From: Naumovozyma dairenensis CBS 421
Lineage: Eukaryota; Ascomycota; Saccharomycetes; Saccharomycetales; Saccharomycetaceae
Direction of reading: 5' to 3'
NCBI RefSeq assembly: GCF_000227115.2
Contig: NC_016482.1
Location: forward strand, 868,001 to 932,000
DNA length: 64,000 nucleotides
The notes under the pieces were generated by a model. That model had not been told where the DNA came from, ran no database searches, and worked only from the letters and a program-made list of their open reading frames with translations. Below are positions 1 to 64,000 of this stretch, piece after piece; within the stretch, counting starts at the first letter, position 1, and the number at the start of each line of letters is the position of its first letter. Made by a program: the position numbers and the translations under genes.

Positions 1-1058
1 TCCAAAAATAACCTACGAAATCATAATCTCCCGATGCAACAACAACCCGCTCGTGGACAATCACCTTCATTACTTTCTCCTGTACAAAACAAACGTCACA
101 TTAAGCAAATTAGTAATCCTAAAAAACCGTTATATGTCCCAGCTGTTCTACGGAACGTTTCAGAAACAAATATAACAAATGAAGATTTGAATTCATTATT
201 ACCATCATCATTATTACCACAACAACCATTACCACCTCCATCCACGTCAGCTTCATCTTCTTCACAAGATAAAATTATGAATAATAACAGTAAATTTAAT
301 TCACCACAACCATACATCTCTAATGATTTAATGCCACACGGTACTACAAGTGACCACCACAACTCTAACAGAAAGAATATAAACCCATTAATGACAATCA
401 CAAACGAGAACGGGATAACATTACCAACTACATCATCAAGATCCAGTATCAGATCAGCAACCTCTTCCATGATAGAATCATACAAATCAAAAGTAACATC
501 ATTCTTATTCCCTGATTCATCCATTACTAGACAAGAAGATGAACCATCACATGATCATTGGATCCCTGATTCGAAAAGATCAGAATGCTTAAAATGTCAT
601 AAAAAATTCACACTATGTGAAAGGAAACATCATTGTCGTCATTGTGGGGAAATTTTCTGTTCTGAACATTTACGTCATTGGTTATATCTGGATCATCAGG
701 CAAATTTCATAATTAGTACAAAAATAGATTTGTTTGAGAATGTCAACATGAATAACACTAATAATAATAATAACAGTAATAATGGTGGTGGGGTGCTTTG
801 TAAAGTTTGTGACTTCTGTTTGGAGAAATATGAAAATGTGTCAAATGAAAATAGTAAGATACAATTAAATGGGAATTCATCAGTTCATCATGATAACACG
901 ACGAATGAAAATGAACAACAACGAAATGGAAACGTGGCTGACAGTAATAATAGTAAACAAATTAAAAATGCAAATGAGATGAATAGTCGTAAAAAAAATT
1001 AAGAGAAGGTAGCTTTGTTGGATCTGTTCCAGCAAATTGGAATTGGAGTAGTTTTTAA
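1..1058 (+). CDS. PIB2: PIB2-like FYVE-domain protein, 3' part only, with a one-base frameshift near the end
   Basis: Pib2 is a PI3P-binding vacuolar and endosomal protein that signals glutamine sufficiency to TORC1. The frame is open at base 1, so the N-terminus lies outside the window. Visible in order: a KPLYVPAVLR motif (bases about 151-180), Ser/Asn/Pro-rich linkers, then a FYVE finger (about 550-850) with the RKHHCRHCG signature and a closing CKVCDFC pair separated by an Asn-rich insert. The literal frame stops at 1000-1002, just after an A8 run (991-998). One more A would continue as LREGSFVGSVPANWNWSSF and stop at 1058, which looks like the conserved C-terminal tail of Pib2. The gene order PIB2-MED3-CWH41 matches YGL023C-YGL025C-YGL027C. 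Family call is firm; the frameshift may be a sequencing error. Confidence 0.85.
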
Positions 1059-1404
1059 ACAAAAAACAAAAAACGAAACAAAACAAGAAATATGTATGTA
1101 TGTAATAGATGATAAGATGATCGTATCATAATATATATAAATATATAGAGATACGCTATATGTGTGCGTCAGCGTATCCGAAATATAAATGTTAATAGTA
1201 CAAGAAGTCTGCGTCTTGCTTTTTCATGAGATGTTTCTGTATTGTTTGTCTACTCTTTTAATGCACTGAGAGAAGTAGAAGACCGAATGAAACTTCCTTT
1301 CCCATAAACAAAAAATCTATAAATTTACCTTTTTTTACCTCATCTTGCAACCAATAGCATCATCTCAACTCCAGAACATTAATTGACCCATAAAAGGTTT
1401 TAGC
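1059..1404. other. intergenic, PIB2 to unrecognised gene
   Basis: Contains an A-rich stretch directly after PIB2 and a TATA-rich segment (about 1129-1150), which could serve the gene starting at 1405. No RNA gene or other coding signal seen. Confidence 0.6.
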
Positions 1405-2319
1405 ATGAACATAACTGATGAAGAAAGACAACGAAGGAGAAGAGAAAAGTTTTCAAATGCTACAACATTAAAGATTAAAAATGATTTACTAAAAGATACC
1501 TCCTTATTAAGTCGGACCACAACAGATTCAAATTCAAATATAAATTCATTAATTAATGATCCCATGACAAGATTAAACTACTTAGATCAATTGGAAGGAC
1601 TTTCTAACAGCCACAATGGTACTGATACCACCATTTCACTTGAGCATGGGTTACGGAAATTACGTGAAGTCATCATCAAGATCTATTATGAAAATTATAA
1701 AGATGGAAATTTCGTTACATTTGTGAAAAAAGTATATTTCCTAAGTTATAAGTATTTCATTTCTTCTTGCAAGATCAATGAGTTGGGAGGTACCATTTTA
1801 AGCTTTCTATACGAGCATCGTTACGAATTAGATGTCCCAAAGGAATATATCGATGTTTATCACTTCTATACATCTCATTTCCAAAAGAATTTAGGCAAAT
1901 TCATGCAAGAAATAGCGTTTAACCCAAACAGCAGCTTAGTGGGTAATGATAGGATAATAATGCGAATGGCATTAACATATGTGAAGTATAGTAGCTGCCC
2001 CAGTTTCTGGTTCCAATCGTTAGAAAGTTATTCTGAGGATTCTTTAGTTTATGAATTCCTAACTACATCTGGAATAAAAAAAAATATGCAAATACGTTGT
2101 ATTGATTTAGCAAGTAAATGCTATAATCAGCTTTCTCTTGATTTTTTCAAAGAACGATGGTTAGGTAATACTGTTTTGGATCCAGTGGGCCTTAGACAAT
2201 TAAACGATATTTATCTACTTGAAACTAGAAATAATGGTCATCAAACAATAATATTCAGAAAGAAGAATGCAACTCCCAAGGCTAAACAACGAATTCATAA
2301 TGGGATTGATAAATGTTGA
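1405..2319 (+). CDS. unrecognised protein, 304 aa
   Basis: I do not recognise this gene. It is a complete ATG-to-stop frame of 304 codons with ordinary composition for this genome. Residues 6-16 are strongly basic (DEERQRRRREK), residues about 25-75 are polar and probably disordered, and residues about 79-290 look like a mostly alpha-helical domain rich in Phe, Tyr and Leu. No signal peptide or membrane segment is evident. It contains an A9 run (2076-2084) that is in frame, unlike the runs in PIB2, ECL1 and OCH1. In S. cerevisiae nothing comparable lies between PIB2 and MED3, so it is either an ancestral gene lost there or specific to this lineage. The length and clean frame make it a probable real gene. 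Confidence 0.7.
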   Translation: MNITDEERQRRRREKFSNATTLKIKNDLLKDTSLLSRTTTDSNSNINSLINDPMTRLNYLDQLEGLSNSHNGTDTTISLEHGLRKLREVIIKIYYENYKDGNFVTFVKKVYFLSYKYFISSCKINELGGTILSFLYEHRYELDVPKEYIDVYHFYTSHFQKNLGKFMQEIAFNPNSSLVGNDRIIMRMALTYVKYSSCPSFWFQSLESYSEDSLVYEFLTTSGIKKNMQIRCIDLASKCYNQLSLDFFKERWLGNTVLDPVGLRQLNDIYLLETRNNGHQTIIFRKKNATPKAKQRIHNGIDKC

Positions 2320-2963
2320 CACATTGAACAACATGAATGCTAATCAATGAATATATGGCACTAAGGGTTTCTCCATTGTTACAGAATATCGATAATTAGA
2401 GGACTATACATCAAACTATATCATCCCTTATAGAAACTAAGTGTATATACTGTAATATCCGATTAAAACTAAAAGATACAAAAAGAAGGATCCTTCATAA
2501 AGTCCTGAAGTCAGTAATATTTGTAAGTTTCTTTCAAATGTCAATTCCCCCTTCAGTTGCTACTGTATTAGTGAGTCTTTCGATGGAACATAATCTAACA
2601 GCCGGATCGCTTCCTTTGTGTAGGACCATCAAAATGTATAAAATGGGTATTGACAAATTCTTCTTGGGTGGTAAATATTCAAAAAAATTTGATATACTCC
2701 TTTGACCATCCTCAAGGTCATACAAGCAAAACTTGGTAGTTGTTGGATGATCAATTTGCTGTCAGTTTGTTGTTACAATGGGCTAGTCAGGAATGCCTCT
2801 TGCATTTGGAGCCTATCGGATCAAAACAAACACCGTGTGCTTTGGGAATTCATTTAATTCTCTTTCATCCTCACAGTTAAATAAACAGTAATACGGTTGA
2901 GAACCAAAGAGCATTAGCCCAGTAATCCTTTTCATCACCAACCTCCAATACTCAACCAAATGT
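2320..2963. other. gene-poor stretch
   Basis: Several short broken frames in both directions, for example a 55-codon plus-strand ORF from the ATG at 2538. None is recognisable. This may be part of the decayed region described at 2964-3309. Confidence 0.4.
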
Positions 2964-3309
2964 ATGGCCTATATGGGTGATACACCACGTAACCAAACCG
3001 TCCACTATGATTATTTAAAGCCGTCATGGTTTCTTTTTTTGGACCGCTATGATCAAAACAATGGATTTATAGGATATCAATGTTTATACTGATGTTTTCT
3101 ACTCTGATGAAATGTTTTCTTGGTTACCTTAAACAGAACCATTTCTTTCATTAGTGATAGTGCCGCGAGGCAAAAATCCTAGTCGCATTGGCAAATGGGA
3201 TGATTTCGCTTACGATGCCTACAGATTCTGTTCTTTTTATTCTATATATTTTAAATATGAAGTGATAGTTCTTTCACTGGACATTTCTGGAACAAAGGAT
3301 GCATTATAA
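2964..3309 (+). pseudogene. probable decayed protein-coding remnant, family unknown
   Basis: A 42-codon frame from the ATG at 2964 to 3092 overlaps a second plus-strand frame (3073-3309) that runs about 79 codons with a single internal TAA near 3130. The translation around that stop has protein-like composition, for example DVFYSDEMFSWLP before it and GKWDDFAYDAYRFCSFY after it. One frameshift near 3073-3090 plus one nonsense codon would explain the layout. I do not recognise the family and cannot exclude chance, but composition and length argue for a relic. It lies upstream of the unrecognised gene at 3909. Confidence 0.4.
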
Positions 3310-3908
3310 ACAATAACTGTAGCTGTATTTGTACGTTGGATCTTCACTGTATACTCTTCCCGGAATAGTCTTCCGTGATCACTTAAGCGAGAAAAAGTCC
3401 GAACTCCGTCTTAGAGTCGTTGTTTTTAACCTCCTGCGCAGTTATTGTGGGTGTGTTGTGTGAATCGGAATATCTTTTGTTAGATTATCCGATCTTAATT
3501 CCTAATGTGGTAATTGTTTTATGGATTATTTGCAGGCGTTACTTTCATTAACTCTCTTTTTCCATTCTCTCCGGAGTTTGGATTGAACGATACATATTAG
3601 AGGTAAGCAACGGCATAATATAAGAGAAAGTGTCAGACAAGACTTGAATACAGTCAATGGCCTCAGTCGTTCTTTTATAGTGTTAACAATGACAGTAAGC
3701 GTCACAATAACACTTGTGTCACTAAGTTGTTAACAAAATGAATGTCAGAGGAAAATAAGAGTAATAGCAGTAAACTGGAATAGTCTAAAACTTATAACCT
3801 AGGTTTTTGACATTACACTTTTTTCTGGAAAGGAAATTCTATTTGGTGGATCCATTTAAGCATGTTTATTTTATACATATTAGAGGAAGCTAACGTTTTG
3901 TGTTTAGA
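3310..3908. other. intergenic upstream of the 3909 gene
   Basis: No frame of note. Runs such as gtgtgttgtgtg (about 3448) are low complexity. Nothing further seen. Confidence 0.5.
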
Positions 3909-4898
3909 ATGACCAGAGACCAAGAAGACGTAGGAGGGAAGGAAGTAGGCACACCATTTTTTTCCCTTCAAAAATCAACTACTCAGCAAGGGATACCCCT
4001 GAGGCGACCATTCGGGAAACGTAATATATGTCAGAGATGGGAAGTGTTGAAAGGCCTTGTTTCCGGAAGTACAAATATTACCCAAGAAGCCAATATGTTG
4101 ACAGACAATGATTGGATCATGGATGAACCATTTACTTTTGGTATCAGTAATGATTATTCCTTGGCAGTAATTTATAGAGACTATATCATGAAACATTATT
4201 TGGTAAGTCCCGAATACTTTGTCAACCACATGGGTTCAGACTTTCCCATAGATGATATTATAAGAGAAGGAAACCAACATACATTAGTTGTTGTAGGAAA
4301 TAGGCTTGAAATTCAGACTGCCTATCTTTCATGTGATATTGACGAAAAAGGTAAACATGGCTTAAATGATTGCCCTTTTTTTGTTCCCAACGTAAAGGAC
4401 CTTTTGGTTTCAATGGAAAGGGTCCAAGCCATTATATATAAAAGCGACAATTATAAAAAACTTCAAGAGATGCCTTTCTCCCCGTTCCAGAAATCTCATT
4501 CCTTTGATTTTCTTCCACCGTCACCTTACTCTGGTCTTCCAATCCAAGCAATTTTCTTTCATTGCACCGAATTGGAAGCAGAGACATATCGTGAATTATT
4601 GGTGGTTTATAGAAACCGAGTAATCCGTCAACATGACCCACCCACGGTTGAACGTGTTATGCGACTATTTTTAAATCCTCCATATGAAATCTATGTCAGG
4701 CCCTCCTTTATAACTGGCAAAGATCAAGAGAGTGCTGATGAATTTTCACATCAGGAACATTCTTCTGATGTCACGTGTGAAGAACGCAAAACATATCAAT
4801 ATTATACTGCACTGAAAGGTAAAAATTGGCTTGATATGATAAAAAGGGAAAAGGAACTTGAGGAGACTTTTCTCGATGCCTGCGGCCTAAGGCTTTAA
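3909..4898 (+). CDS. unrecognised protein, 329 aa
   Basis: I do not recognise this gene. The start is the ATG at 3909; the frame is open two codons further up, but only to a GTG. The 329-residue product has no obvious signal peptide or membrane span and no low-complexity tract, so it looks like a soluble globular protein. Distinctive segments are NDYSLAVIYRDYIMKHYLV (about residue 85), PFFVPNVKDLLVSMERVQ (about 160) and NPPYEIYVRPSFI (about 258). No catalytic motif is recognised. It sits between PIB2 and MED3, where S. cerevisiae has no conserved gene, next to a probable decayed ORF. This suggests an accessory, fast-evolving locus. Confidence 0.65.
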   Translation: MTRDQEDVGGKEVGTPFFSLQKSTTQQGIPLRRPFGKRNICQRWEVLKGLVSGSTNITQEANMLTDNDWIMDEPFTFGISNDYSLAVIYRDYIMKHYLVSPEYFVNHMGSDFPIDDIIREGNQHTLVVVGNRLEIQTAYLSCDIDEKGKHGLNDCPFFVPNVKDLLVSMERVQAIIYKSDNYKKLQEMPFSPFQKSHSFDFLPPSPYSGLPIQAIFFHCTELEAETYRELLVVYRNRVIRQHDPPTVERVMRLFLNPPYEIYVRPSFITGKDQESADEFSHQEHSSDVTCEERKTYQYYTALKGKNWLDMIKREKELEETFLDACGLRL

Positions 4899-5414
4899 AA
4901 AGCTGTGCGGACACTAGCACTCTATAAGTGCATCATTGCTAGCTTTTTTTTCTACGTGTTGTAATTACAAAGCATACAAGGTTTGACCTTATGTAAAAGG
5001 TATATATTCAGTTACTAACTATTCTTTAATAAACAAGGTAGAAGCCTATTTGTTATATAAGAGATTACTATTCTGTAAAATATGTTGTGATAACTATCAT
5101 TTGTCAGAAACTGTCTATTATTTCGTAATTCCTGTGACATTAATGGAAATCTTATCCGTAATGAAATCCACGGATAGGAGCTTATTTTCCTCAGAAATTT
5201 CATCAAAAAATATTTTAGTTGAACATTAACATTAATGGCTACAAACTTTAAAGGACCACATTAAGCTTGGTAACCTGCAATCCTGAAAGTTCCCTATAGA
5301 TCCAGTTATTCCTTGAATCTTCGAAATTGTAAGGGATCGATTATTAGCCTCTGCTCCAAGTTTTAAAGCAAACTAGAAAAAATCTGACCTAAAATTCCAT
5401 ATTTATTACGAACA
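4899..5414. other. intergenic upstream of MED3
   Basis: AT-rich, with no additional coding frame or RNA seen. A possible short hairpin (CTATAAGTGCATCATTGCTAG region, about 4920) follows the upstream gene. Confidence 0.5.
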
Positions 5415-6572
5415 ATGCAAACGTCAAGTGAATCAGAATTATCTAAACTGCTAACACCAAAGTTAACGCTCGATCAATTAGAAGATCGACTTGCCGGAGA
5501 CATCGATAATCTAGATACAACTGATCTTTCAGATGATTCGCTACCAAAACAAGTGATAGCGAATTCGTTAATAGAAACTGAAAAGTCTATTCTACCCTTA
5601 AGATTAGTTTTCAATAAACTTATACAGACGATGGCAACGCTGGATACTATGCCAGAAAAATCACAACAGGAAATGTTTTTGTCAATAAGGAATCAATTAT
5701 TGGATTTATATACAAAAATTCAAGAAATATCGACCGATTTCCAACATCTCCAACCCTTGTTTGGTACCATTGAAGAATATTCTGAGAAGAACAATACAAA
5801 AAAATTCCATATGCTAGAAACCTTAAAACCAATAGTTGAGCCTGCCCCTGCTACTGCAAAGGCCACAAAAGGCGATGCATCACATTCAAAGAAAAAATCC
5901 GTTGCCGGAACTCCTGGAAGTGTGGGGAATACACCTGTCGGTACGACACCTGGTAGTAGTACTGGTACTGTTGCTGCAAACGTTCCAGCAAATATAAATG
6001 CCAATACCACTAACACATCTACTACCAGTGCAGCAAGTACGACACAAACAACAAGCAGTACGGCAAAGAAACCAAGAAAACCAAGGCAGAATAAGAAGGC
6101 TGCAGCCAAAGCACAACAACAACAACAACAGCAGCTGCTACAACAGCAACAGCAACAGCAAATCCCAAAACAACAGGGAATCGCAACCAATCCGATGATG
6201 AATATGAATGCAATGAACGCTACTCCCATGATGAATAGTGTATCTCCTTCGAATGTGATGGGAACACCTTTAAATAATGGTATTTCTCCCATGGGAGCGG
6301 TTATGGCAGGAGGTTTCTATTCACAACCTCCAGGAAGTCAATCACAGCAGTTTGACCAACAAATGAATAATGGAGATCATAATACCAATAATAACAACTT
6401 CCAGAACATGAATAATATAACACCTGCAAATATTTTGAGCATGAACACTGTAGGAGATCCTCAATCTAGAATGGCATCTTCCTCTCAGCAATACCCTACT
6501 AATAACAACAATAACAATACGTTGGATTTGAATAATTTGGACCTAAGTAGTTTGAATATGGATTTCTTGTGA
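5415..6572 (+). CDS. PGD1: Mediator tail subunit Med3 (Pgd1/Hrs1)
   Basis: Med3 is a fungal tail-module subunit of Mediator, contacted by activators such as Gcn4 and forming a unit with Med2 and Med15 in the nucleus. The 385-aa product (397 in S. cerevisiae) has a predicted coiled N-terminal region (about residues 1-130, starting SELSKLLTPKLTLDQLEDRL), a Thr/Ser/Ala-rich linker, a basic stretch (KKPRKPRQNKKAAAKAQ, about 216-232), a glutamine tract (bases about 6115-6175), then a Met/Asn-rich region and a C-terminal end rich in Leu-Asn-Asp. The gene order with CWH41 and SCW11 matches YGL025C-YGL027C-YGL028C, except that TRP5 (YGL026C) is absent from between them. Confidence 0.9.
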   Translation: MQTSSESELSKLLTPKLTLDQLEDRLAGDIDNLDTTDLSDDSLPKQVIANSLIETEKSILPLRLVFNKLIQTMATLDTMPEKSQQEMFLSIRNQLLDLYTKIQEISTDFQHLQPLFGTIEEYSEKNNTKKFHMLETLKPIVEPAPATAKATKGDASHSKKKSVAGTPGSVGNTPVGTTPGSSTGTVAANVPANINANTTNTSTTSAASTTQTTSSTAKKPRKPRQNKKAAAKAQQQQQQQLLQQQQQQQIPKQQGIATNPMMNMNAMNATPMMNSVSPSNVMGTPLNNGISPMGAVMAGGFYSQPPGSQSQQFDQQMNNGDHNTNNNNFQNMNNITPANILSMNTVGDPQSRMASSSQQYPTNNNNNNTLDLNNLDLSSLNMDFL

Positions 6573-6573
6573 T

Positions 6574-6610
<37 letters not shown>

Positions 6611-6926
6611 CTTTATATTCTAAAATATTACATCGATTATTCAGAAACACTATATGTATGGATTATAGAACGGTAAGTTAGAGGATTCTAATCAATTTTT
6701 ACTCTGGAACTGTACTTGTTTCTCTTAACATTAAACTGCTCTTCGGACATTCTGTCACTTTTCCCGCAATTGGACATCAAAAGGAAAAATACCAAATGTC
6801 AAATTCCATTAATAATAAAACACTTTAAACTGAACATTTTTTATAGAGGCTTTAACTTCATGGAAGAATTGTCTTAAATACCTAAGGTTTAGAGATAAGA
6901 TTTATTGCAGATACCACACAGGAACC
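6573..6926. other. intergenic MED3-CWH41 with AT microsatellite
   Basis: Begins with an alternating AT run of about 14 units (6579-6607) immediately after the MED3 stop. The rest is the CWH41 promoter; no specific site assigned. Confidence 0.6.
6579..6607. repeat. (AT)n dinucleotide microsatellite
   Basis: About 14 uninterrupted AT units, starting 6 bases after the MED3 stop codon. It probably lies in the 3' UTR and could act as the AT-rich efficiency element of the yeast poly(A) signal. Confidence 0.9.
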
Positions 6927-9362
6927 ATGGTGGGAATCAACATACTAACTTTTTGTTGGCTTTTATTCCAATCAGTTGCCGGTTCAGACGACTTTGAAAA
7001 TGATGTATATGAGAAATCAATAAATCAAACATTATTATGGGGTCCGTATAGATCAAATTGTTATTTTGGTATTACACCACGTTATATCGATGAATCTCCC
7101 TTTGTCATGGGGTTGATGTGGTTTGATAGTCATTTAACTAATGGGATATCTTCAATGAGACATTTTGTTGATGAAAATGATAGGATGAAGAAATATGGTT
7201 GGAATGCATTTGATCCAAGAATTGGTGGCGAAGAAGTTATCATTGACGAAGAAAATAATGTTAATTTGAGCTTGTCTTTTGTTAAAAGTCATGATGGATT
7301 GAACTGGGCTTTAAGAGTGAAGGGGAAACCATTGGATTTGAATAAGAAATCTACTACTTCCATTGTGTTGTACATGCAACAACAAGGTGATGCCAATACA
7401 AATGAATTATTAAAGACAAGAGACGAAGAACACTTTGTTTTAAAGGGTAAGTCTACTCAGTTGGGTAAGTATGATATCTCGATCAAAGATAATGAAGGGC
7501 GTTATTATAAGGACCCAACTTTAAAATCAATGAAAATTGCTGAGGGGGCAGATTGTTCACAAATGAGCCACTTATCATTGAATGTTCCTGACCACGAAAG
7601 TTGGAAAGCTCGTGATATATTTCAAACCATTATTGGTGATTCCATTAAAGATATCGTTCAAGAACAAGGCAGCATGGACAATTTTGATAATAGATTAACT
7701 CCAAGTTTGTATCAGATAAGAAATATTTATAACCTACCGCCAGGTAACTTCCATTATGTTCAAAAGACATTTGATCTTTCCGATACAGAGGGTTTTGAAT
7801 TTGATATGATTTTTAACAGTGCTCAATCAAAGCAAAGGATCGAATCATATAATGAGATTAGCAGTTTAATAACTTCGGCTTTGAATGAAATTAACATCAA
7901 ATTCGATAAGATTTTTACCATCGATTCTGAAGAAAAAAGAAACTTTGCTTTAGAGACATTATCTAACTTATTGGGTGGGATTGGTTATTTCCACGGTACT
8001 CAAATTATTGACAGAACTACTGTATTTGATGAAGATCAATTCCAAGAAATTAAATTGATTAATGGTAAAGAAGAAGGACCATACTCCTTATTTACTAGTG
8101 TTCCAAGTCGTAGTAAATTTCCTCGTGGGTTCTACTGGGATGAAGGTTTCCATCTGTTACAGATTATGGAATATGATCTTGATTTAGCATTTGAAATAAT
8201 GGCAAGTTGGGTTGATTTAATTGATGAAGATGGTTGGGTAGCTAGAGAAGTTATTCTTGGGGATGAGGCAAGAAGTAGAGTTCCAGCGGAATTTACAGTC
8301 CAAAGCCCGAAAATTGCAAATCCACCAACATTATTATTGGCATTCAGTGAAATGCTACAAAGGGTGACCGGTAATGTTGATAATTTTCACTGTGATGAAT
8401 CCACTGAGGATGACACAATTGGGGATTTTACACAAGATGGTAATCGACTTGAAAATAATCCCGATTTAATCAAAGAGTATGCTAGAAAAGTGTACCCCAA
8501 ATTATTGAAGCATTATAATTGGTTTAGAAGAACTCAAAAAGGTGTAATTGATGAATATTCTGATATTTTTGAGGAAGAGGGTATTTGGGATTCTATCCAT
8601 AAGGATGAGGTTTTCAAGTGGGTAGGACGCACCGCTACTCATTGTTTACCAAGTGGTCTAGATGATTATCCAAGGGCTCCAACTCCAGATATAGCTGAAT
8701 TACATGTCGATGCCCTTTCTTGGGTTGGTATAATGACAAGGTCGATGAAACAAATTGCAAATATCTTGAATCAAGAAAATGATGAAAAATTATACGCTCA
8801 AATTGAATCGAACATTATTGAGAATTTAGAAACACTTCACTGGAATCCAAAGAGTGGCAGTTACTGTGATATTACTATAGACGAGGAATATGGTGATAGT
8901 CGTGAATTTATATGCCATGACGGATATATATCTCTTTTGCCATTTGCTTTAAAGTTAATACCAAAGGACTCACCCAACTTAGATAAAGTCGTTTCATTGA
9001 TAGCTGATGAAGACAAATTGTTCTCTCCATTTGGTATACTTTCGTTATCTAAACAAGATGAGTATTTTGGTAGAGGTGAAAACTACTGGAGAGGGCCGAT
9101 CTGGATGAACATTAATTATTTGGTCCTTGATGCCTTGAAATACTATTATCCTGAAATAACTTCAACACAAAAATCGAAAAGAACACCAGCCGCTAAACTA
9201 TGTAATGAATTGAGCAACAGATTAATCAAGAACGTCTATCGAGTATGGAAGCATTCAGGATATTGTTATGAGAACTATAGTCCGATAGACGGCCATGGCA
9301 TGGGGACCGAGCATTTCACAGGTTGGACTGCCTTGATTGTCAATATTCTCGGTCGTTCCTAA
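6927..9362 (+). CDS. CWH41: ER processing alpha-glucosidase I (GH63)
   Basis: Removes the terminal alpha-1,2-glucose from the Glc3Man9GlcNAc2 N-glycan soon after its transfer in the ER; needed indirectly for beta-1,6-glucan. The 811-aa protein (about 833 in S. cerevisiae) has a hydrophobic N-terminus (residues about 4-18) acting as signal or type II anchor, the GH63 N-terminal beta-sandwich opening with LLWGPYRSNCYFGITPR, and the C-terminal (alpha/alpha)6 barrel. Family landmarks include FPRGFYWDEGFHLL (about 393), HCLPSGLDDYPRAP (about 572), whose Asp pair includes the presumed general acid, and YCYENYSPIDGHG near the C-terminus, which carries the presumed base Glu. Complete, with no disruption. 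Gene order supports the call. Confidence 0.97.
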   Translation: MVGINILTFCWLLFQSVAGSDDFENDVYEKSINQTLLWGPYRSNCYFGITPRYIDESPFVMGLMWFDSHLTNGISSMRHFVDENDRMKKYGWNAFDPRIGGEEVIIDEENNVNLSLSFVKSHDGLNWALRVKGKPLDLNKKSTTSIVLYMQQQGDANTNELLKTRDEEHFVLKGKSTQLGKYDISIKDNEGRYYKDPTLKSMKIAEGADCSQMSHLSLNVPDHESWKARDIFQTIIGDSIKDIVQEQGSMDNFDNRLTPSLYQIRNIYNLPPGNFHYVQKTFDLSDTEGFEFDMIFNSAQSKQRIESYNEISSLITSALNEINIKFDKIFTIDSEEKRNFALETLSNLLGGIGYFHGTQIIDRTTVFDEDQFQEIKLINGKEEGPYSLFTSVPSRSKFPRGFYWDEGFHLLQIMEYDLDLAFEIMASWVDLIDEDGWVAREVILGDEARSRVPAEFTVQSPKIANPPTLLLAFSEMLQRVTGNVDNFHCDESTEDDTIGDFTQDGNRLENNPDLIKEYARKVYPKLLKHYNWFRRTQKGVIDEYSDIFEEEGIWDSIHKDEVFKWVGRTATHCLPSGLDDYPRAPTPDIAELHVDALSWVGIMTRSMKQIANILNQENDEKLYAQIESNIIENLETLHWNPKSGSYCDITIDEEYGDSREFICHDGYISLLPFALKLIPKDSPNLDKVVSLIADEDKLFSPFGILSLSKQDEYFGRGENYWRGPIWMNINYLVLDALKYYYPEITSTQKSKRTPAAKLCNELSNRLIKNVYRVWKHSGYCYENYSPIDGHGMGTEHFTGWTALIVNILGRS

Positions 9363-9648
9363 AAATTGTGATATATAAAGTTATTTTATAACGAAACCCA
9401 ACAGACTAATTGAGCCATGCAAAGCACATTTTTACGGTGGCACTTTAGCTTGGCAATTCATTTGTATAGTTATCTCTAGTGATAAAGCCACATTGATGAA
9501 ATATAAGTCAGCAATGATGTCTACAAAAGCATTTCTTGGCACCTGCCCGCAATCATGCAACTCTATTGTGCCTTCCTTTGTAGTTCATAAGTGGAGCTCA
9601 GCGGTATGCTCAGCGGCAGTTTTTGTTTTCATTTTTCGTTTTTGTTTA

Positions 9649-9678
9649 TGCTGGTATTTCCTTCGTCCTTATGCTGGG
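9649..9678 (-). promoter_or_regulatory. candidate Ace2/Swi5 binding sites upstream of SCW11
   Basis: ACCAGCA (complement of 9649-9655) and CCCAGCA (complement of 9672-9678) resemble the RRCCAGCR consensus. In S. cerevisiae SCW11 is a daughter-specific Ace2 target, so the pair is plausible. Short motifs 660-690 bp upstream of the ATG; moderate support only. Confidence 0.45.
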
Positions 9679-10168
9679 CATTGCGCAGTGACTTTACCCC
9701 GCGACGCGCCACAGAGGTCTCGATTCTCGAAGTGACATTTTTTGTTGATGTTTACATTTTGAAAAGCTTGAACTTACAGGCTTCATCTTCTTTGAAACAA
9801 GCTTTTCTTCTCGAGGAGTTCTGGTTGCTCTTGGAGTTCTGCCCAGCTTTCAATGGGTGAAGATGTCTGCTAATTGCGGGAGCATAACAAAATTCTATCT
9901 TGATGTACCTCCAATTTGAGAAAGTATAAACAAATCTCGATCTCAACGAGAGTATGAAGTTTGTTTGTATGTTTACATGCAATTCAATGTCGACATGGTC
10001 ATGTCTCCAAGAACCACTTTCGACCATGCACGATCGATGTTCCGAAATATCCCTGCTTTTCTCCTCGGTTCGACTACAGGTTTGTTTACATTGGCATGAC
10101 TTTTCTTTGCCAAGATAAAACTATAGAGCCAAGTTGTCTTTCGAAGGAATTGAACACCCTTCGACTGA

Positions 10169-10176
10169 TATAAATA
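10169..10176 (+). promoter_or_regulatory. TATA box of SCW11
   Basis: TATAAATA, 164 bp upstream of the SCW11 ATG. An exact TATAWAWR match at a usual yeast distance. Confidence 0.6.
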
Positions 10177-10339
10177 GTCAAGTCAGATTTGAATATTTAT
10201 CACTTTTCAATGGTTTTCTTTTTCAATATCATGTTATCCTGTTTTATAGGGATTTGATAACTATAACGAACAGTTCTTGTTATAACGATAAAGAAAAAAA
10301 TAAACGCTCACTCATTGATTCATACAGGAACTTCGCACT

Positions 10340-11875
10340 ATGTTTTCACAGATATATCTTTCTACAGCTTTCTTACTGCTGCTTTCATTTACAAATGCTT
10401 TACCAATTTTCCATAGAAAGCAAATTGTCACCAGAATACACACAGCAAGTACAACAAACACTGTCACAGATGTTTATTCTACAACTACAGAACTAATAAT
10501 TGCACCAATGGTGGAATTCATCATTAGTGGTGATGTTACGTTAACTACAACTTTAATCCCAGAAGGCGCTAATCCAACTGCTGAACCAACAACTACTATT
10601 ACAAAAATTCTTAAAAAATATATTACACTAGCATCTCAAACCAATACATTGCCAACAATGACTACTACCCCTTTGAAAGCAGCCGCTACGCCATCTGCAT
10701 CTTCCAATCATCAACATAATTCAAACAATGCACAGGTGTCGGCCCAAGTTACCATATCAAACGTAAATGAAGTTACTACAGCAGACGTGCAATCTACAGA
10801 AATTAAAAACCAAATAACTATTACTTCTCAGTTAGAAAACAACCAGCAGAACAACCTCCAGCCTACATCTACAACCCAAAGCCAACAACCTCAAACCACC
10901 ACAACCCAGCAAACCACATCTACTACATCAACTAATGCAGAAGAGCAAGTTCAACAACCAACTACTACTACAAGTACAACTCAAGAAAACCAGCAACCTG
11001 TAACAACTACTACTACTCAAGGTGACATACAAACCACTGCTAATTCTGCCTCTAATGGTAATTCAGGTTCTGCATTGACTTCGGTTCCCAGAGCACTAGC
11101 TTATTCGCCCTATAATGCAGATGGAACTTGTAAGTCCGGTGATGCCGTGTACTCAGATTTACAAGCAATGAAAGAAAAAGGTGTTTCAAAAATTCGTGTT
11201 TACGGAACTGATTGTAATTCATTTGAAACAATTCAACCAGCTTGTAATCAACTAGGAATTAAAATTAATCAAGGTTTATGGATCAGCTCAGAAGGTGTCG
11301 ACTCTATCGACTCTGCTGTACAAATGCTAATCACATACGGTCAAACTAACGGCTGGGATGTCTTTGACTTCATTACTGTCGGAAATGAGGCTATCATATC
11401 AGGCTATTGTTCGGTTTCTGAGCTAATCGCAAAAATTTCATCCGTCAAGGTCCAATTGATGGCCGCAGGTTATACAGGTCAAATTACTACTAGTGAACCA
11501 CCAGTAACATTCGAAAACAATCCTGAATTATGTACTACTTCTGAAATTGATTTCGTTGGTATTAACCCACATTCTTATTTTGATGTCAATTCCAATGCTG
11601 AAAGTGCTGGTTCATTTGTTAAAGGTCAACTCGAACTTATACAAACAACATGTGGAACTTCAAATGTTGTCATTACCGAAACAGGTTATCCATCTCAAGG
11701 TATTCAAAATGGTGGTAATATTCCATCTGTTGAAAATCAAATTATTGCTGTTCAAAAAATATTGGATGAAATGAACCAAGATGTCACAATTTTAACATAT
11801 ATTAATGATTATTGGAAAGCAGCCGGACCATATGGTATTGAGCAATCATTCGGTATTTCCGACATATTACCGTAA
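10340..11875 (+). CDS. SCW11: secreted glucanase-like cell wall protein (GH17)
   Basis: Soluble cell wall protein of the GH17 beta-1,3-glucanase family, acting in mother-daughter separation. The 511-aa product (542 in S. cerevisiae) starts with a clear signal peptide (residues 1-20, [12 protein letters not shown]). A long Thr/Gln/Ser-rich, probably O-mannosylated region follows (about 30-245). The GH17 barrel spans about 250-511. The acid/base Glu is in VGNEAIISG (about 350) and the nucleophile Glu in [10 protein letters not shown] (about 448). No GPI-addition tail is seen. The neighbour CWH41 matches YGL027C-YGL028C, but CGR1 (YGL029W) is missing on the other side. Confidence 0.95.
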
Positions 11876-13855
11876 ACGTTCCAATATTGAACACATTTTG
11901 CATTTTCATCATGTAGTCGCCCTAACCGTTTATTAGATGCGATATAAGATAGACACAAACATTTATTCACATTCATACTCTAAATAGTTTTTTCAAGGTA
12001 AAAAGACCTGATTTTTTTTCTCATCTTTCAACAATTATATCTGATAAACAGAAACTAGTTATTTTTCCAGCATACACCTTTTTAACTCTTATAATCAATT
12101 AATAAACCACTTAATTTTCCGGTCAATCTGTCCATTGCCTATTATGATTTAATAGCTCCTCCTAGGAAAGCCTAATAATTGTAAGACTTGGTTATCTAGA
12201 GGAACCAATGGTTCTAGTAAGGGGAGCACAGCCTGTATATTACGTTTTGGAGTTTTGTTTCGATGCTAAAATATCCTGAAGGGGTTTGACAGTGATTGCC
12301 TTGGGAAACATTCCCTAAGTAGAATCATATTACGTATTACAATATATATTTAGCTAGAGCTCCACCTTAGTAGTAAATAAGAGCATTTAAACTTATCCGA
12401 ACTCTTTTATATATTACTAATAATTTAAGAAATATAAAGGAACCAATCTGCAATATACGTGGCAATGAACGCTATAACTTCATAATAGTGCATAAGTCGC
12501 AAGTAATACAGTATGTATTTATCGTCTTTAGTCAAACGACACAAATTACTGTATCAAAGAGTTTCTTGAGAAATGTAAAAAAAAGAATGACTCTGTATAT
12601 TTTATGTCCAAGAAACATCATCTTCAAAACAATACTTGGATTGGAGAAAATGAAGGGATCTTTATAACAATATTTCAAACTGCTATGGTTATGTTCTAGT
12701 TTATAACATTTTAAAAGCCGGGTTGATATTTTAGGATACTATTTGTAAGATATCCAATCGAGATAACGAAGCATTGGCGTCATGCCAAAGTGTCACAAAG
12801 AAGTATGTTTATTTTATTATTATTTGAGTAATTACTGTCATGATGTTATGAGTCGTTTTAGAAAAGCAAGTCAAGAATTATTATTATGAAGTTCACCAGG
12901 TTCGAAGTAATGACCCGAACTATGTTATGCACCATACATGTTTGTAGCTGTATAACGTTTATTGAATTATAATTGAATATCGTTTGTTGAATTAAGTCGA
13001 ATGCCATGCAAGTGTTATCTTATTATTATTAAGATTGTTTTTGATTGCAGCCACGTCTACGGTTTCGGCCGGCCATGCGTACAAGAGTTATGTATTGGGT
13101 CGGTTAAGTTGTATGGTTTTGCTGAGTGTTTACTCAGGCGTTCTGGATTAGTCTCTCCTAATCAAACCTACAAGTATTTAGAGTGTCCTGCGCGGAGCAC
13201 CTAGTCGAAAGGACTTTGAGAGCGGTGTTCATGATTACGAATATTGTTTTATGCATGCATGACTTCAACGAGATACTATATGAACTTCTAGAATTTATTT
13301 GACTTACTAAGTTATTACTTTATTAACATTATCCTAAGCCACAATTGTGTGAACAACTAGTTGTGTGCCTGTGGGAAGAAAGATACTACTAACCTTTAAT
13401 TTATTTTATTTTACTTTATTTTATTTCTATTTTTACCAATCCAGTGAATTACCGTGGAACAGAGAAGTTTAAAGTTTATTGAGGTCTGACATGAAACAAA
13501 TCTAAAACGACACGTATTATCCAAATTACCTATTACAGCTTTGTTAGAGAAAAGTAGTGGCTAGTAAGAAAGGTTATTGACAAGAGAAAAAGTATTTTGG
13601 AAAGATTATAAAAGGACTGAAAGTTGAACTAGAATTAGAGGTATTTTAGTTAGTTATTTATATCTCTTTATTAGTTATTATTTATACTATATATGAAGAG
13701 AGGAACCCGAATCATTTTCGCTAGAATCCTAAATTCTACTCTCTGCCTTTAAGAAGTTTAGATTTTGATCTATTATCGAACCCATATTTTACATATTTAA
13801 GTATAGCACCGTCGAATGTTCTTCCCTATGTAGCCTATTGAAATTCAATTAGAGT
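11876..13855. other. 2-kb gene-free region between SCW11 and tRNA-Phe
   Basis: No convincing coding frame. The 67-codon frame at 13001-13204 has no recognisable similarity. CGR1, expected here from S. cerevisiae order, is not present. A 12-bp perfect palindrome, ACAACTAGTTGT, lies near 13351-13362. The stretch just before the tRNA (about 13600-13850) is TATA-containing and could hide an old solo LTR, but I see no clear TG..CA ends. Confidence 0.5.
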
Positions 13856-13947
13856 GCGGATTTAGCTCAGTTGGGAGAGCGCCAGACTGAAGAAAACTTC
13901 AGTTAAAAGAAATCTGGAGGTCGTGTGTTCGATCCACACAATTCGCA
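13856..13947 (+). tRNA. tRNA-Phe(GAA) with intron
   Basis: 92 bp, starting GCGGATTTAGCTCAG and ending ATTCGCA, nearly identical to yeast tRNA-Phe. Anticodon GAA is at 13889-13891. The intron is about 19 nt (13893-13911), one base 3' of the anticodon as usual, leaving a 73-nt mature tRNA before CCA. The acceptor stem GCGGATT/AATTCGC pairs, with a G-T pair as in S. cerevisiae. A T-rich Pol III terminator follows directly. Confidence 0.98.
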
Positions 13948-14152
13948 ATTTTTTTTATTTTTTAGATATAACAGATTCTTCAGAGTTTTCTAACCGAGTT
14001 TATCTATAGATTCGTACGATATATTCAACAGATTGAGTGCAACTTCTCCCAATGCAATAATACACTGGACAAAAAATTTAGGAATAAGAATTAAGTTAAA
14101 GTATACATAGATATAATTAAAAATTATTTATTAATAATATGTATCAAACTTC

Positions 14153-14647
14153 TTAAGCCAAAGTGGTTAAGATATCAGAGTCACCAGCTTCCAAAATAGA
14201 AACAACACCGACTCTGAATAACTTACCGACGGCGGTACCCAATTCATTGTTACCACCTTGGAAGTAGTAGACCTTGGTCTTGGACAACATAGCGTAATAT
14301 TCCAATTCGGACTTTCTCAAAACTGGAGTGTTGGCAGCAATGATGATCAACTTAGACTTACCTTGTCTTAAAGACTTGACGGTAGATTTGTAACCTAAGG
14401 TGTACTTACCAGATTTGATAACTAAGGCTAACTTTTGGTTGATAGATTCTTGGGTTTTAACTGGGGCCTAATTTAAATAAAACATAAATTAATTCATATT
14501 TTTTGTTAGTAATAGTTCTTGTGGCTTAAGCAAAAAATGTCCCATCTCATCGTTATAGAGTTCTATTTTCCTTCATAATATAGAACCATCGTGCAAGACT
14601 ATATTCGATGACATAAAACTTTCAATAATTCAATGTATACTGACCAT
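14153..14647 (-). CDS. RPL30: 60S ribosomal protein L30 (eL30), spliced
   Basis: Component of the large ribosomal subunit. Exon 1 contributes only the ATG (14645-14647); exon 2 is 14153-14467. The 177-nt intron (14468-14644) has the unusual donor GTCAGT, branch point TACTAAC (complement of 14505-14511) and acceptor TTAG. The 105-aa product [20 protein letters not shown]... ends [10 protein letters not shown] and has the S. cerevisiae length. The L30 protein is known to bind its own pre-mRNA at the donor site and block splicing; that structure is conserved here. Divergent neighbour of RPL24. The start is fixed by the family. Confidence 0.97.
14468..14644 (-). other. RPL30 intron
   Basis: 177 nt, donor GTCAGT directly after the ATG, branch TACTAAC at complement 14505-14511, acceptor ATTAG. 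The non-consensus donor is the same as in S. cerevisiae RPL30. Confidence 0.93.
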
Positions 14648-14695
14648 CTCTGTGATTTGGATTAATTTATTGTTGTATTAAAACACTCCGGTCTT
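14639..14695 (-). promoter_or_regulatory. RPL30 autoregulatory kink-turn at the 5' splice site
   Basis: On the minus strand, GACCGGAGTG (complement of about 14684-14693) can pair with CAGAGATGGTC around the start codon and donor, with a long loop between. In S. cerevisiae the corresponding L30-binding kink-turn uses the same GACC/GGTC stem, purine-rich internal loop and GUCAGU donor. The sequence match is close on both arms. Excess L30 is expected to bind here and repress splicing and translation of its own transcript. Confidence 0.9.
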
Positions 14696-15564
14696 CTTAA
14701 TTGATTATTTTTGAACTATAATGAAAATAAATCTTATTATTAGAAATGGAAAATATTTCACATTTAAGATTGTTCAAAACTCATTCCTTTTATTAAACAG
14801 AGAGGGAAAAATTGTTTGGTTTGGAAATTTTCCGCCGAAACTATTTTCAACTTTTCACTTTTTAAGACCGTCAAAATCCATTACTTTTCATTTACAAATC
14901 AATACACCACATACTAATATTCGTCTTTTTTCACATAAAACTATCTTTGAGAAAAATAAATTTCGCGCCCACTGTAGAATTCTTGAAATTTTGGAAGGCA
15001 TTATCCGGCGGGACATGGATGTTGGAAACAATGGACGTAACCGGGTAAGCCTGCATGTAGGCTCGGATTACCCAACCTTCTGCCTAGGGCCTTAGGCCTT
15101 GGCCCTTTGGATGAGTTAATCAATAGGACCGTATTTCAAAAGGTATTAATAAATAGGACAGTTACATTTTTAGCCCAGAAAGAGGTGGTCAACGACTGAA
15201 AGGTATGTGGATGATATAAACTAGTGTAGCAGGAACTATTGATTATTTAGAAAACAGTGGAAAGATCAAATCAAAAGATATCGGTACAATGGAGATCTAA
15301 CGGTAGTACAGAATTTGAAATCGACTCAATCTAATGCCATACATAAGGCCCGAAAATGCGTACGACAAGGGCAGGATATTACATAACTCGTCTAGGGGAT
15401 CATTAGAGAAGGAAATCCAACCCATTATTTAAGAAACGACTCTCTGGAGCAGGAAGCTATAAATCGATAGTTTTCCGGAAGAAGTGCTATGCATCACAAA
15501 TCAAAGATATCATGGAAATGTTACTAACAATTATTTGAATAATATTTGAAAATAGAAATAGAAA
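14648..15564. other. divergent promoter of RPL30 and RPL24
   Basis: A 917-bp shared region. A GC-richer block (about 15000-15110) carries a Reb1-type site, an IFHL motif and a Rap1-like site. A 124-codon frame (14721-15095) overlaps these and the RPL30 leader; I treat it as spurious. Confidence 0.7.
15013..15086. promoter_or_regulatory. ribosomal-protein promoter block: Rap1-like, Reb1 and IFHL sites
   Basis: ACATGGATGT (15013-15022) resembles a degenerate Rap1 site. CCGGGTAA (15041-15048) matches the Reb1 core CGGGTAA. TCTGCCTA (15079-15086) is the IFHL motif associated with Fhl1/Ifh1 at ribosomal protein genes. A near-palindrome of GGCC steps follows. The combination fits a coregulated ribosomal protein promoter serving both divergent genes. 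Confidence 0.6.
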
Positions 15565-16035
15565 ATGAAGGTTGAAATTGATTCTTTTTCAGGTGCTAAG
15601 ATCTACCCAGGTAGGGGTACTTTATTTGTCCGTGGTGACTCCAAGATCTTCAGATTCCAAAATTCTAAATCTGCTTCTTTGTTCAAACAAAGAAAGAACC
15701 CAAGAAGAGTTGCTTGGACTGTCTTGTACAGAAGACACCACAAGAAGGGTATCACTGAAGAAGTTGCCAAGAAGAGATCCAGAAAGGCTGTCAAAGCTCA
15801 AAGACCAATTGTCGGTGCTTCATTAGACTTGATTAAAGAAAGAAGATCTTTGAAGCCAAGAAGTAAGAAAGGCTCTAGAGAAGAAAAAAAGAAAAGACTG
15901 ATAAGGAAAGAAAAAAGGACTGACAAGGCTGCCAGAAAGACTGAAAAGGCTAAGTTAGCTGCTGCCGGTGGTTCCAAGGTTTCCAAACAACAAGCTAAGG
16001 GTGCTTTCCAAAAGGTTGCTGCTACCTCCCGTTAA
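15565..16035 (+). CDS. RPL24: 60S ribosomal protein L24 (eL24)
   Basis: Large-subunit protein that joins 60S late, in the cytoplasm, by exchange with Rlp24. The 156-aa sequence (155 in S. cerevisiae) begins MKVEIDSFSGAKIYPGRG, continues with the basic eL24 core and ends with a Lys/Ala-rich helix and a QQAKGAFQKVAATSR tail. No intron. S. cerevisiae has two copies, YGL031C and YGR148C, which mark the duplicated segments interleaved in this window. Only one copy is seen here. Confidence 0.98.
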   Translation: MKVEIDSFSGAKIYPGRGTLFVRGDSKIFRFQNSKSASLFKQRKNPRRVAWTVLYRRHHKKGITEEVAKKRSRKAVKAQRPIVGASLDLIKERRSLKPRSKKGSREEKKKRLIRKEKRTDKAARKTEKAKLAAAGGSKVSKQQAKGAFQKVAATSR

Positions 16036-17093
16036 AAAATGTAATTGAACGCCTTCAGTTTATTTAGTTTTACGTATATACAACACAATATTATAATGTA
16101 ATAATCGTACTTCCCAAAATCGGATGGCAAATGAAGCAGCTCTCTAAATAACTGGAATTAATTAAAAATAATTATTTATATTAAGTAACTCTTTGTGTCT
16201 TTGTTAGTGGATGATGGAAGTTCTTACCTACCAATTACGGATTTAATTTTTTACGGTAATCTCAAAAGAGTTTGCTCTTTACATAAAAGCTATTATAAAA
16301 TACTTAGGTGAAAATACTGGTGTCATCGAAGGGTAAGTGGTCGACAGCTATTTCCATATATGTTAGAAAAAGATGGTAATTTTGCATTGTTTCGTTTCCC
16401 CAGGATCATATGCATAGAGCCTCCAAGCCTGTAAGTTCCATCTGGGAGTCGAATCCGATGTATAGTGTCATCAATGCAATGATGGAGCTGGTAATCTAGC
16501 CAAGTCACTTCGATGGCTACTTCGAGGGGTTCGGTAGGATAACTACTACTGATTCCTATATACGTGAGCTGTACGTACACGGGGCATTCAGTTTCCTCAA
16601 TCGGTGCATAACTATTTGTAACATAATTCAATAAATAACACTTAACGATTATACGTAAATTAACTTTCCTCCCCTAATGATAGTGGAGTTTAGAACCTCA
16701 AAAGACTCCAAAATAATGACGCAGAAAATATTTTCTTCTTCGCGAACAAATGTAGTTCGAAAAGATACATAGATCCATGTAATTACCGTAAAAGGAAATT
16801 ACACGATGTATCCCGAAAGAAAATATAGATCTCTAAAACGGGCTACGTAGATTGTCAGAAAAATTAAAGGGACCATAAACGGTATTGATGTTCCAGATTT
16901 ATGTTTCGAAACCAGACAATCATGTAACTCCTCGAAAACGGTACGTCTTCCATTTTTTCTGATTATATAAATATGAAACCTATTAAAATCATAAAGTATT
17001 ACGTTGGGAGTTTTGGTAATCCCTGACATATCACTAAGAAAAACAGAAAACCAAACTAAAATAATAATACTACCAACCAAAAATATCCACAAA
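16036..17093. other. intergenic RPL24-AGA2
   Basis: Holds the a-specific operator (16776-16805) upstream of AGA2. A minus-strand open frame (16323-16631, 102 codons) has protein-like composition but no upstream ATG in frame, so it is not called as a gene. No RNA gene seen. Confidence 0.6.
16776..16805. promoter_or_regulatory. a-specific operator (alpha2-Mcm1-alpha2) of AGA2
   Basis: A 30-bp block: left alpha2 half-site CATGTAATTA, central Mcm1 P-box-like CCGTAAAAGG, right half-site AAATTACACG. Spacing and half-sites match operators of S. cerevisiae a-specific genes such as STE6. It lies 289 bp upstream of the AGA2 ATG. It should restrict AGA2 to a cells: Mcm1 activates in a cells and alpha2-Mcm1 represses in alpha and diploid cells. 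Confidence 0.9.
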
Positions 17094-17354
17094 ATGCAAC
17101 TTTCCATTCTATTACCTCTAATATCTTTAATAGCCCCAGCTTTGGCTCAAACGGTCTCTGTTTCCTGTGAGACTGTTCCAACTGGAGCAACTGTTGAAAC
17201 GACACCGTACTCCAGCTCTACAACCAATATTGTTCAAAATGGTGTCACAAAGATTGGTGTTTTTGAATATTATAAATCAGTCACATATGTCAGTAATTGT
17301 GACCCTAACACCAGTTCAAAAGGTGCTCTAATTGTTACGCAGACTATCTTCTAA
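17094..17354 (+). CDS. AGA2: a-agglutinin adhesion subunit Aga2
   Basis: Small secreted subunit of a-agglutinin, disulfide-linked to the GPI-anchored Aga1; binds alpha-agglutinin during mating. I chose the ATG at 17094; the frame is open upstream to 17004 but that would spoil the signal peptide. The product is 86 aa (87 in S. cerevisiae): signal peptide MQLSILLPLISLIAPALAQ (1-19), two cysteines in VSCETVPTG and VSNCDP, and the conserved GVFEYYKSVTYVSNC block. It ends LIVTQTIF, comparable to the functional C-terminus of the family. Located between RPL24 and HOP2 as in S. cerevisiae (YGL032C). Confidence 0.95.
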   Translation: MQLSILLPLISLIAPALAQTVSVSCETVPTGATVETTPYSSSTTNIVQNGVTKIGVFEYYKSVTYVSNCDPNTSSKGALIVTQTIF

Positions 17355-17666
17355 ATCGATGAAAAAATTAGTTTGGAATCTACTTGAATAAGATTTTGTG
17401 GAACAACTAAAATTATAATAACATTATAAGAAGAATTTCACTAGAAAGTGCTAAGAGATTTTTTTCAAGGAAGAGTCTTCCTCCCTCATTTAGTTCTATC
17501 GCCTTTATATGAAACACCTATTCTTAATTTCATTAACCATATTATATAGGTAATTCAAATATTTTCACTATATGCATCTAATTTTCTGTTTTCTGAATAT
17601 AATAGTTAGATTTAATAAACGATTGATAATATTTTTATAATTCGTAGGAATTCTTCCTCATGATCT
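17355..17666. other. convergent intergenic AGA2/HOP2
   Basis: 312 bp between the two stop codons, AT-rich, with several TATATA-type poly(A) efficiency elements. Nothing else seen. Confidence 0.6.
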
Positions 17667-18531
17667 TTAAAGCGTTTCGACACCCAAATTTTCCTATTAC
17701 AGAAACGTTATAGTTATTATATTTCACTCTCCGAACTTGTTAGTAATGTATGTTTGTATATTTCAACGAAGCACACGTCTTTTTAAAGATAAATTTGTCA
17801 AAAAAACATACCAAGAATTCATGTAAACTTTTTGGATTCACCGATTCCTTAATGACTCCAAGTAATGCTAGTGACATTCTGGTTCGTATAGCTAGCTCCT
17901 TTTCTGCTAAACGTCTCGATTCAATCAATTCTTCAATGATCTTTTCATTTTCTGGATTTTCTTCCTCTTCTAGATGATGTAACCTTTTCGTTAGTGTTTT
18001 CATTTCTTCCTTTCTCTCTTGAATAATATCTAGTAACCTAGCATTAGAGGGATATTTATGTATATTGTTAAGGTTATCTTGTAATAAATTCCTCTTCCTT
18101 TCTAACTCCATTAATTGACTTCTAAGATCACTAATAATTTCAAAAGAATATTTTGAGGGATCAATATTATCCTCAATTGGCATTTCTTGTTCATTACAAC
18201 AATAAATAATGGACTTCCCAAAAGTCTTTGAAAATATCTTGCCATCTTTGTTTAAGTTTTCCAATATTTTCACCGCAGTGGTTTTACCCGTTTTATTGTG
18301 TAGATTTTGAAGGATATCGTTAAGAGCGAAAGGTCTATTCTGAGACTCTAAATAGTCAAGGATGAGTTTTTCAGCTGTTATCAAAAAACTAGAAACAAGT
18401 GTGTTCAAGTGTTACTGTTAGGAAAATTTGTTTATTTCAGATAAAAAAATTGGGGTAAATGTAATAAGGCAGTACGTACCTTCTTCTCCTTTAGCTAGAA
18501 CTGGTTGATTCCCTTTCTTTTTAGGTGGCAT
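17667..18531 (-). CDS. HOP2: meiotic homologous pairing protein Hop2, three exons
   Basis: Hop2 with Mnd1 stimulates Dmc1 strand exchange and prevents synapsis between non-homologues. Exon 1 is 18480-18531, exon 2 is 17812-18374 and exon 3 is 17667-17693, joining in frame to 213 aa (218 in S. cerevisiae). The N-terminus MPPKKKGNQPVLAKGEEA runs on into EKLILDYLESQNRPF (winged helix, about 18-85), then a coiled coil (about 100-175) and the C-terminal HEFLENLGVETL, which parallels NEFLEEIGFEDI in S. cerevisiae. Without splicing the unspliced frame would end in an unrelated tail. Exon boundaries rest on family alignment from memory, supported by splice signals. Confidence 0.93.
17694..17811 (-). 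other. HOP2 intron 2
   Basis: 118 nt, donor GTATGT (complement of 17806-17811), branch TACTAAC (complement of 17739-17745), acceptor AATAG. It leaves a 27-nt last exon. Confidence 0.92.
18375..18479 (-). other. HOP2 intron 1
   Basis: 105 nt, donor GTACGT (non-consensus), likely branch TCCTAAC about 45 nt before the acceptor AACAG. An earlier CTAG would put the frame into a stop, so AACAG is the coding acceptor. Weak signals resemble those of meiotically controlled introns. Confidence 0.85.
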
Positions 18532-20447
18532 ATTTGGCTGATTTTCTTTCTTTGTAGTCTTAGGTTTTATATGTGGCAATTATTAAAGAAGTGACGACGA
18601 TGTGAATACTTATCTATAAAATAGAGAGCTTCCTTAAATGAAGTGGCGATTCTAGTATAAACTCATGTTAAGCTCGGCGGCTAATTTATATATCTCGCGT
18701 CAGTATTTGTCGCCGAGCGCCTGGCTGAAGATATAAGAAAAAGGGGACTAAAGAAGAAAGCAGCTCCGCTACCCAATCTTAATTCGAAAACTACTTCTTT
18801 ATGGTTGCTATACAGAGTGATAAGTAAAGAGGTTCTTTCTATTCAATACAGATATCTTGTATCATGAAGAAACATGATTTATACGTCAAAAATTGGATCT
18901 TATACGTAATAATTTTCTCCTTAAGGATATGTTCTTCATTTATTACTTTAACGTCCCAGGTACCTAACTTTACTAATTGGTTGATTTCTTTTCGTTAGCC
19001 TTCGAGTATAATTCTGCTTTTTTCTCATTGTCATTATATTTAATGGCCTCATTGCAGTTAAGTGAAAACTTCGGTATCTGCGGTTTGATTAAATTTGTCA
19101 AGGCATGTACATGGTGAATTTTCTTCTTCCTGGGTTCCTCATCTAACTTATCCTAATCATCGGTTTCCAGTTTTCTTTCTCTTTTCTTACCTTCATCTGA
19201 CGTTGATTCTTTGTATACATCTTTATATCTTTATCATCAAGACAATCTGTAATAACCTCTGGTGGTTCTTCATTGGATTGATGTAATTCTGTACCACCCA
19301 AACTGTGATCAGATAAGTTTCCATGTGAAACAGTCTTGGACTCTAGTTTGGTAGGTTTGTTATCATCTTTTTCATCTATTTCACTTTCAGTTTCATCTGG
19401 ATCCAATGGTTTATCATTAGTTGAACTACCACTCCACAGGGAATTCGTTTAATCATCTAGTTGTATTTCTTTAATGTCTTCGTGTATTTTATATATGCTT
19501 TTGTTTATAAACCAGTCTCACTATATAGAATAGTCAATAGCCTATAGCATGTTTTGTTATTATACTGAATATCCTGGGTGGGTCACCCCAGGGCTAAACG
19601 ATATCAGGGAGAGACTCAATCAACCCATTGAGCATTCTTGATTGAAAAATCTCTTGCCTCCAACAAGGATGAACAGTATTCTAGCTTACTCAACAAACTT
19701 TGATAGCACAATTTTATCCTTCGTTTGCATTACATATTACTCTCATGATGCGACTGTCATCCTGTGATTATATTACGTGCCTGGTAGGGGGGTAACAGGC
19801 AGCGTTGGTACGCGTGAAAATTGCCTGCAAATAGCCGCAACTAATTTTCCTGATTTGGTGAGTAAAACTTCAAATTTAAGTCTGTTAACTCTCCACGTTT
19901 TGCTGCCGGAGAATATTCTTTAGAGTTATATACAGTTTGTTTGTTTGAATTCCATGATAGTACACCTTCTTTACATAATCAGTCTAATACTAGGTACGGC
20001 TTGTAGAATACACAGTGATATAGTATATATTGAGGTGAGTAGATTGAATTACCAATGGTAACGTAAAAAATATGGTCTATCATGAAATTACAACAGGTAT
20101 TTCTATCACTTGGTGTAACATCTGTCAATAGTGAAAGAAGGGTGACATTGCTCTGTGTCTGTCGCCTTCCACATTACTGCCGCCCCGCTGCCAAATTTGT
20201 GCGCTGACCGGAACAAATTCGTCCGGACTCTCAAAAAGTGGGGCATATTTTGCGAAAAAAGAAAATCCGCGAAAAAATTCTTTATTATCATCTCTTATTT
20301 TTTAGATAATAGCGAGAGACAGCAAAGAAAGATATATATATATATATTCAATAATCTTCGAAGGTAGTATCATACCACACTCAACCCAATAAGGACAGTA
20401 CATATAGACGTTTGCATTGCTTTAAAGGGCAAATACAAAAGGATTTT
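18532..20447. other. intergenic HOP2-MIG1 with Ty relic
   Basis: About 1.9 kb. The middle holds the Ty1/copia relic (18895-19430). The remainder is the HOP2 promoter on the left and the MIG1 promoter on the right, with a TATATATATATA run near 20332-20347. Confidence 0.6.
18895..19430 (-). mobile_element. degenerate Ty1/copia retrotransposon fragment (integrase C-terminus to RT N-terminus)
   Basis: Read on the minus strand. An acidic, Ser/Glu-rich stretch (87-codon frame, 19143-19406, extended upstream to about 19430) stops at TAG 19143. After a frameshift the reading resumes with PRKKKIHHVHALTNLIKPQ, then NEAIKYND, and after a second frameshift KEINQLVKLGTWDVKVI. This order and spacing follow the Ty1/Ty2 polyprotein where integrase meets reverse transcriptase (basic IH motif, EAI motif, then E-x-NQLLK-x-x-TWD). 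At least two frameshifts and no flanking LTR or catalytic RT motif are seen, so it is a dead fragment. Confidence 0.8.
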
Positions 20448-21929
20448 ATGAATATGAACAATATGCAAAACAATAATATTGTTCCGGGGACACAAACAAC
20501 TGATGACGCATCAACACTTAAAAGTCCAAAGCCAAGATCTCGTTCTAGTAAAGGACCGGACGCTCCAAGGCCTCATGTATGTCCAGTCTGTCAAAGAGCA
20601 TTCCATAGATTAGAACATCAAACCAGACATTTAAGAACACATACTGGTGAAAAACCGAACGTTTGTGACTTTCCTGGTTGTATAAAGAGGTTTAGTAGAA
20701 GTGATGAATTAACAAGACATAAAAGAATCCATACAAACCCAAATCCAAAGGGTAAAAGGGGACGGAAGAAGAAGGTGGTTCAACAACAAATAGATGCTGA
20801 TGGAACATCGTCTATAGATGATACGAATAATGTTGAGACAAATACTATTAGTCCTGTATCTCAAGGTCAAATATCTCCTCATCCTACTCCTCAATATCCA
20901 ATATCAAATAATATATCTCAACGACAACTCCCGAATCCAAATACAAATCCTACTCAAACCCAAAATCCAAGGCCTATATTAACTTCCTACGGTTCCAGTA
21001 ATGGAAGTAGTCTAAATAATAGTAATAATAGTAGTAGGTTAAGATTAAATGTGTTATCATCTTTACAAATGATGACACCTTTGAATTCAGGGATACCTAA
21101 ATCATCATTTATGGATACCCCTGAGTATGGGTCGAATAGAACTAATGCAAGGAATAGTGGTCAGTCACCTTTACTTTCATCGATGACATCCAGTCTTGGG
21201 ATTGAATTACCAAGACCAAAATCGTTGACAGATTTTGTCGCAGTGAGTAATAATCTGAACAATTCTAATAACGGTTCTTACCACTTTAATCAAAGAAACC
21301 AGGTAGATCCATTGATGAAAGTAAAGCGCCCAAACTCTGTTTTAAGTTTAAATGCTTTATTAAGAAAAGATAACGAGTCAGATGATGAATACGGTCAAGA
21401 AACAACTATAAAAAACGAAGATTTATTAAGAGAACCTAATGACGAGGATGATGACGATGATTATTTACAAATCCGTTCGAGAAAGAGATCAAAAACTGCT
21501 ACACCTATTTTATCATTAAGTAGGTCAACAAGTGGTACGAATCTAAGGTCTGACGTGTTTATGAATATGGCAAATAATAACTCTAATACATCTATACATA
21601 CAAATTTCTCAAACGAATTGAATTCTAGATTATTACATGTTCAACAACAGCAACAGCTACAACAACAAAATCAACAATTTCAAAATAAAGTTTCGGGATT
21701 TACTACACCTACGCCGTCTACGCCTTTATTGATGTCACCAAGTTTATCAAACCAGATGCCATCTTCAGGTGGAACGATGCCGAACGTTCCTACCTCTTCG
21801 TCATCTACACGCTTAGATACTGCCACAATTAATAACAATGATACCAACAGCAACAACAACAGTGGTAATAACTCCACCGCATTGCCTCCTTTAAGAAGTT
21901 TACAACTTCAATTTCCTACCGGCCCGTAA
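20448..21929 (+). CDS. MIG1: glucose repressor Mig1 (C2H2 zinc finger)
   Basis: DNA-binding repressor that recruits Cyc8-Tup1 to GC-box promoters in high glucose; phosphorylated by Snf1 and exported when glucose falls. The start is the ATG at 20448 (the frame is open upstream only to a TTG), giving 493 aa (504 in S. cerevisiae). Two C2H2 fingers lie at about 45-65 and 73-95, with [18 protein letters not shown] and the second-finger [14 protein letters not shown] typical of Mig proteins, followed by a basic KGKRGRKKK patch. A long Asn/Ser-rich region and Gln tract follow. The extreme C-terminus, [12 protein letters not shown], matches the effector domain. Neighbours HOP2 and VIR1 fit YGL033W-YGL036W. 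Confidence 0.96.
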
Positions 21930-23700
21930 ACACTATTGGTAATTCGTTATAGAAAATGCGGTTTTTTTGTCACGGTAAGGTTATCCAGGTGCCTTTAAAA
22001 GGCTGTGGACATTAACTAAATTGAATGAAGTTGCACATATGTATAGAATGTATATGTAGATTAAATAATTACGTCGTTTTGTGGTATTGTTTATATTCTG
22101 TAAATTTTTTTTACTCTTTCTCTTTCTTCCTCTTTCTACTGTTCAGCTACCTGCTTTAATGTGTTGTTTTCATGCTTAGAGCTTAAATGTTTTTATTTAT
22201 AGAAGCTAGAGCTCTCGAACAGTAAATCAGTTGACGTGACAACATGAGAGCATATTAAACACCGGGAGAACAAATGGACGTACCTACGTAAGCACGCAGT
22301 CAACCCTTCAAAACAATGTTTTGAAGTCTTTTTTCATTATGAATAATAATAGGGTCAGCTACTAGTATAATGTCGGGAAATAAGGTTATAGTCAGTCATC
22401 TGTGTAGTTGTATAGTTTGTATGTATATACGTTTCGTACATGAAACATATCGTTAAGAACTATCTCATTGGAGATGTCAGTATTCGGCAACTCTGACACA
22501 TTATGTGTTTGCACGTGGGACATTAAACAAAAAGGTTTGCGCCGCTTATATCAGCTTCTTGAACAATCTTTAAAGGATTTCTTTAAACGATTGTTCAATC
22601 GAAACATTACATTAAACTTAGAATCATACGTAAGGACGTAGTCAAGAAGGCCTTATATCTGAGTAAGATTATATACTGGTCGATCACTTACTTAAATTAG
22701 CAGCTTTTTATCTCAATTGCAAATCTGACAACGCTAAAAGTGAAAATAAATAATCTACGTACGTACGTATGTAACTCGATTGCCATTTCCATCGGATAGT
22801 TTTAGAAATCCAGACTCTTTTCATACGTCATGTTACATTTTAGAAACGACAACCAAAACTGATGGAAAAATCTCTCGATGTACTACGTGCCCCTAAACAA
22901 TAGTTTTTCCGTACGCGTTCCGTCTCCGTTCCCGTCTCCCCAGCACCACCCTCGGTCTTCCGTTTTCCCCTTTTCAGAAAGCAAATTAATCGGGGAACAA
23001 AGGTTTTTGCCGTCACGGCACCGTTTATAGATTATCTATGATAGATATCACGGCTTACGGCCGCACCTCACTTTCCTCGGAAAAGGTTCCACGGGTTTCC
23101 ATGGTCTTCTACGGGTTTCCACGGAGGCTCTGACCTCTGAGCGAGAGTTGGGTTCGTACCGTCGTACTAGTTTAACTGTACGTACTATACTGTGTGATCT
23201 GCTTTAAATTGTCCGGGCGGTTCCACCTTCCCCCCCCTCGAAAAGCCTTCCAGCCCCCACCAGGGCGGGGCCAGTTTTTGTTCGGCTCGAGGGGCAACAA
23301 CAAAGAAACCAGCGCAGGCAGTATCTTGAAAAGGTTGAGCCGGAGAGGGGGGAAGTGAAACCAGGGCCAAAACCTAACTTTATTTCTCACTTATTTACAT
23401 ATAAGAGGAGTAGGTTTAAATCAATTTTTCTCTCCACCTTCTATTGTGTTCTATTCAATTTTTTACCTCTTGTAGTGTTTCCATTTGTTGAGATCTCCAT
23501 TAGTTCATGTAAAAAACAGTCACGTCAAACACAATAAAAAACCTAATTACAAGAATATCAAATTGTTTATTTAAGAATTGGATTAATTTCATCTTTTCAG
23601 ATTTGTTTCCCTCCTTTCTAAAAGATATTTTTTCTCTTTTTCTAAAATTAGAAACACCACGAAAAATATAATCTACTACCATAGTTAAGTTTAGCCCAAG
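21930..23700. other. 1.8-kb region upstream of ECL1, with a GC-rich block
   Basis: An AT-rich first kilobase, including ACGTACGTACGT near 22757, precedes a GC-rich block (about 22890-23370) with several STRE cores. No convincing coding frame; short minus-strand ORFs at 23172-23390 reflect the base composition. Confidence 0.6.
22890..23350. promoter_or_regulatory. cluster of STRE (CCCCT/AGGGG) elements upstream of ECL1
   Basis: CCCCT cores at 22890-22894, 22967-22971 and 23234-23238; AGGGG at 23290-23294 and 23346-23350. Msn2/Msn4 sites would suit a stress- and starvation-responsive gene. The local GC richness raises the chance rate, so support is moderate. Confidence 0.5.
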
Positions 23701-24440
23701 ATGTCTCCATTTAATGATTACTGCATCGTCTGTGAAAAACTTATCGTGTCCACTCCTTCATCCTTTGTTAACCAACTGTCAAATGATCATGGTAACAGCA
23801 ATAGCAATAACAACGCTAGTAGCAGCAACAGCAGCATTAGTCTTTCTACTTTAGTAGAAAGCGAAAGACTCTATTGTTCTGAATCATGTAGATTAAAAGA
23901 TGCTAATGCACAACAACAGCAGCAACGAAGTGTCTTGTCACTACCTCCAATTAATAATGATGAAATCTCTACATTCGCTTTAAATTCAGCAAATAAACCA
24001 AACATAATAATCAACACAACAGAAAATAAAAATACACAAAGTAATAATAACATTCATGATAATACAAATATTGCATCGAGTAATAATAACGGTTACAATA
24101 ACAATGAAAATGGTTCTTTATCAGTGCCAACAAACTACACTGTAAATACTCCTTTAAATGGTGCTAATCTCGAAGAATCAGATTCATTAATTACATCTCC
24201 CTTATTATTACCAAAAAAAATAACGAAAACATAAACTTTAATGACAACTCATATCCTAATTACGAGGATTTACTCATCGAAGATGATTTCTGGTTAACTG
24301 ACTACCAAGCTTCTTCCATTATACCAAAAGCATTAACGAATTTCTATCCAACTACCACTCTTTTAAATTCTTCAACAAATTCAATCATTGATCAAACAGC
24401 TGAAAATAATTACAAAATTTGGCTAGGTTACAATCATTGA
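23701..24440 (+). CDS. ECL1: Ecl1-family lifespan/stress protein, frameshifted at an A8 run
   Basis: Ecl1-type proteins extend chronological lifespan and respond to nutrient, sulfur and metal starvation. The N-terminus FNDYCIVCEKLI and LYCSESCR supply the family's Cys pairs. Residues about 25-165 are Asn/Ser-rich. The literal frame stops at 24232-24234, just after an A8 run (24213-24220). One extra A continues as NENINFNDNSYPNYEDLL, then acidic and aromatic residues, and ends NNYKIWLGYNH at 24440, the type of C-terminus found in the family. Total is then about 246 aa. The ECL1 and ENP2 tails face each other as in YGR145W/YGR146C, with SEC9 inserted between them. Confidence 0.82.
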
Positions 24441-24760
24441 AAATTACAGGACCCTAACATCCTATACATTCTTCATATCTTTTTCTTCGATTTCTTCTTT
24501 TTATCATTAAAATAAAATTAAAATAAAAAAGAAACTAACGCTAGTAACGATCTCATAACCTAAAAAAGCATTTAAAAAAAATACATTTTGATAATCTATC
24601 ATAAAAAATGGTTTTTTTTTTTTCATTTTTAAATTTTTTTTTTTTTGGTCTGGATAAATTAAATTAAATATCTAATTTTAATATAAAAAATTTTCTATCA
24701 TAATAATTTTCATTTTATATATATATATTATTATATATTTTTATAATTGTTGCTTTAACA
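24441..24760. other. convergent intergenic ECL1/SEC9
   Basis: Extremely AT-rich, with T9 and T12-class homopolymers (24609-24645) and a TATATATATA run near 24718. It probably holds both 3' ends. Nothing else seen. Confidence 0.6.
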
Positions 24761-26716
24761 TCATCTTATGCCAGCTAATTTAGATGTATTCATTTGTAGT
24801 TTAATATCTAAAGTGTCCGTATTTTCCTCCATATTCTTTAGACGTTCCGTTTGTGATTGAACCTCTTCACCTGACGCTATCGCCAAGTTTTTCAATCGAC
24901 TACTTATTTGACCAATCTTATCCAAATTCTTATCTAATTCAACTTCCATTTCATCATCTTCTTTATCATTTTCAAATTGATATTGTTTAGCTCGTTTTAA
25001 AATTTCTTGTCTCTTATATTTCTCTTGAATTAAACTGGGGTTATTATCTTTCCCATTATCATCCAAGGCATGGGCAACTCTATTAGTAGAATCTGTAAGT
25101 CGTTTGTTGGTTTCCTCCATCATTAATTGTTGTTCCACTTTTTCATTACGTATCTTCTCTTCACGTTCCATTTGTCTCCTCTTAGAATTAAATGGATTCT
25201 TGGCATGTACAGCAAAGATACTCCTATTGATTTTCTTCAATTCCTCAACTTTATCTTCCGCAACTGAATTTTGTACCTTTATTAAATCCAGATTACGTTC
25301 AGTGTTGTTTAGAACCTCACTTTGATGTCCTAACATACCCATTGTATTCATGCCTGCCATTTCAGCTTCATGTGCCATCTTTAATGTGTTCCGTGTAGAC
25401 GCTACTGAACTTTGTTTGGTATATCGGATTTGTTGTTTCACTTGATCTACCTCTTCATCTTCTTCCTCTTGTTGACGAGCTTCTTCTTCCCTTTGTATTT
25501 GTTCAAACGTTTGGTACCCAGGATTCGGGTTAAGCTCGGTACCATAGCCACCATGATCACTTCCAGCTTCTTTTTCAGGATGGTAAGTACTAACGACCCT
25601 GTCTGACGTTTGTTCTTGTCCTTCGTTCTCAATTTGTTCTTGTAGTTGCCATCCCGACAGATTATTTTCACCAATAGTTTCATTCAAATCTACAACATCA
25701 TCGTCACCATCACCGTCACCATCACCGTAGTCGTCATGGATTCCATCCATGGTAACATTCAAATCATCCTCATTATTTTCAACTGTCGAATCCATGAGAT
25801 GTAATTCACTTTGATTTAAACCTCCATCACTCTCAACAATATATTTCGAAAGGCTTCTATTCACTTCACTAGCTCTGGTGTATGGATTATCATCAAACGC
25901 CAATGGTGAACTGACTCCTGGATTCGAGTTTATTCTTGGAGTCGTTGTTGTGGCGGCAGTGTACTTATCTGGCGTTAGTATTGCGTATGGATTAGTATGT
26001 CGTGACTCATAATTCATTGAGTTTGGAGGTGGAGTAACATTTCTTGAGGATAAGGATGGGTTTGTATACGGAATTGCTGTATTCTCTGTTCCGCTGAGTC
26101 GAGATGGTAATGATGTATAGTTCTTGCCATTTGGAATTGAACAAGCATCGTCAATTTCAGAAGCGTTTAAATCTGTATTACTATCTCTTAATACTTGTGG
26201 TTCGTAGGGATCTACATATTTCTTACTTGACGGTGTTGGACCTGAAGAAAGCATGTTGAAGTAATCTTTGTCTACCTCTTTATATGGCTCGTTGTAATAG
26301 GTGCATGCGTCTGTATTTACAGCATAAGGATCATCCCCTGAAGGTGAAGTTGAAGCTGAGTTACAGCCTCCATTTCCATGCTTGGACTTATGTTTACTGA
26401 ATAGCTTGAGGGCATGATGATGATGCTCTTGATCCTTCTCTTGGTTTACTAGTGTTGTATCACCCTGGTCATTGGCGTGGTCATTTTGAGATTCAGAAGG
26501 TAATTCGTTATATGGTGCGTATTGTTCATAGCCGGGTGGGGCAAAAAATTTGTCCCCTATTCTATCTTTAGCAAATTGACCATAAGCTGCAAACCTGTTC
26601 TTTTGCTTTTTATGTATATTCTTTGTGGAAATGCCTAATTCCTGTAGAGTCTCTCTGTTTTGGTCCGGGGTTTCTTCTTCCGGAGGTTTAAGTTTTAATA
26701 ATTTCTTAATACCCAT
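24761..26716 (-). CDS. SEC9: exocytic t-SNARE Sec9 (SNAP-25 family)
   Basis: Sec9 pairs with Sso1/2 and Snc1/2 to fuse post-Golgi vesicles with the plasma membrane. The 651-aa protein starts MGIKKLLKLKPPEEETPDQN and continues KNRFAAYGQFAKDRIG, as in S. cerevisiae. A long, disordered regulatory N-terminal half follows, then two SNARE helices (Qb about residues 430-500, with NNTERNLDLIKVQNSVAEDK; Qc about 590-650, ending NTSKLAGIR). No palmitoylation cysteines or membrane span are present, as expected. In S. cerevisiae it is YGR009C, far from ECL1/ENP2, so its position here is unusual. Confidence 0.97.
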   Translation of the reverse strand: MGIKKLLKLKPPEEETPDQNRETLQELGISTKNIHKKQKNRFAAYGQFAKDRIGDKFFAPPGYEQYAPYNELPSESQNDHANDQGDTTLVNQEKDQEHHHHALKLFSKHKSKHGNGGCNSASTSPSGDDPYAVNTDACTYYNEPYKEVDKDYFNMLSSGPTPSSKKYVDPYEPQVLRDSNTDLNASEIDDACSIPNGKNYTSLPSRLSGTENTAIPYTNPSLSSRNVTPPPNSMNYESRHTNPYAILTPDKYTAATTTTPRINSNPGVSSPLAFDDNPYTRASEVNRSLSKYIVESDGGLNQSELHLMDSTVENNEDDLNVTMDGIHDDYGDGDGDGDDDVVDLNETIGENNLSGWQLQEQIENEGQEQTSDRVVSTYHPEKEAGSDHGGYGTELNPNPGYQTFEQIQREEEARQQEEEDEEVDQVKQQIRYTKQSSVASTRNTLKMAHEAEMAGMNTMGMLGHQSEVLNNTERNLDLIKVQNSVAEDKVEELKKINRSIFAVHAKNPFNSKRRQMEREEKIRNEKVEQQLMMEETNKRLTDSTNRVAHALDDNGKDNNPSLIQEKYKRQEILKRAKQYQFENDKEDDEMEVELDKNLDKIGQISSRLKNLAIASGEEVQSQTERLKNMEENTDTLDIKLQMNTSKLAGIR

Positions 26717-27255
26717 GTTTTTTCTTAGAGCAAAAAGCTATACCTTATTAGATCAGCAAACTAAATCACTTGTTTTTTATCGTTTTACCTTGCAAGTATA
26801 GCTTAACACTTCCCATGGGGCTTTAAACTACATCATGTTAATCCCCTAATCTGTTATATAGACGGTTATAATATATGTTATTTGAATGATAAGCTCATCG
26901 CGCTTAGTCTATGTTAACGTTACATTAGAATCTCTGTAATATGAAGGTGCAGAAATATACGTATATATAAATGATAAGGGAAGAGCAAATGGTCAGCTGC
27001 CCAATTCAGTTCAAAGAACTCAAGACTTGATGTGAATAACAGTTCGATCAACTATTTTTACAACAATGAGTTAAATGCTGATCAAGGACCCTGAAGTCCC
27101 CATTTACTTGCATTTCCTATAAAAAACAAAAAGGCATGCATGAACCGCCATTTTATTGTTTTGAAGTAATATTAATAAAAGGATATAAACATGTAATGTA
27201 AACTTTTCTATAAAGAATTTGCTTTTTATGCGAGTGCAAAGTGTTTCTGGTAAGT
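26717..27255. other. intergenic SEC9 promoter / ENP2 3' end
   Basis: 539 bp, AT-rich, with no further coding frame or RNA recognised. Confidence 0.5.
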
Positions 27256-29379
27256 TCACATCCCACGGAAGACGTTCTTACTTGCTCTTCTTCTGCTATC
27301 ATATCTTTGTTTGGTCCTACCATTGTCCCTCTTATTCTCGTCATCATCTTCGTCATCATCGCTACCTGATCCATTTTGTTTCTTTACCTTCTTCGGTTTC
27401 TTTGTTTTCTTTGGTACGAACGTCAATTCGGCTTCACCACGATGGTTACGGTGTAAGATTGACTCATCTGATTTCCTTTCTTGCTCCTCCGCATTCAATT
27501 CTTGGACTTGATCCGCAAAGGTCACCTTACCTGTAGTTTGTTCTTGTGAGGCCGTGGCACCCACACTCATCTCATTTATGAATTTGTCACTCTCTTGTTT
27601 AGCTTTCTTTCTACGTTCAATAGACTTTAATTGTTTCTGTATCGTCTTCTTGTCCTTTTCGCTTGGTTTATTCGTTTTACGTTCGCCTTCTTCTTCATCA
27701 TCTTCTTCTTCATCATCTTCTTCTTCTTCGCTAGATTCATCCTCATCATTACTATCGTATTTACCTTCTCTAATTGCAATTCTTTCTTCGTCTGATTCTT
27801 CAGCAGCAGTCAATGCTCTAATACGTTTAGCGGCACCTTCTTCAGTTTCTCTAGCAGATTTGACTGGATTCAATTGTTTGTAATCATATGCATCTTCATC
27901 AACTTGGAAATCTTCATCTTCAAACATTTCTTTGAAACGGTCATCTGTAAGCACTTTCTCAACTGCTTTATCACCACGCTTTTGGGATAATTTATCCACA
28001 AGAGATTTATTGACTTTAATCTTAGGTTTAACAACAGCACCTGATGTTCTGATTCTTGATTCTCTTTCCTTTTCGATTCTACGTCTAATTTCTCTTTCTC
28101 TTTCATCTTTGTAGGCATTTGGATTAGCAATCAATGCGACCTTATCGTAAAGCTCGGTGTCAATAAAGAACCCATGCATATAGGCTCTTAATACATTGGA
28201 ACCTATCAAATGAGACAAACTCAATTTCTTAACATCAGTCCTTGTAATAAATCTATAGTTGGAATAAATAGAGTCACTTGGCTTCTCTTCTAATTCCTCA
28301 GTGATAGAATCTAAGAATGAACACCAACGTGGTGAAGGACCTAAATTAGGAATATAGTAAGTATGCATTGGGATACCTTCATTGGCTGTAAAAAACATAC
28401 CGGTGCCTGGAAGATGTTCGATATCATTGATATCGACATTGGGTTCCATAGATGCGTATGCCTTCCCATCGACTCTGTCCCATATTTTCGCAATTCTTTT
28501 ATCACTTGTCAAAATTTTATTTTCAGTCCCGACATCATCTAACCAAATAATCTTTTTAATCTCAAAGCCATAACCTTGATCTTTAACAGTAGTAGGTGCT
28601 GACGTACGTAAATCATAGAGGTAAGTGTACCCATTTGAAGTCCCACAAGCAAAATTTAGTCCATCTTTACGAAAACTAGTGGTAGTTACCTGAAATGAAC
28701 TATTTTCCAATTCATTTTCTAAAAATAATTTTGCAACTCTTGAACGAGCTCTGGGATCCCAAAATTCAACAACATTATCTTCCATCCCAACAGAGATTAG
28801 CCCATTGGCATCACTTATTGAAACATGATTGACACCTTCAGTATCCGTCTTGAATGGATTCAAGAATCTACCTTGCTCTAGGTTCAATCTATATAATTCA
28901 TTTCCACTAGCACCTACGAATAAATCACAGTTAACCTTATTATATGCTAAACTTCTACCAAATTTTGGTATTCTTGTAGTATGATGTAACCCGCCTTTAT
29001 TTTGGAACTGAATGCTTCTATCATTTTGTAGATGAACACTCTTAGTCCAATCGTCAGAGATCATTATGAAATCCACATTTTCAGAATCAGTATGTCTATC
29101 AAATTTCAAAGATAAATTGGCAAAATCATAAACGTGGATTTGTGGTTTATAAGTGCCAGTAGCCATTGCATATTGGCCATCTGGTGAGACTTTAATTTTA
29201 TTGGATGCCTCACTGAACTCGAAATCTTGAATTAATTCTACTCGATTTTGATATTCTAAATCATTCTTTAAGGAACGCTTACGTTTCTTGGCTATCCAAT
29301 CTGGTAGGGAACGTGCTGAATTGGTACCAGAAACTTGATACACTGATACATCACTGGCTGATGTGGATTTTAGAACCAT
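27256..29379 (-). CDS. ENP2: nucleolar SSU processome WD-repeat protein Enp2
   Basis: Essential nucleolar protein of the small-subunit processome (human NOL10), needed for early 18S pre-rRNA cleavages. The 707-aa length equals that in S. cerevisiae. The N-terminal region VSVYQVSGTNSARSLPDW leads into a WD40 propeller (about 45-380), then conserved helical segments (about 390-520), an acidic block of Ser/Glu/Asp repeats (about 545-590) and a basic tail (KKTKKPKKVKKQNG and RRRASKNVFRG). The promoter carries RRPE and PAC-like elements (29531-29573), as expected of a ribosome biogenesis gene. Confidence 0.97.
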   Translation of the reverse strand: MVLKSTSASDVSVYQVSGTNSARSLPDWIAKKRKRSLKNDLEYQNRVELIQDFEFSEASNKIKVSPDGQYAMATGTYKPQIHVYDFANLSLKFDRHTDSENVDFIMISDDWTKSVHLQNDRSIQFQNKGGLHHTTRIPKFGRSLAYNKVNCDLFVGASGNELYRLNLEQGRFLNPFKTDTEGVNHVSISDANGLISVGMEDNVVEFWDPRARSRVAKLFLENELENSSFQVTTTSFRKDGLNFACGTSNGYTYLYDLRTSAPTTVKDQGYGFEIKKIIWLDDVGTENKILTSDKRIAKIWDRVDGKAYASMEPNVDINDIEHLPGTGMFFTANEGIPMHTYYIPNLGPSPRWCSFLDSITEELEEKPSDSIYSNYRFITRTDVKKLSLSHLIGSNVLRAYMHGFFIDTELYDKVALIANPNAYKDEREREIRRRIEKERESRIRTSGAVVKPKIKVNKSLVDKLSQKRGDKAVEKVLTDDRFKEMFEDEDFQVDEDAYDYKQLNPVKSARETEEGAAKRIRALTAAEESDEERIAIREGKYDSNDEDESSEEEEDDEEEDDEEEGERKTNKPSEKDKKTIQKQLKSIERRKKAKQESDKFINEMSVGATASQEQTTGKVTFADQVQELNAEEQERKSDESILHRNHRGEAELTFVPKKTKKPKKVKKQNGSGSDDDEDDDENKRDNGRTKQRYDSRRRASKNVFRGM

Positions 29380-29789
29380 TTTTTTATTTTATCTGTGTAG
29401 AGAATATATAGGTCCGTAATTGGTAATCTTATAATATTGGATGTTAGGTGGTAATCTTAATGTTATTTTTATCTAACTTCTAATCAATATACAAACGCTA
29501 TTATTATTACTATGAATTTTTTATTATTCAAATGAGATGAGATGAGATGAGATGAGCTTCTTCCCAAAAAATTTTCAATTAATTTTTTATAGGATGATTA
29601 CACCCGTACATTACATATAGTAGAAATGTAACTGGGGTTACCCGCCTGCTTACCAAAAATGACAGTATATTAATGTTTATCATGCTTAGAGACTATAATA
29701 ATAAACTATGACTATATAGATTAGTTAATAATGAATAGATAAATATAGGACGACGAATGAAGAAGTGTCACTCATGCACATATAATTTT
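29380..29789. other. intergenic between ENP2 start and VIR1 end
   Basis: Contains the ENP2 promoter with GATGA pentamer repeats and an RRPE. No other gene seen. Confidence 0.6.
29531..29573 (-). promoter_or_regulatory. RRPE and PAC-like repeat in the ENP2 promoter
   Basis: On the ENP2 strand, TGAAAATTTTTT (complement of about 29562-29573) matches the RRPE consensus TGAAAAWTTTT. It is followed by five CTCAT units with CTCATC cores (29533-29556), the first six bases of PAC (CTCATCGC). These lie about 155-195 bp upstream of the ATG, the usual place for the pair in ribosome biogenesis genes. The 5-bp periodicity is also a tandem repeat in its own right. Confidence 0.65.
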
Positions 29790-32690
29790 TTAATATTGTT
29801 GTTGTTCGAATTCATCGATATGAATAGATTGCGCTCTACTATTATTTCTGACACGATTATGACCTCCTAGAATATAATTCTTGCCAGTATTGACCATTTT
29901 ACTTGAACTGAAACCAGGAGATTCATTCCATAGAGTGCTATTTTTATTATTCGAATTATTAGTAGTTGCTGTGGTATTTATATTGGAGCTTGTCGTAGAT
30001 GTATTATTCGATGCCATTGAAGTCGGTGTCTTGGGCATATTGGAAATAGAATTATTCATTATTTCATCAGAGAGGTTATTTCTATGAGGAACTGCGTTGT
30101 GCATATCCATTCGTTGCGAGGAGAATGTATCAACTGGCACTGGTGCTGATGTCATTGTCATTGTCATATGACCACCATGGTTGTCAATACCTGTTGCACC
30201 CGCTGAATACATATATTTGTTCGTGGTGCTATTTGCTGATGATACCATTGGAGAAGGGAAAGATTTATTTGACGGAATAAAAGATGATGTTGTATAGGCA
30301 TCATATTTTGTCGAGGATGATGATGTTGTTGATGAAATAAAAGGCTTCGAGACTCCTAACCTATTTGGTACAGGTTGTATCGGAGATGCCTGTTCAATGG
30401 TATTCTTATTATTTTTGTTAACATTAATATTAGTTCGTAGCATACTATTATTGGCCACTGTGGCTTTACTACTGACGGATAAGTCTAGCGACCCAAACTT
30501 ATCAGCGAAATCCGGTAATTGTTTCACTAGATCGATTATTGATGATAAAGTTGGCCTCACATTTTCGTTATCAAATGTAGGTTGTTTAGTATCAAACAGT
30601 ATTTCAAAGAAGTTTTTGTAATCTTCTGAGCCATCATTCCATGAGCTAATATATTTGTTTAAGGCTTGAGTAGTCAATTCATTTTGTAAGCATAACTGTT
30701 TGATATAATCTGGGTTTGAAGCATTATGGAAGAACAAATGGTTCAGCAAGTTAATTGACACCTTCTGTAATGATAAATCTTCCATGGAAATTTTTTCGAT
30801 GAACTTAATCAGATGGAACAATGACATATTGCCATGTAATTCAATTAATGCTTCTAGTGCTTTCGTAGTATTAGCTATTAAGGATAGACCTAGCGATGTA
30901 TTTTTTCGTTGGTTATTCTTTAGTAGATCGGATAACAAGAAGCATGATATTATTGGAATGAAGCATATCTCCATATATTTTTCATTTGTTAATAGCCTAA
31001 TTGATGGGTCTACTTTATTTCTATCATTATTCGATATATAAACGTTATCTTTATTATTCTTCGTGTTTTTGGCATCGGCTGTTTCTGCTTTATTAGCATA
31101 GTTATTTTGAAGATCTAATGGGTTTATACTTAACGCCTTGTATTGACTCAAAATATTTTTGTTAATAATAATTATTAAGTTTAAGGACTCGAGTAATGAT
31201 GATATAATATTTTTAAAGCTATTGTTACCGCTTAATTGGAATAGCGGATCAATGTCATCATCATCAAGTTTTGCTTCAAAGATGAATAAAGATTTTGATA
31301 TTGGTGGTATTGGAGGTATCATAACTTCATCAAACCATGGTGGTACAATGATATCTGTATTGGACATTACATTACTTTTACTATTTGAAATGCTATTAGT
31401 ATCAGAATATTGTGAGCAATTTTCTAAATCGATCAAAAATTTCGCTAGTAAGAATTGTGCCATATTAAAGATAGCAATTAAAGTCTGAGTCGAACCCATT
31501 GAACTTAGCGTTTTGTGTAGAATATGAATCGGTATATGATTTGAAATGTTTTGTAATGCAATTTGTAATAGAAGTACTAATCTTGGCTCTTTTAAATAAT
31601 TCAATTCTGGGTGGTCAATAAATTCCATTATTACTTTCAGATGGAAAGTTAGATCATCTTTATGATTTTTTATTCCTTGTTCATGAGAATTTTCAATGAC
31701 TTCGTTTTTCCTTACAGAAGAAATAGTGGAGGGCGTAACACCTTTTGAGATGATTAAATCCAATGCATTTAAGTATATTGTATTTGGAATCAATTTAGGG
31801 AACATTGAGATTCTTTTCGATAGTTCATAGACAATAAAAGGATTATAAGTTTGTTGTTGTTCTCCGTCTTTAGTAGTATTCAAATTGAATACATCGTACT
31901 TTAGAGTTATTATCGATGTAGCAATAAAGAAATCGATACTTGTCACGTTTAAAACCGTTGTAAGTAGTCTACTATCCGAATAAATATTGCTGTTTTTGTT
32001 ATTTGGATATGGAGATGACAACAAAGTTGGAGATGACGATAATGAAGATAAAGTAGTCGAAGGTGAATCGCCTAAATCGATAAAGGATTTCCATTTAGGG
32101 ATCCAAGAATTTATTAAAGGATTTATCAAATTGAAATTGAAATAGTTTAATAGATCTGGAGTTAGGCATTCAAATTGCTCAATTTTATTGATTACGGTGT
32201 AGAATCCTAGCTCTTCATTATCACTTACAATTGTGGATTGACTGTTTAATAAGAGGTGATACCAATTGTCCCACGAATCAATGATGAATTCATGTAATGA
32301 TTTATGAATGGAACAATATGCGAACAATATTGAAAACAAATCGAGTTTATAATTATAATTTTCATCAAAGATGAATTCATCATTATTGTCGGTTTTCAAT
32401 ATTGGAGTGAAAATATCCACATTTTTTAAGTCAATTCGGAAGCTTTTTTCTTGGAATGGTAAATATTTCAGAGAATTTATTATATTCAGGATCAATTTAG
32501 AAATGTTTAAATCTGGATTATTTATATTTTGGAAGGCATTAATTAATGACTCAATTAAATGGTTAACAGTTTGCTCAGAGACTTGATTACGAGCAGGTGC
32601 TATGTTAGAGTCAGTGGAAAGATAAGATTCTTCTTTTTCATCACAGCTTCTGGGAGTATCGTTATTCGATCTGGGCTCCCTTCGGTGCAT
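29790..32690 (-). CDS. VIR1: Vir1-like protein (YGL036W), m6A methyltransferase complex component
   Basis: The S. cerevisiae gene in this position, YGL036W, encodes Vir1, a virilizer-like scaffold of the meiotic Ime4 mRNA methyltransferase complex. The first ATG in frame is at 32690 (the frame is open 12 codons further to a TTG), giving 966 aa (about 909 in S. cerevisiae). The protein is mainly helical and Leu/Ile/Asn-rich (about 40-700), consistent with an armadillo-like scaffold. A low-complexity Ser/Thr/Asn tail ends RAQSIHIDEFEQQQY. I assign it by position between MIG1 and PNC1, its orientation and its size, and by general character rather than a single motif. Confidence 0.75.
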   Translation of the reverse strand: MHRREPRSNNDTPRSCDEKEESYLSTDSNIAPARNQVSEQTVNHLIESLINAFQNINNPDLNISKLILNIINSLKYLPFQEKSFRIDLKNVDIFTPILKTDNNDEFIFDENYNYKLDLFSILFAYCSIHKSLHEFIIDSWDNWYHLLLNSQSTIVSDNEELGFYTVINKIEQFECLTPDLLNYFNFNLINPLINSWIPKWKSFIDLGDSPSTTLSSLSSSPTLLSSPYPNNKNSNIYSDSRLLTTVLNVTSIDFFIATSIITLKYDVFNLNTTKDGEQQQTYNPFIVYELSKRISMFPKLIPNTIYLNALDLIISKGVTPSTISSVRKNEVIENSHEQGIKNHKDDLTFHLKVIMEFIDHPELNYLKEPRLVLLLQIALQNISNHIPIHILHKTLSSMGSTQTLIAIFNMAQFLLAKFLIDLENCSQYSDTNSISNSKSNVMSNTDIIVPPWFDEVMIPPIPPISKSLFIFEAKLDDDDIDPLFQLSGNNSFKNIISSLLESLNLIIIINKNILSQYKALSINPLDLQNNYANKAETADAKNTKNNKDNVYISNNDRNKVDPSIRLLTNEKYMEICFIPIISCFLLSDLLKNNQRKNTSLGLSLIANTTKALEALIELHGNMSLFHLIKFIEKISMEDLSLQKVSINLLNHLFFHNASNPDYIKQLCLQNELTTQALNKYISSWNDGSEDYKNFFEILFDTKQPTFDNENVRPTLSSIIDLVKQLPDFADKFGSLDLSVSSKATVANNSMLRTNINVNKNNKNTIEQASPIQPVPNRLGVSKPFISSTTSSSSTKYDAYTTSSFIPSNKSFPSPMVSSANSTTNKYMYSAGATGIDNHGGHMTMTMTSAPVPVDTFSSQRMDMHNAVPHRNNLSDEIMNNSISNMPKTPTSMASNNTSTTSSNINTTATTNNSNNKNSTLWNESPGFSSSKMVNTGKNYILGGHNRVRNNSRAQSIHIDEFEQQQY

Positions 32691-34626
32691 TATAATATCT
32701 GATCTTCGTAAAATGAAACTGCTCAATCACTTCTCTCTTTGCCTATATATATATTATTCTTCTCTAAAGATGAAAAATGGCAATAATATCGTCCAAGATG
32801 TTTCTACCTACTGCTTCTAAAGATATCAAAGGATGATGAGCTACTTGCAATGTTTACAGATCTTGATACTACTTTTTTTGCCTCTGGAGTTTTGAACTAC
32901 GGATAATTCAAGATCTTTATTTTTCTCCTCGGACAAGTTTCGAGCGGAGGAGGTTATAGAAAGTTCGGAATGACTATATATATGTAAGTTAGTTACGGTC
33001 GATAAATGATATTCTCGAACTAGACTAATCAAAATGGCACAAGTTTCCCTAGACCATACGGGACAGGATATAATCTAGACGGGAGTTTGGCCATGGTTAG
33101 ACAGTATTTTAGCTGAAGGAGAGAACTGCTTATTATGTATGTTTGTGACCATTGGAAAATGATCCAATATGCTTCAATACATAAAAATTCTGCTTTTCTT
33201 CAAGTACTAATATATCATTTTCGTAAATATGTAGAATGGTCTGGCTAAAATACACATACTTTACTAGCTTTATATTACCCAGATACTAACATGTATAGGT
33301 AACTTATATCAATAGATCGGTATTCCCCGAAGGATTACACGTAAACCGATTCCTCTCAAACGGACAACATTACCTGTGTGATATCAATAGCCATTATTTT
33401 TATCCACTATTAGACAGATACGTATGTTTGAAGACTGTGGAAGCGCCACATAATAGCGTGTCTTTGTTATTTTTGTGTCATAGTTATTTATTATTATTGA
33501 TTGTCATCGAATTCTTACGTCCAAGCTACAGCCGTGCATTACGTACATATATTTGCGTTCATAAGTGGACAAGAGTTCGTGAATTATATACAAAGGGGAG
33601 ACTGACCGAGTGTGTGTGGGTGGGTGCTTTTCGAGATACGTAATTTTTGTCCACTTTGAACCTGTTTCTCCCCGCGATTTCTGCCCCTCATTTGAATACG
33701 TACACTGTGCAATACCATTCAATACTTCCCCCCTTTGTTGAAAGTGGCGTATTTACGTAATGTTGTCGGCGATATACTTAGAATCTGCTTCAACCTTAAG
33801 ATGGTACATAGGTTCAGATAGGTGACGAAGTGAGGGTTGGAGTAAATATCTGGACTGTATTGAGAAGTTTTCTGGGGAGTTAAGGGGGGCTAGAATAGTT
33901 TCCAGTTAGGGTATGATCAGGAGGTAGAGATAAATACTTTTAAGACCAATGTAAGGAAAAGCAATTCACTACAGGCGAAATCAATATTCTGAAAGGTAAC
34001 GACTGGTACCTTGGCCAAGGATATGCCTGTTCACTTTTGTCGTTTCATTAGAAATCTTTATACATTATCTAGTGACAGCATGAGAAGAAGAGGTCTTATG
34101 AAAATGATTTGTCGAGTAAAATGTAAGAAAATCCATGTTATCTTATTATTTAAACTCGACACTGATGAGGCGGGGATTAAAAAAGCCTGTATACATGTAC
34201 ACTATGTAGCGATATATTACATTTCTATGTCAAGGGGGTTAGGGGTAGGGTTTAGAACCTTTTATCTCGGGTAGCTGTTGACGGGGTGTATTTTTTTCAT
34301 CTTGGTGTTGAAACGCGGGGGGGACATATTTTCCACCCCTCCCATTTCTGGTGACTTTTCCCCTTATTACGTACGTAGGTACTATTTAGTTACCTTTTGT
34401 AAAGTAGAAAAATATCAAAATTTCCTCTACTCAACTATTCGAATAAAAAGTTGCTTTCATTGAATCGTGCAACATTCAGAAATAGATTATTTAAGATACT
34501 AATTAGTTAAGCATTTGGTTTATTGAATATATATATGTATAGGGGTGAAACTCACATTATAGAAATAAAGAACCTACTTGTGATTAAAGAAAAATAAAAA
34601 GAAGAACTAAAAAGAATAAAAACAAA
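32691..34626. other. divergent VIR1/PNC1 promoter region
   Basis: 1.9 kb. The PNC1-proximal part contains four STREs (34233-34364). No coding frame with protein character is seen among several 60-85 codon ORFs. Runs of TACGTA occur at about 33541, 33695, 33755 and 34370. Confidence 0.6.
34233..34364. promoter_or_regulatory. four STREs upstream of PNC1
   Basis: AGGGG at 34233-34237 and 34241-34245; CCCCT at 34336-34340 and 34360-34364, about 260-395 bp before the ATG. S. cerevisiae PNC1 is induced by many stresses through Msn2/Msn4 and its promoter also has multiple STREs. Confidence 0.7.
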
Positions 34627-35268
34627 ATGAAAGCTTTATTGATCATTGACGTTCAAAATGATTTCCTACCACCTAACGGTACATTGGCAGTTCCTCATGG
34701 TGATGAAATTGTTCATCCAATTTTAGAGTTGATACATGATGAAAAGCAAGATTGGCATCGTGTAGTAATGACAAGAGATTGGCATCCTAAAAACCATATC
34801 TCATTCGCAAAGAGACATAATCAGGAACCATACAGCAAGATAACATACAAATCTCCTAAGCCTGGTGACAAAACCACTCAAGAAGGTGTCTTATGGCCTG
34901 TTCATTGTATTCAAAATACAAGGGGAAGTCAATTGGCCGATCCTTTATTGAAAGAAACATATAAAAATCATTATAAGATAGTGGATAAGGGATTTTTATC
35001 TGATAGAGAATATTATTCTGCCTTCCATGACATTTGGAATTTCCATAAGACTGAGTTGCATGAATATTTACAAAAACATCATATTACTGAAGTGTACATC
35101 GTGGGATTGGCATTAGATTATTGTGTTAAAGAAACCGCAATTTCTGCAGCAAAATTGGGCTATAAAACTACAATTCTAAAAGATTATACAAAACCAGTAA
35201 ATTCTGATGATGAATCAATGATGAAGTTGAAAGAAGAATTCAATTCTTATAACATTAAATTAGATTGA
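34627..35268 (+). CDS. PNC1: nicotinamidase Pnc1
   Basis: Hydrolyses nicotinamide to nicotinic acid and ammonia in the NAD salvage pathway; by clearing nicotinamide it supports Sir2 activity and lifespan. The 213-aa protein (216 in S. cerevisiae) starts MKALLIIDVQNDFLPPNGTL with the catalytic Asp in IDVQNDF. The zinc ligands lie in TRDWHPKNHISF and WPVHCIQ. The catalytic Lys is in the YKIVDKGF stretch (about 120-127), and the nucleophile Cys in LALDYCVKETA (about 164-174). The isochorismatase fold is complete. Gene order VIR1-PNC1-OCH1 equals YGL036W-YGL037C-YGL038C. Confidence 0.97.
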   Translation: MKALLIIDVQNDFLPPNGTLAVPHGDEIVHPILELIHDEKQDWHRVVMTRDWHPKNHISFAKRHNQEPYSKITYKSPKPGDKTTQEGVLWPVHCIQNTRGSQLADPLLKETYKNHYKIVDKGFLSDREYYSAFHDIWNFHKTELHEYLQKHHITEVYIVGLALDYCVKETAISAAKLGYKTTILKDYTKPVNSDDESMMKLKEEFNSYNIKLD

Positions 35269-37732
35269 TTCTGCATAAGAAAAAACGTCTATTCTATATT
35301 TTCTCTCTTCCTTCCTTTTTTTCAGGCACTAGGTATATAATAATATAGATACAAATTTTCCTTTATTTGCTTCTGTCAACACCGCTATATAAAATCTAGC
35401 TCTTCAATCCAGTTATATATTGTGAAGATAAATGTCGTGTGGATACCGGAAGAGGGTATTTTTCCTGGCTCGATAACACCTGGGAAGTGTTAGAATAGCT
35501 CGATAGGCCTGGCTGATATGCCCTGAAAAACCACCATATATCAAATATATAGAGGAAACGTTACGTAGTGTTACCATTAGACGTGCATTGTCCCCACTGT
35601 CAGCAAAGTGAGGCAGGATATACTTGTGTACAGTATGTCCATGGAGGCTTCAGGTTAGCATTTAGGCTCTAAGTTAGAATTTTTTAAATTTGATATCCTA
35701 CACATACTTTGAAACAAGTCGGTTGTAACGTTGGTAAATATATTCGGAATAAACGGGGTATTCTTTAGATCTAGGAAGGAGATTCCATTCTGGAAGGGCA
35801 CGAGTAGGAATACTTTTCTACTCAAAACTATTTCAGTACCTATACTTCCTTTCTACTCCGCTTATGAAAATATTCTAACGTGCCCTTTACTCTACTCTAC
35901 CTAAATTGAGTGGCTAAGTACTTTACATCTATTTACTGTATATTTTAAGGCAAATAAGTGGTCTTGAGCGTCCTTTTCCTATATTCATCAGTAACTCAAC
36001 ATGAATTGTCCATCCAAATAACTCTTTCGACAACAGTATTGGTTAGGCTTCTAAATGTTCTGTTATGGAAAATGTAAATTACTATATTTAAATAGTACGT
36101 ATTTTCTGATCTTTATACAACATAACTCATTTTCAACAATCTGACACCACCCTACTTTTAACTTTTTTATTTATTTTTCATTTGAAGATAGCGCTTCAAA
36201 TAAACATCCCCAAAACTTATGAAAAACCTACGAATCATAGATGTTTTATAAACAATTATGTGTAAAGTTGATTTAGTTGCTCTAAACTATACATAAGTTA
36301 ATAGACTTAAGGATGGGGTAGTATAAGCTGAATACTAGTTATACCCTGATCAAGTATAACGTGGATCCTAATAAAGTGTATCACCCGCATATGCGACACG
36401 CCGAGCTTGACGATCCTTTCAAGAACTTCTAATGAGAACTTTGCAACTGAAGCTACTTTAGAAAACGTTACCAATCTTAGAATCCTCTAGGTATTCACCA
36501 TATCACATTATTACCCTTGCTGCTTATTATATAACCGAACCTATAATACGAGACTTATATATATAATTCCTGAACGTTTTAATAGATAACCCTGAAGTAT
36601 CAATAAGAAGTAAATTACATCTAACATTATGCTAAGAACTTGTTGGATTAACGCCTCAAATGAACAGCAAGTGCCAGTGAAACCACGATCCTTACTATTA
36701 ATTTAATATGAATATGTTAGTGTTTTAAATCATGTCGTATGACACGATGTGATGTGCAATTAAATTTCATGAGTGTATAAGCAATGAATGGGTAACAACA
36801 GACATCGTCTTTGCACTGCTTCTGTTCATGCCGGATACTTTTCTCAGGAATGACAAAAGTTTAAACCTTTCCCCATTCCTAATGGAAACTAGAAGCCCCT
36901 TCAGATAAACTACTACAAAAGCATAGGTATGTTTCAACCAACCCTCTCTTTTGAAATATACATTTATCTTATCTTCTTGTATTGATCATATTTGTCCTCA
37001 TATATGTCTTGTATATACTTTACAAAATGCTTTGGAATCATCAAATTATTTGTTTTCTCGAAGTCATTCTACCCTTTACCCAATTTTAGTTCACTCTACC
37101 CTTTTTGTCCAAAAAATTGCCCTTAAAATCCCTCGCCTGCTACATGCCTAGGCTGCGAGAGGCGTTTCTCTTTTCTCTCCTGTCAATCTTAAGTTCCAGA
37201 TCTTCTATTTATAAATTGACAATCGACCCATTCTCTGAAGATCTCCGCTTCGGGTAATCTTATTGGAGTGCCCAACGATAAAAATATGCGGTCGATGGGC
37301 GGGCCAGATTCTCTCTGTTCAGATACTCTGGGCAGCCGCCAAACGCCAGCAGTCAAAACGCAGCTCTTTTCCAAAGATAAAAATACACGTGAAAAACTTG
37401 TACAGGTTAAGGTTGTTTTGCTTTGATATAAATCAATATATGCTACGTATTGTATTGTATCATATATATTCTTCAGAAAAACGTCCTATTGACAGCTTAA
37501 ACCATTTGGAAATGCAGCATCGAAACGCCGTTCATCTATTAAATATACATATATATCTCAAGAACCGATCCGTCATACATCTCTTATCTATAAACGTCAT
37601 CCTATTACTGATTTTTTTTTTCCTTTGGGATTTGATAGCAACATCTAATACCAGCACAAAAAATTTCATTATTCTCAATAAAAGCTACTTTAAAAAGTAA
37701 GTCATAGGCATAACATTCAAATATTCAAAAGA
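35269..37732. other. 2.5-kb gene-free region PNC1-OCH1
   Basis: The longest stretch without a recognisable gene. Open frames are short, and the 145-codon one just before OCH1 (37263-37700) starts at TTG and has no protein character. No tRNA, LTR end or Ty motif recognised. It may be the residue of genes lost after duplication. Confidence 0.5.
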
Positions 37733-39204
37733 ATGATACCGTTACAGAAAAATATGAGTAAAAGAAAAAGAAAATCTATCATTCTATCAATAATAATAAT
37801 CTACTCCATATTAGCATTCCATTATGGTAACAAGAAATTCTCAAACCAATTCAATAAGGCTAGCATTTATAATGTAAGTACCAAAAATTTAATAGATTTA
37901 CCAACAACTTCTCACATTGATGACATAAACTTGAAAACCTTCCAAAAAAAAATGAAAATATTTTAAAAGATGAAATTAATGATTTACGCAAACAATTATC
38001 GAAGATGTTCCCATATGATACACAAAAACCAATACCAAGAAAAATATGGCAAACATGGAAAGTATCAACCAATGATCCAACTTTCCCATCAAATTTTAGA
38101 AATTTCCAACAAAAATGGTCTCTTGCAGCAAAGGAAACTGAAAACAGTACTCCCAGTGAGGAGAAATTCCAATATTCCTTAATAACAGATGACAATATCG
38201 AATCATTACTAAACAATGTCTACGGTGAAGCACCACTAGTGATCGATGCCTTCCAATTAATGCCAAATAATATCTTAAAGGCTGATTTCTTTAGATATTT
38301 AATTCTATATGCAAGAGGTGGGATATATTCCGATATGGATACTATTCCTTTAAAGGAATTAAAAGATTGGCCTTCTCTTTCATCTTCCTCATCTCCTTCA
38401 TTATTTTCCTCTGCACCTATCCCATACAAAGGTTTCATTCCCTCTTCACCTTCAGCTTCTGTTTCTCCTTCGGCCTCGTCAAGAAAAGAACCAGGTTTGG
38501 TCATCGGTATAGAAGCTGACCCAGATAGAGAAGACTGGAAAAAATGGTACGCAAGAAGGATTCAATTCTGTCAATGGACAATACAATCTAAACCAGGGCA
38601 TCCAATATTACGTGAATTGATCTTGAATATAACATCAACAACATTAAATAGTGTCCCACATTCCAATTTAAAGAAAATAAGAAATTCCATGATTGATTCC
38701 ACTGTTAAGAATGATTATAATATTAATTATAGAGACAAGAGACGCGATGATAAGAATTATAAGCATGATTCTTTAAAAACATTCGATAACGTGGATGGAA
38801 GTGATATTATGAATTGGACGGGACCTGGGATTTTCTCTGATATCATATTCGAATATATGAATAATTTAGTTAAGACAAACTCAGATATCATTCTAATTAA
38901 TTCAAATTACGTAGTGATACCGAATCTTCGACCACAGCTAATGAGGAGAATAATGAAAAATCAACAAAAAAATAATCACACAAAAATAGAGAACTCATTG
39001 AATTTGAAAAGATTAATACCATGGGAGTTTTTCACCTTGATAACAGAACCAGTACTAGTGGATGATATAATGGTGTTACCTATAACAAGTTTCTCTCCAG
39101 ACGTGGGCCAAATGGAGGCAAAATCAAGTACTGATGAAATGGCATTCGTCAAACATATGTTTGAAGGTTCATGGAAAGAAGAAGCTGATTCCAACAAAAA
39201 ATAA
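37733..39204 (+). CDS. OCH1: Och1 initiating alpha-1,6-mannosyltransferase, frameshifted at an A9 run
   Basis: Golgi type II enzyme (GT32) that adds the first alpha-1,6-mannose to the N-glycan core, starting outer-chain elongation. The literal frame from 37733 (or the ATG at 37754) stops at 37964-37966, just after an A9 run (37944-37952). With one more A it continues KNENILKDEINDLRKQLSK into FPYDTQKPIPRKIWQTWKV, giving about 490 aa (480 in S. cerevisiae). Visible: an N-terminal membrane anchor (about 15-30), the DXD site in GGIYSDMDTIPL, the GLVIGIEADPDR and ARRIQFCQWTIQ blocks and VDGSDIMNWTGPGIFSD. All downstream family residues are intact, so a sequencing error is the simplest explanation. 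Confidence 0.92.
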
Positions 39205-39695
39205 ATGTAGACACCCTGCTATTCATTTTCCCTTTCGATATATAGAGTCATTTTTCTTTATTTTTTACTTGTATATGTTTTATTTATGTAGTTCATTCCT
39301 AAATGCTGGTCATTATTATTCATTTCAGAGACTCTTTTCCCTTTACTCGTACACTAAAAGGTTATAGATTAGCGACCATGATCACAACAGAAATCATCGA
39401 ATCTTTACATTTCATGGATTGTTACAACTTGAAAAAGAAGACAAAAGTAAATTCTTTCCCAGGCAATTAACCTACTTGATCTAAAAGGAAGGGATGAATT
39501 GAAACCCATCGAGTAGACTTTCGCAATCTCTGAAAATCTGAGAGGAACCCCTTTAATGCTAGCCTTTACAAATCTGGTTACATCATCCTATCTAATAAAT
39601 AAGAAACCTCAAGAAGTATATGAAGTTAGAGAAGATAATAGGGCATAGTAGCAGTAGTATGTTTTTCTCCCACGGTAATAAATTTTCATAAACTT
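39205..39695. other. intergenic OCH1 to tRNA-Ala
   Basis: 491 bp, AT-rich. No coding frame or LTR boundary recognised. Confidence 0.5.
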
Positions 39696-39768
39696 GGGCA
39701 CATGGCGCAGTTGGTAGCGCGCTTCCCTTGCAAGGAAGAGGTCATCGGTTCGATTCCGGTTGCGTCCA
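39696..39768 (+). tRNA. tRNA-Ala(TGC)
   Basis: 73 bp without an intron: starts GGGCACATGGCGCAG and ends GTTGCGTCCA. Anticodon TGC is at 39749-39751... more exactly the loop CTTGCAA at 39727-39733 with TGC at 39729-39731. The acceptor stem GGGCACA pairs with TGCGTCC allowing a G-T pair and one mismatch, as in yeast tRNA-Ala(UGC). B box GGTTCGATTCC is present. A short T run (ATTATTTTTAG) terminates. Confidence 0.97.
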
Positions 39769-40208
39769 TTATTTTTAGCGGTGTATTAATATTAGTTCTT
39801 CACTAACGAAAGGATTCTGCATTTGATTCATTATGGTGATGATAAAAGTATCGTTATTTTTGCTTCGTAGTACTCCCTATGGCTGATTATTTAATCATTT
39901 AAACAATGTGAATTTACGTAAGCAAGGTAGCTAAATTTGCCCTGGCCCTCCTGCCCTGAGCTTGTATGTAATAAGGTTCAAAGGGAGAGGTTTCTGCCAA
40001 TTCAATGAAGTTGTTAATTATTTATTATTGCTAAGATTTTCAGGTGGCAGAGATAGGAAACTGCGGCAAAGAACCTCTAATCCTAGTTTAATTCCTGGTA
40101 CTTTGAAAACTGTGTGCTTTCTTTCTTTTGAATAATAATTACATATATACTCTATATATTCATGTATCGCATCCTAATAATAAAATACAATACAAACTCG
40201 TGGCATAT
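39769..40208. other. intergenic tRNA-Ala to RSR1 3' end
   Basis: 440 bp with no gene recognised. Contains a TACGTA near 39915. Confidence 0.5.
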
Positions 40209-41015
40209 CTAAGAGATCACGCAACAACCGCTGCTTTTTGCAGTGTCACTAGCTTTTTTATCGCTTGAGCTATTCACTGCATTTGTGGAAGACAACTGTT
40301 GCCCACTAACTGCTTTTTGACCTGATCTTTGAGGCTTTGTTCGAGAAGTAGCATTTCCCTCAATCGTGCTATTCGGCTCTTGATTCCTTAGTTGTTGTTG
40401 TTGCTGCTGTCTTGCTCCGCTTCGTGCTACTGGTGATGGGTTTGTAGATGACCCGTTCCGCCTTTGCATACTTGGATTCCTTATTTCTGCATTAGCGATA
40501 CTTTCCATCTCGTTCCTCATAATCTGTCTTACTAAATCAACGAATACTTCATCCACGTTACTTCTCAATAGGGCACTGGTTTCGTAAAATGGAACTTTAC
40601 CCCAAGTGCTGCTGACTTCAATACCTTCCTCTACACTAATAACTCTTTCATCATTCAAGTCAGCTTTATTCCCAACTAAAACCATTGGAACTTTACTTGA
40701 ATCTTTAATTCTTAGGACTTGTTCTCTTAATTCCATTAGCTCATCTAAGGACTGTCTATCAGTAACGGAATAGACCAATAAAAATCCCATTCCTGATTTA
40801 ATATAAAGTTCTCTCATCGCTGTGAATTGGGCAACACCTGCAGTATCCAGAATTTCCAAATCAAAAACTTTATTATCTATTTCAATAGTTTTCCTGTATG
40901 AATCTTCGATGGTTGGATCATATGTGTCTAAATAAACGCCTTGAACAAATTGAACGGTAAGACATGATTTACCAACACCACCTGCACCTAACACCACTAA
41001 TTTATAATCTCTCAT
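40209..41015 (-). CDS. RSR1: Ras-family GTPase Rsr1/Bud1
   Basis: Bud-site selection GTPase that positions Cdc24/Cdc42, cycling under Bud5 (GEF) and Bud2 (GAP) at the plasma membrane. The start is the ATG at 41015; two codons upstream is only a TTG. The protein is 268 aa (272 in S. cerevisiae): P-loop GAGGVGKS (10-17), switch [10 protein letters not shown], switch [13 protein letters not shown] (a non-Gln residue follows the Gly, unlike Ras), NKAD and ETSA guanine-specificity motifs. A Gln/Ser-rich hypervariable region follows and a CAAX box CVIS, preceded by another Cys. In S. cerevisiae this is YGR152C, on the other duplicated segment from OCH1 and HEM2. Confidence 0.97.
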
Positions 41016-41719
41016 TTTCAAATAGTTTATCCAATAAAAATTTTCGATTTATAGTTGGATAGTATTGTGTTTTGAAACCTATTGAATAATATAAAGAAGT
41101 AGAATAAATAAAAAATATCTTTATTTGTAGTTCTGTCCTTTTATTGTTTTCTTGAAATTTGGAGTCCATGTCTAATTTTTTTCCATTTCGCGCGTTTCTT
41201 TTTGATCCAGTGAAATTCTCGAGGCTGATCTCATTAGTGCGTATTTGACTCTACGCGTTCGTTGAGGGAGCCCGGGGTGTCTCCGTTAGACATATCTTTG
41301 TACGTACGTACAGAATTCTATTCGAGATGTTTCTCTATGTATTCCAGATTACAGAACATTTAGCGGGGAAAACGACTTCTTGTCTAAGTTCTAACGACAC
41401 CTTTTGACAGCTTCCTTATTCTAAGTTGGAACCATCATTGTTCTCGCTCGGAAGCATCCTTTCTCATATTTTCTCTGATCTTGTAGTTGTAATTTTCCAT
41501 CCTAAAAATTGATTATGCTTGTTATGAATTATAGTAAGAGCTAATTTTCCTTATAATGTGTGTAAAAAGGTTCGTCTTTCTTAAAAATAAATAATAAAAA
41601 ATATATAAGTATAAAAAATAATATCAGAAAAAATAGGAATTGAAACTTCGAGTTATTGGTCTATTTATACCTTTCTTGATGATGAAACAGAAACACGAAA
41701 ATGTGACTTAACGCTGGCA

Positions 41720-41744
41720 GACACGATAATTCAACTATCGTGTC
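41720..41744. repeat. perfect 9-bp inverted repeat (hairpin)
   Basis: GACACGATA, 7-nt spacer, TATCGTGTC. It lies 37 bp before the 108-bp direct repeat. Function unknown; could be a protein-binding palindrome or part of an RNA. Confidence 0.8.
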
Positions 41745-41781
41745 GCGTCGATGCCTGTAGTCTTACGCGTCTCTACCATTT

Positions 41782-42006
41782 TTGGTAATCATTAGTTCGT
41801 GTCTTTGTAGAAGACGTTGTACCAAGCTTGATATCTGTATTCTTACCATAGGATATTAATAGTACCTTATTAAAAATATCATTCCAGCATTTACCAGGTT
41901 CGGTAATCGTTTCGCGTCATATTAGAGGACATTGTACCAAACTTGATATCTACACATTTACCATAGGATATTAATAGTAATACTTACTACGAATATCGTT
42001 CCAGCA
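41782..42006. repeat. imperfect direct repeat, two 108-bp copies, period 117 bp
   Basis: Copy 1 is 41782-41889 and copy 2 is 41899-42006. Shared blocks in the same order: GGTAATC, TTGTACCAA.CTTGATATCT, TTACCATAGGATATTAATAGTA, ATATC.TTCCAGCA. The copies differ by scattered substitutions, implying an old duplication. No coding frame runs through them. Located 230 bp from tRNA-Leu. Confidence 0.85.
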
Positions 42007-42235
42007 GTTCTTAAATAATACAGAATAAAATTGAGGTATGCAATGACTTTTCTAAAATAATATGAACTATAGGTGTTTCAGCTCGAATCAATTCAGAAAG
42101 TGTCATAGGTATTACCAACCTATCTGCAATACAAACAACAGTGTCCTATTACATATGCCATCGGAAGCATCGATACTATTGGTGTACTAAAATAAGATTA
42201 TTACAAAAGCGAATAATATTGAAAAAGAAAAAAAA

Positions 42236-42352
42236 TGGTTGCTAAGAGATTCGAACTCTTGCATCTTACGATACCTGAGTGTTCCTATAGTTTTCTATAG
42301 TCAAGATTTGTTTTCTTGAATCAGGCGCCTTAGACCGCTCGGCCAAACAACC
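42236..42352 (-). tRNA. tRNA-Leu(CAA) with intron
   Basis: 117 bp on the minus strand, starting GGTTGTTTGGCCGAGCGGTC and ending TCTTAGCAACCA. Anticodon CAA lies in TGATTCAAG. The intron of about 35 nt follows one base after the anticodon, beginning AAAACAAATCTTGA, where the intron pairs back with the anticodon arm as in other yeasts. The mature length is 82 nt, with a long variable arm typical of class II tRNAs. Pol III terminator T runs follow on the minus strand. Confidence 0.97.
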
Positions 42353-42987
42353 ATATTATTAAGGGTTTATTGTATAAAAGGTATGTAACAGGCCAACAAA
42401 CATTTACTTTATACCACGTGACACTGAGCATATAACCAGTAGGCGCTGAGCCTACCTTATAGGGAAACATATACCTCAAGGTATACGTATAATTGAGAGG
42501 GCACTTAAGCTAAATAGTAATTATATAATTTTATTGGAATATATGGTACATATATGTCTTATTTCCAATAGTTTTGTATAAAATATAATTAAGAAATTAT
42601 TCGAGGTATATTGCTTGGTAGGAGATATAACATATTAAACTATGTATTGGATGCAGATTAGACTGCGAGATCTGACCTTATAGGTAGATTCGTAGCAGAA
42701 TTGCTCCTCCCCGTCCTAGGACAGGAATGTAATATATATTATACACTTTACATTCGGAATAAAACTGTCCTTATATAGAAAACAAATATCGTGTTGTACG
42801 AAACCACGTGTCTGTACACTATGCGCCAGATACATTAAAATTCCGACAGAAATAAAGATTTATCAAGTAGACATAGACGGTAAAGCATTGGACAGTGCGT
42901 TATATTCACTAGAACTGAAGCCTTAAAAGGACCATTCTGTAAAATATATATTAGATATATAAATCAAAATCTAAACTTCTTATTGGA

Positions 42988-43014
42988 ATATCTGCCGTAA
43001 CGTACGGTAGATAT
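42988..43014. repeat. 27-bp near-palindrome
   Basis: ATATCTGCCGT, 5-nt centre AACGT, ACGGTAGATAT: 10 of 11 positions pair. Could be an operator or a hairpin; function unknown. Confidence 0.75.
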
Positions 43015-43047
43015 GCCGACACGACAAGGAAAAAGTGAATTTTCACG

Positions 43048-43242
43048 ATGAGATATCATCGAGAAATCAAAGATACAAGATATATATATATATATAGTAC
43101 TCTTTGGCAAATGCTGAAAGAGGACGACTGGTTATACCTTGAAAAAAGTGTTAGTAACATTGCTACACATATTTCTCCCAATTTAACTGATCCAAAGGAC
43201 AGTTATGACTTATTTCCAACACTTCTTAAAGGTAGGGTGTAG
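43048..43242 (+). CDS. possible small protein, 64 aa, unrecognised
   Basis: ATG-initiated 64-codon frame in the gap before HEM2. The first 20 residues include a TATATA-encoded YIYIYS, which suggests the true start could be the Met at residue 22 (MLKEDDWLYLEKSVSN). The remainder, ending DSYDLFPTLLKGRV, has protein-like composition. Not recognised; could be chance or a relic. Confidence 0.25.
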   Translation: MRYHREIKDTRYIYIYSTLWQMLKEDDWLYLEKSVSNIATHISPNLTDPKDSYDLFPTLLKGRV

Positions 43243-44279
43243 AATTTAAGATTATTATGAGTATTTAATTCCGGTTGCTTTCTTTATATTTTACAAATAA
43301 TAATCAATAAAGAGATATATATAACTAACTGCAATGCTTCTGATTCCACTTTCAGTCATTTTATAATCTCTCAAAATTGCTCTTTCCTCAACTTTTCTAA
43401 TCATCTGTCTATATCTTGCTTGTTACTAGTGTTTTTACTGGCTTCTCTAAGACTTTTTTATAATAGTTATATTAAATAATTATGAATTTTTGACGTTTCT
43501 TTACATTAACATGCAACGTCATCAGCAACGATCGCAAATCTCGATAAAAAGGCCATTAAAAAAGCAACATAGGATGTAGCATATTAGTTCTTTTCTCTAT
43601 TGATATAGATATCATTTACTTTAGTCATAGGATTATAACATTTATTATAATCTACTGTTAAAATTTATGCCTTTTGTTAAAGATATATTGTAATAAGATC
43701 TATAGAGCACCTAAACAATACATTAAAACACCTTTTTGAAAATACGCAGCATTACTATCTGATGAAGTAACCATATGCCAGTACTCTTCTAGACTTCAAT
43801 AAAAACTGTAAGAGGGTTTATTCTATCATGTAGACAAGCTGTATATAGGCGAGCAATTACGCCAAAGGAATATGGATATGGTTCATCGTAACCTATTCTT
43901 ACCTAGTGTGGACTTCGGTGTCATGTGTTAGTTAGCTTATGTTTGAGAAGGCATAAATTTTTATCAGAGTTCCAGGTCTAGATAGGAAATAAAATTTATG
44001 GGGGCTCTTTAGGATCTCTTTTCTATTGTATATACGTAGAGACTTGTTTATGTATTCTACCTACATAGGTTTTTCCGAAAAGCTGTGGAACGACTACGCA
44101 ATAAACGGTCAAAAAAGTGGCTCGCTTGGCGTCCTTACGTACAAGCCTAAATATTCTTTGAGCAAATAAAGGATGCGAAGAAAGATGTTGCATACTTTCC
44201 AGAGTTCATTACTTTAGTTCTTTTTAATAACTTCTATCTTTATTAATCATATAAGAACTTAGAAGAGTCCAAAGTATAG

Positions 44280-45353
<1,074 letters not shown>

Positions 45354-45795
45354 TATTACGAACGTAATGTACATACCTAATGTTATTCATGTCTATAAAA
45401 GCTGTAGTGATCCAATACTCTACATATTCTACTCTAAATATACTTCTCAGGAATATGCTCATTCATCTATAGACTATCTATGTAATTCTTCTCTGACATA
45501 TTAAAGATTTTTGATGTACTATTTAATTTCCGCGGTTAAGTTAACAATAGGCTCCGCTATGGCCCGTGGAAGTTGTGGAAGGAAACGTCCACCTTCAACG
45601 TGAAGTGCAACAAGAAAACTTCGAAGTATTTCACCTGGCAAAGCAACGTCCAATGTTTCATATACTGAATCATTGTTATACATTAAGAAGAAGGATGAAC
45701 ACGTTCCAACAAATACACCAATTAGTATCCCCTCTGGATAGAGGCTATCCAGTTTTTGGAAAGATAAAAAAACATAGAAATAATTCTAGTGAAAA
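45354..45795. other. intergenic HEM2 to flavoprotein gene
   Basis: 442 bp. A plus-strand frame from 45566 runs into the next gene in another register and is not believable. Nothing else seen. Confidence 0.5.
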
Positions 45796-46635
45796 ATGCC
45801 CTCTCAAATGGCACCATGGGTGCCCACGTTCATCCAATCGTGTAAAAACAATACTCAACAACCGTTTACTCCATTCCAATTTGCAACTATCGATGCAGTT
45901 AATAACTTACCACGAGTAAGAACTGTTGTCTTTAGAGACTTTTTATTTCACGATAAGCAAACGAATATTTTGACCTTTAATTCTGATTTGAGAAGCCATA
46001 AGCTTTGTGGTAATACTGCTTCTACACCTTTTGAGAGTTGTTTCTATTTTCCTCAGACATGGGAACAATATAGGCTTACTGGACAATGTTTTGTAATAAG
46101 CAATAATAAAGAGAAAAATCATATTCCAAAATCAATAGTTCGTAAATATGCATTGTTTTCTTCTCATAGAGATTGCCATATGCAAGGACAATCAGAAGTA
46201 GAAGAAAACGGAGAAGAACAAGAGGCGGAAGAAGAATGTGAAGAAGGAGAGAATTATGGAAATGATGAAAGCTATGAAGATTATGAAGAGGAAGAAGAAG
46301 ATGATCTGCTATGTGAAGAAGACTGGCATGCCGAAGTTAAAAGACAATGGGAGTCGTTATCTAGATCGTCTAAATCATTATATAGGAAACCTGCACCTGG
46401 AAGTCCACTAACTACTGAAACAAGTAAGAAATTGGATAAATTGCAAAGAGGTGTTGATGGGGCAAAAGAAGATGATGGTTTGGAAAATTTCGGTATAATA
46501 TGTCTATGTATTGACTCCGTTGACTATTTAAATTTGAAAGATGGTCGTGGAGGGGAAAGATGGATTTATAAGAGAATGTCAGAAGGGGACTGTTCTGATA
46601 CTGAAGCTTGGGAAGAAGAAGAAGTCTGTCCGTAA
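45796..46635 (+). CDS. pyridoxamine 5'-phosphate oxidase-like FMN-binding protein (Alr4036 type)
   Basis: The split-barrel flavoprotein family often annotated as pyridoxamine 5'-phosphate oxidase, Alr4036 family; true substrate unknown. The 279-aa product starts MPSQMAPWVPTFIQSC (the Met at residue 5 is an alternative start). It shows the expected order: PFQFATIDAVNNLPRVRTVVFRDFLF (beta strands of the FMN site), ILTFNSDLRSHKL, CFYFPQTWEQYRLTGQ, then WESLSRSSKSLYRKPAPGSP and the C-terminal FGIICLCIDSVDYLNL with ERWIYKR. Between about 134 and 178 lies a highly acidic Glu/Asp insert not typical of the family. I know no S. cerevisiae gene in this position; it marks the join between the YGL-type and YGR019-type blocks. 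Confidence 0.8.
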   Translation: MPSQMAPWVPTFIQSCKNNTQQPFTPFQFATIDAVNNLPRVRTVVFRDFLFHDKQTNILTFNSDLRSHKLCGNTASTPFESCFYFPQTWEQYRLTGQCFVISNNKEKNHIPKSIVRKYALFSSHRDCHMQGQSEVEENGEEQEAEEECEEGENYGNDESYEDYEEEEEDDLLCEEDWHAEVKRQWESLSRSSKSLYRKPAPGSPLTTETSKKLDKLQRGVDGAKEDDGLENFGIICLCIDSVDYLNLKDGRGGERWIYKRMSEGDCSDTEAWEEEEVCP

Positions 46636-47735
46636 GCAATTATTATGATATAATCTGCCATGAAATAAAGTAAGAGGGTTGTGGGTGCGAGTTCTCCAAG
46701 TATCAAATATGGAATAACATGCAATAATTCTACCACTTCCCACATTAATGATAAACCTTTTGAAACGATAGAAATGATGTATGGTACTGCTATCCGCATC
46801 ATATGACTGTAAACTATATAATTTATAACGTGAAAAATAAATGATATTACCGAATATATTGACACCGATTTTTTTCTATGTAGCCGTAATTATGGCCATT
46901 ATCAATCGCTTTTCACATGAAATATACATTGTAGGTCTGTGGTAACATGAGGGAATAAGGATTTTAATCACTTCAATAGTTAAGAAATTTTTATAATCTC
47001 AAGTCTCTCCAATCAAATAATTATTACCGAGGCCTTATTCCACTAAAGAAATCAGTAATAGATCGATTGGTATCATTTGTCTACCAACGTCACGTATAGA
47101 AAACGCTGGTAGCGCCATACTTTTTCTTTATCGGTGAACGATTTCACTTCTCTTATGTGATAACATCAATTCCTCATTCCTTCTCCAAAGTATTACTATA
47201 GTCAACATGGATAAATATTACATGTTAAAATACTTCAGATGGCTAGAGAGACAACACCATTATTCTTTGGTTGTTTCTCTGTACGTTATTTACAGCGCTA
47301 TCGTTATCGGCTATCAAAGAAAACGTTGACATTTGTCAAACAAGTGTAAAGTTATCACGCTATCTAATTATTGTTATCTGACAGCATAGAACAAACACTG
47401 GAAGAAAATACCTATCAAGATCTCGATTGTATCGTTCAGTTGTTTATTGGTACGACGACTGTAAACTGCGAGTATTTTTGACTCAGATCTCTCTATGAAC
47501 CTTATCTAAATCAGCTATGTAGATTTAGGAGTACATCAGAAACATCCTATTGAAAATGAGAATAATAAAGGGCGCATTTCGGACTTGTTAGGAGACTATT
47601 TAAAGGCACATATCCCTCTATTTCTAAAAGAATCTTATTTAAGAACGGTTTCTTCTACCTTTTACGATATGTAGAAGATACTCAGGATAATAAAACCAAA
47701 CACAAGCTTATCCATTATACAAATTTACCTTCCTA
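46636..47735. other. UGA1 promoter region / synteny junction
   Basis: 1.1 kb between the flavoprotein gene and UGA1. The UGA1-proximal 600 bp holds seven GATAA cores. No coding frame recognised. Confidence 0.6.
47128..47712. promoter_or_regulatory. cluster of GATA-factor sites upstream of UGA1
   Basis: GATAA or TTATC cores at 47128, 47159, 47304, 47352, 47374, 47502 and 47708. GATA factors Gln3/Gat1 (activators) and Dal80/Gzf3 (repressors) control nitrogen-catabolite genes, including UGA1. Seven in about 585 bp is roughly three times what this base composition would give by chance. A CCGNNNNCGG-type Uga3 site was not found by eye. Confidence 0.55.
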
Positions 47736-49160
47736 ATGACTCCCGCTGAATCATACTACCCAACTGAACCTTCTGTACCAACTGTTTTGACAGAAACTGT
47801 TCCTGGCCAATTCACTCTAAAAGCCATGAGCCAATTGGGTGAGGTATTTGACGTAAGACCATCGTATTTTGTTGCAGACTTTGAAAAATCTATTGGTAAC
47901 TACATCGTGGATGTGGATGGTAACACATACCTAGATTTATATGCCCAAATTGCATCGATTGCATTGGGCTATAACAATCCTGCTTTAATTGAAGTAGCTA
48001 AGTCTCCTGAGATGATTCGCGCCTTAGTAGATCGTCCAGCTTTAGGTAATTTTCCTTCTAAGGATTTGGAATCAATGTTGAAACAAATCTTAAAATTTGC
48101 ACCAAAGGGACAAGATCATGTTTGGTCAGGTTTATCAGGTGCAGATGCTAATGAATTGGCATTTAAAGCTGCATTCATGTATTATAAAAATAAACAAAGA
48201 CAAGGTAAGGATTTCACAAAAGAGGAAAATGAATCTGTCATGAACAATTTACCTCCAGGATCTCCAGATTTGGCTGTTCTTTCTTTCAAGAGAGCGTTCC
48301 ATGGTAGATTGTTTGCTTCTGGCTCTGCTACTTGTTCTAAACCAATTCATAAATTGGATTTACCTGCTTTCCGTTGGCCTCATGCTGAGTTTCCAAGTTA
48401 CAAATATCCATTAGGCGACAAAGCTAATGCAGAATTTAATCAAAGAGAAGATGATCGTTGTTTGAAGAATGTGGAAGAATTAATCAAAACTTGGCCGATT
48501 CCTGTTGCTGCATTGTTGATTGAACCAATTCAATCAGAAGGTGGTGACAATCATGCATCTAAGTATTTCTTACAAGGTTTAAGAGATTTGACTTTGAAGT
48601 ATAATGTTGTTTATATTATTGACGAAGTTCAAACTGGTGTTGGTTCCACTGGTAAGTTTTGGTGTCATGAATATGCTGATATTACACCTCCAGTTGATTT
48701 GGTTACTTTTTCAAAGAAATTCCAAAGTGCTGGTTATTTTTTCCATGATCCTGCGTTTATTCCAAGTGCCCCATATAGACAATTCAATACTTGGTGTGGT
48801 GAACCTGCAAGAATGTTAATTGCAGGTGCCATTGGTGAAGAGATTGTGAAGAATGATTTGTTAAGCCAATGTTCTAGAGTTGGTGCTTATATGTTTAAGA
48901 AACTAGAAGGATTACAGAAGGAACATCCTACTTTATTTCATAATTTAAGAGGTAAAGACAGAGGAACATTTATTGCTTGGGACTTGCCATCATCTGAACA
49001 AAGAGATCTATTATTGAAGACACTCAGAGCTAATGGTTGTAATGTCGGAGGTTGTTCAACGAACGCTGTCAGATTAAGACCATCTTTGACATTTGAAGAG
49101 AAACATTGTGATATATTCATTAATGTTTTGGCCAAATCAATCGCGCAAGTCTTGGTCTAG
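47736..49160 (+). CDS. UGA1: GABA transaminase Uga1
   Basis: Transfers the amino group of 4-aminobutyrate to 2-oxoglutarate, giving succinate semialdehyde and glutamate; uses PLP; a GABA-shunt enzyme acting in the cytosol. The 474-aa protein (471 in S. cerevisiae) shows the class III aminotransferase fold: YLDLYAQIASIALGYNNP (N-terminal), HVWSGLSGADANELAFKAAF (PLP phosphate site), IEPIQSEGGDNHAS, VVYIIDEVQTGVGSTGKFW (Asp to the PLP ring) and the Schiff-base Lys in VTFSKKFQSAG (about 326). Complete. First gene of a block collinear with YGR019W-YGR029W. Confidence 0.98.
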   Translation: MTPAESYYPTEPSVPTVLTETVPGQFTLKAMSQLGEVFDVRPSYFVADFEKSIGNYIVDVDGNTYLDLYAQIASIALGYNNPALIEVAKSPEMIRALVDRPALGNFPSKDLESMLKQILKFAPKGQDHVWSGLSGADANELAFKAAFMYYKNKQRQGKDFTKEENESVMNNLPPGSPDLAVLSFKRAFHGRLFASGSATCSKPIHKLDLPAFRWPHAEFPSYKYPLGDKANAEFNQREDDRCLKNVEELIKTWPIPVAALLIEPIQSEGGDNHASKYFLQGLRDLTLKYNVVYIIDEVQTGVGSTGKFWCHEYADITPPVDLVTFSKKFQSAGYFFHDPAFIPSAPYRQFNTWCGEPARMLIAGAIGEEIVKNDLLSQCSRVGAYMFKKLEGLQKEHPTLFHNLRGKDRGTFIAWDLPSSEQRDLLLKTLRANGCNVGGCSTNAVRLRPSLTFEEKHCDIFINVLAKSIAQVLV

Positions 49161-49380
49161 TTTATTCCACCGTATAAAACAGTCCTATAGTTCTTGCCAA
49201 AGATTCATATAGTCTTACATTTATATATATCTAGTTTCAATCTAAATTAATTTTCTCAAAAGGTTACCAGATTCTATAGCATTACGGTATAACTGTATTG
49301 TGTAGCTTAGATGTGAATTTATATGATTAAGGTAAAATTTATGTAATTTATAAGGAACGTACGTAAATGGATATATTGAT

Positions 49381-49746
49381 TTATTCTCCGAACAACTTTC
49401 TAACTCTTTTCAAAACAGAATCCTTTTCTGGGTCATAAGGATGATCCTTTGATGGGATTTCCAAAATAGCAGGGAATGGGTTTACAAATGAATCAACTTG
49501 GGACCTAATAATTTCAGCGACATGTTGATTAATTAACAATATAGCGATATCATTTCTTTCTTCAGTGTAATGTTCAAAAATTTTGGATACTTCTTCACGG
49601 GTAGTCTTACCATCTTGATATATGAAAAAATTCTTATCTGTCAAGTTACTATTGTTATTTGTCACTTGACCTATACCTGCAAGTAATAATCCAGTTGTAG
49701 TGTCTTCATCTCCTATCACTGCTATTAGCGTACGTTTATCAGCCAT
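49381..49746 (-). CDS. VMA7: V-type ATPase subunit F (Vma7)
   Basis: Part of the central rotor stalk of the V1 sector; needed for assembly and vacuolar acidification. The start is the ATG at 49746; the frame continues four codons to a GTG only. The 121-aa protein (118 in S. cerevisiae) starts [20 protein letters not shown] with the family's GDEDT loop, continues GIGQV and [43 protein letters not shown] and ends [13 protein letters not shown]. Divergent from the downstream DPC29-like gene as in YGR020C/YGR021W. Confidence 0.98.
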
Positions 49747-50129
49747 TGTATTTTCCACAGTTGATATTTTGGTATCTTTATCCTTGTTCTTATTTCAATA
49801 CCGCTAGGTCAAGTAAAGCAATGTATGAATATATGTATGGCCCATTCAACAATCACTTCATCATTGATAAGGTACTATTTTTTCAAAGTGAAATTGTGTT
49901 GCAACATCATGAACCTTTGAATTTTTCTTCGCGAATAGACAGACAATTTAGTTTAGTCCGAAATGGATTGCGAAATGCATACGTACGTACGTACGGTATC
50001 TACGAAACGGAAGCTGAATGTCTTGACAAGTAAGGTTAAAAAGATGAAGGATACATCCATTTAAAGATGGTAACCTCTTCATAGGTCCTTACGGCCAGTA
50101 CATTACAAGAATTCAATTTCCTCTCAACC
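49747..50129. other. divergent promoter VMA7/DPC29
   Basis: 383 bp. Contains a 16-bp run of ACGT-phase repeats (about 49979-49994) and a TTCGCGAA palindrome (about 49929). No gene seen. Confidence 0.6.
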
Positions 50130-51095
50130 ATGCTGCAGCGAATATTAAAAAGAGGGCCTTGTTACGTAAAAAGAACAGCACAGGCATTGGGACTTGCGTC
50201 TCGAACTTTTAATACGTTAAATAATATTACGCATTCAGGTCATAACAAATGGTCGACAATAAAGCATCAAAAGATGAAGAATGATGCGATAAAGAATAAA
50301 GCTGCTAACAAGATATCCTTACAGATTACATCTGCAGTTAAAGCTAATGATACTACGTCTTTGAATAACTTAGTGGAATTAGCTATGAAGAGTAATATAC
50401 CGAAGAGAGTTGTAGAGAATGCAATAAATAAGGGTAAAATTGGTACTATTGGTGATGGTAGTGAAAATAATAATCTTTGTATGTATGAAGGAATCGGACC
50501 TGGAGGTGTAGCATTTGTAGTGGAATGTTCCACTGATAATAAGAATAGAACTGTCGGGTTGGTTAGAAGTGCCTTTTTGAAGGCGAATGGGTCCATGACT
50601 CCGACTTCTTATTTATTTGATGTGAAGGGTTATTTGCTGGTGGTTCCACCTAAGGAATTGGATAATGAAGAGAAAGTCTTTGAGAAAAGTATTGAAATTG
50701 ATGGTATAGAAGACATCGAGTTATTAAAGGGAGAAGAAGAAGGAGACGAGAATAGAGATTCTACAACAATAAGAAGTGTTAGTGATACAAAACAGGGCGT
50801 TGACAATAATGAGAATTTGGCAGGAGAGAAGTACTATGAAATTATTGTAGGCGATCCGGCCGATACTAGTCAGGTAGCTAACGAACTTCAAAGGGAAGGT
50901 TTCACAATAGAACAACAAATTGGTAACAAGTACATTGCCAAAGATGATATGAAGGTTAATATAGATGATGAAAACGTTATGGAGCGATTACAGAAGTTAA
51001 TCTCACAATTAGAAGCTATTGATGAATTTCGAGGATTCTATACCAACTGCGATGCTGTACAGCAATCATTCAAAACACCACTAGCACAGGCGTAA
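50130..51095 (+). CDS. DPC29: mitochondrial YebC/TACO1-family protein (YGR021W, Dpc29-like)
   Basis: The YebC/TACO1 family helps mitochondrial ribosomes translate selected proteins; the yeast member Dpc29 is a mitochondrial ribosome-associated factor. The 321-aa protein (about 290 in S. cerevisiae) has a basic, Arg/Lys-rich presequence (MLQRILKRGPCYVKRTAQAL), then the family start HSGHNKWSTIKHQKMKND (about 36-53), helical domain 1, NIPKRVVENAINKGK, YEGIGPGGVAFVVECSTDN and NRTVGLVRSAFLKANG. An acidic insert (about 198-230) explains the extra length. Position between VMA7 and MTL1 agrees with YGR021W. Confidence 0.93.
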   Translation: MLQRILKRGPCYVKRTAQALGLASRTFNTLNNITHSGHNKWSTIKHQKMKNDAIKNKAANKISLQITSAVKANDTTSLNNLVELAMKSNIPKRVVENAINKGKIGTIGDGSENNNLCMYEGIGPGGVAFVVECSTDNKNRTVGLVRSAFLKANGSMTPTSYLFDVKGYLLVVPPKELDNEEKVFEKSIEIDGIEDIELLKGEEEGDENRDSTTIRSVSDTKQGVDNNENLAGEKYYEIIVGDPADTSQVANELQREGFTIEQQIGNKYIAKDDMKVNIDDENVMERLQKLISQLEAIDEFRGFYTNCDAVQQSFKTPLAQA

Positions 51096-51561
51096 CAATA
51101 AAACATTTTTTCTTGTACATATATAGATATAAAAAACGGCAAACTTATAAACTTATAAACTTATAAATATATTCCTCAAAAAGATAAAAATAACACACTA
51201 ACTATTTTTTACAACCGAAAGAGGGGAAAAAACGAAACGGAGCTCCCCTAATTCAAAGTATTTTATTAGCGGGAACACTACGAAGACACATACGCACGTA
51301 CGTTGCTTGTACCTTCAGAGGGATTCATAAAATCTCACTACCCATTACTTTTTGATCGAAAAAGTCTGATTTGAATCCAAAAATATGGACTCTCTTCTAT
51401 AAATCAAACCAGAGAATGACACCCTACACTGGAGACCATACCATACCATACCACAGACAAAACACCGTTTGCTTTGTTCTTTCCTCCCTTCCCCTCCCTT
51501 TCCCCCTTTGGGTAAACTTTCATAAGCGCGCACCACCTGGGTAGACTGTTAAAAATAGCCG

Positions 51562-51585
51562 CCCGTGTGGGTACCCGTGTGGGTG
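51562..51585. repeat. two 12-bp GC-rich repeats resembling Rap1/telomeric sequence
   Basis: CCCGTGTGGGTA followed at once by CCCGTGTGGGTG, then CCCGCGGGC. The GTGTGGGT core resembles yeast telomeric repeats and Rap1 sites. Likely a promoter-binding cluster or a microsatellite. Confidence 0.7.
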
Positions 51586-51600
51586 CCCGCGGGCTTTGAA

Positions 51601-51625
51601 GTTGCTGTTGCTGTTGCTGTTGCTG
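51601..51625. repeat. GTTGCT hexamer microsatellite
   Basis: Four tandem GTTGCT units; the other strand reads as (CAGCAA)n, i.e. encodes Gln, but no gene is present. Confidence 0.9.
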
Positions 51626-51672
51626 ATCGAAGTTTTTTATTTTCGTCATTCCGTCATTTTCCTTTCAAAGAT

Positions 51673-51721
51673 CCCGTCGCCCGTCGCCCGTCGTCCGTTA
51701 GCCGTTAGCCGTTACCCGTTG
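51673..51721. repeat. 7-bp x 7 minisatellite upstream of MTL1
   Basis: Seven consecutive heptamers: CCCGTCG three times, TCCGTTA, GCCGTTA twice, CCCGTTG. All share xCCGTyx, so the array shows gradual drift along its length. Confidence 0.9.
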
Positions 51722-52460
51722 GCGCGACCCCGTACAACACCTGTACGGTACTGGACTGACCGCGAAATATTTTTTTTTTACTGTGATACTCACTCATTGT
51801 TCTGTTTAGTTGGTGCCTATTTATACATTTATACATATAGCTCAAAACACTTGTAAGACAAGCCTTTCCAAAGAGATTACTACTAAAAGTTCAATTTCTC
51901 GAGCAATACTCATCTTTGTCAGAGACTCACCATCTTAAGTCTACTTCATATACATCATCATATATTGGTCTCTCCAATTTGCGTGTTGCTTGTATTTTGG
52001 ATCTTTGGGAAACTCCAGATCTATATGATACACACAACCTGCATACATCATCGTCAACTCACAACGACAATACTCGAGAAAATACCACCAATTTCTGTTT
52101 GTCCATATATTTTGATCCCCTTTAACAATTAGCATTGGTCATAAAAGTTTTCCTTTCCCTTTTTCTTTTCAGTTCTTCCTTTTCTTCCTCGTTTAACCTT
52201 AAATTTCGTTTTTACTAATTTCTCTTCGATCACTGTCATTTTTTTCAAAGTATCGAAAAACATATCGATCATATTAAAGCTAATTTTCCTTCCAGTTTAA
52301 TTCAATTCAAGTTCATTAAATACCCCTCCGTTTATTTTCAATTTCCAAGTAAGACAACATTTACGTTTATTTCTCCTTTTTAACTTAAAAAACATATTTT
52401 TATTTTTATAGAATTTTCAACACATTATCAATTGCATATCCAATCAAAATAATAATAATA

Positions 52461-54215
52461 ATGATCTGCAATAAAAAAAGAATTCTTCTCTATGCTTCTT
52501 TGCTACACATTGTCACATCACAAGAATTCATCATACCACCAGCTGGCAATGAAACTACAACTACTTCACTAGAATCAACATTACCTCCTTCTATCCCATC
52601 TCCTATAATCTCCTCCATTACTGAATTGTCGACTTCATCATCATCACCGTCTGTGCAGGTCGTTCCTCCTACATCGAGCGATACACCTCAAACTTCATTA
52701 TCATCCTCCTCGTCTTCATTATATGCACAGCTTTCTTCAACAACTCCATTACCGGCGTCTTCAAGTCTTGGTCCATTGCTCATAAGTAGTAGTACTATAC
52801 CAACAACCACTTTCTCTTCCTCGAGCAATATAGTTAGTAGCAGATCGACAAGTTCTATCATTATTGCATCTCCTTCTTTCACTTCAATTGCTTCTCCATC
52901 ATCTTCTACATCTTCAGATACATCGTCTTCATCTATCACAACAACATCAACATGGTATAGGTCAATAACAACTACTACTTCTACTTCAAGCTCATTACCT
53001 ATCATTTCATCTACTTCTAGTTTGATAATATCAAGCTCTACTAGCTCAGCAACCATTCAATCAACTTCTTCCTCATCAACAAGAAGAATATTCAGCTCAT
53101 CTTCATCTTCATTTTCATCTTCATCTTCATTACCATCAAGAACAACCTCATCCAGTAGGAGGTCATCATCCACATCAAGAACATCAAGAATAATATCTTC
53201 CTCCATATCATCAAGTACCTCGAGGATATCTTCTTCTTCGTCTTCTTCCTCCACCACCTCCTCCTCCTCATTTACCGTATCTTCAACAACGACATCAGCA
53301 TCAACATCATCATCACCAACATTATCCTTGGATTTAAGGAAAACAGTGACAAGTATAATTCATGGGAAAACAATCCTATCAAACTATTATACAACAATAA
53401 CATATACACCCACCGCAACAGCAAATTCTTCCAATAGTAAGAATTCACATTCTGGCCTCACAAAGAAAAATAGAAACATTGTCCTAGGTTGTGTTTTAGG
53501 TATAGGAATACCCCTCCTATTATTGATCGGATTAATTCTATATCATTTCTGTATCAAATCAAAATCAACTAATTTTATAGATTCAGATGGTAAAGTCATC
53601 ACCGCATACAAGACTAACAATCTACATAAACTTTGGAATCTACTCATCGGTAAGAAGAACAATAATGAAGAATATCATTCTAATTTACCATTGGGTTCTC
53701 GTAATAATGATGGTGGAGAAAATGGTTATAATTTTGATAATGATGACATATTAGTCCAAAGAAATATTAGAAATGATGATGGTTCCGATATGCCTTCCCA
53801 AATCAGTATAGATAATTCGAATATCATGCATACGTACGTTGATAATGATGATAATATCGATACCACAACTACGATGAACCATAAAAATATGGAACCATAC
53901 GATACGTTCGTGCATGGAGCTCCTGGGGCAGATACTACAACTTCGACAGATAATACTAATAGTACTTCAAGATCAGACAGTAGTCAATCTAATAAATTAA
54001 TGATACAAGAAGAAAAAATCTATAATAATAATGATGAGGATGAAGATGACAACCAAAATAGTTTCAATGATAATGAAGCCACTAATAATATTAATATTCA
54101 TAACAATAATAATGAGAACAATTCAGTTAATGACGATGATAATTATGATGATGACGATGACGAGGATGAGGATACCAGGCATAATAGGACCGGTTTTACA
54201 ATTACAAATTTATAA
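52461..54215 (+). CDS. MTL1: Mid2/Mtl1-type cell wall stress sensor
   Basis: Single-span plasma membrane sensor that signals cell wall, oxidative and glucose stress through Rom2-Rho1-Pkc1. The 584-aa protein has a signal peptide (about 1-20, ILLYASLLHIVTSQ), an ectodomain of about 270 residues made almost wholly of Ser/Thr with N-glycosylation sites, a membrane span (about 336-358, VLGCVLGIGIPLLLLIGLIL) and a cytoplasmic domain. That domain opens with the family block FIDSDGKVITAYKTN, a WNLLIGKK segment and a very acidic Asn/Asp-rich tail. Called MTL1 rather than MID2 because it lies beside THG1 and DPC29 as YGR023W does. Confidence 0.92.
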   Translation: MICNKKRILLYASLLHIVTSQEFIIPPAGNETTTTSLESTLPPSIPSPIISSITELSTSSSSPSVQVVPPTSSDTPQTSLSSSSSSLYAQLSSTTPLPASSSLGPLLISSSTIPTTTFSSSSNIVSSRSTSSIIIASPSFTSIASPSSSTSSDTSSSSITTTSTWYRSITTTTSTSSSLPIISSTSSLIISSSTSSATIQSTSSSSTRRIFSSSSSSFSSSSSLPSRTTSSSRRSSSTSRTSRIISSSISSSTSRISSSSSSSSTTSSSSFTVSSTTTSASTSSSPTLSLDLRKTVTSIIHGKTILSNYYTTITYTPTATANSSNSKNSHSGLTKKNRNIVLGCVLGIGIPLLLLIGLILYHFCIKSKSTNFIDSDGKVITAYKTNNLHKLWNLLIGKKNNNEEYHSNLPLGSRNNDGGENGYNFDNDDILVQRNIRNDDGSDMPSQISIDNSNIMHTYVDNDDNIDTTTTMNHKNMEPYDTFVHGAPGADTTTSTDNTNSTSRSDSSQSNKLMIQEEKIYNNNDEDEDDNQNSFNDNEATNNINIHNNNNENNSVNDDDNYDDDDDEDEDTRHNRTGFTITNL

Positions 54216-55126
54216 ACATTATAAAAGAAAAGTCGATAAGCCCAAACAAAGATAATAGGTCTTTTATTTATAATTTTATAAATATAATTAATCATTAAAC
54301 AGCATATAATTCTTTACTTTACATGAAATTATGAAATAATTGAACATCCCCTCTAATCATTTGGGTAGAGTACTAGCTAGAATCTTCCCATATCACACCA
54401 ATTTCATTAACCTCTAGTAACGTCATTAACATTACGAAAACCAGTGATATCAGTGACATCGTTTAACACTATTAACGAAAAACTTGATAATATTTTCTCT
54501 TTTTTTCGTCATTACTTATTTTGAGTTCTTTGAAATAATGTTATCACTACTTGATATATTATTTTAGGCTGGTGGAGTATCATTTGGCTAGTATACAACA
54601 AAAAATTTGGTATTGTGAAATTACCACTTTAGGTCAAACTCGACTAACCCGCTATCAGATATTAATAACCGGATTTCAACTACCATTGCATCTCGGTATA
54701 CGAGTGTCGCACTCTATAAAGGATGACAGACTTGAATAGGAAACATGAACTAACTTGAAACATGATGTACACCCAATTACAATATACGAAATTATCCATT
54801 GAGGAAATAACTTATGAAGTAGAATGAAACAAACTGATCGATAGAATTGTATACTAGAATCCTCGATAATGAACACGTTTTAGAAACGTATAAATATCGA
54901 GTAAGATGATCTTAATAAGATCCCAATACCACGTCCTTAATAATTATATATGTTTATAATTATATACTAAATAGGATAGAAGAATAACGATAATTGAATA
55001 AATCAGATACTCGCATACTTAACAAGTCACTTCCACTGCAAGTCATTATATTAAGTATTTAACTTTAGTGTATCGCCACTGAAACCGCACTGTTAAAAGC
55101 CTCAATACAAAAAAAACACAAAAAGA
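54216..55126. other. intergenic MTL1 to tRNA-Asp
   Basis: 911 bp, AT-rich. No coding frame with protein character. A TATAATTATATA-type inverted repeat is near 54940-54968. No LTR ends recognised. Confidence 0.5.
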
Positions 55127-55198
55127 TCCGTGATAGTTTAATGGTCAGAATGGGCGCTTGTCGCGTGCCAGATCGGGGTTCAATTCCCCGTCGCGGAG
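55127..55198 (+). tRNA. tRNA-Asp(GTC)
   Basis: 72 bp, TCCGTGATAGTTTAATGG to CCCCGTCGCGGAG, essentially identical to yeast tRNA-Asp. Anticodon GTC at 55160-55162, no intron. B box GGTTCAATTCC present, and a T7 terminator follows within a few bases. Confidence 0.98.
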
Positions 55199-55518
55199 AT
55201 TATTTTTTTGACTATCCTTATTAGTGTTTCATCATAAATTATTTTTATGTACGTACAAATTTTATCATTAAAGCAAGTTGTTTATGCAATTTCTGGGATA
55301 TTTATTGACAATCAAGATTTCATTAGGTCGAATACTGTTATAAGATATTTTGTGTCTTTACAACATTTTACTATTGATGGGAAATGAAGCTGTGTCGATT
55401 CCAAAGGGAATAATTATGGCAACTAACGGTACATCTTTCCTCAATTAAAATAAGTTTACGTTTTACCCATTGGATTGATACATTGAACTGTGTCCTACCA
55501 TAGCTTCTACTGGATTTT
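55199..55518. other. intergenic tRNA-Asp to unrecognised gene
   Basis: 320 bp. Includes GTACGTAC near 55249. Nothing else seen. Confidence 0.5.
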
Positions 55519-56718
55519 ATGACTACCATACCTGTTTACAAGTGCTCACTTGCCGAAGTGATCCACGCATATACTACTACTCCGAAATATCTCATTGTTG
55601 CCCAATCTACACTAAACAATCCATTTGAAGTGCATCTACATTATTCAACTCATGCAGATTCAGGAATAGTAGTACCGAACAAGACTTTCAAATATCCAAT
55701 ACATATTTCCAGAAGGATAACGCCTGGTATCAATTATACGACTACTGTGAAACGCTTAGAAATTACAGAAACACCGATATTGGAAAAATCGAAAAAGGCT
55801 TTGAAAACAATAGTATATAACTTAATAATTGTATGCATCGATGGAATAAGAATTACGACATTAGAAAATTTAGTGGAACCTGAATATTCTCAATTAAATG
55901 AATGGGTACTGCCAAATAAAAATGACTCAATTAGTTCATTTTATTGCCAAAGTAGGAAAAATGGTACTATTGAAATAGTGCTTGGAACAACGTTTTGTAG
56001 CATCGTTCATTTATTATTCTATATCGAAACAGGAACATTTCGAAATCTAGACTTACAAAAAGGTACAGCATTGTATACTATTGATGAATTAATCTCTGAC
56101 TCTGTCGTTAGCATTTGTGGACTAAGAAGTCCATCAAAAGGTTCAAATTTTCCTTGTACAAACGAAAATGAGCTGATAACGAGGAATTCATTTACAGATG
56201 CCTTGAGTGTGGCGACTGTAGATGGGAAGGTCCACATTGTTTCGAAAAATAAATCTGAAGTCCATGATTTCCTAGAATCCATTCTTCCTGATGAAAATAA
56301 AGAACATAACGTAACTGCAGCAGATTCCGTTATTGCGAAGGAATTTATGAATTCATCTTTAATATTTGTTGTTGCCAACATTACTAACGTTGGATGCATA
56401 ATATTTGAAAAGTCCAAAAGGCGATGGGAACAATTAGAAATATTGGAGCGAGATCATAATGCAATTGAAGACACACCATTATTAGATCATATACTGAGCT
56501 TAAATGTTGATATGAATGAATTTATCATATATTCTGGAAGCGTGAATGGCAAATTATATCAATGGACCTATAATTATAAAGATTATCAACTAATAAGTTC
56601 TTCTGTCTTCGAAGAAAATATCTATAATGTAGTACATTCTATATCAATGGAAGGAAATGCGCGGAAATTGTTTTTCATTCATAATGATGATACTTGTATC
56701 AACTACATACAATTATAA
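55519..56718 (+). CDS. unrecognised protein, 399 aa, possible beta-propeller
   Basis: I do not recognise this gene. It is a clean 399-codon frame starting MTTIPVYKCSLAEVIHAY, with no signal peptide or membrane span. The sequence alternates short hydrophobic beta-like strands with polar turns, for example NGTIEIVLGTTFCSIVHLL (about 156), DALSVATVDGKVHIVSK (about 229) and EFIIYSGSVNGKLYQWTYNY (about 337). The last resembles a WD-type repeat blade ending in W, so a divergent WD40-like propeller is a fair guess but not proven. In S. cerevisiae MTL1 and THG1 are neighbours with no gene between them, so this gene has been lost there or gained here. Confidence 0.7.
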   Translation: MTTIPVYKCSLAEVIHAYTTTPKYLIVAQSTLNNPFEVHLHYSTHADSGIVVPNKTFKYPIHISRRITPGINYTTTVKRLEITETPILEKSKKALKTIVYNLIIVCIDGIRITTLENLVEPEYSQLNEWVLPNKNDSISSFYCQSRKNGTIEIVLGTTFCSIVHLLFYIETGTFRNLDLQKGTALYTIDELISDSVVSICGLRSPSKGSNFPCTNENELITRNSFTDALSVATVDGKVHIVSKNKSEVHDFLESILPDENKEHNVTAADSVIAKEFMNSSLIFVVANITNVGCIIFEKSKRRWEQLEILERDHNAIEDTPLLDHILSLNVDMNEFIIYSGSVNGKLYQWTYNYKDYQLISSSVFEENIYNVVHSISMEGNARKLFFIHNDDTCINYIQL

Positions 56719-56752
56719 TAATACAAAACCAAGAATACATTTTCGGCCCTTA

Positions 56753-57466
56753 TTAAAAACCTACAAATAAGTCATCAATCATTTTAATGACATCAATATG
56801 CAAGATTTCACCCTTTCGAGTAATCAAAGAACCCTTTTTATACATCTCTGGTTCATTATTATAGTTTATTCCACAATCTTTGAATAATATCTCTTGCTTA
56901 CCACTACTATAAGTTCCACTGAGTCTATTCTCAGCCTCCCTAGGGTTCATTCCACAAACTTGAATCAATTTCCAGAAAGCTGTATTATATAGATTATTTA
57001 TATGTGTGTCAACAAACCTCCAACTCAAATAGTCTTTAATCGCTTTCAAATTTGGATATTGAACACACCTTGAATCGAAAAATGGTAGATGTTTAGGATG
57101 TAATTCAACTCCAACAAAGAATTTGGGCCAAAGTGTGACATAATTTGATGTAAATAATGAAACGAATAAGCTCGATATCTTATCACGTCTTCTATTAAAT
57201 AGAGAAGTATCTGACTTGAGTATAAAGGAATATTCGTCACTTTCTCCATAAGCTAATATGACATCGTTTCGATATTGTAACACAACATTCTTTGCAGCGG
57301 CGTTCATTAATTTTAAAGCTCTATCATCGTTTGGCTTGGCAAATTCGTAATATTTGGAAAATTCATGGAATTTCTTACCGTCGATTCGTACTACTATATA
57401 ACATTGCGGAAGTAAAACGTCATGACTCTCGAATTCACGGACATATTCAAACCTCGATTTAGCCAT
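56753..57466 (-). CDS. THG1: tRNA-His guanylyltransferase Thg1
   Basis: Adds the essential G(-1) to the 5' end of tRNA-His by 3'-5' polymerisation. The 237-aa length equals that of S. cerevisiae. Metal-binding residues are in VVRIDGKKFHEFS (Asp about 29) and AYGESDEYSFIL (Asp-Glu about 76-77). Other family blocks are NDDRALKLMNAA, FDSRCVQYPNLKAIKDYLSWR, HINNLYNTAFWKL and ILFKDCGINYNNEPEMYKKGS. Intact. Its 3' end faces the unrecognised gene with only 34 bp between stop codons. Corresponds to YGR024C. Confidence 0.98.
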   Translation of the reverse strand: MAKSRFEYVREFESHDVLLPQCYIVVRIDGKKFHEFSKYYEFAKPNDDRALKLMNAAAKNVVLQYRNDVILAYGESDEYSFILKSDTSLFNRRRDKISSLFVSLFTSNYVTLWPKFFVGVELHPKHLPFFDSRCVQYPNLKAIKDYLSWRFVDTHINNLYNTAFWKLIQVCGMNPREAENRLSGTYSSGKQEILFKDCGINYNNEPEMYKKGSLITRKGEILHIDVIKMIDDLFVGF

Positions 57467-57792
57467 AACGTTACGTAGATATAACGGTCGTGATACTACG
57501 ATAAAATTAACAGATTTCTAGTTCATACAAAGATGCAAACGCATTAAATCTTGAAAATGAATTTTATAAGATTTCTTGATTTTTCATTGTTCCGCTCGCA
57601 TATAAATATTTCGAAAAGAACAAAGCGAGATTTCAAAATAAGAGAACATTCTTATATAGACAATCCTTAATTGTAAGACGAAGACTTTTATATATTTAGA
57701 GTTTAGCTACTCTGGTTTTTAGTTCGACATATCTCTAAATTTCAAAAATCATAAGGTATTAATAATTACAGTCTCAAAGAAAAATCAATATT
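57467..57792. other. divergent promoter THG1/YGR026W-like
   Basis: 326 bp; a TTACGTAG lies just upstream of THG1. No other element assigned. Confidence 0.5.
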
Positions 57793-58623
57793 ATGGCTGG
57801 AACAATAAAAATTATAAGGAAAAAAGATCCGAAAAAGGCAGACCCCTTGGCCAGACAAAAATTAATCTGGACTGTTGGTCATACAATGACCTTAGTATTC
57901 GGTGCTCTTTTCACATTGACATATTTCTTCCACGTTCTGTTATTCTTTAAATATCGTTCATGGAAATGGCTCTTCTTAAGAGTAAAGAAGAATTACAGTA
58001 TAATTAAGGGGACAAGATGGTATCATACCATATTAAGATGGTCACCTCAATTACTGTATAGATTATCCTTAATAGGAGTCTTTACATCTGGTTCTGTTAC
58101 CATGTTTCAAAATTGGAATGGATTGAATCCAACTTGGTACGATCTTTTATCATCATCTAACTTTCAAGCGATGTTGATGGCTTTATTATGGTTCCTAGGT
58201 GGTGGTAAATCCTTTTATAAATTGCTTCCATTTATGATCTTAAGTTACATGCACTTACTGGATAAGGATAATGAATTCAATACTGAGTCTAAGAAAAAGG
58301 AGGACCAATTGACAATGGCTAATGTTCACCTTTTACATCTAGTTTCATACTCTGAAATCTTTATTGTAATTGCTCTTGTTTTAGATACTTTGTTGATGAA
58401 GAATGGATCTTCCGGTATTATGTTGGTCATCTATTTAGGTATATATTGGTTGAGGCTCAATTTTTCACCTTATGCACAAATAACTTTATTAAGAATTTTG
58501 AGTAAATTCGATAAGAAGATACCTCCAAAACATAAGAACAATTGGGATACAATTAAAAGATTTATCTACGCTAAAATGAAAGCACATGAAAGGAGATTAC
58601 AAGAGGTTGGCCGTACTGCTTAA
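57793..58623 (+). CDS. integral membrane protein, YGR026W-like
   Basis: Matches the position and size of the uncharacterised S. cerevisiae YGR026W (278 aa; here 276). The basic N-terminus MAGTIKIIRKKDPKKADP is followed by about five or six hydrophobic segments: about 27-55, 90-106, 125-138, 147-157, 182-200 and 206-222. The C-terminus is basic and cytosolic in character (FDKKIPPKHKNNWDTIKRF, then an EVGRTA end). The general layout recalls the Pom33/TMEM33 family of ER and nuclear-envelope membrane proteins, but I cannot confirm that from the sequence alone. Between THG1 and RPS25, as in S. cerevisiae. Confidence 0.85.
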   Translation: MAGTIKIIRKKDPKKADPLARQKLIWTVGHTMTLVFGALFTLTYFFHVLLFFKYRSWKWLFLRVKKNYSIIKGTRWYHTILRWSPQLLYRLSLIGVFTSGSVTMFQNWNGLNPTWYDLLSSSNFQAMLMALLWFLGGGKSFYKLLPFMILSYMHLLDKDNEFNTESKKKEDQLTMANVHLLHLVSYSEIFIVIALVLDTLLMKNGSSGIMLVIYLGIYWLRLNFSPYAQITLLRILSKFDKKIPPKHKNNWDTIKRFIYAKMKAHERRLQEVGRTA

Positions 58624-59113
58624 TAGATTTTAAGCGTAGGAAAATTCTATTTGACCCTAAGACGCTACTATAATTTTTCTTTTTCCAGATATATAATATA
58701 TGTATCACTTTTCGTGGAGGCAGCATTCCTGTTTCCAAAAACATTATGTCAAATATAACCTATGTGAGAACAAGTTTCAATTTAGCTGTCCTGGTAACTA
58801 CTTGAAAGGATATACAAGCAAGTAAATATTGAAGCTAGTTTTAATATATACCGTTACAACTTCATATGACCTATACTTCAATATAATATTTATATGAACC
58901 ATATTATAAATTTCAATCCGCCAGAAGCTACCAATCATAAAGTTACATATAATTTACACAACGTAAATATAGAAACAAACATTAATGTTTAATTATAGCA
59001 AATATGAATCACTTATCATATATAAAACATATTAAGAGGATATGAAGTCTTTTTTATTTGAACGTTTAGAAATTAGAATAATAATAATACATTTTTATTA
59101 GAAATCTCTAAAT
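58624..59113. other. convergent intergenic YGR026W-like/RPS25
   Basis: 490 bp, AT-rich, no further gene seen. Confidence 0.5.
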
Positions 59114-59440
59114 TTATTCGGAAGCGACAGCTCTGGTGTAGATAGCTTGCTTAGAGTGCTTAGAAACTGGCTTAATAATTCCTTGCTTTTCTAAATCTCT
59201 CAAAGCAACTCTAGCCATAGAACCACCAATCTTTAATCTATCAACTAAGACAGAAACGGAGACGTATCTGTAAGTTGGGACTTCTTTCATGATTCTGTCC
59301 AACTTTTCTTGGTCTAAGATGACAGCGTGTTGAGCCTTGTCCTTGTGGTTGTTCTTGGACCACTTCTTTTTGGACTTCTTACCACCGGCCATAGCGGCAG
59401 CAGCTTTGGCAGCTTTAGATAATTGTTGCTTTGGAGGCAT
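59114..59440 (-). CDS. RPS25: 40S ribosomal protein S25 (eS25)
   Basis: Small-subunit head protein, needed for initiation on some IRES elements. The 108-aa protein equals the S. cerevisiae length: basic Ala/Lys-rich N-terminus [40 protein letters not shown], winged-helix core [19 protein letters not shown] and tail [12 protein letters not shown]. No intron. Corresponds to YGR027C; the promoter is shared with MSP1. Confidence 0.98.
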
Positions 59441-60650
59441 ATTTTATGATTGTTCTGTAATCAATGAAGGAAAAACGAAGTTCGATATAGTTTGTTAGTA
59501 AATATTGTCATTAGCTATCATAAAAACAGTAACATTGGAATGCAATCACAGAGTTCTAACTCATATATCTTTATCTTGTCCTAAAGGTCTAATATTATAA
59601 TAGTTTACCTTTACCAGGTACACATCTCCTCATAGTAAATATCCTTGTTCTCTGCGTTCACATGTCAATACAACCATAGAATTTTCCTGGCCTTGTATAA
59701 ATCACATGTTAAGTATCGGTTTCAGAATCTTCAATTATACCACAGTTCATTCTTGATTTTAATTCATGCTTCTCTGACTACCAATAGAATCTTGCATTCC
59801 ATGTTTTTTAATAGGCATAATATCACATACGCTTTGGCTTGGTTGACTAAGAATGTGAAACAACAAAACTTCTAAGATATTACTAGTTATATCTGTTAAA
59901 CCATACATACTTTAGACCAGACTTGTAAGTACATTAGCCTAAGACGTTCTGTGGTATAGAGGAAAAGATGAGCTTAGAAGGAAGTTAGACGGGGACTTGG
60001 AGGAGACACATGCTACTAGAAGGAAGTTTGAAATGTATTAGAAGGGGGAGCTAGAAGGGAAACAGGTTTCCCCGGGCGCGAAATGGCCTCTCGTGCAAGA
60101 TTCTTTGATTAATAATTCTTAAAAAATATTAGAAACTTACAAATATGTACGGATGCAAGTAGAAACATATAATGTACAGATGTTGACTGTCCCCCAAGTC
60201 GGTTACTTTTAAGGCAACCTACGTATGTTATATCAGAGACCTTATCGTTCTGTTAACGAAGCAAGCTGAAATAGTTAAAATAGAGTTACTAGTAGGATAT
60301 CAAAAAGATTATTATTAACACAATTATATATTCATCCAAAAAATATATAGTTGCATATCCTTTATTTTGGTATTATTTAGGAAAGTGATCTGTTGGTGTC
60401 TTACTATAAGGAAATTTGCAATCAGCGAATAACGGACAAAATAAAACGTGACGAAAAGCACTGGCTTATACATAGAAACCAGTCTGCATAAATAAGGTTA
60501 CAGATTCTACACCTTAGCCTACGTAGGAAAAAACCTTCATCAATAAGTCTATTACCAGCTCCGCTTCTAAGAAACGAATACATCAATCAGTTTAATCTTA
60601 ACAAGGAAAGACTTCTAATCTGTTGGGGAACCCAAAATACGGAAAACACG
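59441..60650. other. divergent promoter RPS25/MSP1
   Basis: 1.2 kb. Contains four TAGAAGG units (59975-60058), a Rap1-like site (60145-60156) and a CCTACGTAGG palindrome (about 60521). The 76-codon frame at 59645 is not believable. Confidence 0.6.
60145..60156 (-). promoter_or_regulatory. Rap1-like site for RPS25
   Basis: Complement reads GCATCCGTACAT, one mismatch from the ribosomal-protein Rap1 consensus ACATCCGTACAT. It lies about 705 bp from the RPS25 ATG, further than usual. Confidence 0.55.
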
Positions 60651-61715
60651 ATGCCAAATAAAATTGATCTAAAAACCATAACTGACTGGTCTGTTTTGAT
60701 AGGAACAGGGATATCAATCTATTATCTTTGCAGTAGACTTTTGAATGATGCCGAAATTGGCCCGCTAGGAAGATCTAAAGAGTCAAGACAAAGACAAGAA
60801 ACTCAATGGAAACGACTATGTGAAAAATCGCCCGATTTTGCTAATTTAGAATTGAATGCTTATGAACAGAGCATACTTGCATCCGTAATCACCCCAGAAG
60901 AAATTAATATAACGTTTGAAGATATTGGAGGTTTAGATCATATAGTGTCTGAGCTAAATGAAAGTGTGATCTATCCTTTAACGATGCCTGAACTATATAC
61001 AAATGGCTCCTTATTGCAGGCTCCCAGTGGTGTATTATTATACGGCCCACCTGGTTGCGGTAAGACAATGTTAGCTAAAAGTTTGGCACTAGAAAGTGGT
61101 GCTAACTTCATTTCTGTCAGAATGTCTACATTAATGGATAAGTATTACGGAGAATCAAACAAGATGGTAGATGCGTTATTTTCCCTTGCTAATAAAATCG
61201 AACCATGTATAATATTCATTGATGAAATTGATTCAGTATTAAGAGAGCGTACATCTTTTGATCACGAAGTAACGGCAAATTTGAAAGCAGAATTTATGAC
61301 TCTATGGGATGGGTTGATAAGTAGTCGCAGGATAATGGTTGTTGGTGCTACAAACCGTATTAATGATATTGATGACGCATTCTTAAGGAGGTTACCAAAG
61401 AGGTTTTACATATCGTTACCCAATGCCGAACAAAGATCACACATTTTACAAGTTTTACTTAAGGGAACTGAACTGGATGATGAATTTGATTTGGAAGCAG
61501 TCGTTGCACGAACTGACGGAATGTCTGGTTCCGACTTAAAAGAACTTTGTAGGGAAGCTGCCCTTAAAGCTGCTAAGGAATATATCAAGAAAAAACGAAT
61601 GCAGGCCAAGGAAGGGGAAACAAATCCAGACGCGACGCTTCTAAAAGTAAGACCACTACGGACATCTGATTTTACAGGAGTCAATGAAGAACCTAACAAC
61701 TTGGGATTGGATTAG
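60651..61715 (+). CDS. MSP1: mitochondrial outer membrane AAA ATPase Msp1
   Basis: Extracts mislocalised tail-anchored proteins and stalled precursors from the mitochondrial outer membrane. The 354-aa protein (362 in S. cerevisiae) has an N-terminal membrane anchor (about 13-28, [16 protein letters not shown]), a linker, and one AAA domain. Motifs: [19 protein letters not shown] (about 90), Walker A GPPGCGKT (131-138), pore loop MDKYYGES (about 163), Walker B IIFIDEID (about 187), sensor 1 [10 protein letters not shown], second region of homology LRRLPKRF and sensor 2 [16 protein letters not shown]. Complete. Corresponds to YGR028W, next to ERV1. Confidence 0.98.
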
Positions 61716-62508
61716 CAGCGTACGTAAATAATAAAGTGGACTGGCCTCGGCTCAAATTCAAGGTCAATAGTCTTAAAATCCGAAAGTAGTTTAGATCGAA
61801 CATGCAAAGAGCGACAACCGCTTCATGGATAGAATACTATAATGCTCTCAGAGCGGCTACGTACTTTCATGAGTTTATATACATATTCCATTTTCTGTTG
61901 TCTATTCTTCATTATAAAAATTAGTTCCGCTATAATATACCATAGACTATCTAGACTATATATACACTGGGTTTAAACAGCAGTATTGGGGACTTCTTCG
62001 TAGTGGTTTGAAACCACAGACAACATAGAGACTACATCCAACAAAAGAAGCGAACTAACCGTACTTCTTTTCTTTCATTGAATGTTTGATTGTTTCATTT
62101 CTTCATTGGTTCATCAACTGTCCAGAATAATGTAATAAAAAATACTCTAACAGTCTGTTTGAGCCTTTATCTACTTATATACAAGCCAAATGATCTATAA
62201 CTTTTGCAATACAAACTTCCATTCGTTGTAAGTAAAGTCTTCATTGATGGACATACGTACAAAGACACTCCGTTGCGCAATGAAAAATAGCCGCCCAGAT
62301 GCCAGAAGTTGCGAAATGTAGCAGGGGAAAAAGAAAGAACATATAAATTTACCAAGGTAGACTAGTGGTCGAGAAACAAAATTTAATCCAAAAGAGTTTG
62401 CTCTAGAGAAGGTTACATCACCTTAGAAAACGTTCGTGTTGGTAAATATTCGATATAATATCAATACTTTAAAGATACAGACCCATTCTGTTGAATATCA
62501 CTCGAGAA
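61716..62508. other. intergenic MSP1-ERV1
   Basis: 793 bp; TACGTA at about 61724, 61858 and 62258. No gene or RNA recognised. Confidence 0.5.
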
Positions 62509-63172
62509 ATGGAAAAGATCCCTGATGGGCAACACGAAAACATAGCAGAGCCTGCAATTAAGGAAAACGTGAAATTGTATGTTTTTCAATAATATAATCT
62601 TACTCTCAAATGCTTTCCTAAAACATGCATACTAACAGTACTATAGCTGCTTACCATGTATTGCTTTCAAAACGTTCCGCCAAGTTGGAATCACAATCTC
62701 TGAAAGTGTTAAAACTTTTATGCAAGATCATGAAAAAGTAGATCCCAAATCACCACCACCATCTATATCACTACCAATAAATGCTACTGTACAGACAAGA
62801 CAACCTATTGAAACAGACTTAATACCTGGTTCTAGAACTTATACAAGAGAAGATCCTCCCGACGTACAAAACTTGGGAGCTTCATCATGGACATTTTTGC
62901 ATGCAATGACCGCCAAATATCCTGGTAATCCATCGGACACTCAAAAAATGGAAATGGAAAGATTCTTGACCCTGTTCTCCCATGTTTATCCTTGTAATTG
63001 GTGTGCGAAAGATTTTGAAAAATTCATACAAGATAATTCTCCCAAAGTTGAATCTCGAGAAGAATTAGGGAGATGGATGTGCGAGGCACATAACCACGTC
63101 AATGGTAAATTAAATAAACCTAAGTTTAATTGTGATTTTTGGGAAAAAAGATGGAAAGATGGATGGGATTAA
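62509..63172 (+). CDS. ERV1: sulfhydryl oxidase Erv1, spliced
   Basis: FAD-linked oxidase of the mitochondrial intermembrane space that reoxidises Mia40 and passes electrons to cytochrome c. Exon 1 is 62509-62576 and exon 2 is 62647-63172, giving 197 aa (189 in S. cerevisiae). The shuttle disulfide is C24-L-P-C27, spanning the splice junction region (NVKFCLPC). The ERV core starts DPPDVQNLGASSWTFLHAM, with the active-site CNWC at 139-142, the FAD-binding WMCEAHNHVN and the closing FNCDFWEKRWKDGWD. In the unspliced frame the first Met would be at 62720 and the shuttle cysteines would be lost, which supports the intron. Corresponds to YGR029W, also spliced in S. cerevisiae. Confidence 0.95.
62577..62646 (+). 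other. ERV1 intron
   Basis: 70 nt: donor GTATGT, branch TACTAAC (62630-62636), acceptor TATAG ending at 62646, only about 11 nt from the branch A. Splitting the Phe codon TT|C keeps the frame. Confidence 0.92.
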
Positions 63173-64000
63173 TAAATCGTCATGTAAATAATTATTATTA
63201 GCCATTCTCTATGGCGAGGTGTATACGTTCTTATAGACAAATTGGTAGCAAGGTAAAAGTACCTTATTTTGATTTTTAAGACTGAAACCTGTTATCAACA
63301 TGTCTTTTTTTCAACAATGGTTAGTTGCGTAAGCAAAGTGGATTGTACGTACTTATAACAAACGTCCTGGGTGGTTAGATATTCCTAAAATCGAGACCTA
63401 AATAAAAAAATCTGTTTAGAGACAAGATTTTTTCTCGCGCCACGGTCCTTTTAAAGAAAGAGACTATAAAACTTCCTTTGTTAAAAATTTCTTTAAGATA
63501 TATTTCTTCTATAAACATTACAATTTCTTTTGTTATCCCAATTAAGTTCTATTAAACACAACCAATATCGCAAGAATCATGTTCTAATCATTCAATGGAA
63601 AAATATTGTTTTCACAGAAGTGAGCACAGTGCTTTTTCTGGAATTTAGGAATATGATTAGCTGGCCTCTTCGAAGATCCGTAAACTTTGGTACATTGTAC
63701 CTAGTGGTTTAATGATTCAAAGCGAGGCCTAGAGTGAATGTGAATGCCATAAATAGGAAAATAATATAAATTTTGGCATCTCATTGAATTGGTCCCAGTT
63801 GCTGGGCAGGTATGGTTTGGGATCATATTGGATTCTATTCTATTACACTTCAATGATACATCTTATTGAAAAAACAAATAAATAAATACAGTCTATAATA
63901 GTGAATGCCACTTCTTGATTGCTGTATTCATAAAAGTACTAAACATTCCTCATTCAAAAACGAGCTTTTTAAAGGCCCACACCTTGAAACAATTCCTGTT
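63173..64000. other. region downstream of ERV1, to window end
   Basis: 828 bp with no recognisable gene. POP6 (YGR030C), expected next from S. cerevisiae order, is not seen. A snR46-like RNA could lie further on but I cannot identify one. GTACGTAC occurs near 63344. Confidence 0.45.

Follow-up and report, generated by a model that had tools for sequence, protein, structure and literature searches.

Frame breaks at runs of eight or nine A in PIB2, ECL1 and OCH1 of Naumovozyma dairenensis very probably reflect homopolymer under-calling in the assembly

The window analysed here is a stretch of 64,000 nucleotides of N. dairenensis CBS 421. On its forward strand lie the 3' part of PIB2, ECL1 and OCH1, in each of which the reading frame runs into a stop shortly after a run of A and coding sequence appears to go on in another frame. 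A further A run provides a comparison; it lies in frame within the gene at 1405-2319, for which GET4 is a tentative name. Features are numbered from the first base of the window, and coordinates on the contig that holds the window carry the prefix C4.

1..1002, + strand: upstream frame of PIB2, 3' part, with the FYVE domain (gene start at C4:866072, outside the window)
991..998, + strand: A8 run at the PIB2 frame break (read from the sequence)
1020..1058, + strand: PIB2 tail GSVPANWNWSSF with its stop, in the other frame (W-x-WSSF ending in 60/71 matches)
2076..2084, + strand: A9 comparison run within the gene at 1405-2319, in frame (a shift brings no gain)
23701..24234, + strand: upstream frame of ECL1, 177 aa, with a Pfam Ecl1 match
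24213..24220, + strand: A8 run at the ECL1 frame break (sequence and coding model)
24221..24440, + strand: probable continuation of ECL1 in the other frame, ending NNYKIWLGYNH (codon statistics)
37733..37966, + strand: upstream frame of OCH1, membrane anchor and LPTTSHIDDINLK (alignment to relatives)
37944..37952, + strand: A9 run at the OCH1 frame break (read from the sequence)
37953..39204, + strand: OCH1 catalytic domain in the other frame (the public prediction P0001 begins at 38005)

The sequence places the three runs exactly where an earlier note on this DNA had put them, with eight A in PIB2 and ECL1 and nine in OCH1. Stops soon after each run, which that note had also described, are found in the upstream frames at 1000-1002 (PIB2), 24232-24234 (ECL1) and 37964-37966 (OCH1), at most 14 bases from the run in every case. 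In a frameshift-aware coding model, the only sense runs of at least eight A in coding sequence of the whole window were these three and the run at 2076-2084. The model agreed with the note that this fourth run, an A9, is in frame.

To place the OCH1 break, we aligned the gene with 14 relatives chosen from at least 120 listed. In all 14 cases, the anchor piece (37733-37963) aligned to one part of the relative and the catalytic piece (stop-to-stop frame 37924-39204) to the part that follows. In the own-genome search, the anchor piece matched residues 18-82 and the catalytic piece residues 64-468 of one relative, and OCH1 had one close match, the rest being partial and at most 53% identical. Comparison with relatives confirms, at the level of sequence, that OCH1 is split between its predicted membrane anchor and its predicted catalytic domain.

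For PIB2, 71 matches to the C-terminal third were compared. The ending W-x-WSSF was present in 60 of them and absent in 11, namely P0166, which has further domains, and ten other FYVE proteins that matched with E values no better than 3.7e-9. In the window, GSVPANWNWSSF followed by a stop is encoded at 1020-1058, in a frame that differs from the upstream frame of PIB2. The relatives confirm this as the predicted tail that the upstream frame has lost. The tail motif of Pib2 is described as required for TORC1 reactivation in S. cerevisiae in the available text of PMC9584352. The PIB2 break, with its short tail, was overlooked by the frameshift-aware model (gain 0).

The ECL1 run was the highest of the 14 sites scored by the model, with a gain of 10.9 nats for the frame change after a penalty of 9.2 nats. 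A search for homologues of ECL1 found only ECL1 itself, and a search of the genome revealed no second Ecl1 match. Reading through the break neither raised nor extended the Pfam Ecl1 match (31.7 versus 34.4 bits). From codon statistics, the ECL1 break and its continuation are probable. The expectation of the earlier note, that one added A returns each gene to a continuation resembling its family, is borne out by relatives for PIB2 and OCH1, but for ECL1 no family-like end could be demonstrated.

Public predictions follow the broken frames of OCH1 (P0001, 399 aa, beginning at 38005 and lacking the anchor) and ECL1 (P0192, 177 aa), which concerns anyone who uses the annotation. These short forms are what would be expected if the short products were natural, with truncated PIB2 and ECL1 proteins and an OCH1 protein starting at 38005. 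Against this reading, the neighbouring frame still encodes the anchor of OCH1 and the tail of PIB2, an OCH1 protein starting at 38005 would miss an anchor that is found in 14/14 aligned relatives, and the ECL1 continuation has the statistics of coding sequence. We see hardly any chance that the short products are natural.

The survey of breaks was extended to 200 kb around the window (264 kb with it) and to 50 kb of contig 7, giving 314 kb in total; the coding model was trained on the 264 kb and applied to all 314 kb. Sense runs of at least eight A in coding sequence numbered 21 (17 in the 264 kb and four on contig 7). Three of the 21, those of PIB2, ECL1 and OCH1, carry a break, and none was seen at the other 18. 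Three of these 18 (C4:948228, 956566 and 960707) are ~30 bases or less from where a gene ends or begins, beyond the model's reach; inspected by eye, without a homology test, they showed no evident continuation. None of the three sense runs of at least eight T in the 314 kb was broken, too small a number to judge. Broken long A runs make up three of four inside the window versus none of 17 outside it (p = 0.003), a comparison biased by the choice of the window, which was made with these three breaks in view.

The model called 17 events in the 264 kb. Inspection by eye left nine possible shifts, including ECL1 and OCH1, and this sorting is subjective, since two dropped sites (6.6 and 6.0) rival the retained OCH1 (6.5) and SCL1 (3.2). 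The eight dropped sites (C4:885820, 887448, 908250, 944457, 959481, 992356, 1001830 and 1021997) were judged by eye to be introns, gene ends or gene starts. On contig 7 (50 kb), all three model events were gene-end artefacts and no convincing shift was found.

Outside the window, SCL1 (proteasome alpha 1; C4:848282-849054, minus strand) breaks at a T5 run near its N-terminus, and its two pieces match residues 1-20 (the N-terminal part) and 19-252 (the rest) of one PDB sequence. The genome carries SCL1 only once; in S. cerevisiae, the gene is essential. A PDC1-like pyruvate decarboxylase gene (C4:778327-780017) breaks at a T3 run after MSEITLG, which lies in another frame than the main one; the match of the main frame begins at chain residue 11. 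Codon statistics point to a candidate frame change at an A6 run before the polyglutamine tail of the gene at C4:809839-812054, presumably SKN7-like. They also suggest possible events at C4:864981, 1016323, 1016448 and 1021107. Three of these four would be an extra base, and at C4:1016448, where a base would be missing, no clear run is seen. The interval C4:1016323-1016448, on the minus strand, may be bounded by a compensating pair of shifts, as another frame suits ~125 bases better while the first frame stays open. Four stretches of N, either gaps or withheld sequence, occur in the flanks of the window, at C4:792237-792289 (53 bases), 800485-800503 (19), 860321-860340 (20) and 1020975-1020994 (20). 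The last of them adjoins the possible one-base shift at C4:1021107.

The better-supported sites in the 314 kb are six: PIB2, OCH1, SCL1, the PDC1-like gene, ECL1 and the SKN7-like gene. The total is at most ten, several of these being called from codon statistics and sorting by eye. The breaks occur at runs of A6, A8, A9, T3 and T5. The earlier note had stressed that base and run length were the same in the three genes. This is true within the window, but it does not stand as a rule, given the 18 unbroken A runs and the breaks at T3, T5 and probably A6. Breaks at T runs and at short runs mean that the pattern is not specific to A8 or A9.

Of the ten sites, seven are short of a base and three carry an extra one. 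A preponderance of losses could also arise if the deletions were true mutations that the strain itself carries, as a mutator background could produce, so that the genes were truly broken; single-base loss in A and T runs is known in mismatch-repair-deficient yeasts. However, at the level of protein families, the genome has six MutS-type matches with open frames of 881-1263 aa and three MutL-type matches with open frames of 793-917 aa. A mutator strain was rejected on the strength of these long open frames. True mutation would also have broken the only copy of SCL1, and the sequence past the breaks is well conserved in OCH1, SCL1 and the PDC1-like gene. Coding sequence is intact on both sides of the breaks. 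We consider it very unlikely that the strain truly carries these deletions.

Slippage on A tracts, which the earlier note had offered beside under-calling, would leave the runs real and restore the frame through -1 ribosomal slippage or through slippage of RNA polymerase. Programmed -1 ribosomal frameshifting occurs at A AAA AAN, and each of the three upstream frames contains a slippery heptamer of this type at its run. However, the heptamer is also present at the in-frame A9 run at 2076-2084. Unlike sites of programmed -1 frameshifting, the three runs have no stimulatory RNA structure on their 3' side by pseudoknot-free folding against shuffles; downstream folding was not better than that of the shuffles (z = -0.39, -1.19 and -0.03, compared to -0.89 for the comparison run). 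The split frame is also not conserved in relatives, with none of the 14 aligned OCH1 proteins divided and 60/71 PIB2 matches carrying the tail, so that one protein runs through the site. The T3 and T5 breaks are beyond rescue by A-tract slippage, and transcriptional slippage would harm genes with in-frame A runs.

For the frameshifted genes of Blochmannia, transcriptional slippage at homopolymers has been put forward, and in the available text of PMC3017870 the indels likewise fall in A or T tracts of genes that are otherwise intact. Blochmannia is described there as a very AT-rich endosymbiont in which some indels are conserved between species, whereas the GC content of the window is 32-37% (in 4-kb steps) and the relatives are unbroken. 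A-tract-specific slippage was demoted because of the unbroken majority of long A runs and the breaks at T runs. We regard restoration of the frame by slippage as extremely improbable. An elaboration is less probable still, in which the A8 and A9 runs are real and full-length Och1, Pib2 and Ecl1 are made only via low-level slippage that tunes glycosylation and TORC1 signalling together; Pib2 and, by its Pfam name, Ecl1 act on TORC1. Real runs would mean that several yeast genes are decoded through A-tract slippage, for which we know of no precedent.

Roche-454 pyrosequencing measures homopolymer length from signal strength and miscounts runs. The N. dairenensis genome comprises 13,527,580 bases in 11 contigs. 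A review table in PMC5499181 lists CBS 421 with 13.5 Mb on 11 chromosomes, citing Gordon et al. 2011, and the available text of PMC3507789 states that the Gordon et al. project used Roche-454, N. dairenensis itself not being named in that text. From these two papers we infer a Roche-454 origin of the assembly. For N. castellii, PMC3507789 gives 184 frameshift sites, and 109 corrected ones comprised 81 additions and 28 deletions. For T. blattae (14.1 Mb), the same text gives 398 inserted bases (194 A and 184 T) and 48 deleted bases, spread over 418 genes. The nearly equal shares of A and T in T. blattae are what a strand-blind error gives.

From these published counts, we computed densities of ~16 per Mb for N. 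castellii and ~32 per Mb for T. blattae. The density of breaks in the region surveyed here, 19 to 32 per Mb (6 to 10 sites in 314 kb), is similar to that of the sister genomes. At such densities, a stretch of 64 kb would hold three or more breaks with a probability of 0.09 to 0.33. In the 454 assemblies of N. castellii and T. blattae, as in N. dairenensis, single-base indels split conserved genes, are mostly missing bases and affect A and T alike (available text of PMC3507789). In contrast to the breaks reported here, which are deduced from the assembly alone, the indels of those two species were identified, and partly corrected, from reads.

Some observations count against under-calling, namely the clustering of broken long A runs in the window and the lack of a convincing shift on contig 7 (50 kb). 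The direction seen here is also not predicted by an assessment of 454 errors, in which, in the available text of PMC3116506, insertions outnumber deletions in reads. Of the two explanations proposed in the earlier note, under-calling is well supported by the fit of the genome to a 454 project, the breaks at T and short runs, the inclusion of SCL1 and the density of breaks, whereas slippage is not supported, given the 18 unbroken runs, the T breaks and the lack of structure. Collectively, we are highly confident that the three breaks are base-calling errors through homopolymer under-calling, the assembly being one A short in each run. Miscounting of homopolymers in pyrosequencing would have left an A out of each of the three runs, and the base is most likely absent from the assembly alone. 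The three breaks would then be part of a few hundred leftover indels in the genome; in the yeast itself, all three genes are probably intact.

The three breaks probably have no biological significance. Anyone inferring gene loss, new start sites or recoding in N. dairenensis needs to consult reads first. If the density found here holds over the whole 13.5 Mb, ~260 to 430 such sites would be expected.
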